Assembly (NCBI RefSeq): GCF_041260155.1
Contig: NC_091932.1
Span: forward strand, 10,527,304 to 10,591,303
From: Ptychodera flava
Taxonomy: Eukaryota > Hemichordata > Enteropneusta > Ptychoderidae
Direction: 5' to 3'
DNA: 64,000 bases
Shown: in pieces, positions 1 to 64,000 of the stretch
Position numbering within the stretch: position 1 is the first letter of the stretch
How the letters are laid out: every line of letters begins with the position of its first letter
Made by a program: the position numbers and the translations under genes
The notes under the pieces: generated by a model
What the model was told of the DNA's origin: nothing
What the model saw: only the letters and a program-made list of their open reading frames with translations
Database searches by the model: none

Positions 1-2075
1 ATTGTTTTAACGCAATGCTTTCCCATGGTTATTTGCCTTCTCGTCTTACGGATGTTACTTTGGTTCTTATTATTGAGGACAAAGTAGAGCTGGCCAGTGA
101 CGTTTCAAACTACCACCCCATTGCGTTGGCTACTATTCTTTCAAAGATGCTAGAGCGTATTGTTCTACAGAAATGTCTGATTTCTCATTATCTTCAATTT
201 GGTTTCAAACGTAACCATTCTACTGACCTCTATTTATTCGCCTTCAAAGAAATAGTTGATTTCTATACCAGCAAACGGGGTCCGATGTTCGTTTGTTTTC
301 TTGATGCATCGAAAGCATTCGACCGCGTGAATCACTTCAAATTAATGCAGAAGCTCAGTATAGGAATATCCCCCTACATGGTAAGATTCCATCATTTTTG
401 GTATAGAAACCACTTGTTTTGTGTGCAATGGGGAAATTCCATATCTGATAGGTTCTCCGTAAGTAATGGTGTAATGCAAGGAAAAGTTTTATCCTTACCT
501 TTTAAACATTAATTCAGAAGCTTTGTGACACTAACATAGTAATAGTTGTTGTACAGCAGCAAATAACTTAAGGTGGCTTGCTGGTAAGAAAAATGAAATC
601 AGGATTTTTCTGAAACTTTGTACAGATGTCGAGCTAGGGTAGATATGTTAAATAGTAAAATAAAAAAATATGGTCCCCATGCAAATTTTGGAGATATGGC
701 GCCCTCTATATTGTCCCGCAAAAACATTTAGCTGAAATTGGTTAAAATGTTGTATTATTCGATTAACTAGTGTTATTGAATAATAAAACTGAAATAAAGT
801 AAAAATATTTGACAGATTTTATACAACACAAGTCCCCGTATTGTAATATTTTAGTTTTGTGGTCTACTTTTGAAAATATCAGAAAATATAGCAACGTTTC
901 CATGAATAGGGCTTTTATAAAAAGAGCAAAGTTTGGCCAAATTTTGATATTTTCATTACAAATGTCATGATCTGAAATCTACATTTTCTTTAAACTCTCG
1001 TAAATTAAGCCCAACAATATATAGATTTCGAATCAAACGAAAAAAATGGGGGTCACCGCACAATTTTTTAAGATATGGGCATTTTTAATACAAAAAATGC
1101 TACAATGAAGCGCCCTCTAGCGACAGATCCCTGTTTAGTTTGATATATTCGAAACTTTTTTAATCGGTATTAAATAAAGTTTAGTTCACTTAAATACTGC
1201 AAATAATCCCACATTTGTCACACTTAAAACGGGCCTGTTACACAGAGTTTGCTATCTTGGTGTGAACTGTTTTGACAAACCAGACTTGAAAGTCGCACCG
1301 CAAAGTAATTGTATGCTATATCGCGACAAAAAGACCACTTCCGGAAAGAACGCTCGGGGAAAGAACGTTCGTACGCGTGCGCAGATACGATGCGCAGTAC
1401 GAATATTCGCGTTACCCGCAAGCTACGTTAAGCCATGCAGATGATATGACACTTCTCAGTCCAAGTATTAAGAGTTTACAATATCCTCATGTATCTGAAG
1501 ATTACGGTAATGATAGTGACTTTATCTATTATTCAGAGAAATCGGAATGTATGGTTTTAATGGTAGACAAATTGCTCTTTCCCTTACACCTTGTGTAATA
1601 TTCAACGGTAAATGGGTTGTTATTCAGCACACTCACTTGGGGCATGTTATTACTAATAACATGGCTGATGATGTCGATAATGAAAGATATAGGCGTACTT
1701 TTTGTGTGAGAGCCAATATGCTATTGAGACAATGTTAATACTGCTCTATTAATGTCAAGCAAGTGTTGTTTTCTGCTTACTGTAGGGATATTTATTGCTG
1801 CCATTTTAAGTTAAATACAAATCAAAGTTTTGAACAAACTCAAAGTTATGTATAACAATGTTTGGAGGAGGCTGTGCTCGTAGCAGTGCTTCAAATATGT
1901 TTGTGTCTAAACAATATAATGTCTTTAGGGGAAGTTATCCGATATAGTATTTACTGTAAATGCAGAATTGATAGATCTTCAAACGCATTGATTTCTCTCA
2001 CATGTAAATCAGACTGGAATTGCCACAGTAAGATTTTCCGTTTCTGGAGGAAGCAGTTATACACAATTTAACTCT
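1..2075 (+). mobile_element. Degraded non-LTR retrotransposon (LINE) reverse transcriptase, copy 1
   Basis: Reverse-transcriptase segments of a CR1/jockey-like LINE. Positions 15-512 carry the NY.PIAL...SKMLERI block and motif A (FLDASKAFDRVNH). After the inserted TTAA element, 1432-1600 carries motif C as HADDMTLL (the usual tyrosine is histidine), followed by the K-SECMV region. Positions 1547-2071 carry the thumb-like RANMLLRQC and R.SASNMF blocks. The frame is broken repeatedly, and the motif C Tyr-to-His change is shared with copy 2, so the LINE was already dead before the duplication. It sits in the intron upstream of the GPS-encoding exons. The clade is not certain. Confidence 0.85.
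568..1431. mobile_element. TTAA-flanked non-autonomous DNA transposon (856 bp)
   Basis: The element at 572-1427 is bracketed by TTAA at 568-571 and 1428-1431. Copy 2 has the uninterrupted site, with a single TTAA at 51705-51708, in otherwise identical LINE sequence. The ends form a short imperfect inverted repeat: GGTGGCTTGCTGGTAA against the reverse complement CGTAGCTTGCGGGTAA, 13 of 16 matching. A TTAA duplication is the target signature of piggyBac-type transposases. No transposase is encoded; small open frames inside are not convincing. Insertion is later than the segmental duplication, or the duplication copied the empty allele. Confidence 0.85.
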
Positions 2076-2460
2076 TTCTTTCGCAAGTGATTACTTACTC
2101 ATTATCTCTATTTCTCTTTTTCTGCATTTTTTATCATTTCAGTATGACTTTCCTTTTGCTTGTGTAATGCTGTTATTGACACATTGTCTGAAATAAACTT
2201 CAATAATGCTAATAACATCCCACGTCACCGTTACTGGTAAATGTGAACGCGTTTCAAACGTTCTCTCTTTTATTAGGAATATACCACAATATAATATAGA
2301 TCGTTGTTTAATGCATATATGTTAGCCATGTAATGTGGATTAATCAAAAACAATAATTTTTCATATTCATTAACGATTTAGAATATGTGTTTTGATTATA
2401 ATTAGTAATCATCAGAAGATGAGATCTTGTTCAATTCATATCCCGTATCTTTATCTACAG

Positions 2461-3803
2461 TCAAAAACGTATCCCAAGAGTTTGGGATATACTTTGGCAA
2501 GAAGGGCGTCTCTCTCGTCAATGGAACTATGGATGGAGTAGAAAGTTTCGCCCGCGAATTAAAACGTGGTTTTCGATGGATTCTCAGGGTATGGGTGCTT
2601 TTTATTACAATCCTTGATGTCAAGGTACATTGCATATAAAAACCAAGGCAAAGATGCAAACACTATAAATTTGAGTAAGTTTTGTATCTATTATACAGAA
2701 GCATCTATTGGCATTAGCTTGAGGGAAACTCTAGGTCTTAAAGGATTACACAAATTTGATCATAATCAGTGTGATTGCCCATTTCTCTCTTCCAGAATCT
2801 AAGGTCATACCATGCCGTTAAGATCGCTTTTCATAGTTCAGAATCTTTGAATGAGAACACTACCGTATTCATGTCAAAAGCGGACTATTGCGATATCGAC
2901 AATTACGATGACTATGTGACCTTCTCGGACACCATTGAATTCAAGGGAAATACGGTTAATCTGTTCATCCCTGAATATATGATGGCACAGCAGGGAAATT
3001 ATTGTCTCTCATGCAAACTTAATACCAGTGAGTATAAATGCTAAAGTACAATAGATTGGCATGACCAAACAGACAAGCATCGATGTGATACATTACTTTA
3101 GAAATTATTATCCTTATCAAAAGACAACTAAATACTTTTAAAAGATTTCAAGACCCCAGTGCCAGATACAAGCATACAATAATCAGTTGTGCAACAAATT
3201 TGATCAGCATTATCTTAGATAAGTTAAAGTTATCAAACTATTATCACACAACTTTCCATCATACTGGAATTCACTTTCTTTCTCATTAGATACAGGGTTG
3301 CATTTTACGTTGGTCGTGACACAGCATAAATGCAGCTTTTGGGAAGAGAAAAACGGTACCTGGGATACTGATGGTTGCAGAGTAAGTTAAACATAACAAA
3401 TTTATTGTTAAGTTTTAATGCATTATAAGCCTTATTACCATGGGATATAGATCCCCATCAACAAAATTAGATCAGTCCATTCATTCATTCATTCATTCAT
3501 TCATTCCATGATTGTAAGCGTTGCAGGTCAATTTTAGATAAAATCACGTTAACTTTAATATCAAAAGATTAAAGATATATATATATATATATAATATCAA
3601 TCAGATAGCTTAAGAGTCTCGAGGCATATATTAATATATATATTCAAGATTTACGATTGTTTACATTTATGCCTATTTTGTTTAAGGTTTCGTCAGAGTC
3701 AAACATCAATTCTACAGTGTGCCTCTGCAATCATCTCACGGCATTTACCGCGGAGTACACGATCGGAACCAAGGAGAAAGATGACGATCAGATCAAACCT
3801 TGA
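2461..3803 (+). CDS. GAIN/GPS-domain protein, last four exons of the upstream paralogue (partial)
   Basis: These are the C-terminal exons of a polycystin-1-like GAIN protein whose 5' part lies left of the window. Exons by splice sites and phase: 2461-2588, 2796-3027, 3290-3381 and 3687-3803, with TGA at 3801. They encode a beta-rich GAIN segment and then a GPS motif: C..W, W, GC, C.C and HLT, the four cysteines and two tryptophans of the family. Autoproteolysis would fall between Leu and Thr of HLT. The frame stops 21 residues after that point with no transmembrane segment, and AATAAA follows at 3810. Paralogue of 52720-54078: three of the four exons are identical, and all differences lie in 2880-2957. 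GPCR genes lie downstream on the opposite strand. Confidence 0.85.
3477..3504. repeat. ATTC microsatellite
   Basis: About seven ATTC units in the last intron of the paralogue. Copy 2 has only about three units near 53735, so the tract has changed length since duplication. Confidence 0.85.
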
Positions 3804-3809
3804 AAGTTG

Positions 3810-3815
3810 AATAAA
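3810..3815 (+). terminator. Polyadenylation signal of the GAIN/GPS gene, copy 1
   Basis: A canonical AATAAA lies six bases after the TGA stop. It is conserved in copy 2 at 54085-54090, and it supports the frame truly ending right after the GPS. Confidence 0.6.
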
Positions 3816-3942
3816 AAGCGCCCTCAAGTGAGAGAATTCGCTGATGGAGACGAGCTAATGCTTTCATCGTCATTTATTATCTGTTTATTATTAAGCATTG
3901 ATTTCCGTGTGCAATTACGCATTTTCGCCATGGACAAATTTT

Positions 3943-6602
3943 AAACCAGATGTGAACTGAAAATGCTCACGTCTTTCATAATATTGCAGTTATGTGTAAA
4001 TTTGAACCTTTGCCACATGTTTGCAACTTCATTGAAAGTTTTATGATCAACATAATGAATAATATTCCAAGCATATATCCCCAATCAGGAAAGTTTATTA
4101 AAATATGCAAGGGAATTGACTGAAATGTTCTCATTAAATATGCAAATTAGGAATTGGCAGAAGTAAAATTGTTAAATTACTTTCAATAATGTCGTATCAT
4201 CGTACTTTAATGTAAAAAGCAATTCGTCAACTTTAGTCTAGTCAAGACAGATAAATATCCCTAATTATGAAAGTTCATTAAATATGCAAATTAGGAATTG
4301 GGTGAAGTAAAAAAGTTTAATTACTTTCAATAATGTTGTTTTATAGTATCCTCAATATATGTTGCGAGAGTCATCAACTTCAGTCGAGTCAATTCAAATA
4401 TATCCCTAATTAGTGAAGTTCATTTAGTATGTATACTAAATACGGAATCGGTTGAAATGAAATTGCTTAATGATTTTCAATAATGTTACATCATAGTATC
4501 TTCAATGTACACAGCAAGTTTCATCAACTTTGGTCAAGTGAATTCAGATATATATATCTAATTATGAAAATAAGTATGCAAATAAGTATTTGGCTGAAGT
4601 AAAAATGCTAAATGACTTTCAAAAATGTTATATCATAGTGTCTTTAATGTACATAGCAAGTTTCATCAATTTTGGTCAAGTCAGTTCAAATAAATATCCC
4701 TAATTTCAAAAGTTCATTAAATATGTAAATTAAGAGTTTGATGAAGTAAAAATGCTTAGTGACTTTCAATAATGTTAAATCATAGTATCTTCAATATACA
4801 TACCAAGTTTTGTCAATTTTGATCGAGTCAAATCAGATATATAATCCTAACAAGAAAGTTCATTAAATATGCAAATTATCCATTATCTTTTATGTCACCC
4901 CTTAATATCTTTCACAGCTGATATATCTTGATGTGATAAACATTTGTAGCGAGTCTCATCAAATTCAATAAATATGCAAATGAGCCCTAAATTAACTTGA
5001 CACTGTTCAATGTTTCATAGCACAATTAAATATTTATCAGATCAATATCTGTAGCACGTTTCACAAAATTTGGTGCCGTAATTTCAGAGTTATATACCTA
5101 ATTACAAATTTCATTAAATATGCAAATGAAACCTTATTAACTTCACACTACTGAATGCTTTACAACAAAGTTAGATATCCGTCGGATCAGTGTATGCAAC
5201 AGTTTCCAACACATTTGATTCAGTTATTTCAGAGTTATATGACTAATTATAAACTTCATTAAATGTACAAATGAGCTATTTATTAACTTGACACTGCTCA
5301 AGGCTTTTCAATATAATTGGATATTTATCAGATCAACATCTGTAGCAAGTTTCATCAAATTTAATGCTGTAATTTTGGAGTAATATCACTAATAACAAAG
5401 TTCATTAAATATGCAAATGAAGCCTTAATTAACTTCACACTACTAAATGCTTTACAACACACTAACATGTCTGTCGGATCAGTATATGCAGCAGTTTTCA
5501 TAACATTTGATGCAGTTATTTCGGAGTAATATGACTAATTATCAAACTTCATGAAATATGCAAATGAGCTATTTATTAACTTTACACTGCTCAATGCTTC
5601 TCAGTACAATTGGATATTAATCAGATCAACATCTTTAGCAAGTTTCATTCAATTCAATGCTGTAATTTTGGAGTAATATCACTAATTACAAAGTTCATTA
5701 AATATGCAAATGAACTCTTAATTAACTTCACACTACTAAATGCTTTACATAAAAGTTAGATATCTGTCGGATCAGTATATTCGACAATTTTCAACACATT
5801 TGATGTAGTTATTTCAGAGTAATATGACTAATTATCAAGCTGCATGTAATATGCAAATGAGCTATTTATTAACTTTACACTGCTCAATGCTTCTCAGTAC
5901 AATTTGATATTTATCAGATCAACACTCTTAAGCAAGTTTCATTAAATTCAATGCTGTAATTTTGGAGGAATATCACTAATTACAAAGTTATTAAATATGC
6001 AAATAAAACCTTAATTTACTCCACACAACTAAATACTTAACACCACAATTAGATATCTATCAGATCAGTATCTGCAGCAGATTTCATCACATTTGGTGCA
6101 GTTATTTTGGAGTTATAAGACTAATTACAAAACTTCATAAATATGCAAATGAGCTATTTGTTAACTTGACACTGCCAAATCTTCTCAGTATAATTAGATA
6201 ATTATTAGATTAATATTTGTTGCAAGTATCATCAAGTTTGGTGCAGGAATTTTAGAGTTATGTCACTAATAACAAAAGTTCATTAAATATGCAAATGAGC
6301 AGACAATGGACATGACACTCACAGTATCATGATAATGTTCTGAGATTGTCATCTGTGAAAAGTTTCATGAAATTTTGTACAGTATTTCTTGATATATGTC
6401 TACACTGCCATTACCGTCTCCATAGGGAAACCATTGTACGGAAAAAAACGATATTGCATAACTTCAATAATATGCAAGCCACACTAACCAAAATCTAATC
6501 AGTTCTTGCACGTAGCATATGGTACCTGTGTACCAAATTTGACCTGAATCCGTTCAGGCGTTTTTGAGTTATCGTGTAAACAGACAGACAGACAGACAGA
6601 CA

Positions 6603-6645
<43 letters not shown>

Positions 6646-6734
6646 TCTCTCTAACACACACACACACACGGACAGACATACAGACATCGTTATGACATTA
6701 ATACATTAGCCCACGTGTTCACACACGTGAGCTA
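3943..6734. repeat. 146-bp-periodic tandem array with octamer motifs, copy 1
   Basis: A diverged tandem array starts about 140 bases past the GAIN gene stop. The octamer ATGCAAAT recurs at 4140, 4284, 4576, 4869, 4974, 5120, 5411, 5558, 5704, 5851, 5997, 6143 and 6289. The spacing is 144-147 bases or about twice that, with one 105-base exception. Alternate monomers differ (the GAGCTATTTATTAACTT type against the CTTAATTAACTTCAC type), which suggests a 292-bp dimer. The array ends in GACA and CA microsatellites at 6580-6670 and a CACGTG...CACGTG hairpin ending in CTAA at about 6734. A shorter dispersed relative at 49.74-50.46 kb shows that the unit is mobile. Confidence 0.85.
6580..6670. repeat. 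GACA and CA microsatellites
   Basis: Five or so GACA units are followed by a long CA run with one interruption. The run is much shorter in copy 2 (56860-56905). It gives a spurious Cys/Val open frame on the minus strand. Confidence 0.9.
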
Positions 6735-7392
6735 AAAAGAACATTTAAAACAATCTGAAAGATTAATTTGAAGTTGTCTTACATATGGAGTAAAGATGCA
6801 CTTTAATAAACATTTTATGACAATAGCATTAAAGCTAGGTATTGACAATAGAAAATATTTTTGATTTAGCCATCGAGGTAACTAGCCTGATAACTTTGGA
6901 AAATAGATAAAATAAAACAATTTCCCCGTTATCGTAATCTTCCTTTATTACTTCATTGTGCAATCATTTGTATTATTGCGTTCAAATATCTGGGTGTGTT
7001 TATCGATTAAATACATATACTACATTGTGCAAGATGGGAAAAACTCTTATGTTACATAGATGCTGATGATATTTTAACTATCGGAGTAGAACGTAATTGA
7101 TAATATCTATTTTATATTATGTGTTATGTAAAAGATTCGATTAGCCATCCAAGATAAAATACAAGTTCGTGGCGCAGATGGTTTATGACTGAACTTACAA
7201 AGGGATATGATTTGCAATTGCTTTCTGTTGGTTTTAGAATATTACTTTCCACATTTCTCTGTAACCTAAAAACAACGAAAGATTTCAAAAGACACACTTT
7301 TGCAAATATCACTTCTCTATTCATTGATTCCTTCACAAAAATTACAGTAGACTCGAAAATGCATTTTGAAATAATAAGCAGAACAGAAGAAA
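6735..7392. other. Segment present only in copy 1; no gene seen
   Basis: Copy 2 joins GAGCTAA directly to TGATGCCCCTC (about 56948), whereas copy 1 has about 658 bp between those words. Open frames of 70-75 codons on both strands overlap each other and match nothing I recognise. Only an AA is shared at the breakpoint, which favours a deletion in copy 2, but an insertion in copy 1 is not excluded. Confidence 0.7.
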
Positions 7393-7861
7393 ATGATGCC
7401 CCTCATTTGTAAGAAGAAATGCCCCGTGTACCTATACTGAGCCTGCTCCATGTTAATTGTCTCAAATCTACAGACAGCAGCTGACCGACACTGAATATTT
7501 AGAATGGGTTGAAACTATCTTTATCTTTCTACCCAACCACACCCTTGGCAAACATGTGCAAAAATATGTATTTGTCATAACATTGTGTTTCACCATACCA
7601 ATCTCCCACCCAGTCATCAAAAACGTATAAGCAAACACTCTGGGCAATAGAGTCCGCTTTATTAGAAATTTAGGGATTCGATTGCACATGTTTTTAGGTT
7701 TAACCGAAAGACTTTATTTATTGTCTCGCATTTCCATATTAGATCAATCTCAAGACATCCTGTCATTTACCTAGCTAACTTGTTGAACTGATCCAGAACT
7801 TTTCATAAAGATGTAATAAACGCTTTACCCATGGATATCAATTTCGTGTTGGTATTTTGTA

Positions 7862-8112
7862 CTCATGCACATTAAAGCCCCCGTACCTCTTTGCATTTTC
7901 CATAATGTGAAGCCAATCAGCGCAGCAGAGCTAAACGCACACATTACAACCACTGTCCTACCAGGTACCCATCACTCCTGGGTAGGGAGAAGCAATGAAG
8001 AATAAAGTGCCTTGCTCAAGGACACAACACCATAGCCATGCTGTGGCTCGAACTCACTTTCCTGTGATCGTGCGTCCACTGCTCTAGCCACCGGCCCATG
8101 ATCCCCTCATGG
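7862..8112 (-). mobile_element. tRNA-derived SINE, copy 1
   Basis: Read on the minus strand, a tRNA-like head has an A-box-like TGGCTAGAGCAGTGG and a B-box-like GAGTTCGAGCC (about 8045-8095). A central block with GTGTCCTTGAGCAAGGCAC follows (about 8007-8030), a word typical of a conserved metazoan SINE central domain (Nin-DC-like, from memory). The tail runs toward 7862. The same element is at 57610-57880 in copy 2. Confidence 0.7.
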
Positions 8113-8243
8113 GCCATGAGAGGCATCGAACATTATTGAAAATTGCCAAGATTTTGATGGTTTCAAGGATAGGAAAATAAATCATATATCCACCTGTCTC
8201 AGGTGAAATGAAGTCTTCGTCATTTCCATATCGTTTGAAGTAA

Positions 8244-8452
8244 CACGATTGGAACTAATGTGGGATAATTTGTTATTCATATTTTTCAAATTTCTCAAAT
8301 GTGTTTGGTCCACTATAGCTGTATGTTGCAATATTACAAATTACTCATAAAAACAAGTTTATTACTGAAAAAGAAAAGCAGATGAGCTTACATTTGAAGA
8401 TTAAACCGACATTACTTCACCATCCAATTATCCCAAATTGGTTCCAATCGTG
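8244..8452. mobile_element. MITE-like element, ACACRATTGG family
   Basis: A roughly 209-bp element with inverted ends: CACGATTGGAACTAAT at the left and GGTTCCAATCGTG at the right, each followed inward by a GGGATAATT or AATTATCCC word. Better-preserved relatives are flanked by TA or TAA. The counterpart is at about 57998-58207 in copy 2. Related elements lie at 13068, 14989, 62674 and 44652. No coding capacity. Confidence 0.75.
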
Positions 8453-8457
8453 ATCGA

Positions 8458-8504
8458 TTAGAGTGTCCCATTGTACATCTATCATGTACGATGGGACACT
8501 ATAC
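8458..8504. repeat. 47-bp hairpin element, locus 1
   Basis: TTAGAGTGTCCC...GGGACACTATAC contains 17-base arms around a 5-base loop (CTATC), with one mismatch here. The same sequence occurs at 9260-9306 and at 58229-58275. Confidence 0.8.
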
Positions 8505-9259
8505 AACTTTTAGCTCTCGGTCTGTCTTTCAGCTAAAGCGTGAAATGTTTAGAGGCGTTAATATTCAATTAGCTCCCGCGTTGAAAAAACTTCGCTTCTT
8601 TTCTGAAAAATGAAGTGACCCAATACGCCTTCTCTAACAAAGTACAACAAACATGTCGTCTGAATGTTATAGAATGACAACACCTAAAAGAGTAAAGGTT
8701 ATTGCCATTAAACCTTTGTAGGATAGAATATGCAGATATTACACGTGTATTGAGAGAATAAAGACGATTAATTTAACGAAAAGAGAAATAATAAGGAATC
8801 TGTAGTGTAATAAATCTGATATCAATCACTACTTTTGTGAGAGAAGCAGCTAGATGGGAAGCGTTCTGGCTGAAGTGTGGAAAACACCTGTAAAATACAT
8901 TCAGAAAATCTAATAACAAATCATTTTAAAAGAGATGGAACATGATCGTTTACGACAGTCGCTGATCATCTATGTTTCTTCAGACTAAGGAACACTTGAT
9001 GATGATGATGACTGTGATGATCACCATCATATCATGATCATGTGATGACGATCATTATAATGATCATAAAGATGATGACGACGACGACAATGATGAAGAT
9101 GAACAAGCAAGATAGAAGGAAAAAAGAAGAGAGCAGAAGTGTGACAATGATTGAAAATCCCATAAAGAGTAAACACTCTTAAATTAAACAAGTCGATCTC
9201 TTTCTAAGTACTAAGTCCCTAGGGAGATGGACAGGATAGTGTTTTCTTCTTGTAGGAAA

Positions 9260-9306
9260 TTAGAGTGTCCGATATTACATCTATCATGTACAATGGGACA
9301 CTATAC
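9260..9306. repeat. 47-bp hairpin element, locus 2 (copy-1-specific insertion)
   Basis: The same hairpin as at 8458 is inserted in a block that exists in two other places without it (near 14427 and near 59004). Those sites read GGAAAGGAAGGGTCTAC uninterrupted, so GGAAG has been replaced by the hairpin here. Confidence 0.8.
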
Positions 9307-9344
9307 GGTCTACTTTATTGCAACTGTGGAATTGGAAAAAAATT

Positions 9345-10030
9345 GTCGTATCATCATAGGGAACCCGAAAATCTGGTTGTTGTTGTTGTTGTTGTTGTTG
9401 TTATTGTTATTGTTGTTGTTGTTGTAATTGTTGTGTGTGTTATTTATGTTTATTAGTCATGTTGTGTGTTGTGTTGTTGTTGTTGTTGTGCTGTTGTTAT
9501 TGTTGTTGTTGAACAATAAAATTCAACAAAGATAACTGCTGTGTTATTGTGTTTCAAACGTAATATAGATGTCATAAGAAACAATACAAGGACACTTATT
9601 TGACCCGATGCAACTATATGCCAACGTACGTACACTCTCTTCATGAAGGTTGAGGACTCGATCCAGGGATCGAGTTTCTTCTGTTCTGTGAGAGGATTAT
9701 GAAGGTGTCATAGCCCTTTGTTTTCCATTGAAATTGTAATCTAGTAAGTAAATTTCCTGGCAAGACAATCTGACGCCTGGACCATGCCTTTAAACGTTGG
9801 CATAGAGTTGCATCGGGTCAAATAATGGTAGTGTCCTTGTAGCGTTTCTTATGACATATACATTACGTTTGAAACAACAACAACAAAACAGTTATCTTCG
9901 TTAAATTTTATTGTTCAACAACAACAAAAACAACAACACGACTAATAAACACAAACAACAATGTAAACAACAACAACAAAAACAACAACAACAACAACCA
10001 GGTTTCTGGGTTCCCTATGGTATCATTTGT
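9345..10030. repeat. Foldback (long inverted repeat) element with TTG/CAA arms, copy 1
   Basis: The left arm, about 9348-9630, runs from ATAGGGAACCC through TTG repeats to ACGTAATATAGATGTCATAAGAAAC. It recurs inverted at about 9785-10020, ending in GGGTTCCCTAT. The loop is about 160 bp. A second copy is at about 59058-59690, and a single-armed piece is at 14485-14760. The triplet runs create false poly-Val and poly-Leu open frames. Confidence 0.8.
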
Positions 10031-12107
10031 CGCTTGGCGTCTGGTTTTTTTAAATAAAAACCTTACGTTGCATGTTCCAACCTCTACTGTTTGTAAACCG
10101 GTTTTCTTTGTCGCGATATAAGATCTCATTTTCTACCTTTCTATGATGAACGTAGGAGTTATCTAGCTCGCCAAGACGATCGATCACTTCGCTATTGCCC
10201 GCGCCCACTATGAATATGGAGGAGTTTACTGAACTTAATTCCTTCAATTGGACAGTAAGCCTAATTAGTCCATAGACTTCGCGCAGGTCCATGGTACACG
10301 AACAATATTAGAGTTTGATTTGAAAAAATAGTTACAAAAGAAACAGGAGGGGCTAATTGCAGATTCATCAGTGAGGACCCCCCCCCCCCCCACCTCCTCT
10401 TCTAGCTAAAGCACGGTGAATAAAGGAAGCAGATTGGTGCGTTACAGATCACACGTGCGCAGTACCTACAATGGCCCGCGCCCGGCTGTTCGCACCGACC
10501 GCAAACGTTTAACTCGGCGTAGATCAATAGTTGATTATTTGTCACTTGACACTGATCATATTTATGGCGTCCTTTATGTGACTTGTTGTTTTGTCATATA
10601 ATCGAAATGCTGAGGGTCTGCACACACCGTTTGAAATTTCAAAAATCAGAATTGAGCAAGCGCCCGTACATCGTGAAAAGCCCCTCAACCACCTGTTGAT
10701 GTTCCTGATGTTCCGTTGCCAGGACTTGATGTACGTGTTTCAATGAACACCTTGTCATGAGTGGTATTGGGGGCTGGGGCTCCCTTATAATTCTCTATCT
10801 GTAAACGCACGTTCTCCCGGGTGATAAACGGGCTCGAAAAAAAACTATGCAATTGGTGGTGGTGTATGTTGGGGGCAGCACTCACGTCTAATTCGGGTAC
10901 AGGTGTACTCTGGACAGCTCGATCGAATTATGTTTTTTTTCAGGAAAATCAAGTGTCAAGACTTTACGTTTCGGCCATGGTAAAATTAACGGTACACATG
11001 TGTACACCTATCGTATCGCAGTACCCCCGTACGATTAGCTTAGACTGTAAGAAGTTTGTGGGGTTAGGCCTTGTCTCCACAACGGTTGTGGGGCCGAAAT
11101 GCTGGACTCGATAATCGGATACATTATCAGTAATAATCAGATGACGTCACAAAATTCAGTGGTATTGACAATGTCCATCGCTTACCAAATGAAATATTTG
11201 GCTGCACTTGAATAGTTGTTGTCACTAAGCTTTTCGGACTTTCGGGTTAAAAACGTTCCTTGGCTGTGGAAATGCAGAATAACGCTTTTTTTATCCATGG
11301 CTCGTTGCTCGTATTGCTCTGACCACCCGCCACCGCTTCAAAGTGAAAGACGACATTTCGAGTTGGTCACGTGACTGAGCAATTTCTACATGAATTGCGG
11401 CATGCGGTGTTCCTGGACTCGTACGAGTAGGGGGAAGGGAAAATACCCTCTGACGTCACTTTTACTGGCTAGTATACACTCGTAATTTATCTATGCTCTC
11501 GACATATATATGGTATGCTCTGCTGAATACTGACCCCGGATAGTGACACAGAATTAACAAATAGTGTCATAAATATGGCTAGAAGTGTACACTAATGTCA
11601 GGGGGTATATTTTACGGTCTATATACCAAAAGAAAAAGTTCGAGGGAAAGGCCCGGCCACGTGACCTCGAGGGGAGTGTCGTCTGCAACTTTGAAACGTC
11701 CGTCGTTGGCTGGTCCCCGCCTCAGTGACAAGCACAAAGACGTGCTGCTTGTCTGGTCACGTGAGACGCAGTGATCAGCGAATGTCCGTCGGTGCATGCA
11801 GTGGTCATAGTGCGATGAGCAGGGGACGTTGAGAAAAGAAGCGAGAATAATTTTTTATTCCATCAGCGATAGAGCTTGAAGAGCAAAACAAGATTCAAGT
11901 AGCACCTAGGACGTCATTAGGTATGTTAACATTTTATTTCCCTTCCATGAATACGTAAAGGATTTGGAATTCTTTCTGTGCACACAGTTACCGTGTAACG
12001 ATGAATATATTGCTGTGCGTACATTAAAAATATCAAAATAACAACATACAAGGAGAAGCATGCACATGCGGCGTATCATGAAGAACTTTTGGTCTTAGTT
12101 ATTTGCA
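10031..12107. other. Non-coding stretch between foldback elements, copy 1
   Basis: No convincing gene. The stretch is more GC-rich than its surroundings and has a C10 run at about 10380. It also has CACGTG- and TGACGTCA-type words near 11130-11460 and at 11660-11765. Copy 2 (59.69-61.73 kb) matches with small indels. The segment at 11597-11690 resembles 22655-22770, so it may be a repeat or a promoter-like relic. Confidence 0.6.
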
Positions 12108-12839
12108 GCTTCTGTCGCAGGGAGCTCTTCCTCCTTGTTTATTTGTGTCTGTGTTTGTTTGTTTGTTTGTGTGTATGTGTTTGTGTTTGCTTAATTGTTA
12201 TTTTTAATAAAATAACAGCGAAAAGCTGTTTTCTTACATTTGTCAATAAAGAGCAGCTTATTTATATTTATTTTTATTTATTATTTATTTATTTATTTAT
12301 TTATTTATATGTATTTCCTATGGTTGGGTTAGGATTAGGCTTGAGTTGGGTAAGGGTTAGGATAAGGCTTAAGTTAGGGTAAGGGTTAGGGTTATGCTTA
12401 AGCTAGGGTTAGGGTTAGGGTTAGGGTTAGACGTAAGTCACTCCCTCTTAAGTCTAACCCTAACCCTAACCCTACGTCTAACCCTAACCCTAACCCTACG
12501 TCTAACCCTAACCCGAACCCGAACCCTAACTTAAGCCCAAACCCCACCTTAACCCTAACCCTAACTTAAGCCCAAACCCTACTTTAACCCTAACCTTTAC
12601 TTAAGCCTAACCCTAACACTAACCGTCGGAAATACATATAAACAAACAAAAAACAAACAAACAAACAAACAAACAAACAAACAAACAAATAAATAAACTG
12701 CTCTTTATTGACAAATATTAACAAAACAGCTTTTCGCTGTTATTTCATTAACAATAACAAATAAGCAAACACAATCACGTACACACAAACAAACACAGAC
12801 ACAAATAAACAAGAAGGAAGAGCTCCCTGTGCTTCTGTA
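12108..12839. repeat. Foldback element with inverted telomere-like repeats, copy 1
   Basis: Nested inverted structure. The outer arms (CAGGGAGCTCTTCC...TTGTTTATTTGTG at 12108-12310; inverted at 12655-12839) enclose TTTA/AAAC microsatellites. These enclose TTAGGG-type repeats at about 12325-12430 and CCCTAA-type repeats at about 12452-12624, meeting head-to-head around ACGTAAGTCACTCCCTCTTAAG. The telomere-like units are imperfect and mixed with variants. Copy 2 is at 61733-62467. Confidence 0.85.
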
Positions 12840-13067
12840 AGACTGGATCCAGGACACTTTGATGTAAATGGTATTTTAAAATACGCTTATTTTACATTTA
12901 TATTTCAGCAAACTAAAGCAATTCATCTTATTTCCATAATCTATAATAATAGTGCGATTTATACTACATATACACGTCTGTAAGTCACGGGAGTTGCTCT
13001 TGCTTTTATAAGTTCCGATTCTTTGGTTTAAAGAAACATGCTCAACGAACACATGATATACAAATAA

Positions 13068-13279
13068 CACAATTGGGACTAATTTGGGGTAATTGGATTT
13101 TCATATTTTGCAAATTTCTCAAAAGTGTTAGGTGTCATATAGCTGAATGTTGCAGTATCGCAAATGACTCATAAAACCAAGTGTGAAATATAAAAAGAAA
13201 AGCAGATGAGATAACATTTGTAGATTACATCGACATTACTGCACTATCCAATTATCCCAAACTATAGTTCCAATTGTGT
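13068..13279. mobile_element. MITE-like element, ACACAATTGG subfamily
   Basis: Ends ACACAATTGGGACTAATTTGGGGTAATTGG and CCAATTATCCCAAACTATAGTTCCAATTGTGT are inverted. The element is flanked by TAA on both sides (13065-13067 and 13280-13282), compatible with a TA or TAA target duplication (Tc1/mariner-like or PIF/Harbinger-like). Copies at 14989-15201 and 62674-62891 are duplicates of the host segment. Confidence 0.75.
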
Positions 13280-13938
13280 TAAATTGATTTTGGGCAACAA
13301 GTTTTTAGAAGTGTGGCTCTAAGTGATTAAGAGTATAAGAGGTTTACATTTATGGCTAGAATTGCTGGGAAAAAGATAACTCTATATTCATGGGATTCAC
13401 TATGTAACAAAGTGATCTGGGAATGTTTTATCATATCCCAATTTCTTGATAACATGCAACTTGGCTATTAATACATGTAATATTAAAGTTTGATATTTCT
13501 GCAATACCTGCAGCTTTTGGACCGGCAATTCAATATGCGGCTTGTGTATTTTGCCCGCATATAAAGGCAACAGCTGCGAAACTTATCATACAGCCCACGA
13601 CAACAACTATTGCAGCTACGTTTCAATACATGTCGCGCATAAACAAGACAAATTTCATGACACAGACAACTATGCACCTGAAGAAGTTACGATAACCAAT
13701 CTTTTACCTTTCCTCGCCACAGGTGTCCTACTGTTGCTTACCGTCGTTAGAGGGACGCATTTGTCCTCGTAATTAAATAACATATCCAACTTAAATAATG
13801 TCGGCAAATTTTAAATAATGGAAATCCTTGTTAAAGTAAACAATTAAATCTTATTCGTAACTTTATACGTTTCGTGTAACTAGTACGATTGTCAGCTATT
13901 GGTAAATGTTCTTCTCCCTCTGGGATGTACTACAACTG

Positions 13939-14133
13939 TCATTCAACTCTTGTTGTGTCAGTGTCAGAATTTTCTCTCACATTTGACCTATTTCTCATCT
14001 CAATCCTTTCCTTGCCGACTTCGCTCTCAACGTCGTAAACGGATGGCGAAACACGAGACCAATTGTTATTGGCACTGCTGCATCGGATGCAGGCGATGAC
14101 TGTCTGTTTTGCCATGGCCCGGAAAGCCCCATT
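13939..14133 (-). pseudogene. GPCR C-terminal fragment (duplicated tail only)
   Basis: The minus-strand frame reads ..MNGAFRAMAKQTV and continues about 65 residues to a stop at 13939, ending TDTTRVE. It is the cytoplasmic tail of the GPCR at 16023-16925, detached from the receptor by a local duplication. It keeps the bases that join transmembrane helix 7 to the tail, which have been lost at the full-length copy near 16055. It therefore shows what the tail looked like before that loss. It has no transmembrane part and no start, so it is a fragment. Confidence 0.8.
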
Positions 14134-14137
14134 CATT

Positions 14138-14765
14138 CGTCTATGTTTTTTTCAGATTAAGGAACACTTGATGATGATGATGACTGTGATGATCACCATC
14201 ATATCATGATCATGTGATGAAGATCATTATAATGATCATAAAGATGACGACGACGACAATGATGAAGATGACCAAGCAAGACAGAAGGAAAAAAGAAGAG
14301 AGCAGAAATGTGACAATGATTGAAAATCCCATAAAGAGTAAACACTCTTAAATTAAACAAGTCGATCTCTTTCCAAGTACTAAGTCCCTAGGGAGATGGA
14401 CAGGATAGTGTTTTCATCTTGTAGGAAAGGAAGGGTCTACTTGATTGCAATTGTGGAATTGGATAAAAAATTGTCGTATCATCATAGGGAACCTGGAAAT
14501 CTGGTTGTTGTTGTTGTTATTGTTGTTGTTATTGTTGTTATTGTTGTGTGTATGTTATTTACGTTTATTAGTCATGTTGTTATTATTGTTTTTGTTGTTG
14601 TTGAATAATAAAATTCAACGAAGATAACTGCCGTATTATGTTTCAAACGTAATGTAGATGCCATAAGAAACGCTGCAAGGACACTTATTCGACCCTATGC
14701 ATGCCAACGTACGTACACTCTCTTCATGAAGGTTGGGGACTCGATCCAGGGATCGAGTTTCTTCA
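14138..14765. repeat. Partial duplicate of the 8966-9672 block
   Basis: GATGATGATGACTG..., the GGACAGGATAGTGTTTTC segment and a single arm of the TTG foldback element match 8966-9672 and 58740-59345. It joins the duplicated GPCR flank at about 14765. It lacks the 47-bp hairpin. Confidence 0.85.
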
Positions 14766-16022
14766 CGGATCCAGGACACTTTGATGTAAATGTTATTTCA
14801 AAATACGCTTATTTTTCATTTATATTTCAGCAAACTAAAGCAATTCATCTTATTTCAATTATTTATAATAATAGTGCGATTTATACTACATATTCACGTC
14901 TGTAAGTCACGGGAGTTGCTTTTGCTTTTATAAGTTCCGATTCTTTGGTTTAAAGAAACATGCTCAAAGAACACATGATATACAAATAACACAATTGGGA
15001 TTAATTTGGGGTAATTGGATTTTCATATTTTGCAAATTTCTCAAAAGTGTTAGGTGCCATATAGCTGAATGTTGTAGTATCGCAAATTACTCATAAAACC
15101 AAGTGTGAAATATAAAAAGAAAAGCAGATGAGCTTACATTTGTAGATTAAATCGACATTACTGCACTATCCAATTATCCCAAACTATAGTTCCAATTGTG
15201 TTAAATTGATTTTGGGCAACAAGTTTTTAGAAGTGTGGCTCTAAGTGATTAAGAGTATAAGAGGTTTACATTTATGGCTAGAATTGCTGGGAAAAAGATA
15301 ACTCTATATTCATGGGATTCACTATGTAACAAAGTGATCTGGGAATGTTTTATCATATCCCAATTTCTTGATAACATGCAACTTGGCTATTAATACATGT
15401 AATATTAAAGTTTGATATTTCTGCAATACCTGCAGCTTTTGGACCGGCAATTCAATATGCGGCTTGTGTATTTTGCCCGCATATAAAGGCAACAGCTGCG
15501 AAACTTATCATACAGCCTATGACAACAACTATTGCAGCTACATTTCAATACATGTCGCGCATAAATAAGACAAATTTTCATGACACAGACAACTATGCAC
15601 CTGAAGAAGTTACGATAACCAATCTTTTACCTTTCCTCGCCACAGGTGTCCTACTGTTGCTTACCGTCGTTAGAGGGACGCATTTGCCCTCGTAATTAAA
15701 TAATAGCTTATCCAACTTAAATAATGTCGGCAAATTTTAAATAAGGGAAATCCTTGTTAAAGTAAACAATTAAATCTCATTCGCAACTTTATACGTTTCG
15801 TATAACTAGTACGATTGTCAGCTATTGGTAAATGTTCTTCTCCCTCTGGGATGTACTACAACTGTCATTCAACTCTTGTTGTGTCAGTGTCAGAATTTTC
15901 TCTCACATTTGACCTATTTCTCATCTCAATCCTTTCCTTGCCGACTTCGCTCTCAACGTCGTAAACGGATGGCGAAACACGAGACCAATTGTTATTGGCA
16001 CTGCTGCACCGGATGCAGGCGA
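14766..16022. repeat. Local duplicate of the GPCR 3' flank (second copy)
   Basis: Second copy of 12843-14137, this one still attached to the receptor. It contains the MITE at 14989-15201 and the region coding the GPCR tail in another frame (15865-16055, minus strand). Confidence 0.85.
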
Positions 16023-16925
16023 TCACTGTCTGTTTTGCCATAGCCCGGAAAGCCGGATTAGCACGTTTAAAATGCTGCTTGAAGCGCCGAGCCATACCAT
16101 ACTGAAGACTGTCCATGGAGTTGCGCCTCCATGGAACACCCTCATAGAGTTAATGGTGGTTATCACTGCGTACGGATACCAGGACACTTGGAAACCTCCA
16201 CACACCACCAGAAACATTCTGGCAGCTTTCATATTTCGCCAGTCTGACATCATGAGTCTAGTTGTGCTATTTCGATTCGTTACGTCGTCCCTGTTCGACA
16301 ACTGACTGCTGATCTGACGGGAGTGCACCCATGAAATCCGCATAATTCGTACATATATAACTATGATGACAATCGATGGAAGAAAGACCAGAACAGTCAT
16401 CGACACGGTCGTTATCACTTCAAAGTCGGTACTGCCGTACCTTGGGTAGCATATGTAGGCATGCTTGAGGTAGCCGTAAAACTGTTCGTGCGCTGCACCG
16501 AGAATGACGGCGTGAAGTTCAAGAACAATCCATTTGATGATGATGAGAGTGATTACACGACGGTGGGTGAACCATCGAAGATACCTGAAAGGCAAGATGA
16601 TGGCCAGAAATCTTAGCACGCTGATGAGCAGCAGAGACGCTATCGATGCCGACAAGAACACATGGAGCTGGATGGCGCAGAATACGCACCAGCCGTTGCC
16701 ATAAACCCAGTTTGTCGTGATGGCAACGGGGATGGAGAAAACACCGAAGATGCCGACTCCGAGATCGGAAAAGGCCAGCGATATCATGAAGCAACAGGTC
16801 GTCACAGGAATCTTGTTAGTTCGTGATAAAACGATGATGTTGATGATGTTGCCGAATATGGCAAGAGTGCATACGGTGCAGACAATTGTCGTTTGGATAA
16901 ATCGGTCAATGTGAACGGGATCCAT
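16023..16925 (-). CDS. Rhodopsin-like (class A) G-protein-coupled receptor, truncated after helix 7
   Basis: A 300-residue single-exon receptor, with ATG at 16925-16923 in a good context (G at -3 and +4). The open frame upstream has no ATG. Visible family marks: GN in helix 1 (N26), LAFSDL in helix 2 (D54), C80 and C159 for the extracellular disulfide, SWYP in helix 6 (W249, P251) and N287 of helix 7. The DRY motif at the end of helix 3 is Leu-Arg-Phe (104-106). Helix 7 reads NVLI rather than NPxxY. Compared with copy 2 and the 14.1-kb fragment, a net loss of bases near 16055 shifts the frame after I290. The Tyr of the helix 7 motif and the tail are therefore replaced by ten unrelated residues. 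The ligand is unknown. The GAIN genes flank it: one ends upstream in the window and one starts 3.8 kb beyond its ATG. Confidence 0.85.
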   Translation of the reverse strand: MDPVHIDRFIQTTIVCTVCTLAIFGNIINIIVLSRTNKIPVTTCCFMISLAFSDLGVGIFGVFSIPVAITTNWVYGNGWCVFCAIQLHVFLSASIASLLLISVLRFLAIILPFRYLRWFTHRRVITLIIIKWIVLELHAVILGAAHEQFYGYLKHAYICYPRYGSTDFEVITTVSMTVLVFLPSIVIIVIYVRIMRISWVHSRQISSQLSNRDDVTNRNSTTRLMMSDWRNMKAARMFLVVCGGFQVSWYPYAVITTINSMRVFHGGATPWTVFSMVWLGASSSILNVLIRLSGLWQNRQ

Positions 16926-19900
16926 ATCAACCACGTCGAGATATATGATATTCTCCAGGTCCTTTTTCAATAATCGCAATAAGATAAATGAATGTAAATT
17001 ACAAGATATATCAATTTCTCTTGAACGGCTCAATGTGTTTTACAGCTCGAAATAACTTGTTTTACAATGTTTTGGTCCATGGAATCGCGGGATCTGCATC
17101 ACACGTGGTGGTTGTTCATTGCATCTGAGTCCCGGTGTACAAACTCTCTGGTCTATCGTCGGTTTGATTCCGAGAAAATCTTTGAAGCAGAATCCAATAT
17201 GTTAAGTACCACTTGTTGCCTTGGTTGGTACATGTACGTTTGGAAAGTGAACAGATGCGGCTTTTCAGATTTGGCAAGGTCAACCTGGTCATAGACGTTT
17301 TACGCATGCCCTTTTAATTTTAGGCGTGCACGAGTGGAGGCTATTGTAAACAGGTACGACCTGACTATAAAATTAAACGTCTCGATGAAGTTTCGTTGAA
17401 TAAAACACAATCTCTTTACAAGGACGGATGGGGCGGAGCGGGAATGGTAAAGTGTTAGCCTTCGGATTGACAGCACTTGAGTATTAATTATTGCAACATG
17501 GGTTAGTTAACAACCTGCCTGAGTTTCCGGAATGATTTTTCACAACATGTGAAAAAGCGCATCGTGATATGTGTGATAACAGTAGCAAAAATCACTGCAA
17601 CAAATCACCATGACTATATATCGAGGATTTAAGTATTATTAATGGCTTGTTACTTCGGCATATTTGCTTTTGAAAGTGAGTAGCACCTAAAAGGCACCTG
17701 TCAGCTTACAATGATTCACATCACAGCTCCCTATAGGTCGACGAGTAAAATACCCTATCTTTCACTATGCCAAGAATTTAGGTATATTTACCTATCACCT
17801 GTAAACATCTCGCGAAGTATACTATACAAAATCACCAACAGAGGCACAGATCATGATGATTATCTGATATTTGTTGATATTATGTTCAATTCTGGTTGTG
17901 AGTTCTCCATTGCAGAATTATGACGTTTTTCACTGAACAAAACATGTCTATGTGGTTGTGTCATCACTGGATTCATTTTGAGAATGATGTAATTTTTGAT
18001 GGAAGTTTGTTGTTTATCTTATAAACTACAGCATACCAATAAATGCCAAAACGATATTTTTGTGGAAATTTGCAGGGACAGTAATTTCACATAAAATTAA
18101 CATCTTCACAAATTAACTGAGTGCAGAAGTGGAATCGTGTGAAGGCCTCTGTGAACTGATGTTTGTACTCAGAAATCGATCTAAAAAGCCATTTCCAACA
18201 GGCATTGTTACAAAGCCATACCAGAAACAATATCATTGTTTTGCAATATAACTGATAAGCGCACAGATATTGTTAGTTTTATATTTGGAATATATCCAAA
18301 CTTTTCTCATAGCCTCCCATGCATAGCAGATCAACATTTTCCGTGAAATTCCAAAATCAAATTTCTTGTGCACATATACACTTGTACCCATCCTATTCTA
18401 ATCAAGTACATTTATATCAGTTATCAAGCGTCTATAGATGTACAAATATTGCTAGTTTTATACTGGGAAAATGTTCATAGTATTTTCATAGCAGATCATG
18501 TGTTCAGAATCAACATGTTCGATGAAATCCAAAAATACAATTTTTTGTACACACATTGCAACTAAGTCTTTCTACTTCCCACTTCAAGCAAAGTACATTA
18601 ACATCACTTACAAAACATGTATAAAAGTACAGATATGCTTGCTTTGAGGGGGAATTTTATTAAAAGTTTGCCCAATCGACTCCAATGTATTATGATTTGA
18701 TTATTTTGGACAAATCACTACATGGGCCATATCTCGGGTTCAAAGAGTTGCGCAAAAAATGCTGACCCTCTCGAAAAGGCACGTGTCTGAAGACCTCAAA
18801 GTTGTCCCCGACTTCATAGTGGTCCCCATCCTAAATATACGGTAAGATAGGGGGTTAAACTCAAGTCTGACGACACCTACCGCATAATCGACGCTTTTGT
18901 TGTGACATGGACGTTTCTGATGTAATATCAGCTGCTATCTGTTACCTAAAGTTGGGAAAAATGTACAAAATAAGGGCTGAGCACACAATTAACAATAGGG
19001 AGGGCCAGTGTCTATATCAATCATGACTTATCTATAAAATGACTCATTTGAAGTCATGTCGACATTATGAAGTCATTCTAATCTCTGATCTTAAATACAT
19101 AAACGGATATGAAATACAATTTGCAGTAGTGCTGTGGCGTATCAATTGCGCTTGGGGCCCAAATTCATCGCCACAATCCAGCCCAAAGACACTTTTGGTA
19201 GTTTACTTCGACCGGGACCATAACACTGTTCGGTTCCTCACGACCCATTGTCTACTTCTGCTAGCTACCTCGATAATATAAACATGTATTTTCAACCATT
19301 TTCCAGTGAGCCGACGTCCACGAACTCTCCAACGTTTGCCTTCTCGCGTAAAACGTATTGAATACGTTTGTTCTGTCAAAAGTTCAGAACTGAGCAGAAA
19401 CAGTCGACGGCTCTTAAAAAGGGTTGAAATTAGATGTTGCCACATTCGACATAATCAACGGAAGAAGGATAATCAGAGATAAAGTAGGTACATGTTCATT
19501 TATTCAAGGACTAAGCTATTTCATTATTTTGCGAAGTAAATTAAAAAACAGATTGGTGTCGTAGTAAACTACGGAAAAGGTCTATGGACAGATTAGCAGC
19601 GTGTGAAATGTCATGACCCTTCAAAGCCACTTGCGCGAATAATCATTCATTCCCAAAAAACACCAGCCTTTCCAATTGTAATTTCTATCCAGTCTGTCAC
19701 ACAACTCGTTCAGATTGTTCATTCATCATAAACTTAGCAATGTAAAATGTAACCCTCCCCAGGGCTAAGTTCATAAAATATCACCCTTCCCCAGGGCAAT
19801 TCAAGTTTGTAAAATGTGACCCTCACATAATTTCTCCGACCGATCCCCTCATAATATCTGAAAGCTCCCTAATGGTGATAGACCACCGCACGGCGGACAC

Positions 19901-20736
19901 TGACCACAGTAAAACTTTTATCATGTAGAGCTCATAAACATAAAGTGCGAGGGTGTTCAGTAATGGATATGAAACCTCCCCGGTTATAGTACAACTAACA
20001 TATTTCGGGAAGTAATTACTGAGCAATGCTTGTGTGTGCACGCGCAAGATGCGCAAGATTTCCTGCGTTAACTGTCGTCATTACCCTTGTTCTTGAAATA
20101 TACATTGTTGGTATTGTGTAACGGCAAAAATATGCTTAACTCTGTGATGCATCTTTACACGTTGGGGCCTCGTCTAACTGACGCGGTGCTCTTACATGTC
20201 AAATAATATTTTGTTAGGCTTGACTTGTATAAATTACTCTCCTGGGAAATTCGTTTTCGACAGTGACCTCATCCTTTAATTCCAAACGTCGCTTGCTTGC
20301 CTTCTCTCATCATTACCGCTGTATTAAAAACATGTTTTGTTGAACGAAGCTTAATTGGCTCTGCAGCGCGAAGTTGAAAAAGAGACTGCAAAATGATCAA
20401 TCGTTTGTCCCTTTCAATATGAGGCACTCACAATTGTTGTCTTTCAAAGACTCTGTCGTAGAATATATAATTCAAATACCTTTGAGAATACAGCAATTTT
20501 CAAAACAAACGATCAGATTGGTTGATTGTCGTTTTCAATTCTAAGCAAGTAGGTGAATGTTTTATTTAAGGGCATAGCCCTGTGTTTCTCAGGGAATAAG
20601 AAACTCTGCATGTACGGGTTTGTTGGTGCTTAAATAAGTAATCAAATCGGTTTGGAAAAGCTGCAGGACAGCAGAAGAATCTGCCGTTTGTCGGTCCGGT
20701 AAAAAGAAGAATCGAGGTGACCTGGTATTGATAAAT
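16926..20736. other. Head-to-head intergenic region between GPCR and GAIN gene
   Basis: About 3.8 kb separates the GPCR start (minus strand) from the first coding exon of the GAIN gene (plus strand). No convincing coding region. At 18.23-18.65 kb a roughly 180-190-bp unit (AGATATTGTTAGTTTTATA and variants) recurs about three times with divergence. Divergent transcription from a shared region is possible, but I see no clear core promoter elements. Confidence 0.6.
18230..18660. repeat. Diverged ~185-bp tandem repeat
   Basis: Words such as CAGATATTGTTAGTTTTATA (about 18255), CAAATATTGCTAGTTTTATA (about 18441) and CAGATATGCTTGCTTTGAG (about 18628) sit in matching contexts at intervals of about 185-190 bases. 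Confidence 0.55.
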
Positions 20737-20785
20737 ATGCTTGTGTCGTCGGTATTTTTATGGCAGTTTTATCTGAATGTCTACG
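20737..20785 (+). CDS. Exon 1: signal peptide of the GAIN protein
   Basis: ATG opens a 16-codon hydrophobic stretch (MLVSSVFLWQFYLNVY) ending in a phase-1 donor (G then GTAGGT). The next exon begins in the matching phase. Chosen from hydrophobicity, donor quality and phase. No other candidate start was found between here and 25050, but an untranslated or alternative first exon cannot be excluded. Confidence 0.55.
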
Positions 20786-23700
20786 GTAGGTGATCGTATA
20801 AATCATAAACCGCATTGTAGCAATATTGAAACTTCATGGCAAAATAGACATGTAGATGATCAACTACGAGACGGATGATACACGATGTACAGTCAAATGT
20901 ACCAAATCTGTATGAAAAACATATTGCAAAGTAGTAATATAGCTCCCAAGTACATTTGTATTGACGTTTAGGAACAGTATATAGAATATGTCAGTCAGGT
21001 ATATGCTGTAGTTTATTAACTTTGTGCAAGAATATACCTTTCTATTTCTGAAAGCAGCGGTAATGAGGATTACTTCATTCTGTTTGCCTTCAATTTACTA
21101 GACACAAGTGGCCTTATATTCTAAACCTTGAGATAATTTCTCATAAGGGATGTAGTTACAGGGAAAAGTGCAGAACGAACAGTTTATGTAGAAAAAAATT
21201 TCAATTCACTTGAGCCATGGAATCACTGTTTTTACGCCCAAGCAGGGGATGTGGCGTCGACGCCACCCGTCATTGGTGTATAGGTAAAGGACATACATAC
21301 ATCTTCTTTTGAATTTAGTTTTGACGACTGACAATGACTTTGACCGACACTAACCCTTACACGAAGCTGCATTGTGAGAATGATATCTCCTTGTTTATTT
21401 ACCGAACCTTGAAGTATAACCCTACCTCTATGACGTAACCATCTGTCTTCATTTTGGTGATATATTGTTTTGAACTATTGCTTCAGCCATTATAAACATG
21501 TTTGTTAATTTACAAAAACACAGGGTGTTTTTTGGATAGCAAACATTGTCTAGACTTCTGTTATGTCATTGTAATGAGTGTCTAGCAACAGAGTTTGTGC
21601 TAAGGGGTCTTCTCATGATATTCTGGAACTTATCACATGCAAGGAGTCTGGTTCATTTACTAAGCATCGCTCAATCTATAATTGGCCGGTCTGACGGCTC
21701 AATATACTTTCACCTATGTAGGAAACGCCGAAGGTGGTATGCTTGCAGTTGCCATTTTTGCTTAGATGGCATAGTACTTGGATGAATATCTAACGTTTGA
21801 CGGGGTTTGTTTATTCACTACAACACTGGCAGCCGCTCGATCGGTGTATGATGTGTTCCCACATGAAGAAATTAATTGGCTGTAGTATTCTCCCTAAATA
21901 CTCTATGGAGATAACGAAGGCCGAAAACAGAGCCGTTTTTGCTACCTTTAAACACTTGTCGGTTCTACCAGGACTCCAGTTAAGTCTAGGACATCATTTC
22001 AGCCATTCCATAGTTCTATTGCTTTTGCTGTGATGCTACAAAGTCAGTTCAGTAGTTTTTACTTCTTTACAAGGGAATTCCTGTACTAGACCAATTAACA
22101 CACAATTTTTCACTACTTCTAGCGCAAAATCATGAACAAGCCTCTCACTGAATGGACTGCATCATGATGCTTCCGTTTCATTGTTATCATTTGTTTTGTT
22201 TTTCCCCACCACCCCTATACATCTTTTCAAGGTACTGACGTGGACTGTGTCATCCTGATGACTTATCATCCGCCATTATAACATATAACTCTGCTCAAGA
22301 ATCGTAGATAAAAAAATGTTTTTATGGCGATCGAACAATTTCAGTCATATGCATATCGGTTGTGCACTTCAAATAATCGAAGGGTGATTGCACCAAGGTG
22401 ATGGAATACTCGGAAGAATAATGAAGTAAACGATTCTAGAAATGAAATCAAAGTGTTAGTAGGGAAATATAGCGGTATGTTGAAGAACAACGTCGACATT
22501 TCTCGTTTTGAATTCGTCCATATGAAACTGTACTCATGTGAATACTTTGAATTTAATATACATTGATAGGATGAGCAGATGACTACTATTATAACATACC
22601 ACAAGCTCATTCCGTGTCGCTTTTCGTTATAACACGTCATGTGACTATAATAGATACTAGTCAGGGGGTATTTTTCGAAAGGCTATTGCCCTAGGGAAAT
22701 TGTTTTTGAAAAAGTGCCTGGTCACGTGGCCATACGCTCAGTGTCGTCTGCTACTGTGAAACAATGGAGGGTGATTAGAGCATGATAAGCGCCCGGGATG
22801 AGCAGCAAGTCTCTGACTAAAACAGGAAGATTTCCTACTTCAACGGTGTAATAACTTAAATAGCTCAATTCAACTGCGTAAGAGTTGGAAAAGCTCATTT
22901 TAATCAAAGATTCATGTGCAACCAAGGACTTTATATGGTATGCTGCGGATACTTTTGCTTCTTTTTGCGAAGAAAATGTGGCACTACGTTTCCCGCAGGG
23001 TAGAATCGCCCCGTAAACTTTCTATTAAATAAATGTACTGTTTCAGTGCCTATGCATCAAGGCACATTAATTTAAAACAATAAAATAGAAGAGCATGAGC
23101 AAGTGGTATGTTATGAAATACATACAAGCCGGAATTTATTCGGGCTACAGCACCGAGAGGCCTTAATTGAGTTACCATAGTAACACATCGCTATACTACT
23201 GCCTCGGGAAATAGCGATCTTGTTTCTGGTAATGCATGGCCACTCAGCAGGGTAATAAACGAGCGCTATAGCCCTCATGACCATGTAATAGGTGTTTGTT
23301 ATCACATACGTAGACCAAGTTACATAATTGTAGCTATTGATGGAGACGTACGGCAATAAAACAGGACCAATATCGTTATTTCTCGTTCAAAATACAGGAA
23401 TTTTGATAGGCCTATTGTCGTGTACCGCACAGAATTACTAAATAATCGAATCGTCACTTGACTTTTTCGAGACACATGGACACGTTTTGTTTTTTAAAGC
23501 ACCGCGCCAGGGATCATGACGAGGAAATTTTCGTGCCTGTCGGTGCCAGAAAGTTTGTTATGGCGTCCGAACATTATGTTAATTGTGTACTTTATATGCT
23601 AATTACCCCTAGGACATGCGTGGTTGACATAATGTAATGATTAGTTTAATTTTATGACTCAACGTTAATCGTTAATTAAAAGGCTGTTTGATGGAGGTAA

Positions 23701-26700
23701 CTGTTTTGTTTTGTGGTATTGATTACAAGAAACCGCTATAAAAATTAATTCTGCGAACTGAATTACTAATAACATTTCAAATTGCACTGAAAAAGATTAA
23801 TTATACCCTGAGACTATAGACCGTTCAAAGGCCTTCCCACCATTATTCACGGACAAGTAGTCATTGATGTCGGTTAGGTCGACAAACGTTATTACCCATC
23901 GCTAAGTAGCAATAATTAGGTTGAACTGACTTTATAATTTGATGAGTAATCAACAATCATTCACAGACTGTCAATGGGTCGTACTTTGTATTAATAATCG
24001 TTGCGGACACAGCGATGAACACATTGTCAGAGCAAGGTTTTCTCTCAAATGTTGCATGGCAGTTTTACTCTACGACAGTAATCGATACCTCAAAAGAATA
24101 TGACAATCACAAAGATTGTAAGCAATTGCATGCGTCCCAGTATTAGACTAGTGACAATTTATGCATATTTGAGGGATAATATTACAAACAACGACAGTGA
24201 CAGAGACAGTAATAACAAAAGAGCAACGCTTGTCTTGTAAGTCGGACTGGGAAAGTAACCCTTTCATTTGGTCGTGGTAACCTCCATCCCGAAAAAACAA
24301 AACAAAACAGAAAAACAACCATCCTAAAAGGCGCCTAAAGCAACAACAAAAACAATCAAACACTATACATTGAAAGCAGAAATAGAGGAAGTGATTTTAT
24401 CAAGATACCAAGAACCTTTTTCGCCCCTTTCCATAACCATCAGTAAATAAATACTCGTTGTGGAAAGAATAGTTCTCAGACATAAAATAGTCAACCACAT
24501 ATCCAGTGCGAGCAAGCCGGTACACAAACAGAAAGAATAAATACACAAAAAGGAACAGTTTACACATTCAATACCGAGTTGAACATTCCACTTAAAACGG
24601 AAAATAGCCTTGTGTTTTGGATGTAAGGAAGCGATAGTGCAAACGTTGGTGGAGGGACACTGCATAAAAACGCTATAATACTTACTGTATTAGCATGAAT
24701 TATTGCCTGTATTTTAGCTGAATAGTGCATATACAGGTGAATACAGTTAATAATCCATTGCTTGTATTCAGAAAGCCTGTATTCATGTGGATTCATGTGA
24801 ATTCACGTGTATTATTCTATTATACAGGCAACTCATTAGTGTGAATTTATCTGTATTATTGCATTTTCATGCCGTGGGAGAAGAAGGCCGAAACAGAGAC
24901 AAATTCAATAGGGGTGAATCATTTGATATACCCGGAGAGGCTTGGTTGTTCAATGAAAACCTTAAATTTGTTGGTCTGTATGACCGAAATGTGTAAGATG
25001 TTACTAATTTTGTACCAAGAACATGTTTCTTTCATAAACTTCGTTTCAGGAGCATCCTTGCCTACACCGTCATTCTCTAGTGATTGGTTTCGAATGAGAT
25101 CACAGGATGAAAGCCAGTCATACATTGCCATAGAGCACAACTTAAATGAATTGCCCATTTTTGTGCAGGTAAGGTCCACCATATGTTCGTTTGACTCTCT
25201 CAGATAGAGATACTAAAGCTTTCTTCTTCACATTACATTTTCATTGTAGTAGCGTCTCATACATCTCCTTTCACTTCCTAATTAGGAGGATTAAAGACAG
25301 AATAATATTAATTTTGTCCTACACTTGTATCATGGTCCCGCTGACAATTCCTCGGGTAAGGATGCCAAGACAGAGACCCGACGTATATAATCTTGAATCT
25401 CACTTTCAATTTTGAGCGAATTTGATGCCAAAGGCAATAATTTTGTTGATTACTCAGGGCAGCTATAGCTATATTAAGGCTGTTTGATCAACGATAATCC
25501 CCCTTATTAGGAGGATTAAAGACGGAATAATATTAAAATCGTCCTGTGTCTATATCACCGTTGACAGTTCCTCGGGTACTCGTGAAAAACTGAAACCCAA
25601 AGTATATGAACTGAAATCCCACTGTCAATTGTAAGCAAATTGATGTCAAAGAGTTATAATTTTGTCGTGCTGTTGATATTACGGCAGTTTGATCAACAGG
25701 GTATGCCACAACTTTTTGACAAGTTTACGACACGGATTCACAACCGATGCATGTACCGAGTTTATATGAGTCACAACCGAATGGTTTAACGTTATCGTGG
25801 CCTCGCTGGTTTATTTCTATTATGTTATAACAGTATATTGAATGTCAGGCATGGAACGCTGAAAAGGGAATTTTTCTCTGACTGTGAGCTCATGCGTGTT
25901 CCAACAATGCTATATTGTGAATATGCATGGTATTATTATTACGTCTTGACAATTTAAATTGGAGAAATTTTTGCCATCAGTATTCTGGTACAAAGAATAT
26001 TAAATAGACTTACGTGTTTTAACATATAGGCTTTTATAGGATGATGCACATTCCTTAAACCTTCACTGTGCAATTTACTTGATTTACTTGTTTTAAAAAA
26101 GGTACACCTTCGTGCGATTGATGGTGCAAACGAAGGGTTTATTTTCAATGGAGTTGGATCTGCTCAGCGAGGAGACACTACCAGCAATCCATATGGGGGC
26201 GTCGTCTACACATACAATGAAAACTGGGTACGAGTGATGGCGCCTCAGAAAACAGGGGGCTATGCAAGTGGGTGTTTGATATATACAGGTGAGAATTCAT
26301 CCAATTTTCTGCACCTTTGTTAAGAGGTTGACTTTCCCGAGTTTATTGTAACCTAACTATGTCATTAGTAAAATGTCTTTGATTTTTTAAAGATTAGAAT
26401 CTCAATCTTTGCCTGTTAACAATTATTTAATACCATCGGCCTTTCGCCAAAGGAGACAAGGCTAAAATATTCAGATGCAATTAATGGAACTTTGTAAATG
26501 ACAATCAATTTCACAACGCCCTCAACGTGAGATGGCTGGTCCCGTTAGCCTATCAGTCATCTAACTTAATACGTCTCTGTCTAAACCTGTGAATTAGAAG
26601 TACTTTTACAGATATGCCTGACCGATTAGTTCTCACGAAGGAGAACAGCAAATCTGCAAATTATGTCACTGCCTGCAGATGCATGCATGTACACGTGCAT

Positions 26701-27553
26701 GCATACATTTTCGCATACGATCATACATAGATGGTGGGTAGCGACAGACAGAGATACATAGATACAATGGTAGCTACATGGGTAGCTACACACATATATA
26801 CATAGATTTATACACGTAGATAGATAGATAGATGGATAGATTGATAAATTGATAGTTAGATACATACATACATACATACATACATACATACATACATACA
26901 TACATACATACATACATACATACATACATACATACATACATACATACATACATACATACATACATACATACATACATACATACATACATACATACATACA
27001 TACATACATACATACATACATACATACATACATACATACATACATACATCGTACATACATACATACATACATACATACATACATACATACATACATACAT
27101 ACATACATACATACATACATACATACATACATACATACATACATACATACATACTACATACATACATACATACATACATACATACATACATACATACATA
27201 CATACATACATACATACATACATACATACATACATACATACATACATACATACTGTAGTCAAACATACTTTCTGTTTACGTTTGATATGAAACTTGTAAA
27301 TGTATCGCATAGCATTTCTGAGGGATCGGGGTTAGCCAAAACACGCAACAAATTGCTCAGGGGAACGTTTCATTAGCAGAGAAATAGGACTTGTAAGCTC
27401 AATGCGAATTTTAAAGGATTGGGATGATACATGTTATAATAATGCATGGGAAATTTTTTGATTGACGTTGAATGTAATTATCAATCTGCTGTTCAGAATA
27501 TTTCTTTTGTATATAGATTTAGGACTTCTAGCGAACATTTTAAGTATCAATTG

Positions 27554-27588
<35 letters not shown>

Positions 27589-30500
27589 CACTTTTTATGA
27601 GCGACCGATTTACTCTAATGAGTAATGTTCTTCGGGGCTCACGCCAATAAATACAGCAAACATAAGTTGACAGGATAAAAAAAAGCAAAACAATTCTTTT
27701 ACAACGAAATGCGAGTCATAATAAAGTCTTTCAATAAACTTTTAAACTTATTTTCATTATATGCGAGTTTTACGTCAACTGGTAGGCAATTCACGCTTTG
27801 TCGCCCTTTAATGGAATGTTTTTTGCCAGCATTGAAAAACAACGTGGACCGTAGAAATTTAACTGTGAAGCTGACCGTGTAGAATACAAATTTACGTGAC
27901 TTTGAGGAAGAAATACATTACAGAGTTAATGTGGAGCAGTATTTGATATACATTTGTACACTGTGAGGGCGAGGAAGTAAACAATACGCTGCCTTACTGA
28001 CATCACATCAAACGTAGAAAAGAGGTCAGCAGATGGATAATCATAGGGTAAATTAAACAAGACACGCAATGCTCTCTTTTGCAAAATAAAAACCTTATCC
28101 AAATCATATTCCGTAGTGTTACCCCAAACAATGATACAGTAATCAATCGAACTTTGAATTAAACCATAATATAACGCGATTCGATTATGAAGTCTGGATA
28201 AATGGGCGAAGTCTGCGAATTAGACCAATCCGTTGACTTAGTTTCTTATATAGATTATCGACATGAATGCTCCAAGATAAAGTTTCATCAGAACTACTCC
28301 TAATACAGAACCATGTCGTACGCTACATATTTCACAACCTCCCATCATTATAGATAAAGAATTGGCATTTCTGATACGACCTAACTTATGTGGAGTTGTT
28401 TTAATAAGACACTTGGTTTTAGAAACATTAATACGCATAGAATTAGAGTCTATCCAGTTAGAAATTGGACGAATTTCAACATCTATTGCATCATTTACAT
28501 CTGTGATATTTTGACCTTTAGCAAGAAGTGTTTGATCGTCTGCATACGTGTGTAAACTTGAACAATTGACAGATAACGGCAGATCATTGATAAAAATAAT
28601 GAACAAGAGAGGTCCCAAAATTGAACCTTGCGGTACACCAGTATTAACATTAAATCTCTTTGAGTTACAGCCCATGTAATTTACAAACTGCTCTCGATTA
28701 GAGAGGTAGGATTTAAACCATTCTATAACACTACGTGATAAACCATACATTGACAGCTTCTCCAATAAAATATTATTATTGATGAGACCAAACGCTTTCG
28801 ACAGATCTAGAAGAAGAGCACTATTTATATAATCATTATCAATATTGAATAAGATCTCATCAGTCAAACGAATCAAGGCATTTTGACAAGAAAAGTATTT
28901 TCACATTATCTGCAACAGTATATTTTGCTTGTAACAATAACTTGTATACAAATTCTTTTCTTATAGGAAGTATTTCAAATAAAGGGGAACCTTCTAAGCG
29001 ACTCTCTGTAAATTGCCTCAGTAAATCAAAATTATCAGTCCGACTGGAAGGTGAAAAAACAACCAGCTGAACATGTGAAAAGGCGTACAAATAAATTGGC
29101 TATTCATGATGTTTTATATGGCAATGTTATCACAAAATTTTATTTATTCTTTATTCTATTTTCTTTCCAAAATGTTGGCCTATAAGAGAACAAGGGGACA
29201 ATGAATATCCCAAACCAATAATTTCTGTGCTTGAACATAAATACAGGTAGCTGGATGAAGCGCAATCTGTTGTAATGAAAATAACGCTGTTGTTCAACCA
29301 GTTTAAAGTTTGCGTCTTAGTCCACCGTAAACATAAATAGTGTCTATCGTTTTGATATTGATCTGTTTACCAGTCTCAGTGCTTTTAAAACCCAAGTGTC
29401 ATCTGTTTTATTATCTCTTGCTGATAGTCATTTTACTACCGAGAGTTTCTGATGTTTGTCAGTCTCTGTTTTCACTTGTTTAGTGCCTTTTTAGTTAGTT
29501 TCTGCATGTTGTAATTTGTCTTTTTCATGTTTTATTTTTTCTCTGTTTGCATCCAATTATTGGGCTATGCCTGTTTAATGTCAGATTGAATAAATAAATA
29601 AATAAATAAATAAAAAATAAACTTGCCTATGCGACAGATATTACGCCATCCCTTTTCCCTTATATGGGAAAGCTATAATATCCATTTTAAGTTCTCCTAA
29701 ACATAGAAAATACCACAACTAAAGTATAGATACCAAGATGTTGGGACTTGAATAAATCGAAGGCGTACAACAACTGCAAGTTTGTCAAACACACGCATGG
29801 TGACATGTGCATTATTCAGCGGTTTCACCGAATACTTCTCCCTAAACTCTAGGTGGTCCGCATTGGGGTTCTCCACATGAACAATGCAGTCACGACGGCG
29901 AGGTCAAAGTTGAAGTTTGGATTGCTGACAACTTTCCATCGCCTGGATTTATATCAGACTGGTTTGCATTTGGTTCTAACCAACAAGAAAACTCTTTTAA
30001 GACGATAGAGCACAATTTGGAACAGCAGCCATCGATGGTCCGCGTTCAATACCAAGATAATAACCCATCGCCTGTTGACATCGGATTCACCTCAGATGGT
30101 TTTGGTAAGTTTTTTGAGATAATGCAAATCATTGGCGGATTGAGACTGATGATATCTTGAAAAGATAATAGCATATATGGTATCAAACTCTTATTTCTTT
30201 CGAATTTTAATTTCATCATTAGAAATACATATGATTACACCTTAAGATCCGCCAAAAACAATCGTGTGATCATTGTCGGCCGATTGTAGACTCATTAAAG
30301 GCTTAAAAATAATTCGACGTAATCTGTAGGGGAAATATTATATGTGCTACTGTGTATTCAATTTACATAATGACATAATGGCCTTACTCTCTGGTTTATA
30401 TCTGTATGTCCCATTTCCAAGATTTTCCCCCTTTTTTAATTTCGTGCATTTCTATCAAATCGATATGATGCAGGTTCTGCCCAGTGTGACGACGATAAAG

Positions 30501-33500
30501 CCTTTAAGGAATACGGTGGTGTAGTATTTGCCTACGACGAGACAGCCGTCCGAATATGGGCTCCTAGTGCTTCGAATGTCAACACCTTTGGGGGTAAGAA
30601 CACACCTAGCGTTCACTTTCCTGTGTGCAAATTGTGTTGATTTGAGAAAAACCTCATTATTCATTGCGTCCTATATTTCACAACAGCATTTTAATTGCAG
30701 TTTGCCCTGGAAAGGTTTACGTTTGCAGACAGATCGAATGACCATGGGCAAATCACGAAAATCAAGTATCCTTTTCAGGATATCTGTGATGTTTCTTATA
30801 AAGAACTGTATTTCTATAAACGGTCTCCTCTTCCACTGCTTAACACTTTAATTGCAACCACTGATCATTTGACAACATCCTGTCTTTATCTTCAATCTCC
30901 GATTAAATCAGTCGGACAGATTCTCCCAACATACTGATGACATGAAAAAAAGAAAGTATATTATAGAAATAAGGGGCGACGCGCTGACCATTAACGTTTA
31001 TTTATGGGCAAGGGCGAGAAGGAAAGCTAAATATTAACGGGCGAGGCTTGCCGAGCCCGTTAACTTTGGCTTTCCTCGAGCCCGCGACAGACATCATCAA
31101 AACGTGACAGACATCATCAAAACGAAACCTGAATTTCGTGCTTTCCCCTTTGGTATGACATAGCCATTCGAATGATTATATATCTGAGAAATGCCAAGGA
31201 ACAAAAACAAAATCATTGACAATAAGCTGCCATAGAATTGTTATCATCCTTTAAAATTACATGAAGTGACAGACTGCCATTCCCAATTAGGTCACTTATT
31301 TTTTGCTGGAAGTGGATGGGGCAACGGGGTAAACAACAAAGCTTTTGATGACGGTATCGTCAGAATTATTGTCTGGGCTAACGATTTCCCCGACCCGGTT
31401 TTCAAAACGGACGGCAACGCACTAATGGGCTATGAAAGTGGTCATCCTACGTACTTGACATTTGAAATACCACAGGGTGTCATCCCAGGTTTTCTACTTC
31501 TTGAGGTAAGTTAAACGTTACTAGATATTGGACTTTTCCACATTGGCTGCTGGTCTATTCCGCACCGCAAAATTGTTGGTGCTCTATGAAGTTGCTCGTG
31601 ATGTTAATTTTGCCCATTTATTCACATAGAATTGAGGACCTTTCTCCTGAAAGAACATTATGACGGGGCCAGGCCAAAGAAATCCAAGTCTTCCGACAAA
31701 AAGATAGATTTCTGATTACGATTAGCGAAAGAAAAATGAATCTTCTTTCTCTACTTTCCAAGGCATATAACATTTACTATCTGGCCTATCCAAACTTAAG
31801 TTCATCAATGTTGCCTACAACCATGTTCATAGTTCACCTGCTGGCCACTCGACAAAACTTATTCCCGAATATAGGTAGTTTTTGGTTCAGCGTCCTCGAT
31901 ACGTAAAAAGAGCTAGTATTTGCCACACAAAATACTTTTCAATTTAAAGCATGCAGAGGCTGGGCCTAATTGTGTTTAGTTGTTCTTTGATTTTGTCGGT
32001 ATAAAGCATAAATCTTGCAAAGTCGCTACATTGTCACTTACACAGAGTCTGGTGACCTGGCTTTAGGTTCAGCAAGACATTAATATTTTCCTTTTCTTAA
32101 AAAACAGATAACTTATACATGTATGCGTCACATGAAATTGAACAAAATGAGTACAATTTTGTGATAACATTATGCAGCACATGATGCAGGCACAGGCCTT
32201 AAATACACAACATTTCAAAAGGGATTCTGGTTGTGCACAAAATCCTATCGGCACTCCAGCGAATATTCTGAGATTACATATGTGTCATATGCTGTGCAGG
32301 AAATGCGTTATTCACTGAAAATTATTTCAACCAAATAATAACAAGGCAATGGCATATTAGATGTCAACAGTATTTTCGCACTCATAAGGCTGTCAAAAGA
32401 AGAGATACCCTAGTTTGTCAAAATATATCCCTAAGAGTTATTTCTTTTCCATGAATACATGTGTGTGACTGAAAGGGCCGCCGTTTTAGGTAAGCCTCTT
32501 CCTTAACGTATGTTACTTGCGATTGGCATAATCATTGCAACGGTCACGTCTTCGGTACATTTGTTTTCTTTGAAAAAACATAGGCGCTTGCGGTGACTGG
32601 ATTGAATAAAGGTTTCTCATTCGAAGGGGTAGGTGCTCAGCAAACCTGCGTTTCAGGTTCCATGAATTATGGTGGTATTGTATTTGCATACAACGACAGT
32701 CTTGTAAGATCTTGGTCACCGTCTACTGGCCCCATCATAAATGTACACGACGGTTGGGGTACGCAAACCAGTCAAGCAACCTCAAAGGTTGTAAATGTCA
32801 CCGTGAAAGTCTTCCGTGCTGCTGTTGAAGGTAAGAACAAACGTAATTAATTGTTGTTATCACTGATCACTGATCCTATCAGACATCTATTTGGTTGTGT
32901 GATTAAGAAGTCACCAATGCATTGGAATGTGTTAACACAACAGGCTTGTTTGCAAAAAGCAAGGATTTGCAATACTCATAACTTAAAGATAAAGTACAAC
33001 TACCGAGGAATTAATTGCACGAATAGATACCAAACTAAAGTGTCTAATCGCCTTCAAACAGAACACACGCTCTCTATACAATGTTGAAGTTTTCACACCC
33101 CTCTTTTAATGGCTTCTGTCACGTGCAGAGAAAACGAACAAAAGGGGTGAACTCAGCAGTTAACGTTTAAACAAAATTTATAAATCTAATTGCTAAGTCA
33201 GGGATAAAATACAAGCATTAAAAGTGTACAGACTACTTATCTCAGCTGGGACGGCAAAGCTCCAGTCTCAGAGTTGTAACAGTCAGTCGGATGATGAACA
33301 GTCCTTTGGCTTGCAGGCTTGAAGTTGCACAAAGTCCACAGTATAAATCCAGCGTTGGCAGTGAAGGTCTTGAAAAGTCTTGAGAATGACTATTGCTGGA
33401 GTTTAGTAACACACAAGAGACACGATCCCTAAAGTCTGACTGGAAGCTGTGCACGTCCCTTTTATACCCATGTGCTTACATAAAGGCATATAAGAACAAT

Positions 33501-36500
33501 CTAGAACTTTTATTGACATGCTAATTACTGTTCTTAAATTATCTCTCTTACACAACTAATTAACTTTCCAGAACATTCCAAACATGACTAATTGAATTCA
33601 AGGTTGTGAGGTCATTAAGGGCAGTGACCTTGAGAATGTTCTAGACTAATTGAACTCAGGTCATGATGAGTGTGGGGAAATGACCTACATAACACACCCC
33701 CTCTTCAAAAAAAGAAAATTTTTCAAAGAAAAATCTTTCTTTTACAAATGTAATCTTAAAAGTGTGAACAACAATAAACTCTAAATACGAGAGAGACAGT
33801 CTGCAATTAAATTGTCTCTGCCTTTGATATGTCTAATATCAAGATTAAACTCCTGTAACATTAAACTCCATCTTAGCAATCTCTGATTTTTGCCTTTTAA
33901 TTTCTGCAGAAAAACAAGAGGGTTGTGATCAATATAAACCACTATTGGCTGATTTGAAGAAGTAACATAAACTTCAAAATGCTGTAAAGATAAACGCTCT
34001 TTTTCAATTGTAGAGTAGTTTCTCTGGGGTTTGTTAAATTTGCGTGAAAAATAGCAAACAGGATGATCTACACCATGACTATCCTCTTGCAATAAACAGC
34101 ACCAGCAGCGGTATCACTAGCATCTACAGCTAATTTGAATGGCAAAGTGAAATCTGGTGCAGACAACACTGGAGCACTTTGCAGTATGGCTTTCAGTGTA
34201 TCAAATGCCTGTTGGCATTGCTCTGACCAAACAAACATTACTTTCTTTTTAAGTAAGTTAGTCAAAGGCTCAGTAATTGTGGATAAATTTGGACAGCATT
34301 TTCTGTAGTAACCAGCCATACCGAGAAAGCTCATCAGTTGTCGTTTGCAGTTTGGTATGGGAAAACTTGAAATGGCACTGATTTTGGCATCAACAGGTTT
34401 TACCTCACCCTGTCCTACAGTATGCCCGAGGTAAGTCACCCTCGCCCAACCAAACTCAGATTTGGCAAGGTTGACAGTCAACATTGCTTTGCTCTGTCTC
34501 TCAAAGAACTTCCGCATGAGCTTGATGTGTTCCTCCAAGGTGTCACTATACAGGACGACGTCGTCAACGTAAGCTGCACATCCGTCTAGCTGGGATATGA
34601 CGTCGTTGATCATCCGTTGGAACGTTGCCGGAGAGTTCTTCATTCTGAATGGCATCACCTTGTACTGGAACAATCCGTCTGGCATAACAAAGGTGGATAT
34701 TTCACGAGCACGATCCGTCAGAGGGACTTGCCAAAATCCCTTCAGTTAGGTCAAATTTCGTCACATACTTGGCTTTTCCCACTCGGTCGATGAAGTCATC
34801 AATCCTCAGGATTGGGAAAGTGTCTGTCTTTGTTAAAGTGTTGACTTTCCTAAAGTCCGTGCACATACGATAACTGTGATCTGATTTTGGAAAAAGTATG
34901 CACGGTGAACTCCAGTTACTTTTACCGGGTTCAATAAAGTCATTGTCCAGCAGGTATTTGACTTCTTCCTGGAGATATTTTGCTTTTTTTGGATTCAGTC
35001 TGTATGGATGTTGTTTTACAGGCTTACTGTCCCCAACATCAACATCGTGATAGGTGACGTTTGTCCTCGTTGGAACATCTTGAAACAGGTGTTTATATTC
35101 GTGGAGCAGTTCTTTTACCTGTTGTTGTTGTTGTCTGGCTGGAGGTGTGCCAACTTTGTAGACTCCAGCTTCTCCAGGATTTCTGAGTTCTGAAGCTTGA
35201 CCGAGCCCAGCTTTGAGTTTAGAGTATTTTCACTCAAGTCAGTTTCAGTATCACTATCTTCATAATGGCCAGAACTGACTGTACTGACAGGCTGAGTTAT
35301 AGTAGGATTATCCCTATCCAAATATGGCTTAAACCTATTTATGTGACATAGTTGTTTTTGTTTTCGCCTGTTAGGTGTTATTATGATGTAATTTAAATCA
35401 CTCAATTTCTTATCAATTAGATATGGCCCAAAGTAACGAGCATGGAGTGGTTTGCCAGGAACCGGATGTAGAACAAGAACTTTTTGACCTGGTTCAAACT
35501 TCCGTTTTGAGGTGCTTTTATCATATTTGATTTTCATTGACTGCTTAGATGACTCAAGATTTTCTCTGGCTAATTCACATGCTTTAGAGAGTTTTGTACG
35601 AAAATCTGACACATATTGCAAAATATTCAGACAATCATCATCGTCTGATAGGAATTTCTCTTTAACGAGCTTAAGTGGGCCACGGACTGTATGTCCAAAT
35701 ACAAGCTCAAATGGGCTAAAACCAAGAGACTCTTGAATTGACTCTCTAACAGCAAAGAGCAGAAAATGAATTTCTTCATCCCACTGCTTCTGTGTGTCAA
35801 AACAGTAGGTCCTAATCATTTTTCAAAGTTTGATGAAATCGCTCGAGAGCACCCTGACTTTCTGGATGTTAGGCGGATGACCTATACTGTTTAATGCCTA
35901 GCTGATCCATTACTTGTTGAAAAATACCAGACATAAAGTTTGTGCCTTGATCGGACTGGACACATTTAGGGAGGCCCAATAAAGTGAAAAATTTGACTAA
36001 AGCTCTCACTATAGTCTTTGTCTTTATATTTCTCAGTGGTATGGCTTCTGGGAACCGAGTTGATGTACACATTATTGTCAACATGTACTCATTTCCTGAT
36101 CTTGTTTTTGGTAGGGGCCCAACACAGTCTATTAGTATCCTACTAAATGGTTCTTGAAATGCAGGAATTGGCTGTAAAGGGGCCTTGGGATGGTCTGATT
36201 TGGCTTTCCTACCATTTGACATGTGTGACAAGTTTTACAGAAATGTGCTACATCCTGCTTGAGATTAGGCCAACAAAAGTGACTGAGAATTTTATGATAA
36301 GTTTTCCTGACTCCTAAGTGACCAGCCCAGGGCGTTTCTTGGGCCAGGCGCAATATTTCAGCACGGTAGGGCTTTGGAACCACAATTTGATGTTTTATAG
36401 CCAATCGTCATCAACCAAAACATCTGGAGGTCTCCATTTACGCATGAGAATACCAGATTTTGTATAATAGGAAACAGAGCTATCTGAAGTTTTACCTTCA

Positions 36501-39500
36501 TCATCTACCCTGTCAAACAAAAACAAAATATCTGGGTCTTTGTGTTGTTCTGCAATGAGATTTATCTAGAAAATGTCTGACTTTGGTCAGCAGAAAGTTT
36601 TACTGGAAGTTTCAAATCCACGAGGGATAACAGAATGATCCGTGTCAAACACCTGACTGAGAAAGGTGTCATTTAAGTCAACATCTGTGACATTATTTTG
36701 AGAGTATTTTGATTCTCAGAAGTTTTCTTTGACATGGCTCGAGTAATAGCACATGAAGGAAAAGCCCGGGAATTACCTCTTCTATTGGCTCTGGATTCTG
36801 ATCTAAACTAGCATTATCAGTCACAAGTGGATTAGTAATAACCTTGTCCCCAGCAAGGTCATTTCCAGAAGAAGTTGAATACCTTCAAAAGGCAAAAAGG
36901 CCTAATACCTAAATCACAGGTCCAGAAACAAAGTCCGAAGACAAATAGACATTATGGAGAGGAACAGGAATAAAGTCATTGCAATCTACCCCGTTAATAA
37001 GAACTTTAGAACCTGAAAATGACTTTCAGAAAACGGCAGGGTCTCTGCCAACAAAAGAGACTGGGAAGCCCCGGTATCTCTTAAAATTTTGACAGGGGTA
37101 GCGGAAGAGAAATCACTAGAAAGTGATATAAAACCATTATGAATAAATGGTTCGAAAATACCCATAATGCTATCTTGAGAAGAATTGACCTTGACCTCAT
37201 TAATTGGGGATGGGAGGGGTTTAAACTCAGAAAACGTGTTGCACACATTATTAGACTTCAATGGAGTTGATGAAGAAATAAAGCTGGTGGGCTTAGATCC
37301 ACTTTGACCACTTTGACCTTCACGTTTCTTTTCAATTTGAAACAATCTGACATTAAATGGCCGTCTTTCTTACAATAATTACAAGAAAGTGTACTGAACT
37401 GTTTGTCAGAAGGAGATTGAGACTTGGGATCTGATGATGTGGGAGTGTTACTTGAACTCTGTGAACTGTTGTCATTTGATTTCCTACTGTCCTTTGAAAA
37501 TTTCTTGGATGAAAAGGAGGAGTTAAATTTACCTGCATTGTTTCTGTATGAAAAGGACTGGGATGGTTTGCTGAGAAATGAAGATTTGTGGGTCAATGAA
37601 TAATCATCGGCCAAACGTGCAGCAACCTCCAATGTATCTGCCTTTTGTTCATTGATAAACGTCTTGATGTCACTCCGGATGCACCTTTTAAATTCCTCAA
37701 TCAAAACAAGCTGTCGTAATTTGTCATAATTCTGACTGACCTTTTCAGAAGAACACCAACGATCAAACAGTTGTTCTTTTGTTCGAGCAAATTCAACATA
37801 AGTTTGATCCTTCACCTTCTCACAATCCCTAAATTTCTGACGGTAAGCTTCAGGCACCAACTCATAGCCCTTGAGAATTAATTCCTTCACAGAATCATAA
37901 TTTGAAGCCTGCTCTACTGACAACTGAATATAAATTTCTCTGGCTTTGCCCACCAAAGCACTCTGCAAAAGCATAGACCAGGACTCCTTAGGCCAATTCA
38001 GACTCTGAGCAATTTTCTCAAAATGAAGGAAATATTTATCAACATCCTTTTCTTGGAAAGGGGGAACTAACCTGAAATGCTTAGTGATGTCAAAACTGTC
38101 GGAAGGGGAGAATTTTCCTGACTGTCCAAGCTCTAAACGTTTCATTTCTAATCTTTCTTTCATTTCTAATTCTTTCTCTCTCATTTGTAATTCTAGTTTC
38201 TTGATCTCCAAATTTGTCTGCATTTCTAATTCTAATTTTCTGAGTTCAGAGGTAGACTCGGGCTCATAATCTTTCAGGGTGGATTCCTCAAATTGGCCTA
38301 AATCAACTAGAGGTTTGGCAATACGGTACTGTATTTCCCTCTTGCGCATAGATCTTTTGACTTCTACTTTAAGGAAATTGGCCAGTGTTATGAGGTCGTC
38401 TTTTCTGAGGAAATCAAATGTGTCCTGATCAAGGTCATCCATTTCCTCTGGTTAAATTCCACTGTGATGAAATTTCGCTTAGTTCACAGTGTACAGTAGT
38501 TTGAAAAGGCTTTAAAAATGTTGTCAAACGGCTCAAAATGTTCGTCTCCCGGACGAGCCCCCATTTGTCACGTGCAGAGAAAACGAACAAAAGGGTGAAC
38601 TCAGCAGTTAACGTTTAAACAAAATTTATTATGAAAATAAATCTAATTTCTAAGTCAGGGATAAAATACAAGCTATAAAAGTGTACAGACTACTTATCTC
38701 AGCTGGGACGGCAAAGCTCCAGTCTCAGAGTTGTATCAGTCAGTCGGAAGAATGAACAGTCCTTTGGCTTGCAGGCTTGAAGTTGCACAAAGTCCACAGT
38801 ATAAATCCAGCGTTGGCAGTGAAGGTCTTGAAAAGTCTGAGAATGACTATTGCTGGAGTTTAGTAACACACAAGAGACACGATCCCAAAAGTCTGACTGG
38901 AAGCTGTGCACGTCCCTTTTATACCATGTGCTTACATAAAGGCATATAAGAACAATCTAGAACTTTTATTGACATGCTAATTACTGTTCTAAAATTATCT
39001 CTCTTACACAACTAATTAACTTTTCAGAACATTCCAAACATGACTAATTGAATTCAAGGTGTGAGTTCATTAAGGACAGTGACCCTGACAATGTTCTAGA
39101 CCAATTGAACTCAGGTCATGATAAGTGTGGGGGAAATGACCTACATAACACTTCGAAAACCTTAAAGTGTGTGTTTTAGAGTAAAATTATTAATTTTCTT
39201 AAGATTCATAGCTTTACAAGCTTACCCAGCTTATATTGTTACAGCTTTAGACCAGATATTTCTACAAGTCAGTAACAATCCTAAATATTTATAATATGAC
39301 ACAATTCGGATAGTTTTCAATCGGATTCGAACCCACAACATACGGCATCAGTCGCCTAGCTGAGAGGCCTGAGACAGAACCAGTCGGCTAAATCTCCACT
39401 CCCATAAAAAGAGTGGTTCATGGTATCACCAAACAACCATTTTTCACGATTTGCTTATTGGCCACCCTTGCGAAAGATAACAATCTTTGTCTTCTCTAAA

Positions 39501-42500
39501 TTTACTATCATTCTCTATTTTTCACGAAATTCCTTGAGAATATTAATAAGAAATTTTAAATTTCTGATCGAGTCTGCAAAGATTACAATATCATCAGCAT
39601 AAAGAAGACCAAAGATATCACATAATTCCTGGGTCAATTGAATACCCATACATCCAGTATTTGAAAACATGGAGTTTAACTCTCCTATGAAAAATGAAAA
39701 CAACAATGGGCTTAGGATACACCCTTGACGTACACCAACAGAGCAATTGAAGTAGTCTGACTTCACATTTCTTGCTCGCACAAACACAAGCTTTAACATT
39801 TCCATATGTTGATGATAAAATACAGTACATTTTGCCATTAATACAAAGTGACTTAAGTTTATATAACAAGAGAGAATGGTTGACCCTGTCGAATGCTTTC
39901 CAAAAATCAACGAATAAATAATAAAATTTTCCATGTCTACAACTGAGGTATTTTTGTATGGTTGCATGGAGAACAAAGATATTGTCAACGGTTCTGTGTT
40001 CTTTACGAAAACAAGCCTGGCAGTCTGAAAGGATATAGTTTGTGTCTGACCATTTTGTAATCTACTGTTTAAGATAGAAGTAAAAAATTTGCCAAATGTA
40101 TTCAGGAGGGAAATCCCTCTATAATTGTTGACATCACGTAACAAACTCTTCTTAAAAAGTGGAATAATTATGGCGGTCGTCCACTCTCGAGATGTACCCG
40201 AATCAAGAATGAAGTTGAACAATTTTGTTAAAACAGGTAAAATGACATCAGCTGAGAATTTACAGAATTCACTGGGAATCCCGTCAGAACCTGGGGATTT
40301 CGCTTCTTTCAGATTCTTTAGACTCTGAAGCACTTCACCTTCTGTAATTCTGGAGTTTAAAGGGGTTTCTTAATCATGTGTGGAGTCAGCAAAATTATTG
40401 AGTTGATCATCAAATGAGTTTTGAAAACCAACATTTGTAGTGCTGCCACCTGCTTTGTTATATAAAGTAGCAAAATAGTCATACCATGTGTGAACGTCGA
40501 TGTCATTGAATGTGCTACCTCGCTTACTTACAATGCTTTTTAAAATTGACCAAAAGTCATTTGAACAATATGAAGATGCTTCACTGATTGCTATTGCTTC
40601 TTACAATCTCTACATGTTAGTTTAAACTTTTTCTTAGCTACCTTATATTGTTGCAATGAATCATCTGATCCCAGATTTCTAAATTCTTTGAGCTTCTGAT
40701 ACACACAACATTCCTCTTAATACATGAATTACCAAACCATGGTGACTGATTGCCTCTTTCCTTAAAGGTATACTGTCACCTGTTCCAACTTTGCCAGGGT
40801 TACCATGGAAAGAGAAAATCTAACCAATCACAGATTTTAAGCGGGTGGCCGCTTTTAAAAACAGCGCCCTCACATGGGCATTTTAAATACCAAGGAACGC
40901 CCCTTTGACCATATATGGGCATATTTAGATTACTGGTGACTGTATACCTTTAAATGAGCTGGTTTTGTTTCCACAATCAGACACCGCTACTTTTAAATGT
41001 AGAGCTTCATTTAATTTTGAGATCGTAGCACTGACGTTTCAAAGCGCATCCTTTGCCTCTTGTAAAAGTGGTTGACAAATTGGGGAGACTAATTTTTGAT
41101 GAAAAGAGGTACTACAGCTTTCTGACCAGCGGAAACATACAATGTTTAGGCACAGGTTTGGACTTTCAACAGTACGCTGACTTTGTTTCCTATTCAAATA
41201 AGAAGCTGCTGAACTCACTGTGCACACAACTGGTAAGTGGTCAGTTTCAGTCCTTGGAATGACATCGGAATAATTAACATCGCTAAACAACGCTGATGAC
41301 ACAATAAAATAATCGACTACACTACATCCATTTGCCGTAACACAGGCTCACAACTATTGGAAAACTGAGGATATTTTAGATCGGTTTATTACACATTCAC
41401 AGCTATTGGGACTTTAATGAACATTGAAACAAAGAATTGTGAAAATTTTCCGTTCACAGAATTTTTTCAGAAATTCAAGAGTCATCTATAGTCACTGAGT
41501 TCTTAGAAAGGCCTTTTATTTGCAATGACAGTGTCCACGCTAAAGTTCACTTCACACAAATTTTCATTTGTCTTCTGAACTGTTCACTATTGACTGAGTC
41601 GATACGTTTCTCTTCTACTGGCTGGCTTTTTCTTCCACGAAGTCTTCTTCCACGTGGGTCTTGACAATGCTGACACTTCAACTTCTCCTTCATCGGATTA
41701 ACAGTTGTGTACACACGGAAACTTCTGATCCAGTATTAAGTTGATCAACAAATTCAGTTCTGCTCTCCTAAAAAAACTGTCAGTCGTGAAGACTCCTGCT
41801 TTGCTGGCACACACCAAAGACACACAGACCAACAATCTCATCCTCTGCAGATAAAACTTCAAAAGTTTTCCAGTTTTCTTCAGCAGATATTGAACTTGCT
41901 GCTTGTCACAATGTCCAGTTACCTCAGCAACCAGTAGTGTTTGTTCAGAGTCTTCCAGCTCTTAGAAGGACAAAGATATTCGTTAAAGTGTACAGCGTGT
42001 GTCACACTCGGCTCATACTTAGAACTCACAGTTACGTTGCTTCTGACACTTCTTTCCTCAAAGTCCCTCTTGAGAAAAAGAGTTAGAATCCCTATAAGCT
42101 GGCACCAATGTGCCATGACCGGAGTTATGATGGTGTTGTCGATCACTTAGTAGTCTAGCGGGGCTGGCAAGGCTTGTATTCTGATGTTGAAGGGGGTGTA
42201 AGAAAGACTAGGGCAGCAAGAACTACAAATATAAAATGCTACTTTATTCCGCTATACACTATGCTATAAGACATACACTGGTGAAAAGCTGGAGGTGGAG
42301 ACTGGCCGGTATACGTGAGCCTAGACAAATATACATGGTCTCGTGAATAGTAATGACAGCTCATGAATAATATTGACATAGCATTATCATGTCACATGGA
42401 AAAAATTTACAAAAATAAAAACCACTTGACGCACAGACATACAAGCAAGATATACATAATTATCTGTACGGATCAGTAGTCGAGTTACATTAAGAAGTTG

Positions 42501-45500
42501 CATTTACTAGCTTCGTACAGAGCAAAAGCAATCTTTTTATATAAAAAAGACAGTCTATTTGAAACATTCATCGATTATAAGTCAGAGTACCTGGCCAGAA
42601 TCGTTCAGTGATGAGGACGCTACGAGACAATCTTCTCAAACGTCGACACAGTTGCAAATGATTATGTTCTCAATTGCAGCATGGGAGATATGATGGAGAC
42701 ACTTTTACTTAAATTCATCACAATTACCTTTAGTTATAAAACTAAACAAAGTATATCGCAATTTTTATGATTTTGTACACACTCACCCTAAAGGAAAGTT
42801 TCACACAGCCAATTCTTAAATGTCAACTTAATGTCTGTTGGATATGTTCGCTATGAATAGCTGCTATTAATGCATGAAGAGTGTATATATCGTATCAGTT
42901 TCGGTAACATGATTATTATACAAGATCGTTAATAAATTATTGGTGGGATAAATAGATATTAATGCAAAACTGTTAATCAATACAAATCACCCTTCCGAAA
43001 TAACAATGGAGAAACACCACTTTTGATTATTTTGTCTATTATGTAAACTTTCGCCTCAAACGATTCAAAACACAAAATGTTCTGAATACTAACATTGATT
43101 GCCGTTGCAGAGAAAAGTGTTTTCTTTAATTACAATTTGTATGCTACATCTTTCACATAGGTACGACACCGACGCCTGCATTGAGAGAAACCGATACATT
43201 AGCAAATCGGCAGAAAACATCAACGCAATTAAGTACAGATGTGCCAATATCGAAAAACATCAATGTGGATATGAATGTAAAGGTAAAAGATAGTATATTA
43301 ATTGCAATTTGCTCAAACGTGCCGAGCGTGCAATACTCGGCATGTACTTCTAAACGCAAATAGACGTTTACTTACAACATTATAGAATCAGTAGGCACTA
43401 TCATATTTAGTGGATCAATTAAATGCTTGTTGGTTTGCAAGTTTTCATTAAATTTTCTGTATCATGTGAATTTGAATGACCCTTCAACGCTAAACGATCA
43501 ATGGTCAGTGTTACTTCTGCTTTAACTGAAAAGCACATTTTCTGAAGAAGTACTCACAGTTTAAGTGAAATCAGCGCAAAAGGCATGCGAAATTATTGCT
43601 GCAATGCCCTGCATGTTTTTTTTTCTCGAAATGCAGTATGCCGCTTAGGCTGTGTATACTCGGAGGTAGCCGTGAGTGTGCTTTCACCTTGTTCTCACAC
43701 TTGTCTCGAGCTTCTTGTCAATCGAAAAGAAGCTTAATATTAACCTCCAGGATGGCAGAAATATACGGAAATTAGATTGAACCATCACCTTAAGACAATG
43801 TCTAATGAATTACTCACGTTGCAGAATTCTTAACATCAGTATATGCACTTACTTGTCGAGAGCCATAACGTTTGGAATATCACTGTTGACCTTTGGAAGA
43901 GAATGCCGTAAATGTTATTAGTATACTAAGTGACATTACAATCATATCCAGGTGAAAGACATTATTTTGTAAAGAGTACAAATTAGAAATTCTAATATCT
44001 TTGCACATATAATTGTATGCCATGCAAGCTGTGCACAATAGAATTTTAAAATTACTGGGAAAAGTAATGTGGTGTCCAACAATCTATGAGTCAATAAAGA
44101 GAGTCATTAAATCTCTTGGTGAAAGCTTCTATACCATACTTTCCATGCCCTCCAAAGCAATCAAGTCGACGCAAGACTGCAGCAATTAAAATGGTCCATG
44201 CAATTTTCACTTTCATTACACGTGATAAGATTTGTGAGTAGGAAGAGAAACCTAACAGGTGACTGATTCAAAAGTTTTGATTTTAATCGTCACTATGTAA
44301 TGAATGTCGTTCGTGATTTCAGAAGCCTTGATTCTGAAACGGGCGACCCAAAAAGCAAGCAATTAAGATGAGCCAAATTGTGTTAAATAAAGCACGGTCC
44401 CTCCACAAAAGGGAGTAAAGCAAAGCATATTCTTCTAATTTACTAGCAAAATTGTAATGATTTTATGACTCAAGTCGTCAGCTTTACTGTGCTAATAGTA
44501 AAAATCTATTTACGTTATTCACCGCCAATGGGCCATCTCTCAGAGTCCTTCAGAAATCATACCACGAAGAATGTGCAATATTAATAGAATGTTAGGAAAA
44601 CAGCAACTAATCAAACTGAATATAGCGTAACAAAGAATAGATTCTGGCGGAACACGATTGGAACAAAGTGGAGAAAATGAGATGAGAGTAATTATCGAAA
44701 TTTTAATGAAATCGAAATTTTTACAGCTTAAATTTTGCATAATGATAGAATAGTGTAAAAAATTAAAAATTTGCTTTTATAGAACAAAACAACAAAAGTA
44801 CATCGATTATTATATATCCCTTAAATAGTATTCATTTCTATAAAAATGTTTTATTTTTGTGTAAATACCATAAAGAAACGAGACAAAATGCATAAAATAT
44901 TTCTAATTGATGACTTTTTGGTCAAGGCTCTTTTAAAATGTCCCTTACTTTTTTCATCGATTGGGCTTAATAAACACTACATGTGGTCAGGGCACTTTTG
45001 AAATGACCCTGACTAACTAAACTGAAAATCGATTGAAAATGGTCATGTTGGTTGGGGCAAATTAGCAAATCGAGATAAAATTAGTATTTCGGTAACAAAA
45101 AAAGTATAGACAAGTTCAAACATTTTCATTCAAATATAAATATTGTTCCTATGTATTGAAGAAATATTGCATTAGATACAATCATGCAATGATTCTTACT
45201 CATAATATTTGTACATCATCGCAAATTTCGGGTACAATTTTAAAAAAAGATGGTTACCAAATACGATGTTATATATAAAAAGATTCTTAAATTCCTGAGA
45301 AATTGTGCCAATCCAATTACCCCAATATAGTTCCAATCGTGTTTCGGGATATTGGCATGACCAGATACAATATTATCAGCTGTAATTCAAACTTTAGTAT
45401 GTATAAGGGGCTAGTTTGGAATAAAATAAATTGAAATATTGAACAAAATGAAGAGCTAGCAGGTCTTAGAAGATATTATAAACCAAAAATTGACTGTACG

Positions 45501-48500
45501 TGCATCCGTTTTATGCTTTGTCAAAAGCAGTGAATTTTGTGACGTCATACTCAGATGAGTACTGATAATGTATTCGATTATCCAGTAATCTGGCCCCAGA
45601 TGTTGTTTACATCTACACATTCACTTGTATAGCCTAAAAAATACTAATGTACCCACTCCCGGTCCATGGTGGAATCAAGCACACTTTACACGCCATAATG
45701 TTCTCAGCATCGCCTTGTACATTATGGTTTGGAAAGTTTACTTTCGTCCATTATGGTCCGGGAGGGGGTACATTATTGCGTAAACGATAAAATCTCTATT
45801 TTGTTATATGATGCTCAGTCACTTTCCTTGGAAGGTGCAACATGTTTGCTGCCATAGTCTTTTTACTTGTTGTATTCATCAGATGTTCGATCTATTAGAG
45901 CAAACCAGCAATGTCGTAAAAATAAATTCTACAACGATGGAGCAGAAGGTTGCCTTTACCAAGGGTATGTAAATTGATAAACTATGAACAGGGAAGAAAG
46001 TATATACTCTTTCACATATTCCGCTCAGCAAAAACTAAAAAACCATACCAATCAAGGTGGCATTGATACCTATAGCAGGAAAATTTCATGACACGTGAAT
46101 TTCAGCCAGACATAGCATTATCATATGAAAGGCTCTTTGACTTTTTGTAGGAATGATATACACCATATTCATACGTGTTAAGTTTTAAAATACTTATTGC
46201 ATAGATCATAAGCATGTGAAAAATATGAAAAATTTGATCTATTTCTTTATCATGTCTGGTCTGCTTGCAAATAAGAAAACCAGTCGAGATTTTCAGCAAA
46301 ACAGTTACACACACTTTGTCTATCATTAAACAGAAGTACTTCACAACATGGAGAAAATACTGTTGACAACTGGAGACAGCCAATTTGTGGATCAAGTGGA
46401 AGACCAAACCAAGGTTTTGATAAGCACGATTCTTTCTATAGTGAAGTTGCTGTCCAAGTTTATTCTTTCGGGGAAGTATCAAATCAACGGCTCGCTTGCA
46501 CTTAATACATCGGCGTTTGTCTTGTACCTTGAAAGTGATTCGCCCGATAAAGTTTGCGACAGAGCAATCATGCTTCTACATGGAAGCGGCTTTTACATCC
46601 CGCCAGCTAACAGTGTCTTCCCTAACCCTGTAACGTGGGGGAAAATCTCTGTTATGGTAAGTTTTTGGTTTACTTGTTTGTTACCCCACAAACGGTTTTC
46701 GGTGATTTTTTGTCGTCGCTTTTTGAAATACTGACCAATCGTAAAAATGTTCTGGTTCCTCGTTAAGAGGTTCTGAGATTGATGTTGATTTTTCAAAATC
46801 TATAACACAGTAGGTCTACACCATATTCGGGCATTACATAGGTCTAGACATTTCTGCGTGAGTGTAAATATAGGTTATATACCATACACACATCCCTTTG
46901 GAAAGAAGCACAAAAACAAAGTCTCTTTATTAAGCCAAGGTAAGTAAATTCTTTGTTTTGCGTCTACTCAAAATCCTAAAAGCTACAAGGTTAAGTGCTT
47001 AAAAACACACACACAGAAAATTTAACAACACACACATAAAATTTAGCACAAAATCAGTTTGCCTTTCTTGGACAACTTTTCTCAAACAAAATGAATGATC
47101 CTGTCACAGTGTAACAAGCTGTATGATCGCTGTATGCATTGTCATGACATATAGATCAAAATAAACACTCAATCGTAGACGTTCGCTTTTATCTTATTAG
47201 TTTTAGATTTCTTTCTTGTGCGTTCAATGTGTCCACATGGAAATACCATTGCACAGCACCTTGACGATCTGTCAAATTCCTTTAATCTCAGCAGTTTGAG
47301 GAATGGGTAAACCATAACAGTATACAGTAGCTGTCTTTTGTGCTCAAGTTCTCGCAAGTTTCTTTCAAATTTCTTGAAATTTCTTTGGTAATGTTTACGC
47401 TCTCATGGATTGTTGCAGTTTTGCTGAAAGGTGTCTTTGTTTTGAAAGAAAACATCAAACAAATCGGGTAACTTAAAGCCTCTGTATTCAATTTTAGAGA
47501 GATGGACACCAGAGAGAACAGGACTTTGGTGACATTTTTGACAAAAGTCTTCCCTTAGTTTCCTTCTGACCATCCGTAAAACCAGTACCTTTCCTTTCCC
47601 TGCGATCAAAGCAATGAAATCATTTCGTAATTGACAGTCTCCATGGCCACCCACAGACTCATAAGACCCAAATTTAGATGGAAACTTCACATCTATTTTC
47701 CTTGCACTTTCAAGTAGCACGTCAAAGGCATTTCGTGTACAGTACTGATCAGTGGTTTGTTTTTATTTAAAGTTAAAATGGCTAAATGAACCAAATTGAT
47801 GGCAAAACTGAAATACCGATAAACTAGGATTGTCTTGAACACCTTCCGACTTTTCCGTAAGCCATACTTTCCCCTGTACCATCATGGTAAGAAGTTGATA
47901 TCATGGAGGTAAAAAATGTTGATATCAATCGGCCGACTGAATCTCTGTCTCTACAAGTCCCGATTGCTCACAACGACCATACCTTCAAGTAGCCACGCAA
48001 AAGTTTCCTGTTAAGTGACTTTGATTATTTCTCTGCTTTCATCCATTGTTAACGCGAAGACAACGCCGCAACAGACAGCGAGAACGTGAGGCAGAGTATC
48101 GACAGAGGTAATTGTATAGAGGGTACCGTTTTACATCAGTGAAATCCAACTGCCGTAAAGGAGTGTTTAGCCACACAGTTCAAAAGGCACCATGACTTGC
48201 TTTTGCGACAAAATAGCACAACCACCGCCGAAATCACAAAAGTTTGTATTTTTCTGTGTTTTCCCCCCAAAATCCCAAAAACTACGCGCACGGACGCAAA
48301 ATAAAGAATTTACTTACTTTGGCTTTATCTTGAATAATTCAACATTAAAATATGATTATTTTCTGTAATTTGCATCGATACTTCGTCCATCTTCATCCAA
48401 CACACCTAGAAATCATATTTGTGCTTGTTTCAGATATTCCAAATGATTGCAAGGTATCGTTACACAACACAAAGAAATTCGGAACCGACAACCGAGCTGT

Positions 48501-51500
48501 TAATTTTAGAATTCCTTGACCCTTCCTTCGATGAAATTCAAGGTAAACTCTCTACAAGCACTAATATAGCGGAAAACTTATAGTCACAATTTCACTTGAA
48601 TCCTATATAGTCATGACTTTGCTGCTTCAAATTAATTTTTCACATCCAGTCATCACCATCACAAGTCTGTTTCACTCGAAGAACTGAACACACCACAGGA
48701 AAAGTAATTGTAGTGAGTAGGTCGTACCCGTTGTTTTTCTTCTCGGCCACATATTTTGTGAAGCACCTTGATTTTCGAGCTCAATGTCATTATGGCAGTA
48801 CTGTAGTTAATCCTTCTTTCAATCGACGTCAATTATTTAGATATTCAAATGGTACGTTTAAAAGTACTGCGAACTAGCAGCATATATGATAATCCTGTAG
48901 TTAGACGGTTAAGGGAAATAAGATAGTTGTGTTCTCTGACAAGGCCCCTCCAAGAATGATCAAGCTTGGGTAAGAAAGTTAGGCCTACATTTCTATAACC
49001 TAACACTGACAACCCTTATATATTTGTTTGTAAATGTCAAGCCATTGTTGATTAAGGGCCGTCTTGCTTAAACTTCAAATACAAGCGTCTTTTCTACACA
49101 TAAAATACCATGGAACATCTGATTTGGTCTCCACATAGAAGCAACTTTTACTCACAATACATGTCAACCTAATGGAATTTTGCCCCCAACAAATGAGTGC
49201 AATTATCACAGAAGTAGCTCGATGTCTCTGCGAATTTTCTGCATGGTAAGAACTATTTCAGTTTTGATGTAAATTGTCACAGCTGGCACAATATACAATG
49301 CTGTGGAAAGGACTAACTGCAGTTCATTCTAGCTGCTTGTTATTTAATTATGTGTACCGGTACATCTATCACATCGAGCGTTCAATTCTGAAATATCAAG
49401 CACTGATTGAGGATTCTATTTGCAGCATTTTGTGAAATATATGGACTTGTATATCAGGCTCAGTGACAGGCGTACTCTTTCTCTCCACTCAAAACACAAA
49501 CGAAAGCTAAGTACACGATTTTTCAGAATTGTGCGACCACTTAACAGGTGGAGTCTAAATAGCAAAAATAGTGTAAGTGAAGTTTTTTACTCTTAAATCT
49601 CTATGGACATTACTATTGAAAGGCACAGTCTCATATTACCATGTGTCATGTCAAATGTGCTGCTTGAGACGCTTGACTTCGTCTTGTGTGCGATGCTGCA
49701 CGAGTGACACTTATGCTGATGTGACACAGGCGAGAGTGGATAACCAGATATGAACTGAAAATACTCACGTGTTTCAGTACACGCTGCAGTTGTCTTTGAA
49801 TTTAAACTTTTGCCACATGTTTGCAACTTCATTGAAAGTGTTATGATCAACATCATTAACAATATTTACTACAGATTAATTCCAAAGGTCATTAAGTTTA
49901 TATGTAATTACCTGAAATAAAAATACTAAATTTTTTGGTTGCTAGCTGTCATTGTATCAATGTATCGACGTAAAAATGCTTAATGACCTCCAGTAATGTT
50001 AAATCATAGGATCTTCAATATTCATACCAAGATTCATCAAGTTTGATTTAGTCAATTCAGATATATCCCTAATATGGAAAGTTCATCAAATATGCAAATT
50101 AGAAGTTAACTTTGATGTCACACCTTTATGTCTTTCATAGCGGATAAATCCTTGTGTGATTAACATTTGTAGCATACGTCATTCAATTTTGTACAGCCCT
50201 TCTCACTTTATGTCTGGGTTTTTTTCTAAAATCATTAATTATGCCCACGAGCATGAAATATGCAAGCCACACCCACGAAAAACTAATCAGTTCATGCCAT
50301 TCTCAAACAAAATCTGTGTACAAGATTTGATTCTGATCTGATGAGCCGTTTTTGAAATATCTTGCGCACAGACAGACAAACACACAGACATACAGACACA
50401 CAGACATACAGACACCCAGACAGACATCGCTGATGACATAAGCTCATGTGTGTGTTAGGCTGAAATAAGCTCCCGGATTATACTAAATCTGCGAACACAA
50501 ATTGCACCAAAACGCGCCTGGATAATATCAGGATTCCTGAGTGCGTCAAGTGCACAATAGTAATTGTAAAGACTCCTTGCACTTACGAGCTATTTGAGAT
50601 TTTATTGTAACATTACTAACGCTTTGACTAACGCAGCACATGAGACTTTAAACCTTCATCCAAGGGTAATTATAACACCGTCCCTGGATGGAATGACTGT
50701 TCCAAGGATGTCCATGAGGTTGCCCGCAAAATGTTCTTGTTTTGGGTAAATGGAGGGAAATCCAAACACGGTCCCTTATTTTGAATGATGAGGAATTCCC
50801 GGGCTAATTTCAAGTATCATTTTCGTGTTTGTGGGAAAATGAAAATCAAATTAGGGCTGATAAAATGGCTAATCACTAAGAGTGTATTGAACAAAAGAAA
50901 TTTTGGAACGAGGTCAGAAAACATTTGAGCAATAAAGCTCATTTAGCATGTACAATGGCCGATGCATCTTGGCATGCTAATTTTGCAAAAATGTAGCAGA
51001 ATCATTCAGTGCAATTTTAATTCAGTGTCTTCGGTTTCGAGGAAGAGGGATATACAGGAGAAGTTGAGCAATGTTGCTTTCTCCTCTTACCATTTCGTTG
51101 CCACGGACGAAATTCTAGAAGCCTTCTGTCAGCTACCCGACGAGAAATCAGGCGCTGCCTGCGCATTTTTTTAACTCAAATTAATGCTTTCCCATGGCTA
51201 TTTGCCTTCTCGTCTTACGAATGTTATTTTGGTTCTTATTATTGAGGACAAAGTAGAGCTGGCCAGTGACGTTTTAAACTACCACCCCATTGCGTTGGCT
51301 ACTATTCTTTCAAAGATGCTAGAGCGTATTGTTCTACAGAAATGTCTGATTTCTCATTATCTTCAATTTGGTTTCAAACGTAACCATTCTACTGACCTCT
51401 ATTTATTCGCCTTCAAAGAAATAGTTGATTTCTATACCAGCAAAGGGGGTCCGATGTTCGTTTGTTTTCTTGATGCATCGAAAGCATTCGACCGCGTGAA

Positions 51501-54078
51501 TCACTTTAAATTAATGCAGAAGCTCAGTATAGGAATATTCCCCCTACATGGTAAGATTCCATCATTTTTGGTATAGAAACCACTTGTTTTGTGTGCAATG
51601 GTGCAATGCAATGCAAGGAAAAGCTTTATCCTTACCTTTTAAACATTAATTCAGAAGCTTTGTGACACTAACATAGTAATATTTGTTGTACAGCAGCAAA
51701 TAACTTAAGCCATGCAGATGATATGACACTTCTCAGTCCAAGTATTAAGAGTTTACAATATCCTCATGTATCTGAAGATTATGGTAAAGATTATTCAGAG
51801 AAATCGGAATGTATGGTTTTAATGGTAGACAAATTGCTCTTTCTCTTACACCTTGTGTAATATTCAACGGTAAATGGGTTGTTATTCAGCACACTCACTT
51901 GGTTCATGTTATTACTAATAACGTGGCTGATGATGTCGATAATGAAAGATATAGACGTACTTTTTGTGTGAGAGCCAATATGCTATTGAGACAATGTTAA
52001 TACTGCTCTATTAATGTCAAGCAAGTGTTGTTTTCTGCTTACTGTAGGGATATTTATTGCTATAATTTTAAGTTTAATACAAATCAAAGTTTTGAACAAA
52101 CATCAAAGTTATGTATAACAATGTTTGGAGGAGGCTATGCTCGTAGCAGTGCTTCAAATATGTTTGTGCCTAAACAATGTCTTTTAGGGAATTTATCCGA
52201 TATAGTATTTACTGTAAATGCAGAATTGATAGATCTTCAAACGCATTGATTTCTCTCACATGTAAATCAGACTGGAATCGCCACAGTAAGATTTTCCGTT
52301 TCTGGAGGAAGCAGTTATACACAATTTAACTCTTTCTTTAGCAAGTGATTACTTACACATTATCTCTATTTCTCTTTTTCTGTATTTTTTGATCATTTCA
52401 GTATGACTTTCCTTTTGTATGTGTTATGCTGTTATTGACACATTGTCTGAAATAAACTTCAAAAATGCTAATAACATCCCACGTTACCGTTACTGGTAAA
52501 TGTTAACGCGTTTCAAACGTTCTCTCTTTTATTAGGAATATACCACAATATAATATAGATCGTTGTTTAATGCATATATATTAGCCATGTAATGTGGATT
52601 AATCAAAAACAATAATTTTTCATATTCATTAACGATTTAGAATATGTGTTTTGATTATAATTAGTAATCCTCAGAAGATGAGATCTTGTTCAATTCATAT
52701 CCCGTATCTTTATCTACAGTCAAAAACGTATCCCAAGAGTTTGGGATATACTTTGGCAAGAAGGGCGTCTCTCTCGTCAATGGAACTATGGATGGAGTAG
52801 AAAGTTTCGCCCGCGAATTAAAACGTGGTTTTCGATGGATTCTCAGGGTATGGGTGCTTTTTATTACAATCCTTGATGTCAAGGTACATTGCATATAAAA
52901 ACCAAGGCAAGGATACAAACACTATAAATTTGAGTAAGTTTTGTATCTATTATACAGAAGCATCTATTGGCATTAGCTTGAGGGAAACTCTAGGTCTTAA
53001 AGGATTACACAAATTTGATCATAATCAGTGTGATTGCCCATTTCTCTCTTCCAGAATCTAAGGTCATACCATGCCGTTAAGATCGCTTTTCATAGTTCAG
53101 AATCTTTGAATGAGAACACTACCGTATTCATGTCAAAAGGGGACTATTGCGATATCGACAATTACGATGACTATGGGACCTTCTCGGACACTGTTAAATT
53201 CGTGGGAAATACGGCTAATCTGTTCATCCCTGAATATATGATGGCACAGCAGGGAAATTATTGTCTCTCATGCAAACTTAATACCAGTGAGTATAAATGC
53301 TAAAGTACAATAGATTGGCATGACCAAACAGACAAGCATCGATGTGATACATTACTTTAGAAATTATTATCCTTATCAAAAGACAGCTAAATACTTTTAA
53401 AATATTTCAAGACCCCAGTGCCAGATACAAGCATACAATAATCAGTTGTGCAACAAATTTAATCAGCATTATCTTAGATAAGTTAAAGTTATCAAACTAT
53501 TACAACACAACTTTCCATCATACTGGAATTCACTTTCTTTCTCATTAGATACAGGGTTGCATTTTACGTTGGTCGTGACACAGCATAAATGCAGCTTTTG
53601 GGAAGAGAAAAACGGTACCTGGGATACTGATGGTTGCAGAGTAAGTTAAACGTAACAAATTTATTGTTAAGTTTTAATGCATTATAAGCCTTACTACCAT
53701 GGAATATAGATCCCCATCAACAAAATTAGATCAGTCCATTCATTCATTCATTCCATAATTGTAAGCGTTGCAGGCCAATTTTAGATAAAATCACGTTAAC
53801 TTAAATATCAAAAGATTTAAGAACATATTACATGAGAGCGTAAAAACGTTGCAATATATATATATAAAATATCAATCAGATAGCTTAAGAGTCTCGATGC
53901 ATATATTAACATATATATTCAAGATTTACGATTGTTTACATTTATGCCTATTTTGTTTAAGGTTTCGTCAGAGTCAAACATCAATTCTACAGTGTGCCTC
54001 TGCAATCATCTCACGGCATTTACCGCGGAGTACACGATCGGAACCAAGGAGAAAGATGACGATCAGATCAAACCTTGA
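20737..54078 (+). CDS. Secreted polycystin-1-like GAIN/GPS protein with three N-terminal beta-rich repeats (15 exons, 797 aa)
   Basis: Exons: 20737-20785, 25050-25168, 26102-26288, 29853-30104, 30474-30593, 31291-31505, 32584-32830, 43161-43282, 45883-45964, 46334-46656, 48434-48542, 52720-52847, 53055-53286, 53549-53640, 53962-54078. Every intron is GT-AG and every junction keeps phase, giving 2394 coding bases. Residues 1-16 form a short hydrophobic leader. Residues 17-397 hold three related repeats (DWF..., IEHNL, GSAQ, YGGVV.AY, VR.WAP). Residues 397-437 are a Thr/Ser-rich linker, and 438-777 a GAIN domain ending in a GPS (C743, W746, W753, C758, C771, C773, H775-L776-T777). The stop follows 21 residues after the predicted cleavage, and no membrane helix is present, unlike polycystins or adhesion GPCRs. 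Exon 1 is the least certain. Introns 7 and 11 hold large retroelements. The function is unknown; the architecture implies a secreted or extracellular-matrix protein. Confidence 0.8.
20786..25049. other. Intron 1; no further gene seen
   Basis: About 4.3 kb. Short open frames on both strands (for example at 22341-22640 and 24363-24665, minus) have no recognisable domains and no splice support. The segment at 22655-22770 resembles 11597-11690. Confidence 0.6.
25050..26288 (+). CDS. Exons 2-3: beta-rich repeat 1 (residues 17-118)
   Basis: Exon 2 (25050-25168) gives SDWFRM and IAIEHNL. Exon 3 (26102-26288) gives FNGVGSAQ, YGGVVYTYN and VRVMAP. The internal intron is phase 0, cutting between FVQ and VHL, the same place as in repeat 3. 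Similar repeats occur, from memory, in uncharacterised secreted proteins of marine invertebrates; I do not know a family name. Confidence 0.8.
25281..25710. repeat. Tandem duplication inside intron 2, ~225-bp unit
   Basis: ATTAGGAGGATTAAAGAC followed by GGAATAATATTAA begins at 25281 and again at 25506. Matching blocks follow (CAATTCCTCGGGTA, GTTTGATCAACG) through about 25707. Confidence 0.8.
26862..27253. repeat. ACAT tetranucleotide microsatellite (~390 bp)
   Basis: An almost pure TACA/CATA array with interruptions near 27049 and 27154. It lies in intron 3. It creates long artificial open frames on both strands with Tyr-Val-Cys-Met and Ile-His-Thr-Tyr periods. Confidence 0.95.
27556..29090 (-). 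mobile_element. LINE fragment, CR1/jockey-like reverse transcriptase
   Basis: The minus strand encodes a reverse transcriptase with LLDLSKAFGLINNNILLEKL (motif A, the usual Asp after Phe changed to Gly), GVPQGSILGPLLF (motif B) and YADDQTLL (motif C). A further piece at 28860-29090 reads LPIRKEFVYKLL. The conserved block between them (the KATGLD region) is missing, so the element is deleted internally. The 3' end on this strand is an AAAT-type microsatellite tail (TTTA repeat at 27556-27590 on the plus strand). It lies in intron 3 of the GAIN gene, antisense to it. Confidence 0.85.
29390..29620 (+). mobile_element. LINE 3' end with AAAT tail
   Basis: A T-rich stretch ends in GGGCTATGCCTGTTTAATGTCAGATTG followed by an AATA repeat (29590-29617). 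This is the form of a LINE 3' untranslated end, opposite in orientation to the fragment at 27556-29090. No coding part remains. Confidence 0.5.
29853..30593 (+). CDS. Exons 4-5: beta-rich repeat 2 (residues 119-242)
   Basis: Exon 4 (29853-30104) gives KVEVWIADNFPSPGF, SDWFAF and KTIEHNLEQQP. Exon 5 (30474-30593) gives GSAQ, YGGVVFAYD and VRIWAP. Both flanking introns and the internal intron are phase 1. The internal intron is placed just before GSAQ, unlike the phase-0 introns of repeats 1 and 3, so the repeats did not arise by a simple recent exon copy. Confidence 0.8.
31012..31086. repeat. Imperfect palindrome, likely terminus of a mobile element
   Basis: GGGCGAG, GGAAAGC and TTAACGGGC recur inverted as GCCCGTTAA, CTTTCC and CGAGCCC around GAGGCTTGCCGA. 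A direct repeat of GACAGACATCATCAAAAC follows at about 31085-31122. Confidence 0.6.
31291..32830 (+). CDS. Exons 6-7: beta-rich repeat 3 (residues 243-397)
   Basis: Exon 6 (31291-31505) encodes IVRIIVWANDFPDPVF and ends LLLE at a phase-0 donor. Exon 7 (32584-32830) encodes FEGVGAQQ, YGGIVFAYN and VRSWSP, and ends phase 1. The IEHNL block of the other repeats is replaced by LTFEIPQGV, so this is the most divergent repeat. Confidence 0.8.
33117..33694 (-). repeat. 3' LTR of the Gmr1-like element
   Basis: 578 bp, TG...CA on the plus strand, ending CTACATAACA. Matches 38566-39150. A purine-rich tract (GAAGAGGGGGTG on the minus strand) adjoins its inner edge at about 33695-33706. Confidence 0.9.
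38546..38563 (-). promoter_or_regulatory. Primer-binding site, tRNA-Pro type
   Basis: Two bases inside the 5' LTR, the minus strand reads TGGGGGCTCGTCCGGGA. This matches the tRNA-Pro primer site known from murine leukaemia virus. It confirms the direction of the element. Confidence 0.8.
38566..39150 (-). repeat. 5' LTR of the Gmr1-like element
   Basis: 585 bp, TG...CA, pairs with 33117-33694. Its outer edge adjoins the CTTC target duplication. Confidence 0.9.
39320..39402 (-). pseudogene. tRNA-Leu-like pseudogene or SINE head
   Basis: On the minus strand, GTGGAGATTTAGCCGACTGG (A-box-like TAGCCGACTGG) is followed by a GCCT/AGGC stem enclosing CTCAGCT (anticodon CAG) and a perfect B box GGTTCGAATCC. 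The anticodon stem has a mismatch and the acceptor ends do not pair, so it is not a working tRNA gene. It may head a SINE. Confidence 0.5.
39420..42150 (-). mobile_element. LINE with APE endonuclease and reverse transcriptase remnants
   Basis: The minus strand holds an endonuclease end (ETDHLPVVCTV, about 41.04-41.30 kb) and a reverse transcriptase (39515-40333). The latter shows KSPGSDGIPSEF, NYRGISLLNTFGKFF, GVRQGCILSPLLFSFF and LLYADDIVIFAD. The central motif A region is scrambled, and the endonuclease and RT parts are separated by a nested MITE (40766-40949). It lies in intron 7 beside the LTR element and antisense to the GAIN gene. It belongs to a different LINE lineage from the fragment at 27.6 kb. 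The segment at 41.3-42.15 kb probably belongs to its 5' part, but I cannot show this. Confidence 0.8.
40762..40953. mobile_element. TTAA-flanked MITE nested in the LINE
   Basis: A 184-bp element (40766-40949) between TTAA at 40762-40765 and TTAA at 40950-40953. Ends AGGTATACTGTCACCTG and (reverse complement) AGGTATACAGTCACCAG match over 15 of 17 bases. No coding capacity. Confidence 0.85.
42151..43160. other. End of intron 7; no gene seen
   Basis: AT-rich and without a convincing coding frame. The stretch from about 42190 (GGGGGTGTAAGAAAGACTAG) looks like the end of some element, but no partner copy lies in the window. Confidence 0.5.
43161..43282 (+). CDS. Exon 8: Thr/Ser-rich linker (residues 397-437)
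   Basis: TTPTPALRETDTLAN followed by QKTSTQLSTD links the repeats to the GAIN domain. It resembles an extended, probably O-glycosylated stalk. The acceptor (CACATAG) is good; the donor GTAAAA is weak. Read-through would reach a stop within about 27 residues and give a repeats-only secreted form. Confidence 0.65.
44652..45343. mobile_element. Longer (~690 bp) element of the ACACGATTGG family
   Basis: It begins AACACGATTGGAACAAAGTGG and ends AATTACCCCAATATAGTTCCAATCGTGTT, the same inverted ends as the 210-bp elements at 8.2 and 58.0 kb. The interior is unrelated and non-coding. The flanks no longer show a clear TA duplication. Confidence 0.65.
45646..45775. mobile_element. Palindromic MITE-like element
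   Basis: AATGTACCCACTCCCGGTCCATGG at the left is matched inverted by CCATAATGGTCCGGGAGGGGGTACATT at the right (by sense: TAATGTACCCCCTCCCGGACC). About 130 bp in all, no coding capacity. Confidence 0.65.
45883..46656 (+). CDS. Exons 9-10: helical part and start of the beta part of the GAIN domain (residues 438-572)
   Basis: Exon 9 (45883-45964) reads LLEQTSNVVKINSTTMEQKVAFTK and exon 10 (46334-46656) continues with a leucine-rich amphipathic stretch, then SLALNTSAFVLYLE and GSGFYIPPANSVF. This order (helical bundle, then a G..F.IP..S.LF-like beta block) is typical of GAIN domains in polycystin-1 relatives. Several N-glycosylation sequons are present (NST, NGS, NTS). Confidence 0.75.
47169..47760 (-). 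pseudogene. Unrecognised coding relic in intron 10
   Basis: The minus strand keeps an open stretch of more than 110 codons with protein-like composition (QYCTRNAFDVLLESARK, GGHGDCQLRNDFIALIA, CQKCHQSPVLSGVHLSKIEY), ending NCNNP. A following stretch in another frame (HESVNITKEISRNLKETC) looks like its continuation after a frame change. The pattern suggests a decayed insertion (transposon or retrocopy) rather than a host exon, because it is antisense and has no splice sites. I do not recognise the family. Confidence 0.45.
48434..48542 (+). CDS. Exon 11: beta strand block of the GAIN domain (residues 573-608)
   Basis: IARYRYTTQ, then TTELLILEFLDPSFDEIQ, joining in phase to VKNVSQEFGIYF of exon 12. 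The V.SL.F.D..G.EI.V.NLS..I.IYF pattern is what polycystin-1-like proteins show upstream of the GPS, which supports joining these exons across the LINE-bearing intron 11. Confidence 0.8.
49740..50455. repeat. Third, shorter copy of the octamer-repeat element in intron 11
   Basis: Shares the left part (CCACATGTTTGCAACTTCATTG, ATTAATTC), an internal monomer with ATGCAAAT near 50092, and the right part (ATATGCAAGCCACAC, AATCAGTTC, CAGACAGACA, ACATCGCTGATGACAT) with the arrays at 3.94-6.73 and 54.2-56.95 kb. It has few internal monomers. Confidence 0.75.
50880..52330 (+). mobile_element. Degraded LINE reverse transcriptase, copy 2
   Basis: Duplicate of the LINE at 1-2075, without the TTAA insertion. 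It includes more of the 5' side (50880-51180). Motif A (FLDASKAFDRVNH, 51184-51576) and the altered motif C (HADDMTLL, from about 51709) are both visible, with about 40 bases missing near 51600 relative to copy 1. It lies in intron 11 of the GAIN gene in the sense direction. Confidence 0.85.
52720..53286 (+). CDS. Exons 12-13: GAIN beta subdomain (residues 609-729)
   Basis: Exon 12 (52720-52847) encodes VKNVSQEFGIYFGKKG and is identical in the upstream paralogue. Exon 13 (53055-53286) encodes NLRSYHAVKIAFHSS, the variable stretch (residues 680-705) and NLFIPEYMMAQQGNYCLSC. Against copy 1, all eight base differences of the four 3' exons lie in 53139-53216. Confidence 0.85.
53549..54078 (+). 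CDS. Exons 14-15: GPS motif and C-terminus (residues 729-797)
   Basis: Exon 14 (53549-53640) carries C743..W746, W753 and C758. Exon 15 (53962-54078) carries C771-L-C773 and HLTAF, then AEYTIGTKEKDDDQIKP and TGA. The intron that splits the GPS is phase 0. After predicted cleavage at L776/T777 the C-terminal piece is 21 residues, with an acidic/basic end and no hydrophobic helix. Confidence 0.85.
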
Positions 54079-54084
54079 AAGTTG

Positions 54085-54090
54085 AATAAA
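54085..54090 (+). terminator. Polyadenylation signal of the GAIN/GPS gene, copy 2
   Basis: AATAAA six bases past the stop, as in copy 1. Confidence 0.6.
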
Positions 54091-54189
54091 AAGCGCCCTC
54101 AAGTGAGAGAATTCGCTGATGGAGACGAGCTAATGCTTTCATCGTCATTTATTATCTGTTTATTATTAAGCATTGATTTCCTTGTGCAA

Positions 54190-56947
54190 TTACGCATTTT
54201 CGCCATGGACAAATTTTAAACCAGATGTGAACTGAAAATGCTCACGTCTTTCATAATATTGCAGTTATGTGTAAATTTGAACCTTTGCCACATGTTTGCA
54301 ACTTCATTGAAAGTTTTATGATCAACATAATGAATAATATTCAGCACAGATTAATTCGAAATCCAAGTATATATCCCCAATCAGGAAAGTTTATTAAAAT
54401 ATGCAAAGGAATTGACTGAAATGTTCTCATTAAATATGCAAATTAGGAATTGGCTGAAGTAAAAATGTTAAATGACTTTCAATAATGTGATATCATCGTA
54501 CTTTAATGTAAACAGCAATTCGTCAACTTTAGTCTAGTCAAGACAGATAAATATCCCTAATTATGAAAGTTCATTAAATATGCAAATTAGGAATTTGGGG
54601 AAGTAAAAAAGTTTAATTACTTTCAATAATGTTGTTTTATAGTATCTTCAATATATGTTGCGAGATTCATCAACTTCAGTCGAGTCAATTCAGATATATA
54701 TCCCTAATTAGTGAAGTTCATTTAGTATGTATACTCAAAATAAGGAATCGGTTGAAGTGAAATTGCTTAATGATTTTCAATAATGTTACATCATAGTATC
54801 TTCAATGTACACAGCAAGTTTCATCAACTTTGGTCGAGTCAATTCAGATATATATATCTAATTATGAAAATAAGTATGTCAATAAATATTTGGCTGAAGT
54901 AAAAATGCTTAATGACTTTCAAAAATGTTATATCATAGTGTCTTTAATGTACATAGCAAGTTTCATCAATTTTGGTAAAGTCAGTTCAAATAAATATCCC
55001 TAATTTCAAAATTTCATTAAATATGTAAATTAAGAGTTTGATGAAGTAAAAATGCTTAGTGACTTTCAATAATGTTAAATCATAGTATCTTCAATATACA
55101 TACCAAGTTTTGTCAATTTTGATCAAGTCAAATCAGATATATAACCCTAACAAGGAAAGTTCATTAAATATGCAAATTATCCATTATCTTTTATGTCACC
55201 CCTTAATATCTTTCACAGCTGATATATCTTGATGTGATAAACATTTGTAGCGAGTCTCATCAAATTCAATAAATATGCAAATGAGCCCTAAATTAACTTG
55301 ACACTGTTCAATGTTTCATAGCACAATTAAATATTTATCAGATCAATATCTGTAGCACGTTTCACAAAATTTTGTGCCGTAATTTCAGAGTTATATTCCT
55401 AATTGAAAATTTCATTAAATATGCAACTGGCACCTTATTAACTTCACACTACTGAATGCTTTACAACAAAGTTAGATATCCGTCGGATCAGTGTATGCAA
55501 CAGTTTCCAACACATTTGATTCAGTTATTTCAGAGTTATATGACTAATTATAAACTTCACGAAATGTACAAATGAGCTATTTATTAACTTGACACTGCTC
55601 AAGGCTTTTCAATATAATTGGATATTTATCAGATCAACATCTGTAGCAAGTTTCATCAAATTTAATGCTGTAATTTTGGAGTAATATCACTAATAACAAA
55701 GTTCATTAAATATGCAAATGAAGCCTTAATTAACTTAACACTACTAAATGCTTTACAAAAAAGTTAGATATCTGTCGGATCAGTATATGCAGCAGTTTTC
55801 ATAACATTTGATGCAGTTATTTCGGAGTAATATTACTAATTATCAAACTTCATAAAATATGCAACTGAGCTATTTATTAACTTTACACTGCTCAATGCTT
55901 CTCAGTACAATTGGATATTAATCAGATCAACATCTTTAGCAAGTTTCATTCAATTCAATGCTGTAATTTTGGAGTAATATCACTAATAACAAAGTTCATT
56001 AAATATGCAAATGAACTCTTAATTAACTTCACACTACTAAATGCTTTACAAAAAAGTTAGATATCTGTCGGATCAGTATATTTGACAATTTTCAACACAT
56101 TTGATGTAGTTATTTCAGAGTAATATGACTAATTATCAAGCTTCATTTAATATGCAAATGAGCTATTTATTAACTTTGCACTGCTCGATGCTTCTCAGTA
56201 CAATTTGATATTTATCAGATCAACATCTTTAGCAACTTTCATTAAATTCAATGCTGTCATTTTGGAGGAATATCACTAATTACAAAGTTCATTAAATATG
56301 CAAATAAAACCTTAATTTACTCCACACAACTAAATACTTAACACCACAATTAGATATCTATCAGATCAGTATCTGCAGCAGATTTCATCACATTTGGTGC
56401 AGTTATTTTGGAGTTATAAGACTAATTACAAAACTTCATAAAATATGCAAATGAGCTATTTGTTACCTTGACACTGTCAAATGCTTCTAAGTATAATTAG
56501 ATATATATCAGATCAATATTTGTTGCAAGTATCATCAAGTTTGGTGCAGGAATTTCAGAGTTATCTCACTAATAACAAAAGTTCATTAAATATGCAAATG
56601 AGAAGAGTAATTGACATGACACTCACAGTATCATCATAATGTTCTGAGATTGTCATCTGTGAAAAGTTTCATGAAATTTTGTGCAGTATTTCTTGATATC
56701 TGTCTACACTGTCATTACCGTCTCCATAGAGAAACCATTGTACGGAAAAAAACGCTATTGCATAACTTCATTAATATGCAAGCCACACTAACCAAAATCT
56801 AATCAGTTCTTGCAAATCTGACTTGAATCCGTTCAGGTGTTTTTGAGTTATCGTGTAAACAGACAGACAGACACACACACACACACACACGGACAGACAG
56901 ACAGACATCGTTATGACAATAGCCCACGTGTTTACACACGTGAGCTA
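54190..56947. repeat. 146-bp-periodic octamer array, copy 2
   Basis: Duplicate of 3943-6734 with the same monomers and period. For example, ATGCAAAT at 55275 and 55712 are 437 bases (three units) apart. The terminal CA/GACA tract is much shorter. It ends at CACGTG...CACGTGAGCTAA, followed directly by TGATG. Confidence 0.85.
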
Positions 56948-57034
56948 ATGATGCCCCTCATTTGTAAGAAGAAATGCCCCGTGTACCTATACTGAGCCTG
57001 CTCCATGTTAATTGTCTCAAATCTACAGACAGCA

Positions 57035-57250
57035 GCTGACCGACTGACTTGTCACACTTTCAGAAATATATTCTCCATCAAGAATGAAACGTTGCCAATC
57101 AGGGATCACCGAGTCCGTCTTATTCGAATTGTAAAACTAATATTTTGATTTTTGATTCAGCTAGTACTGATAAATATAAAGGGCTCAGACCACATTAAAT
57201 GTACAATTTTTTTCCTGTCCAATTGCGTGACCTCAATGCTCAAGTCATTC
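57035..57250. other. Segment present only in copy 2
   Basis: Between CAGCTGACCGAC and CTGAATATTTAGAATGG, copy 2 has about 215 bp that copy 1 (near 7488) lacks. A CTGA-type short repeat at the edges suggests a deletion in copy 1. No gene seen. Confidence 0.7.
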
Positions 57251-57609
57251 TGAATATTTAGAATGGTTTGAAACTATCTTTATCTTTCTACCCAACCACA
57301 CCCTTGGCAAACATGTGCAAAAATATGTATTTGTCATAACATTGTGTTTCACCATACCAATCTCCCACCCAGTCATCAAAAACGTATAAGCAAACACTCT
57401 GGGCAATAGAGTCCGCTTTATTAGAAATTTAGGGTTTCGATTGCACATGTTTTTAGGTTTAACCGAAAGACTTTATTTATTGTCTCGCATTTCCATATTA
57501 GATCAATCTCAAGACATCCTGTCATTTACCTAGCTAACTTGTTGAACTGATCCAGAACTTTTCATAAAGATGTAATAAACGCTTTACCCATGGATATCAA
57601 TCCCGTGTT

Positions 57610-57890
57610 GATATTTTGTACTCATGCACATTAAAGCCCCCGTACCTCTTTGCATTTTCCATAATGTGAAGCCAGTCAGCGCAGCAGAGCTAAACGCACA
57701 CATTACAACCACTGTCCTACCAGGTACCCATCACACCTGGGTAGGGAGAAGCAATGAAGAATAGAGTGCCTTGCTCAAGGACACAACACCATAGCCATGC
57801 CGGGGCTCGAACTCACTTTCCTGTGATCGTGCGTCCACTGCTCTAGCCACTGGCCCATGATGCCTCTCATGGGCCATGAGAGGCATCGAA
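57610..57890 (-). mobile_element. tRNA-derived SINE, copy 2
   Basis: Duplicate of 7862-8112. Its head end forms a perfect 14-base-arm palindrome (GATGCCTCTCATGG, G, CCATGAGAGGCATC) at 57859-57887, which is imperfect in copy 1. Confidence 0.7.
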
Positions 57891-57997
57891 CATTATTGAA
57901 AATTGCCAAGATTTTGATGGTTTCAAGGATAGGAAAATAAATCATATATCCACCTGTCTCAGGTGAAATGAAGTCTTCGTCATTTTCATATCGTTTG

Positions 57998-58207
57998 AAG
58001 TAACAGGATTGGAACTAATGTGGGATAATTCATATTTTTCAAATTTCTCAAATGTGTTTGGTCCACTATAGCTGTATGTTGCAATATTACAAATTACTCA
58101 TAAAAACAAGTGTATTACTGAAAAAGAAAAGCAGATGAGCTTACATTTGAAGATTAAACCGACATTACTTCAACATCCAATTATCCCAAATTGGTTCCAA
58201 TCGTGTT
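57998..58207. mobile_element. MITE-like element, ACACRATTGG family, copy 2
   Basis: Duplicate of 8244-8452. The right end (CCAATCGTGT followed by TA) is intact here, and with TAA at the left it supports a TA/TAA target site. Confidence 0.75.
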
Positions 58208-58228
58208 AAGTGTTAATTTCCTGTTCGA

Positions 58229-58275
58229 TTAGAGTGTCCCATTGTACATCTATCATGTACAATGGGACACTATAC
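58229..58275. repeat. 47-bp hairpin element, copy 2
   Basis: Perfect 17-base arms (58233-58249 and 58255-58271) around CTATC. Confidence 0.8.
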
Positions 58276-59057
58276 GTCTTTGAGCTCTCGGTCTGTCTTT
58301 CAGCTAATACGTGAAATGTTTAGAGGCGTAAATATTCAATTAGCTCCCGCGTTGAAAAAACTTCGCTCTTTTCTGAAAAATGAAGTGACCCAATACGCCT
58401 TCTCTAACAAAGTACAACAAACATGTCGTCTGAATGTATAGAATGACAACACCTAAAAGAGTAATGGTTATTGCCATTAAACCTTTGTAGGACAGAACAT
58501 GCAGATATCACACACGGTATTGAGAGAATAAAGACGATTAATTTAACGAAAAGAGAAATAATAAGGAATCTGTAGTGTAATAAATCTGATATCAATCACT
58601 ACTTTTGTGAGAGAAGTAGCTAGATGGGAAGTGTTCTGGCTGAAGTGTGGAAAACACCTGTAAAATACATTCAGAAAATCTAATAACAAATCATTTTAAA
58701 AGGGATGGAACATGATCGTTTACGACAGTCGCTGATCGTCTATGTTTTTTCAGATTAAGGAACACTTGATGATGATGATGACTGTGATGATCACCATCAT
58801 ATCATGATCATGTGATGAAGATCATTATAATGATCATAAAGATGACGACGACGACAATGATGAAGATGACCAAGCAAGACAGAAGGAAAAAAGAAGAGAG
58901 CAGAAATGTGACAATGATTGAAAATCCCATAAAGAGTAAACACTCTTAAATTAAACAAGTCCCTAGGGAGATGGACAGGATAGTGTTTTCTTCTTGTAGG
59001 AAAGGAAGGGTCTACTTTATTGCAATTGTGGAATTGGAAAAAAAATTGTCGTATAAT

Positions 59058-59690
59058 CATAGGGAACCCGAAAATCTGGTTGTTGTTGTTGTTGTTGTTA
59101 TTGTTGTTATTGTTGTGCGTATGTTATTTATGTTTATTTGTCATGTTGTTGTTTTGTCATGTTGTTGTTATTGTTGTTGTTGAACAATAAAATTCAACAA
59201 AGATAACTGCTGTGTTATTGTGTTTCAAACGTAATATAGATGTCATAAGAAACAATACAAGGACACTTATTTGACCCGATGCAACTCTATGCCAACGTAC
59301 GTACACTCTCTTCATGAAGGTTGGGGACTCGATTCAGGGATCGAGTTTCTTCTGTTCTGTGAGAGGATTATGAAGGTGTCATAGCCCTTTGTTTTCCATT
59401 GAAATTGTAATCTAGTAAGTAAGTAAATAGTAAGTAAATTTCCTGGCAAGATAATCTGACGCCTGGACCATGCCTTTAAACGTTGGCATAGAGTTGCATC
59501 GGGTCAAATAATGGTAGTGTCCTTGTAGCGTTTCTTATGACATATACATTACGTTTGAAACAACAACAATACAACAGTTATGTTCGTTGAATTTTATTGG
59601 TCAACAACAACAACAACAACACGACTTATAAACATAAACAACAATGTAAACAACAACAACAACAACCAGGTTTCTGGGTTCCCTATGGTA
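59058..59690. repeat. TTG/CAA foldback element, copy 2
   Basis: Duplicate of 9345-10030 with shorter triplet tracts. Confidence 0.8.
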
Positions 59691-61732
59691 TCATTTATCG
59701 CTTGGCGTCTGGGTTTTTTTTAAATAAAAACCTTACGTTGCATGTTCCAACGTCTACTGTTTGTAAACCGGTTTTCGTTGTCGCAATATAAGATCTCATT
59801 TTCTACCTTTCTATGATGAACGCAGGAGTTTACTTGCTTGCCAAGACGATCAATCACTTCGCTATTGCCCGCGCCCACTATGAATATGATGGAGATAACT
59901 GAACTTAATTCCTTCAATTTGACAGTAAGCCTCATTAGTCCATAGACTTCGCGCAGTTCCACGGTACATGAACAATATTAGAGTTTGATTTAAAAAATAG
60001 TTACATAAGAAACAGGAGGGGCTAATTGCAGATTCATCAGTGAGACCCCCTCCTCTTCAAGCTAAAGCACAGTAAATAAAGGAAGCAGATTGGTGCGTTA
60101 CAGATCACACGTGCTCAGTACCTGCTAGGGCCCGCGCCCGGCTGTTCGCACCGACCGCAAACGTTTGACTCGGCGTAGATCAATATATGGTTATTTGTCA
60201 TTTGACACTGATTATATTTATGGCGTCCTTTATATAACTTGTTGTTTTGTCATATAATCGAAATGCTGAGGGTCTGCATACACCGTTTGAAATTTCAAAA
60301 ATCAGAATTGAGCAAGCGCCCGTACATCGTGAAAAGCCCCTCAACCACCTGTTGATGTTCCGTTGCCAGGACTTGGTGTACGTGTTTCAATGAACACCTT
60401 GTGGCTTGGGCTCCCTTATTATCCTCTATCTGTTAACGCACGTTCTCCCGGGTGATAAAAGGGCTCGAAAAAAAAACTATGCAATTGGTGGTGGTGTATG
60501 TGGGGGGCAGCACTCACGTCTAATTCGGGTACAGGTGTACTCTGGACAGCTCGATCGAATTACAGTTGGTTTTCTTTTTCAGAAAAATCAAGTGTCAAGA
60601 CTTTACGTTTCGGCCATGGTAAAATTTACGGTACACATGTGTAAACACATCGTATCGCAGTACCCGTACGTTAAGCTAAGACTGTAAAAAGTTTGTGGGG
60701 TTAGGCCTTGTCTCCACAACGGTTGTGGGGCCATAATGCTGGACTCGATAATCGGATACATTATCAGTAATAATCAGATGACGTCAAAAAATTCAGTGGT
60801 ATTGACAATGTTCATCGCTTACCAAATGAAATATTTGGCTGCACTTGAATATTTGTTGTCACCAAGCTTTTCGGACTCTCGAGTTAAAAACGTTCCTTGG
60901 CTGTGGAAATGCAGAATAACGCTTTTTTATCCATGGCTTGTTGCTCGTATTACTCTGACCACCCGCCACCGCTTCAAAATGAAAGACGACATTTCGAGTT
61001 GGTCACGTGACTGAGCAATTTCTACATGAATTGCGGCATGCGGTGTCCCTGGACTCGTACGAGTAGGGGGGAAGGGAAAATACCCTCTGACGTCACTTTT
61101 ATGGCTAGTAGACACTCGTAATTTATCTATGCTGTCGACATATGATATGTTATGCTATGCTGAATTGTGACACAAAATTAACAAATAGTGTCATAAATAT
61201 GGCTAGAAGTGTACACTAATGTCAGGGGGTTATATTTTACGGTCTATATACCAAAAGAAAAAGTTCGAGGGAAAGGCCCGGCCACGTGACCTCGAGGGGA
61301 GTGTCGTCTGCAACTTTGAAACGTCCGTCGTTGGCTGGTCCCCGCCTCAGTGACTAGCACAAAGACGTGTTGCTTGTCTGGTCACGTGAGACGCAGTGAT
61401 CAGCAAATGTCCGTCGGTGCATGCAGTGGTCATAGTGCGATGAGCAGGGGACGTTGAGAAAAGAAGCGAGAATAATTTTTTATTCCATCAGCGATAGAGC
61501 TTGAAGAGCAAAACAAGATTCAAGTAGCACCTAGGACGTCATTAGGTATGTTAACATTTTATTTCCCTTCCATGAATACGTAAAGGATTTGGAATTCTTT
61601 CGGTGCACACAGTTACCGTGTAACGATGAATGTATTGCTGTGCGTACATTAAAAATATCAAAATAACAACATACAAGGAGAAGCATGCACATGCGGCGTA
61701 TCATGAAGAACTTTTGGTCTTAGTTATTTGCA
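59691..61732. other. Non-coding stretch, copy 2
   Basis: Matches 10031-12107 with small indels. No convincing gene. Open frames near 60406 and 60736 are not conserved in frame between the copies. Confidence 0.6.
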
Positions 61733-61882
61733 GCTTCTGTCGCAGGGAGCTCTTCCTCCTTGTTTATTTGTGTCTGTGTTTGTTTGTTTGTTTGTGTGTA
61801 TGTGTTTGTGTTTGCTTAATTGTTATTTTTAATAAATAACAGCGACAAGCTGTTTTGTATATATTTGTCAATAAAGAGCAGT

Positions 61883-61937
<55 letters not shown>

Positions 61938-62287
61938 TTCGTTTATATCTACTTCCTATGGTTGGGGTTAGGATAAGGCTTGAGTTAGGGATAGGGTTAG
62001 GGTTAGGGTTAGACGTAGAGTTAGGGTTAGGGTTAGACGTAAGTCACTCCCTCTTAAGTCTGACCCAAACCCTAACCCTTCGTCTAACCCTAACCCTAAC
62101 CCTACGTCTAACCCTAACCTTAACCCTAACTTAAGCCCAAACCCTACCCTAACCTTAACCCTAACTTAAGCCCAAACCCTACCTTAACCCTAACCCTAAC
62201 TTAAGCCTAACCCTAACCCTAACCGTCGGAAAATACATATACACAAACAAACAAACAAACAAACAAACAAACAAACAAACAAACAAA

Positions 62288-62326
<39 letters not shown>

Positions 62327-62467
62327 ACTGCTCTTTATTGACACATATTAACAAAACAGCTTTTCGCTGTTATTTTATTAAAATAACAATAAACAAACAC
62401 AAACACTTACACACAAACAAACAGACACAAATAAACAAGGAGGAAGAGCTCCCTGTGCTTCTGTAAG
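61733..62467. repeat. Foldback element with inverted telomere-like repeats, copy 2
   Basis: Duplicate of 12108-12839. TTAGGG-type units lie at about 61963-62032 and CCCTAA-type units at about 62058-62225. Here the TTTA and AAAC/AAAT tracts are longer. Confidence 0.85.
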
Positions 62468-62673
62468 AATGGATCCAGGACACTTTGATGTAAATGTTAT
62501 TTCAAAATACGCTTATTTTACATTTATATTTTAGCAAACTAAAGCAATTCATCTGATTTCAATAATTTATACTACATATACACGTCTGTAAGTCACAGGA
62601 GTTGCTTTTGCTTTTATAAGTTCCGAGTCTTTGGTTTAAAGAAACATGCTCAAAGAACACATGATAAACAAAT

Positions 62674-62891
62674 ACACAATTGGGACTAATTTGGGGTAAT
62701 TGGATTTTCAATTTTTGCAAATTTCCCAAAAGTGTTGGGTACCATAATAAGTAGCTCAATGTTTCAATATCGCAAATAACTCATAAAAACAAGTGTGAAA
62801 TATAAAAAGAAAAGCAGATGAGCTTACATTTGTAGATTAAATCGACATTACTGCACTATCCAATTATCCCAAACTATAGTTCCAATTGTGT
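62674..62891. mobile_element. MITE-like element, ACACAATTGG subfamily, copy 2
   Basis: Duplicate of 13068-13279 with the same inverted ends. One base is lost at the left flank. Confidence 0.7.
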
Positions 62892-63184
62892 TAAATTGAT
62901 TTAGGGCAACAAGTTTTTAGAAGTGTGGCTCTAAGTGATTAAAAGTATAAGAGGTTTACATTTATGACTAGAACTGCTGGGGAAAAGATAACTCTATATT
63001 CATGGGATTCACTATGTAACAAAGTGATCTGGGAATGTTTTATCATATTCCTTCATCGGACGATTTCTTGATAACATGCAACTTGGCTATTAATACATGT
63101 AATATTAAAGTTTGATATTTCTGCAATACCTGCAGCCTTTGGACTGGCAATTCAATATGCGGCTTGTGTATTTGGCCCGCATAT

Positions 63185-63225
63185 GTTTCGCAGCTGTTGC
63201 CTTTTAAAGGCAACAGCTGCGAAAC
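63185..63225. repeat. Perfect 20-base-arm palindrome, new in copy 2
   Basis: GTTTCGCAGCTGTTGCCTTT, one T, then AAAGGCAACAGCTGCGAAAC. The right arm exists at 13565 and 15486, but the left arm is absent there. Confidence 0.9.
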
Positions 63226-63544
63226 TTATCATACAGCCCACGACAATAACTATTGCAGCTACATTTCAATACATGTCGCGCATAAGTAAGACAAATTTTC
63301 ATGACACAGACAACTATGCACCTGAAGAAGTTACGATAACCAATCTTTTACCTCTCCTCGCCACAGGTGTCTTACTGTTGCTTACCGTCGTTAGAGGGAC
63401 GCATTTGCCCTCGTAATTAAATAATAGCTTATCCAACTTAAATAATGTCGGCAAATTTTAAATAATGAAATCCTTGTTAAAGTAAACAATTAAATCTCAT
63501 TCGCAACTTTATACGTTTCGTATAACTAGTACAATTGTCAGCTA

Positions 63545-64000
63545 TTGGTAAAAGTTCTCCTCCCTCTGGGATGTACTACAACTGTCATTCAACTCTTGTT
63601 GTGTCAGTGTCAGAATTTTCTCTCACATTTGACCTATTTCTCATCTCAATCCTTTCCTTGCCGACTTCGCTCTCAACGTCGTAAACGGATGGCGAAACAT
63701 GAGACCAATTGGCACTGCCGCATCGGATGCAGGCGATTTACTGTCTGTTTTGCCATGGCCCGGAAAGCCCCATTCATGACGCTGTAGATAAGCACGTTTA
63801 AAATGCTGCTTGAAGCCCCGAGCCATACCATACTGAAAACTGTCCATGGAGTTGCGCCTCCATAGAACACCCTCATAGAGTTTATGGTGGTTATCACTGC
63901 GTACGGATACCAAGTCACTTTGAAACCTCCAAACACCACCAGAAACATTATGGCAGCTTTCATATTTCGCTAGTCTGACATCATGAGTCTATTGTGCTAT
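63545..64000 (-). pseudogene. GPCR paralogue, 3' part, disabled
   Basis: Counterpart of 16023-16925, running off the window. It keeps helix 6 (FGGFKVTWYPYAV), helix 7 (SSILNVLIY, completing the NxxxY pattern) and the start of the tail (SVMNGAFRAMAKQTV). Relative to copy 1 there is a TGG-to-TAG stop at 63970-63972 in the third intracellular loop, a one-base loss near 63990, a one-base gain near 63737 that shifts the tail, and a six-base loss near 63709. The visible part therefore looks like a pseudogene, although helix 7 is better preserved than in copy 1. The 5' half is not visible. Confidence 0.8.

Follow-up and report, generated by a model that had tools for sequence, protein, structure and literature searches.

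Can a GAIN domain be encoded by a gene that has no membrane part? This question is raised by a locus of the hemichordate Ptychodera flava that lies within a stretch of 64,000 nucleotides (contig NC_091932.1 of assembly GCF_041260155.1, positions 10,527,304 to 10,591,303, forward strand), here called the window. The locus is best explained as a single animal gene whose 797-residue product is a GAIN protein that is secreted and soluble, a reading of the sequence to which we give a probability of roughly 0.6.

The original prediction proposed 15 exons with matching phases, joined into a single gene for a leader, three repeats, a Thr-rich linker and a GAIN domain with its GPS motif. When the spliced frame was re-derived from the raw DNA, identical exon ends and an identical product were obtained (15 exons on the plus strand, 2394 nt, 797 amino acids plus stop; Table 1), and the rebuilt model supports the single-gene layout, although the rebuild was not blind, as the earlier exon and residue counts were known beforehand. 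All 14 introns are GT–AG and the phases agree at every junction; the corresponding chance figure of (1/3)^14 was set aside as evidence because the exon borders had been chosen to agree. Against the consensus, the 14 donors used score 6–8 of 9, and the G+C content is 0.441 in exons versus 0.365 in introns. The exon pairs 2+3, 4+5 and 6+7 each begin and end in phase 1, a pattern typical of shuffled extracellular modules. Judged from the DNA, the 15-exon model for 797 residues is very likely sound.

Table 1. Exons of the gene model and associated features, in positions of the window.
Feature	Position	Strand	Content
Exon 1	20737..20785	+	start codon, short leader, residues 1-16; ends in phase 1
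Exon 2	25050..25168	+	start of repeat domain 1 (SDWF, IEHNL)
Exon 3	26102..26288	+	middle of repeat domain 1 (GSAQ, YGGVV, VRVMAP)
Exon 4	29853..30104	+	closing segment of domain 1, opening part of domain 2 (SDWF, IEHNL)
Exon 5	30474..30593	+	middle of domain 2 (GSAQ, YGGVV, VRIWAP)
Exon 6	31291..31505	+	closing segment of domain 2, opening part of domain 3 (divergent copy)
Exon 7	32584..32830	+	remainder of domain 3 (GAQQ, YGGIV, VRSWSP, WG..V.V.VF)
Exon 8	43161..43282	+	Thr/Ser-rich linker, residues 397-437, Ser/Thr 11 of 41
Exon 9	45883..45964	+	start of GAIN-like region, assigned by position ahead of the GPS
Exon 10	46334..46656	+	GAIN-like region
Exon 11	48434..48542	+	GAIN-like region
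Exon 12	52720..52847	+	GAIN-like region; tandem copy differs at 0 of 128 nt
Exon 13	53055..53286	+	GAIN-like region; tandem copy differs at 8 of 232 nt, all in 53140-53215
Exon 14	53549..53640	+	first half of GPS (CSFW..GTWDTDGC); tandem copy differs at 0 of 92 nt
Exon 15	53962..54078	+	second half of GPS (CLCNHLT), C-terminal piece T777-P797, stop; tandem copy differs at 0 of 117 nt
AATAAA poly(A)-signal sequence	54085..54090	+	6 bases past the stop; also present in the tandem copy
Tandem copy of exons 12-15	2461..3803	+	2461-2588, 2796-3027, 3290-3381, 3687-3803; 5' part outside the window

The three repeats that had been proposed are real. Their pairwise BLOSUM62 local scores are 161, 127 and 119, versus best shuffle scores of 52, 51 and 60 (500 shuffles per pair). 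The number of copies stands but the phasing had to be changed, since the earlier units omitted the first segment of repeat 1 and added an extra tail to repeat 3. The re-phased unit starts at the motif P-x-P-x-F-x-S-D-W-F and ends after the segment W-G ... V-x-V-x-V-W, which gives three complete domains of about 127 residues (17–143, 144–272 and 273–397) between leader and linker. Comparison of the three domains shows 23 invariant columns, among them W107, G108, V120 and V124 of the final segment. The DWF and IEHNL motifs have been lost from domain 3, which has diverged furthest. The evidence for the label "beta-rich" is a single low-confidence model, the predicted fold of exon 4 by itself (4 strands, mean pLDDT 68.7); comparison of this fold with the PDB and a viral library gave lowest E values of 1.0 and 0.75 and is therefore uninformative on the fold.

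In Pfam, PHROGs and NCBIfam, the repeat has no family above cut-off or at significance: PHROGs gave one unnamed family for repeat 1 (E 0.22) and none for the other repeats, and the NCBIfam search with the repeats gave none. From the PDB, the first repeat drew one unrelated entry (E 0.88) and the consensus none, and of two repeat profiles, A1 drew none and A4 one unrelated entry (E 0.96). We take this kind of repeat to be one that occurs in predicted proteins of marine invertebrates. Bacterial genome contigs gave a single locus among 31 pattern matches, with 46% identity over 26 residues and an E value (2e-5) that is relative to the candidates only; it was read as chance, and the sialidase domain PF22432 discussed below was not found in the genome of that match, the 14 control genomes being likewise without signal. 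Viral contigs contained no relative of the repeat among 59 pattern matches, and a 217-residue query matched nothing in phages. With domain 2 as query, two phage records at E 9 and six plasmid records at E 4–7 were also read as chance. A new architecture, as originally proposed, is plausible.

One lead on the nature of the repeat comes from PF22432 (PA2794-like_C), a bacterial sialidase domain. In the PDB, repeat 2 finds its best match in the C-terminal domain of a Pseudomonas sialidase (3h6j, 2w38; E 0.1), and the sole Pfam match of domain 2 is PF22432 (E 0.1, 13.2 bits versus a cut-off of 27). This match involves one of the three repeat domains and covers positions 1–44 of 102; the repeat consensus gave none, and none of the repeat domains reaches the curated cut-off along all 102 positions that membership requires. 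Repeat 1 alone did not retrieve the sialidase domain from the PDB. In the alignment, repeat domains 1 and 2 follow the start of PF22432 over their first 45 or so residues (P-x-F-x-SDWF ... H-x-L-x-x-x-P), and domain 3 shows no likeness. Against 52 residues of the sialidase, repeats 1 and 2 beat all 5000 shuffles, 1469 of 5000 shuffles were as good as repeat 3, and 2677 of 5000 were as good as the GAIN region, which served as control; these counts overstate the likeness because the 52-residue piece was chosen as the best match. A profile-to-profile comparison (hhalign), in which the sialidase-domain profile was built from 5 of 16 sequences (the PP21 phage protein introduced below plus 15 viral loci), aligned 37 columns with a probability of 44% and a pairwise E value of 2.3e-4.

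The same 52 sialidase residues matched nothing in plasmids and eight records in phages, one at 8e-14 and seven at E 8–9. The first of these, annotated as a hypothetical protein, comes from Pseudomonas phage PP21, matches PF22432 at 2.3e-40 and has no PHROG; its domain is also carried by 15 viral loci. In this phage protein (L002:232-1842) the PA2794-like C-terminal domain scores above cut-off and BNR repeats just below, so that from its domains it looks like a sialidase-type glycan-binding protein. The remaining two thirds of the repeat domain did not clearly beat shuffles when compared with three phage sequences: scores at least equal to the observed one were reached by 180, 117 and 14 of 2000 shuffles for domain 2, by 512, 803 and 1210 for domain 1, and by 1746, 1835 and 641 for domain 3. 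The domain tails thus gave no clear support to homology over the whole domain. The repeat and PF22432 appear to share an N-terminal motif, which is kept as a lead with no claim of membership. If the lead is sound, a repeat domain that has no Pfam model may have a relative of known structure in a C-terminal domain of bacterial and phage proteins.

At the other end of the protein, the proposed GPS is confirmed by Pfam (PF01825, E 1.2e-11, 45.3 bits versus a cut-off of 22.5, residues 742–780). The hallmarks of GAIN and GPS, as described in the sections cited, are a conserved Trp, two to four cysteines, an HL|T site and 13 strands, the last of which follows the cut (PMC9672506; PMC4810088). In the present protein both conserved Trp residues are found (CSFW, GTWDTDGC), the cysteines number four (743, 758, 771 and 773), and the cleavage triplet H775-L776-T777 is followed by 20 further residues. 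From these residues, self-cleavage between L776 and T777 is probable, and the four cysteines would form two disulfides. By analogy with known GAIN domains, the 21 residues from T777 would be about enough for strand 13 and little more. The GAIN-like region encoded by exons 9–15 has about 340 residues, the right length for a GAIN fold of about 300 residues including the GPS. The GPS is the only Pfam match in the 797-residue product, with no REJ domain, PKD repeat or PLAT domain; the part of the GAIN region that precedes the GPS drew no Pfam match, and residues 438–743 searched alone had no match in the PDB. Among the eight PDB sequences matched at E up to 5, seven are adhesion GPCRs, all matched via the GPS (E 5.6e-08 to 1.1), three of them at E under 0.01 and the best being ADGRG6 (5.6e-08). 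The eighth, an IgA Fc receptor (E 2.5, residues 410–491), was dismissed as chance. The polycystin type assigned in the original prediction is possible, the likeness being one suggested by the layout and not by these matches.

Both known families differ from the present protein beyond the GPS. The nearest adhesion GPCR, ADGRG6 (GPR126), has in common with it a GPS with two Trp, four Cys and HL|T, and the match runs through the GPS only. In adhesion GPCRs the 7TM part follows directly after the GPS, whereas the present chain stops 21 residues past the cleavage site and no anchor was found. Members of the polycystin-1/REJ family (PKD1, PKD1L, SpREJ) likewise have an extracellular domain that ends in GAIN/GPS, but the other features of the family (REJ or PKD domains, PLAT, 1–11 transmembrane segments) are absent from the 797-residue product and were not found on the plus strand downstream. 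The GPS of human polycystin-1 has been described with one disulfide (PMC4810088), whereas the four cysteines here fit the two-disulfide form of adhesion GPCRs, a comparison in which polycystin-1 enters by that description only. In sea urchin, SpREJ1, 8 and 9 are given one predicted membrane segment and SpREJ10 none, and SpREJ10 is also the sole exception to carrying a GPS (PMC1934368). Among the literature matches listed, it is the nearest described case, without predicted membrane segments but also without the GPS. Soluble N-terminal fragments released from adhesion GPCRs have been described (PMC13197933), and these differ from a GAIN protein that is encoded without a membrane part. No such protein is described among the open-access literature matches listed, which include the cited sections of PMC1934368, PMC12716839, PMC13197933, PMC9672506, PMC4302439 and PMC4810088; absence from print is not claimed.

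Exon 1 is the weakest part of the model, with 49 nt encoding a short, moderately hydrophobic leader that does not rank among the protein's ten most hydrophobic 19-residue windows. Of nine candidate first exons (ATG to a phase-1 donor scoring at least 6, within 17–25 kb), this start is the most hydrophobic. Ten N-glycosylation sequons, eight of them at residue 452 or beyond, fit an extracellular protein. The top ten Kyte–Doolittle windows start at 298–304 and 490–494 (best 1.92, at 492) and sit inside the repeats and exon 10, with none after the GPS. In keeping with the secreted protein of the original prediction, no membrane anchor occurs in the model and none was found downstream on the plus strand, and we consider it likely that the protein lacks one.

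Conversely, the gene could encode a conventional membrane receptor, polycystin-like or of the adhesion-GPCR type, whose transmembrane exons lie further downstream or belong to another splice form, the short end being an isoform or an error of the model. GAIN domains have been described only in the polycystin-1 and adhesion-GPCR families, in the section cited (PMC9672506), and the window offers just 9.9 kb beyond the stop of the full copy, while introns of this gene reach 10.3 kb; exons past position 64000 are possible. For the tandem copy of exons 12–15, 50.3 kb upstream, the corresponding interval spans 16.9 kb and is closed by the start of the next copy at 20737. Pfam scans of all plus-strand frames (E up to 0.1) found no PLAT, polycystin, PKD-channel or 7TM family at 54079–64000 or, after the upstream copy, at 3804–17043 and 17040–25050, though such scans could miss short exons. 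Six downstream Pfam matches at E up to 0.1 were rejected as transmembrane exons; all fall below cut-off and belong to unrelated models, the best being Trypan_PARP on simple repeats (2e-5, 25 bits versus a cut-off of 100). The rhodopsin-type GPCR at 16023–17039 is on the minus strand. Exon 15 contains no plausible donor after the GPS motif, the only GT there scoring 3 of 9, and a poly(A)-signal sequence follows the stop. In six frames of the window, the sole other C.C.HLT is that of the tandem copy, which has kept 7 of 7 splice sites, the stop and the AATAAA. The end of the gene is well supported because the kept stop and splice sites, the AATAAA, the poor donor and the lack of a downstream receptor domain agree, and the coding sequence seems to stop at the point where a membrane part would otherwise begin. 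We regard a hidden receptor as unlikely.

Comparison with the tandem copy points to constraint and to one hot spot of change. Exons 12, 14 and 15 differ at none of 337 nt between the copies, and five neighbouring non-coding stretches differ by 2.8%, 1.0%, 1.9%, 3.4% and 3.0%; the divergence of exon 13 (3.4%) equals that of the most divergent of these neighbours. All eight coding differences fall within 76 of 569 nt (53140–53215; 2881–2956 in the copy), and none of 200,000 random placements was as tight. Six of the seven changed codons alter the residue (680–705) and one is synonymous. Such a pattern would be expected if the locus belonged to a diversifying recognition family, for self/non-self or gamete recognition, whose copies differ in part of the GAIN domain, and lectin domains of sea urchin REJ proteins have been reported under positive selection (PMC1934368). 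However, two copies only are at hand, gene conversion from another paralogue gives the same cluster, and the non-synonymous share (7 of 8 changes) is near the neutral expectation of about 80% for this stretch. The values for the tail (dN 0.016, dS 0.009) come from eight changes and are not used as proof of positive selection. Because the share is near neutral, the cluster does not decide among local freedom, conversion and diversification, each of which is possible. A recognition family would be compatible with a secreted GAIN protein, and we hold it to be improbable to about the same degree as the membrane receptor.

The duplication extends beyond the exons. With a shift of about 50 kb, three pairs of blocks are 91–96% identical (1428–6628 and 51705–56907; 7491–9194 and 57250–58961; 9307–14136 and 59009–63777); the segmental duplication includes 5.3 kb at 95.3%, and other blocks with the same shift are at 89–98%. 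Either the duplication is recent, or the assembly has set two haplotypes one after the other.

Somewhat less probable than the two preceding alternatives is that a repeat protein (exons 1–7) and a GAIN gene (exons 9–15) are neighbours joined only in the model. The join does depend on intron 7, which at 10,330 bp holds an LTR element, and on the short exon 8, which lacks independent support. Nevertheless, the transposon explains 6 kb of the intron, exon 7 has a good phase-1 donor and exon 8 an AG acceptor in phase 1, and a separate GAIN gene beginning with exon 9 would lack a leader, though its GPS presumably needs disulfides. The least probable alternative, a non-functional receptor-gene duplicate that has decayed or was truncated not long ago, would suit the location in a recent segmental duplication and the absence of the expected anchor, but is hard to reconcile with 797 codons free of stops and frameshifts, 14 of 14 intact introns, and no change in 337 coding nt versus 1.0–3.4% in the non-coding neighbours.

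If the locus is a single gene for a secreted GAIN protein, the leader of exon 1 would direct the product into the secretory pathway and out of the cell. The three N-terminal domains may then serve as a multivalent extracellular binding arm that acts on glycans or on another protein. This soluble binding role, adhesin or lectin-like, is proposed tentatively and at somewhat less than even odds, and draws on the sub-threshold resemblance of the first third of the repeat domain to PF22432. After the arm and the Thr/Ser-rich linker, the GAIN domain would fold, probably cut itself between L776 and T777 and form two disulfides from its four GPS cysteines. Since no membrane anchor was found, the 21-residue C-terminal piece would remain in the GAIN core as its last strand. 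The domain would thus be a stable two-chain cap, possibly sensitive to force or contact, and not part of a receptor; in the modest form of this reading, the product would bind in soluble form or act as a decoy, carrying a two-chain cap.

In the two membrane-receptor families to which the section cited assigns GAIN domains (PMC9672506), cleavage exposes a tethered agonist. Without a membrane part, such an agonist could not act in cis on a membrane bundle of its own. The 21-residue peptide from T777 might instead act as an agonist that diffuses or travels on a shuttle, kept inert by the GAIN core until the three-domain arm binds its target and frees it; we consider this very unlikely. If it were true, the tethered-agonist principle of adhesion GPCRs would become one of signalling between molecules. 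A natural GAIN protein without a membrane part would in any case show that the fold and its self-cleavage are useful without a receptor, and a soluble one would be easy material for studying cleavage and strand release.

Several other elements were observed in and around the gene. The GPCR frame upstream of exon 1 is intact (Pfam 7tm_1, 1.9e-31); its 3' end recurs at the right edge of the window (14767–16270 versus 62471–64000), and its downstream flank is also found at 12845–14128. Shortly 3' of both copies of the GAIN exons lie tandem arrays (4131–6300 and 54427–56602) with units of 146–147 bp and a higher order of about 290 bp. The LTR retrotransposon of intron 7 (33117–39151) has ends of about 590 bp (33117–33695 and 38566–39151) that are 95.1% identical, with gag- and pol-like frames, named by eye, on the minus strand between them. 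Intron 3 contains an ATAC microsatellite of 99 copies (26860–27253), and reverse-transcriptase-like non-LTR fragments, also named by eye, occur in introns at 28238–28900 (minus strand), 39515–40369 (minus strand) and 51175–51576 (plus strand).
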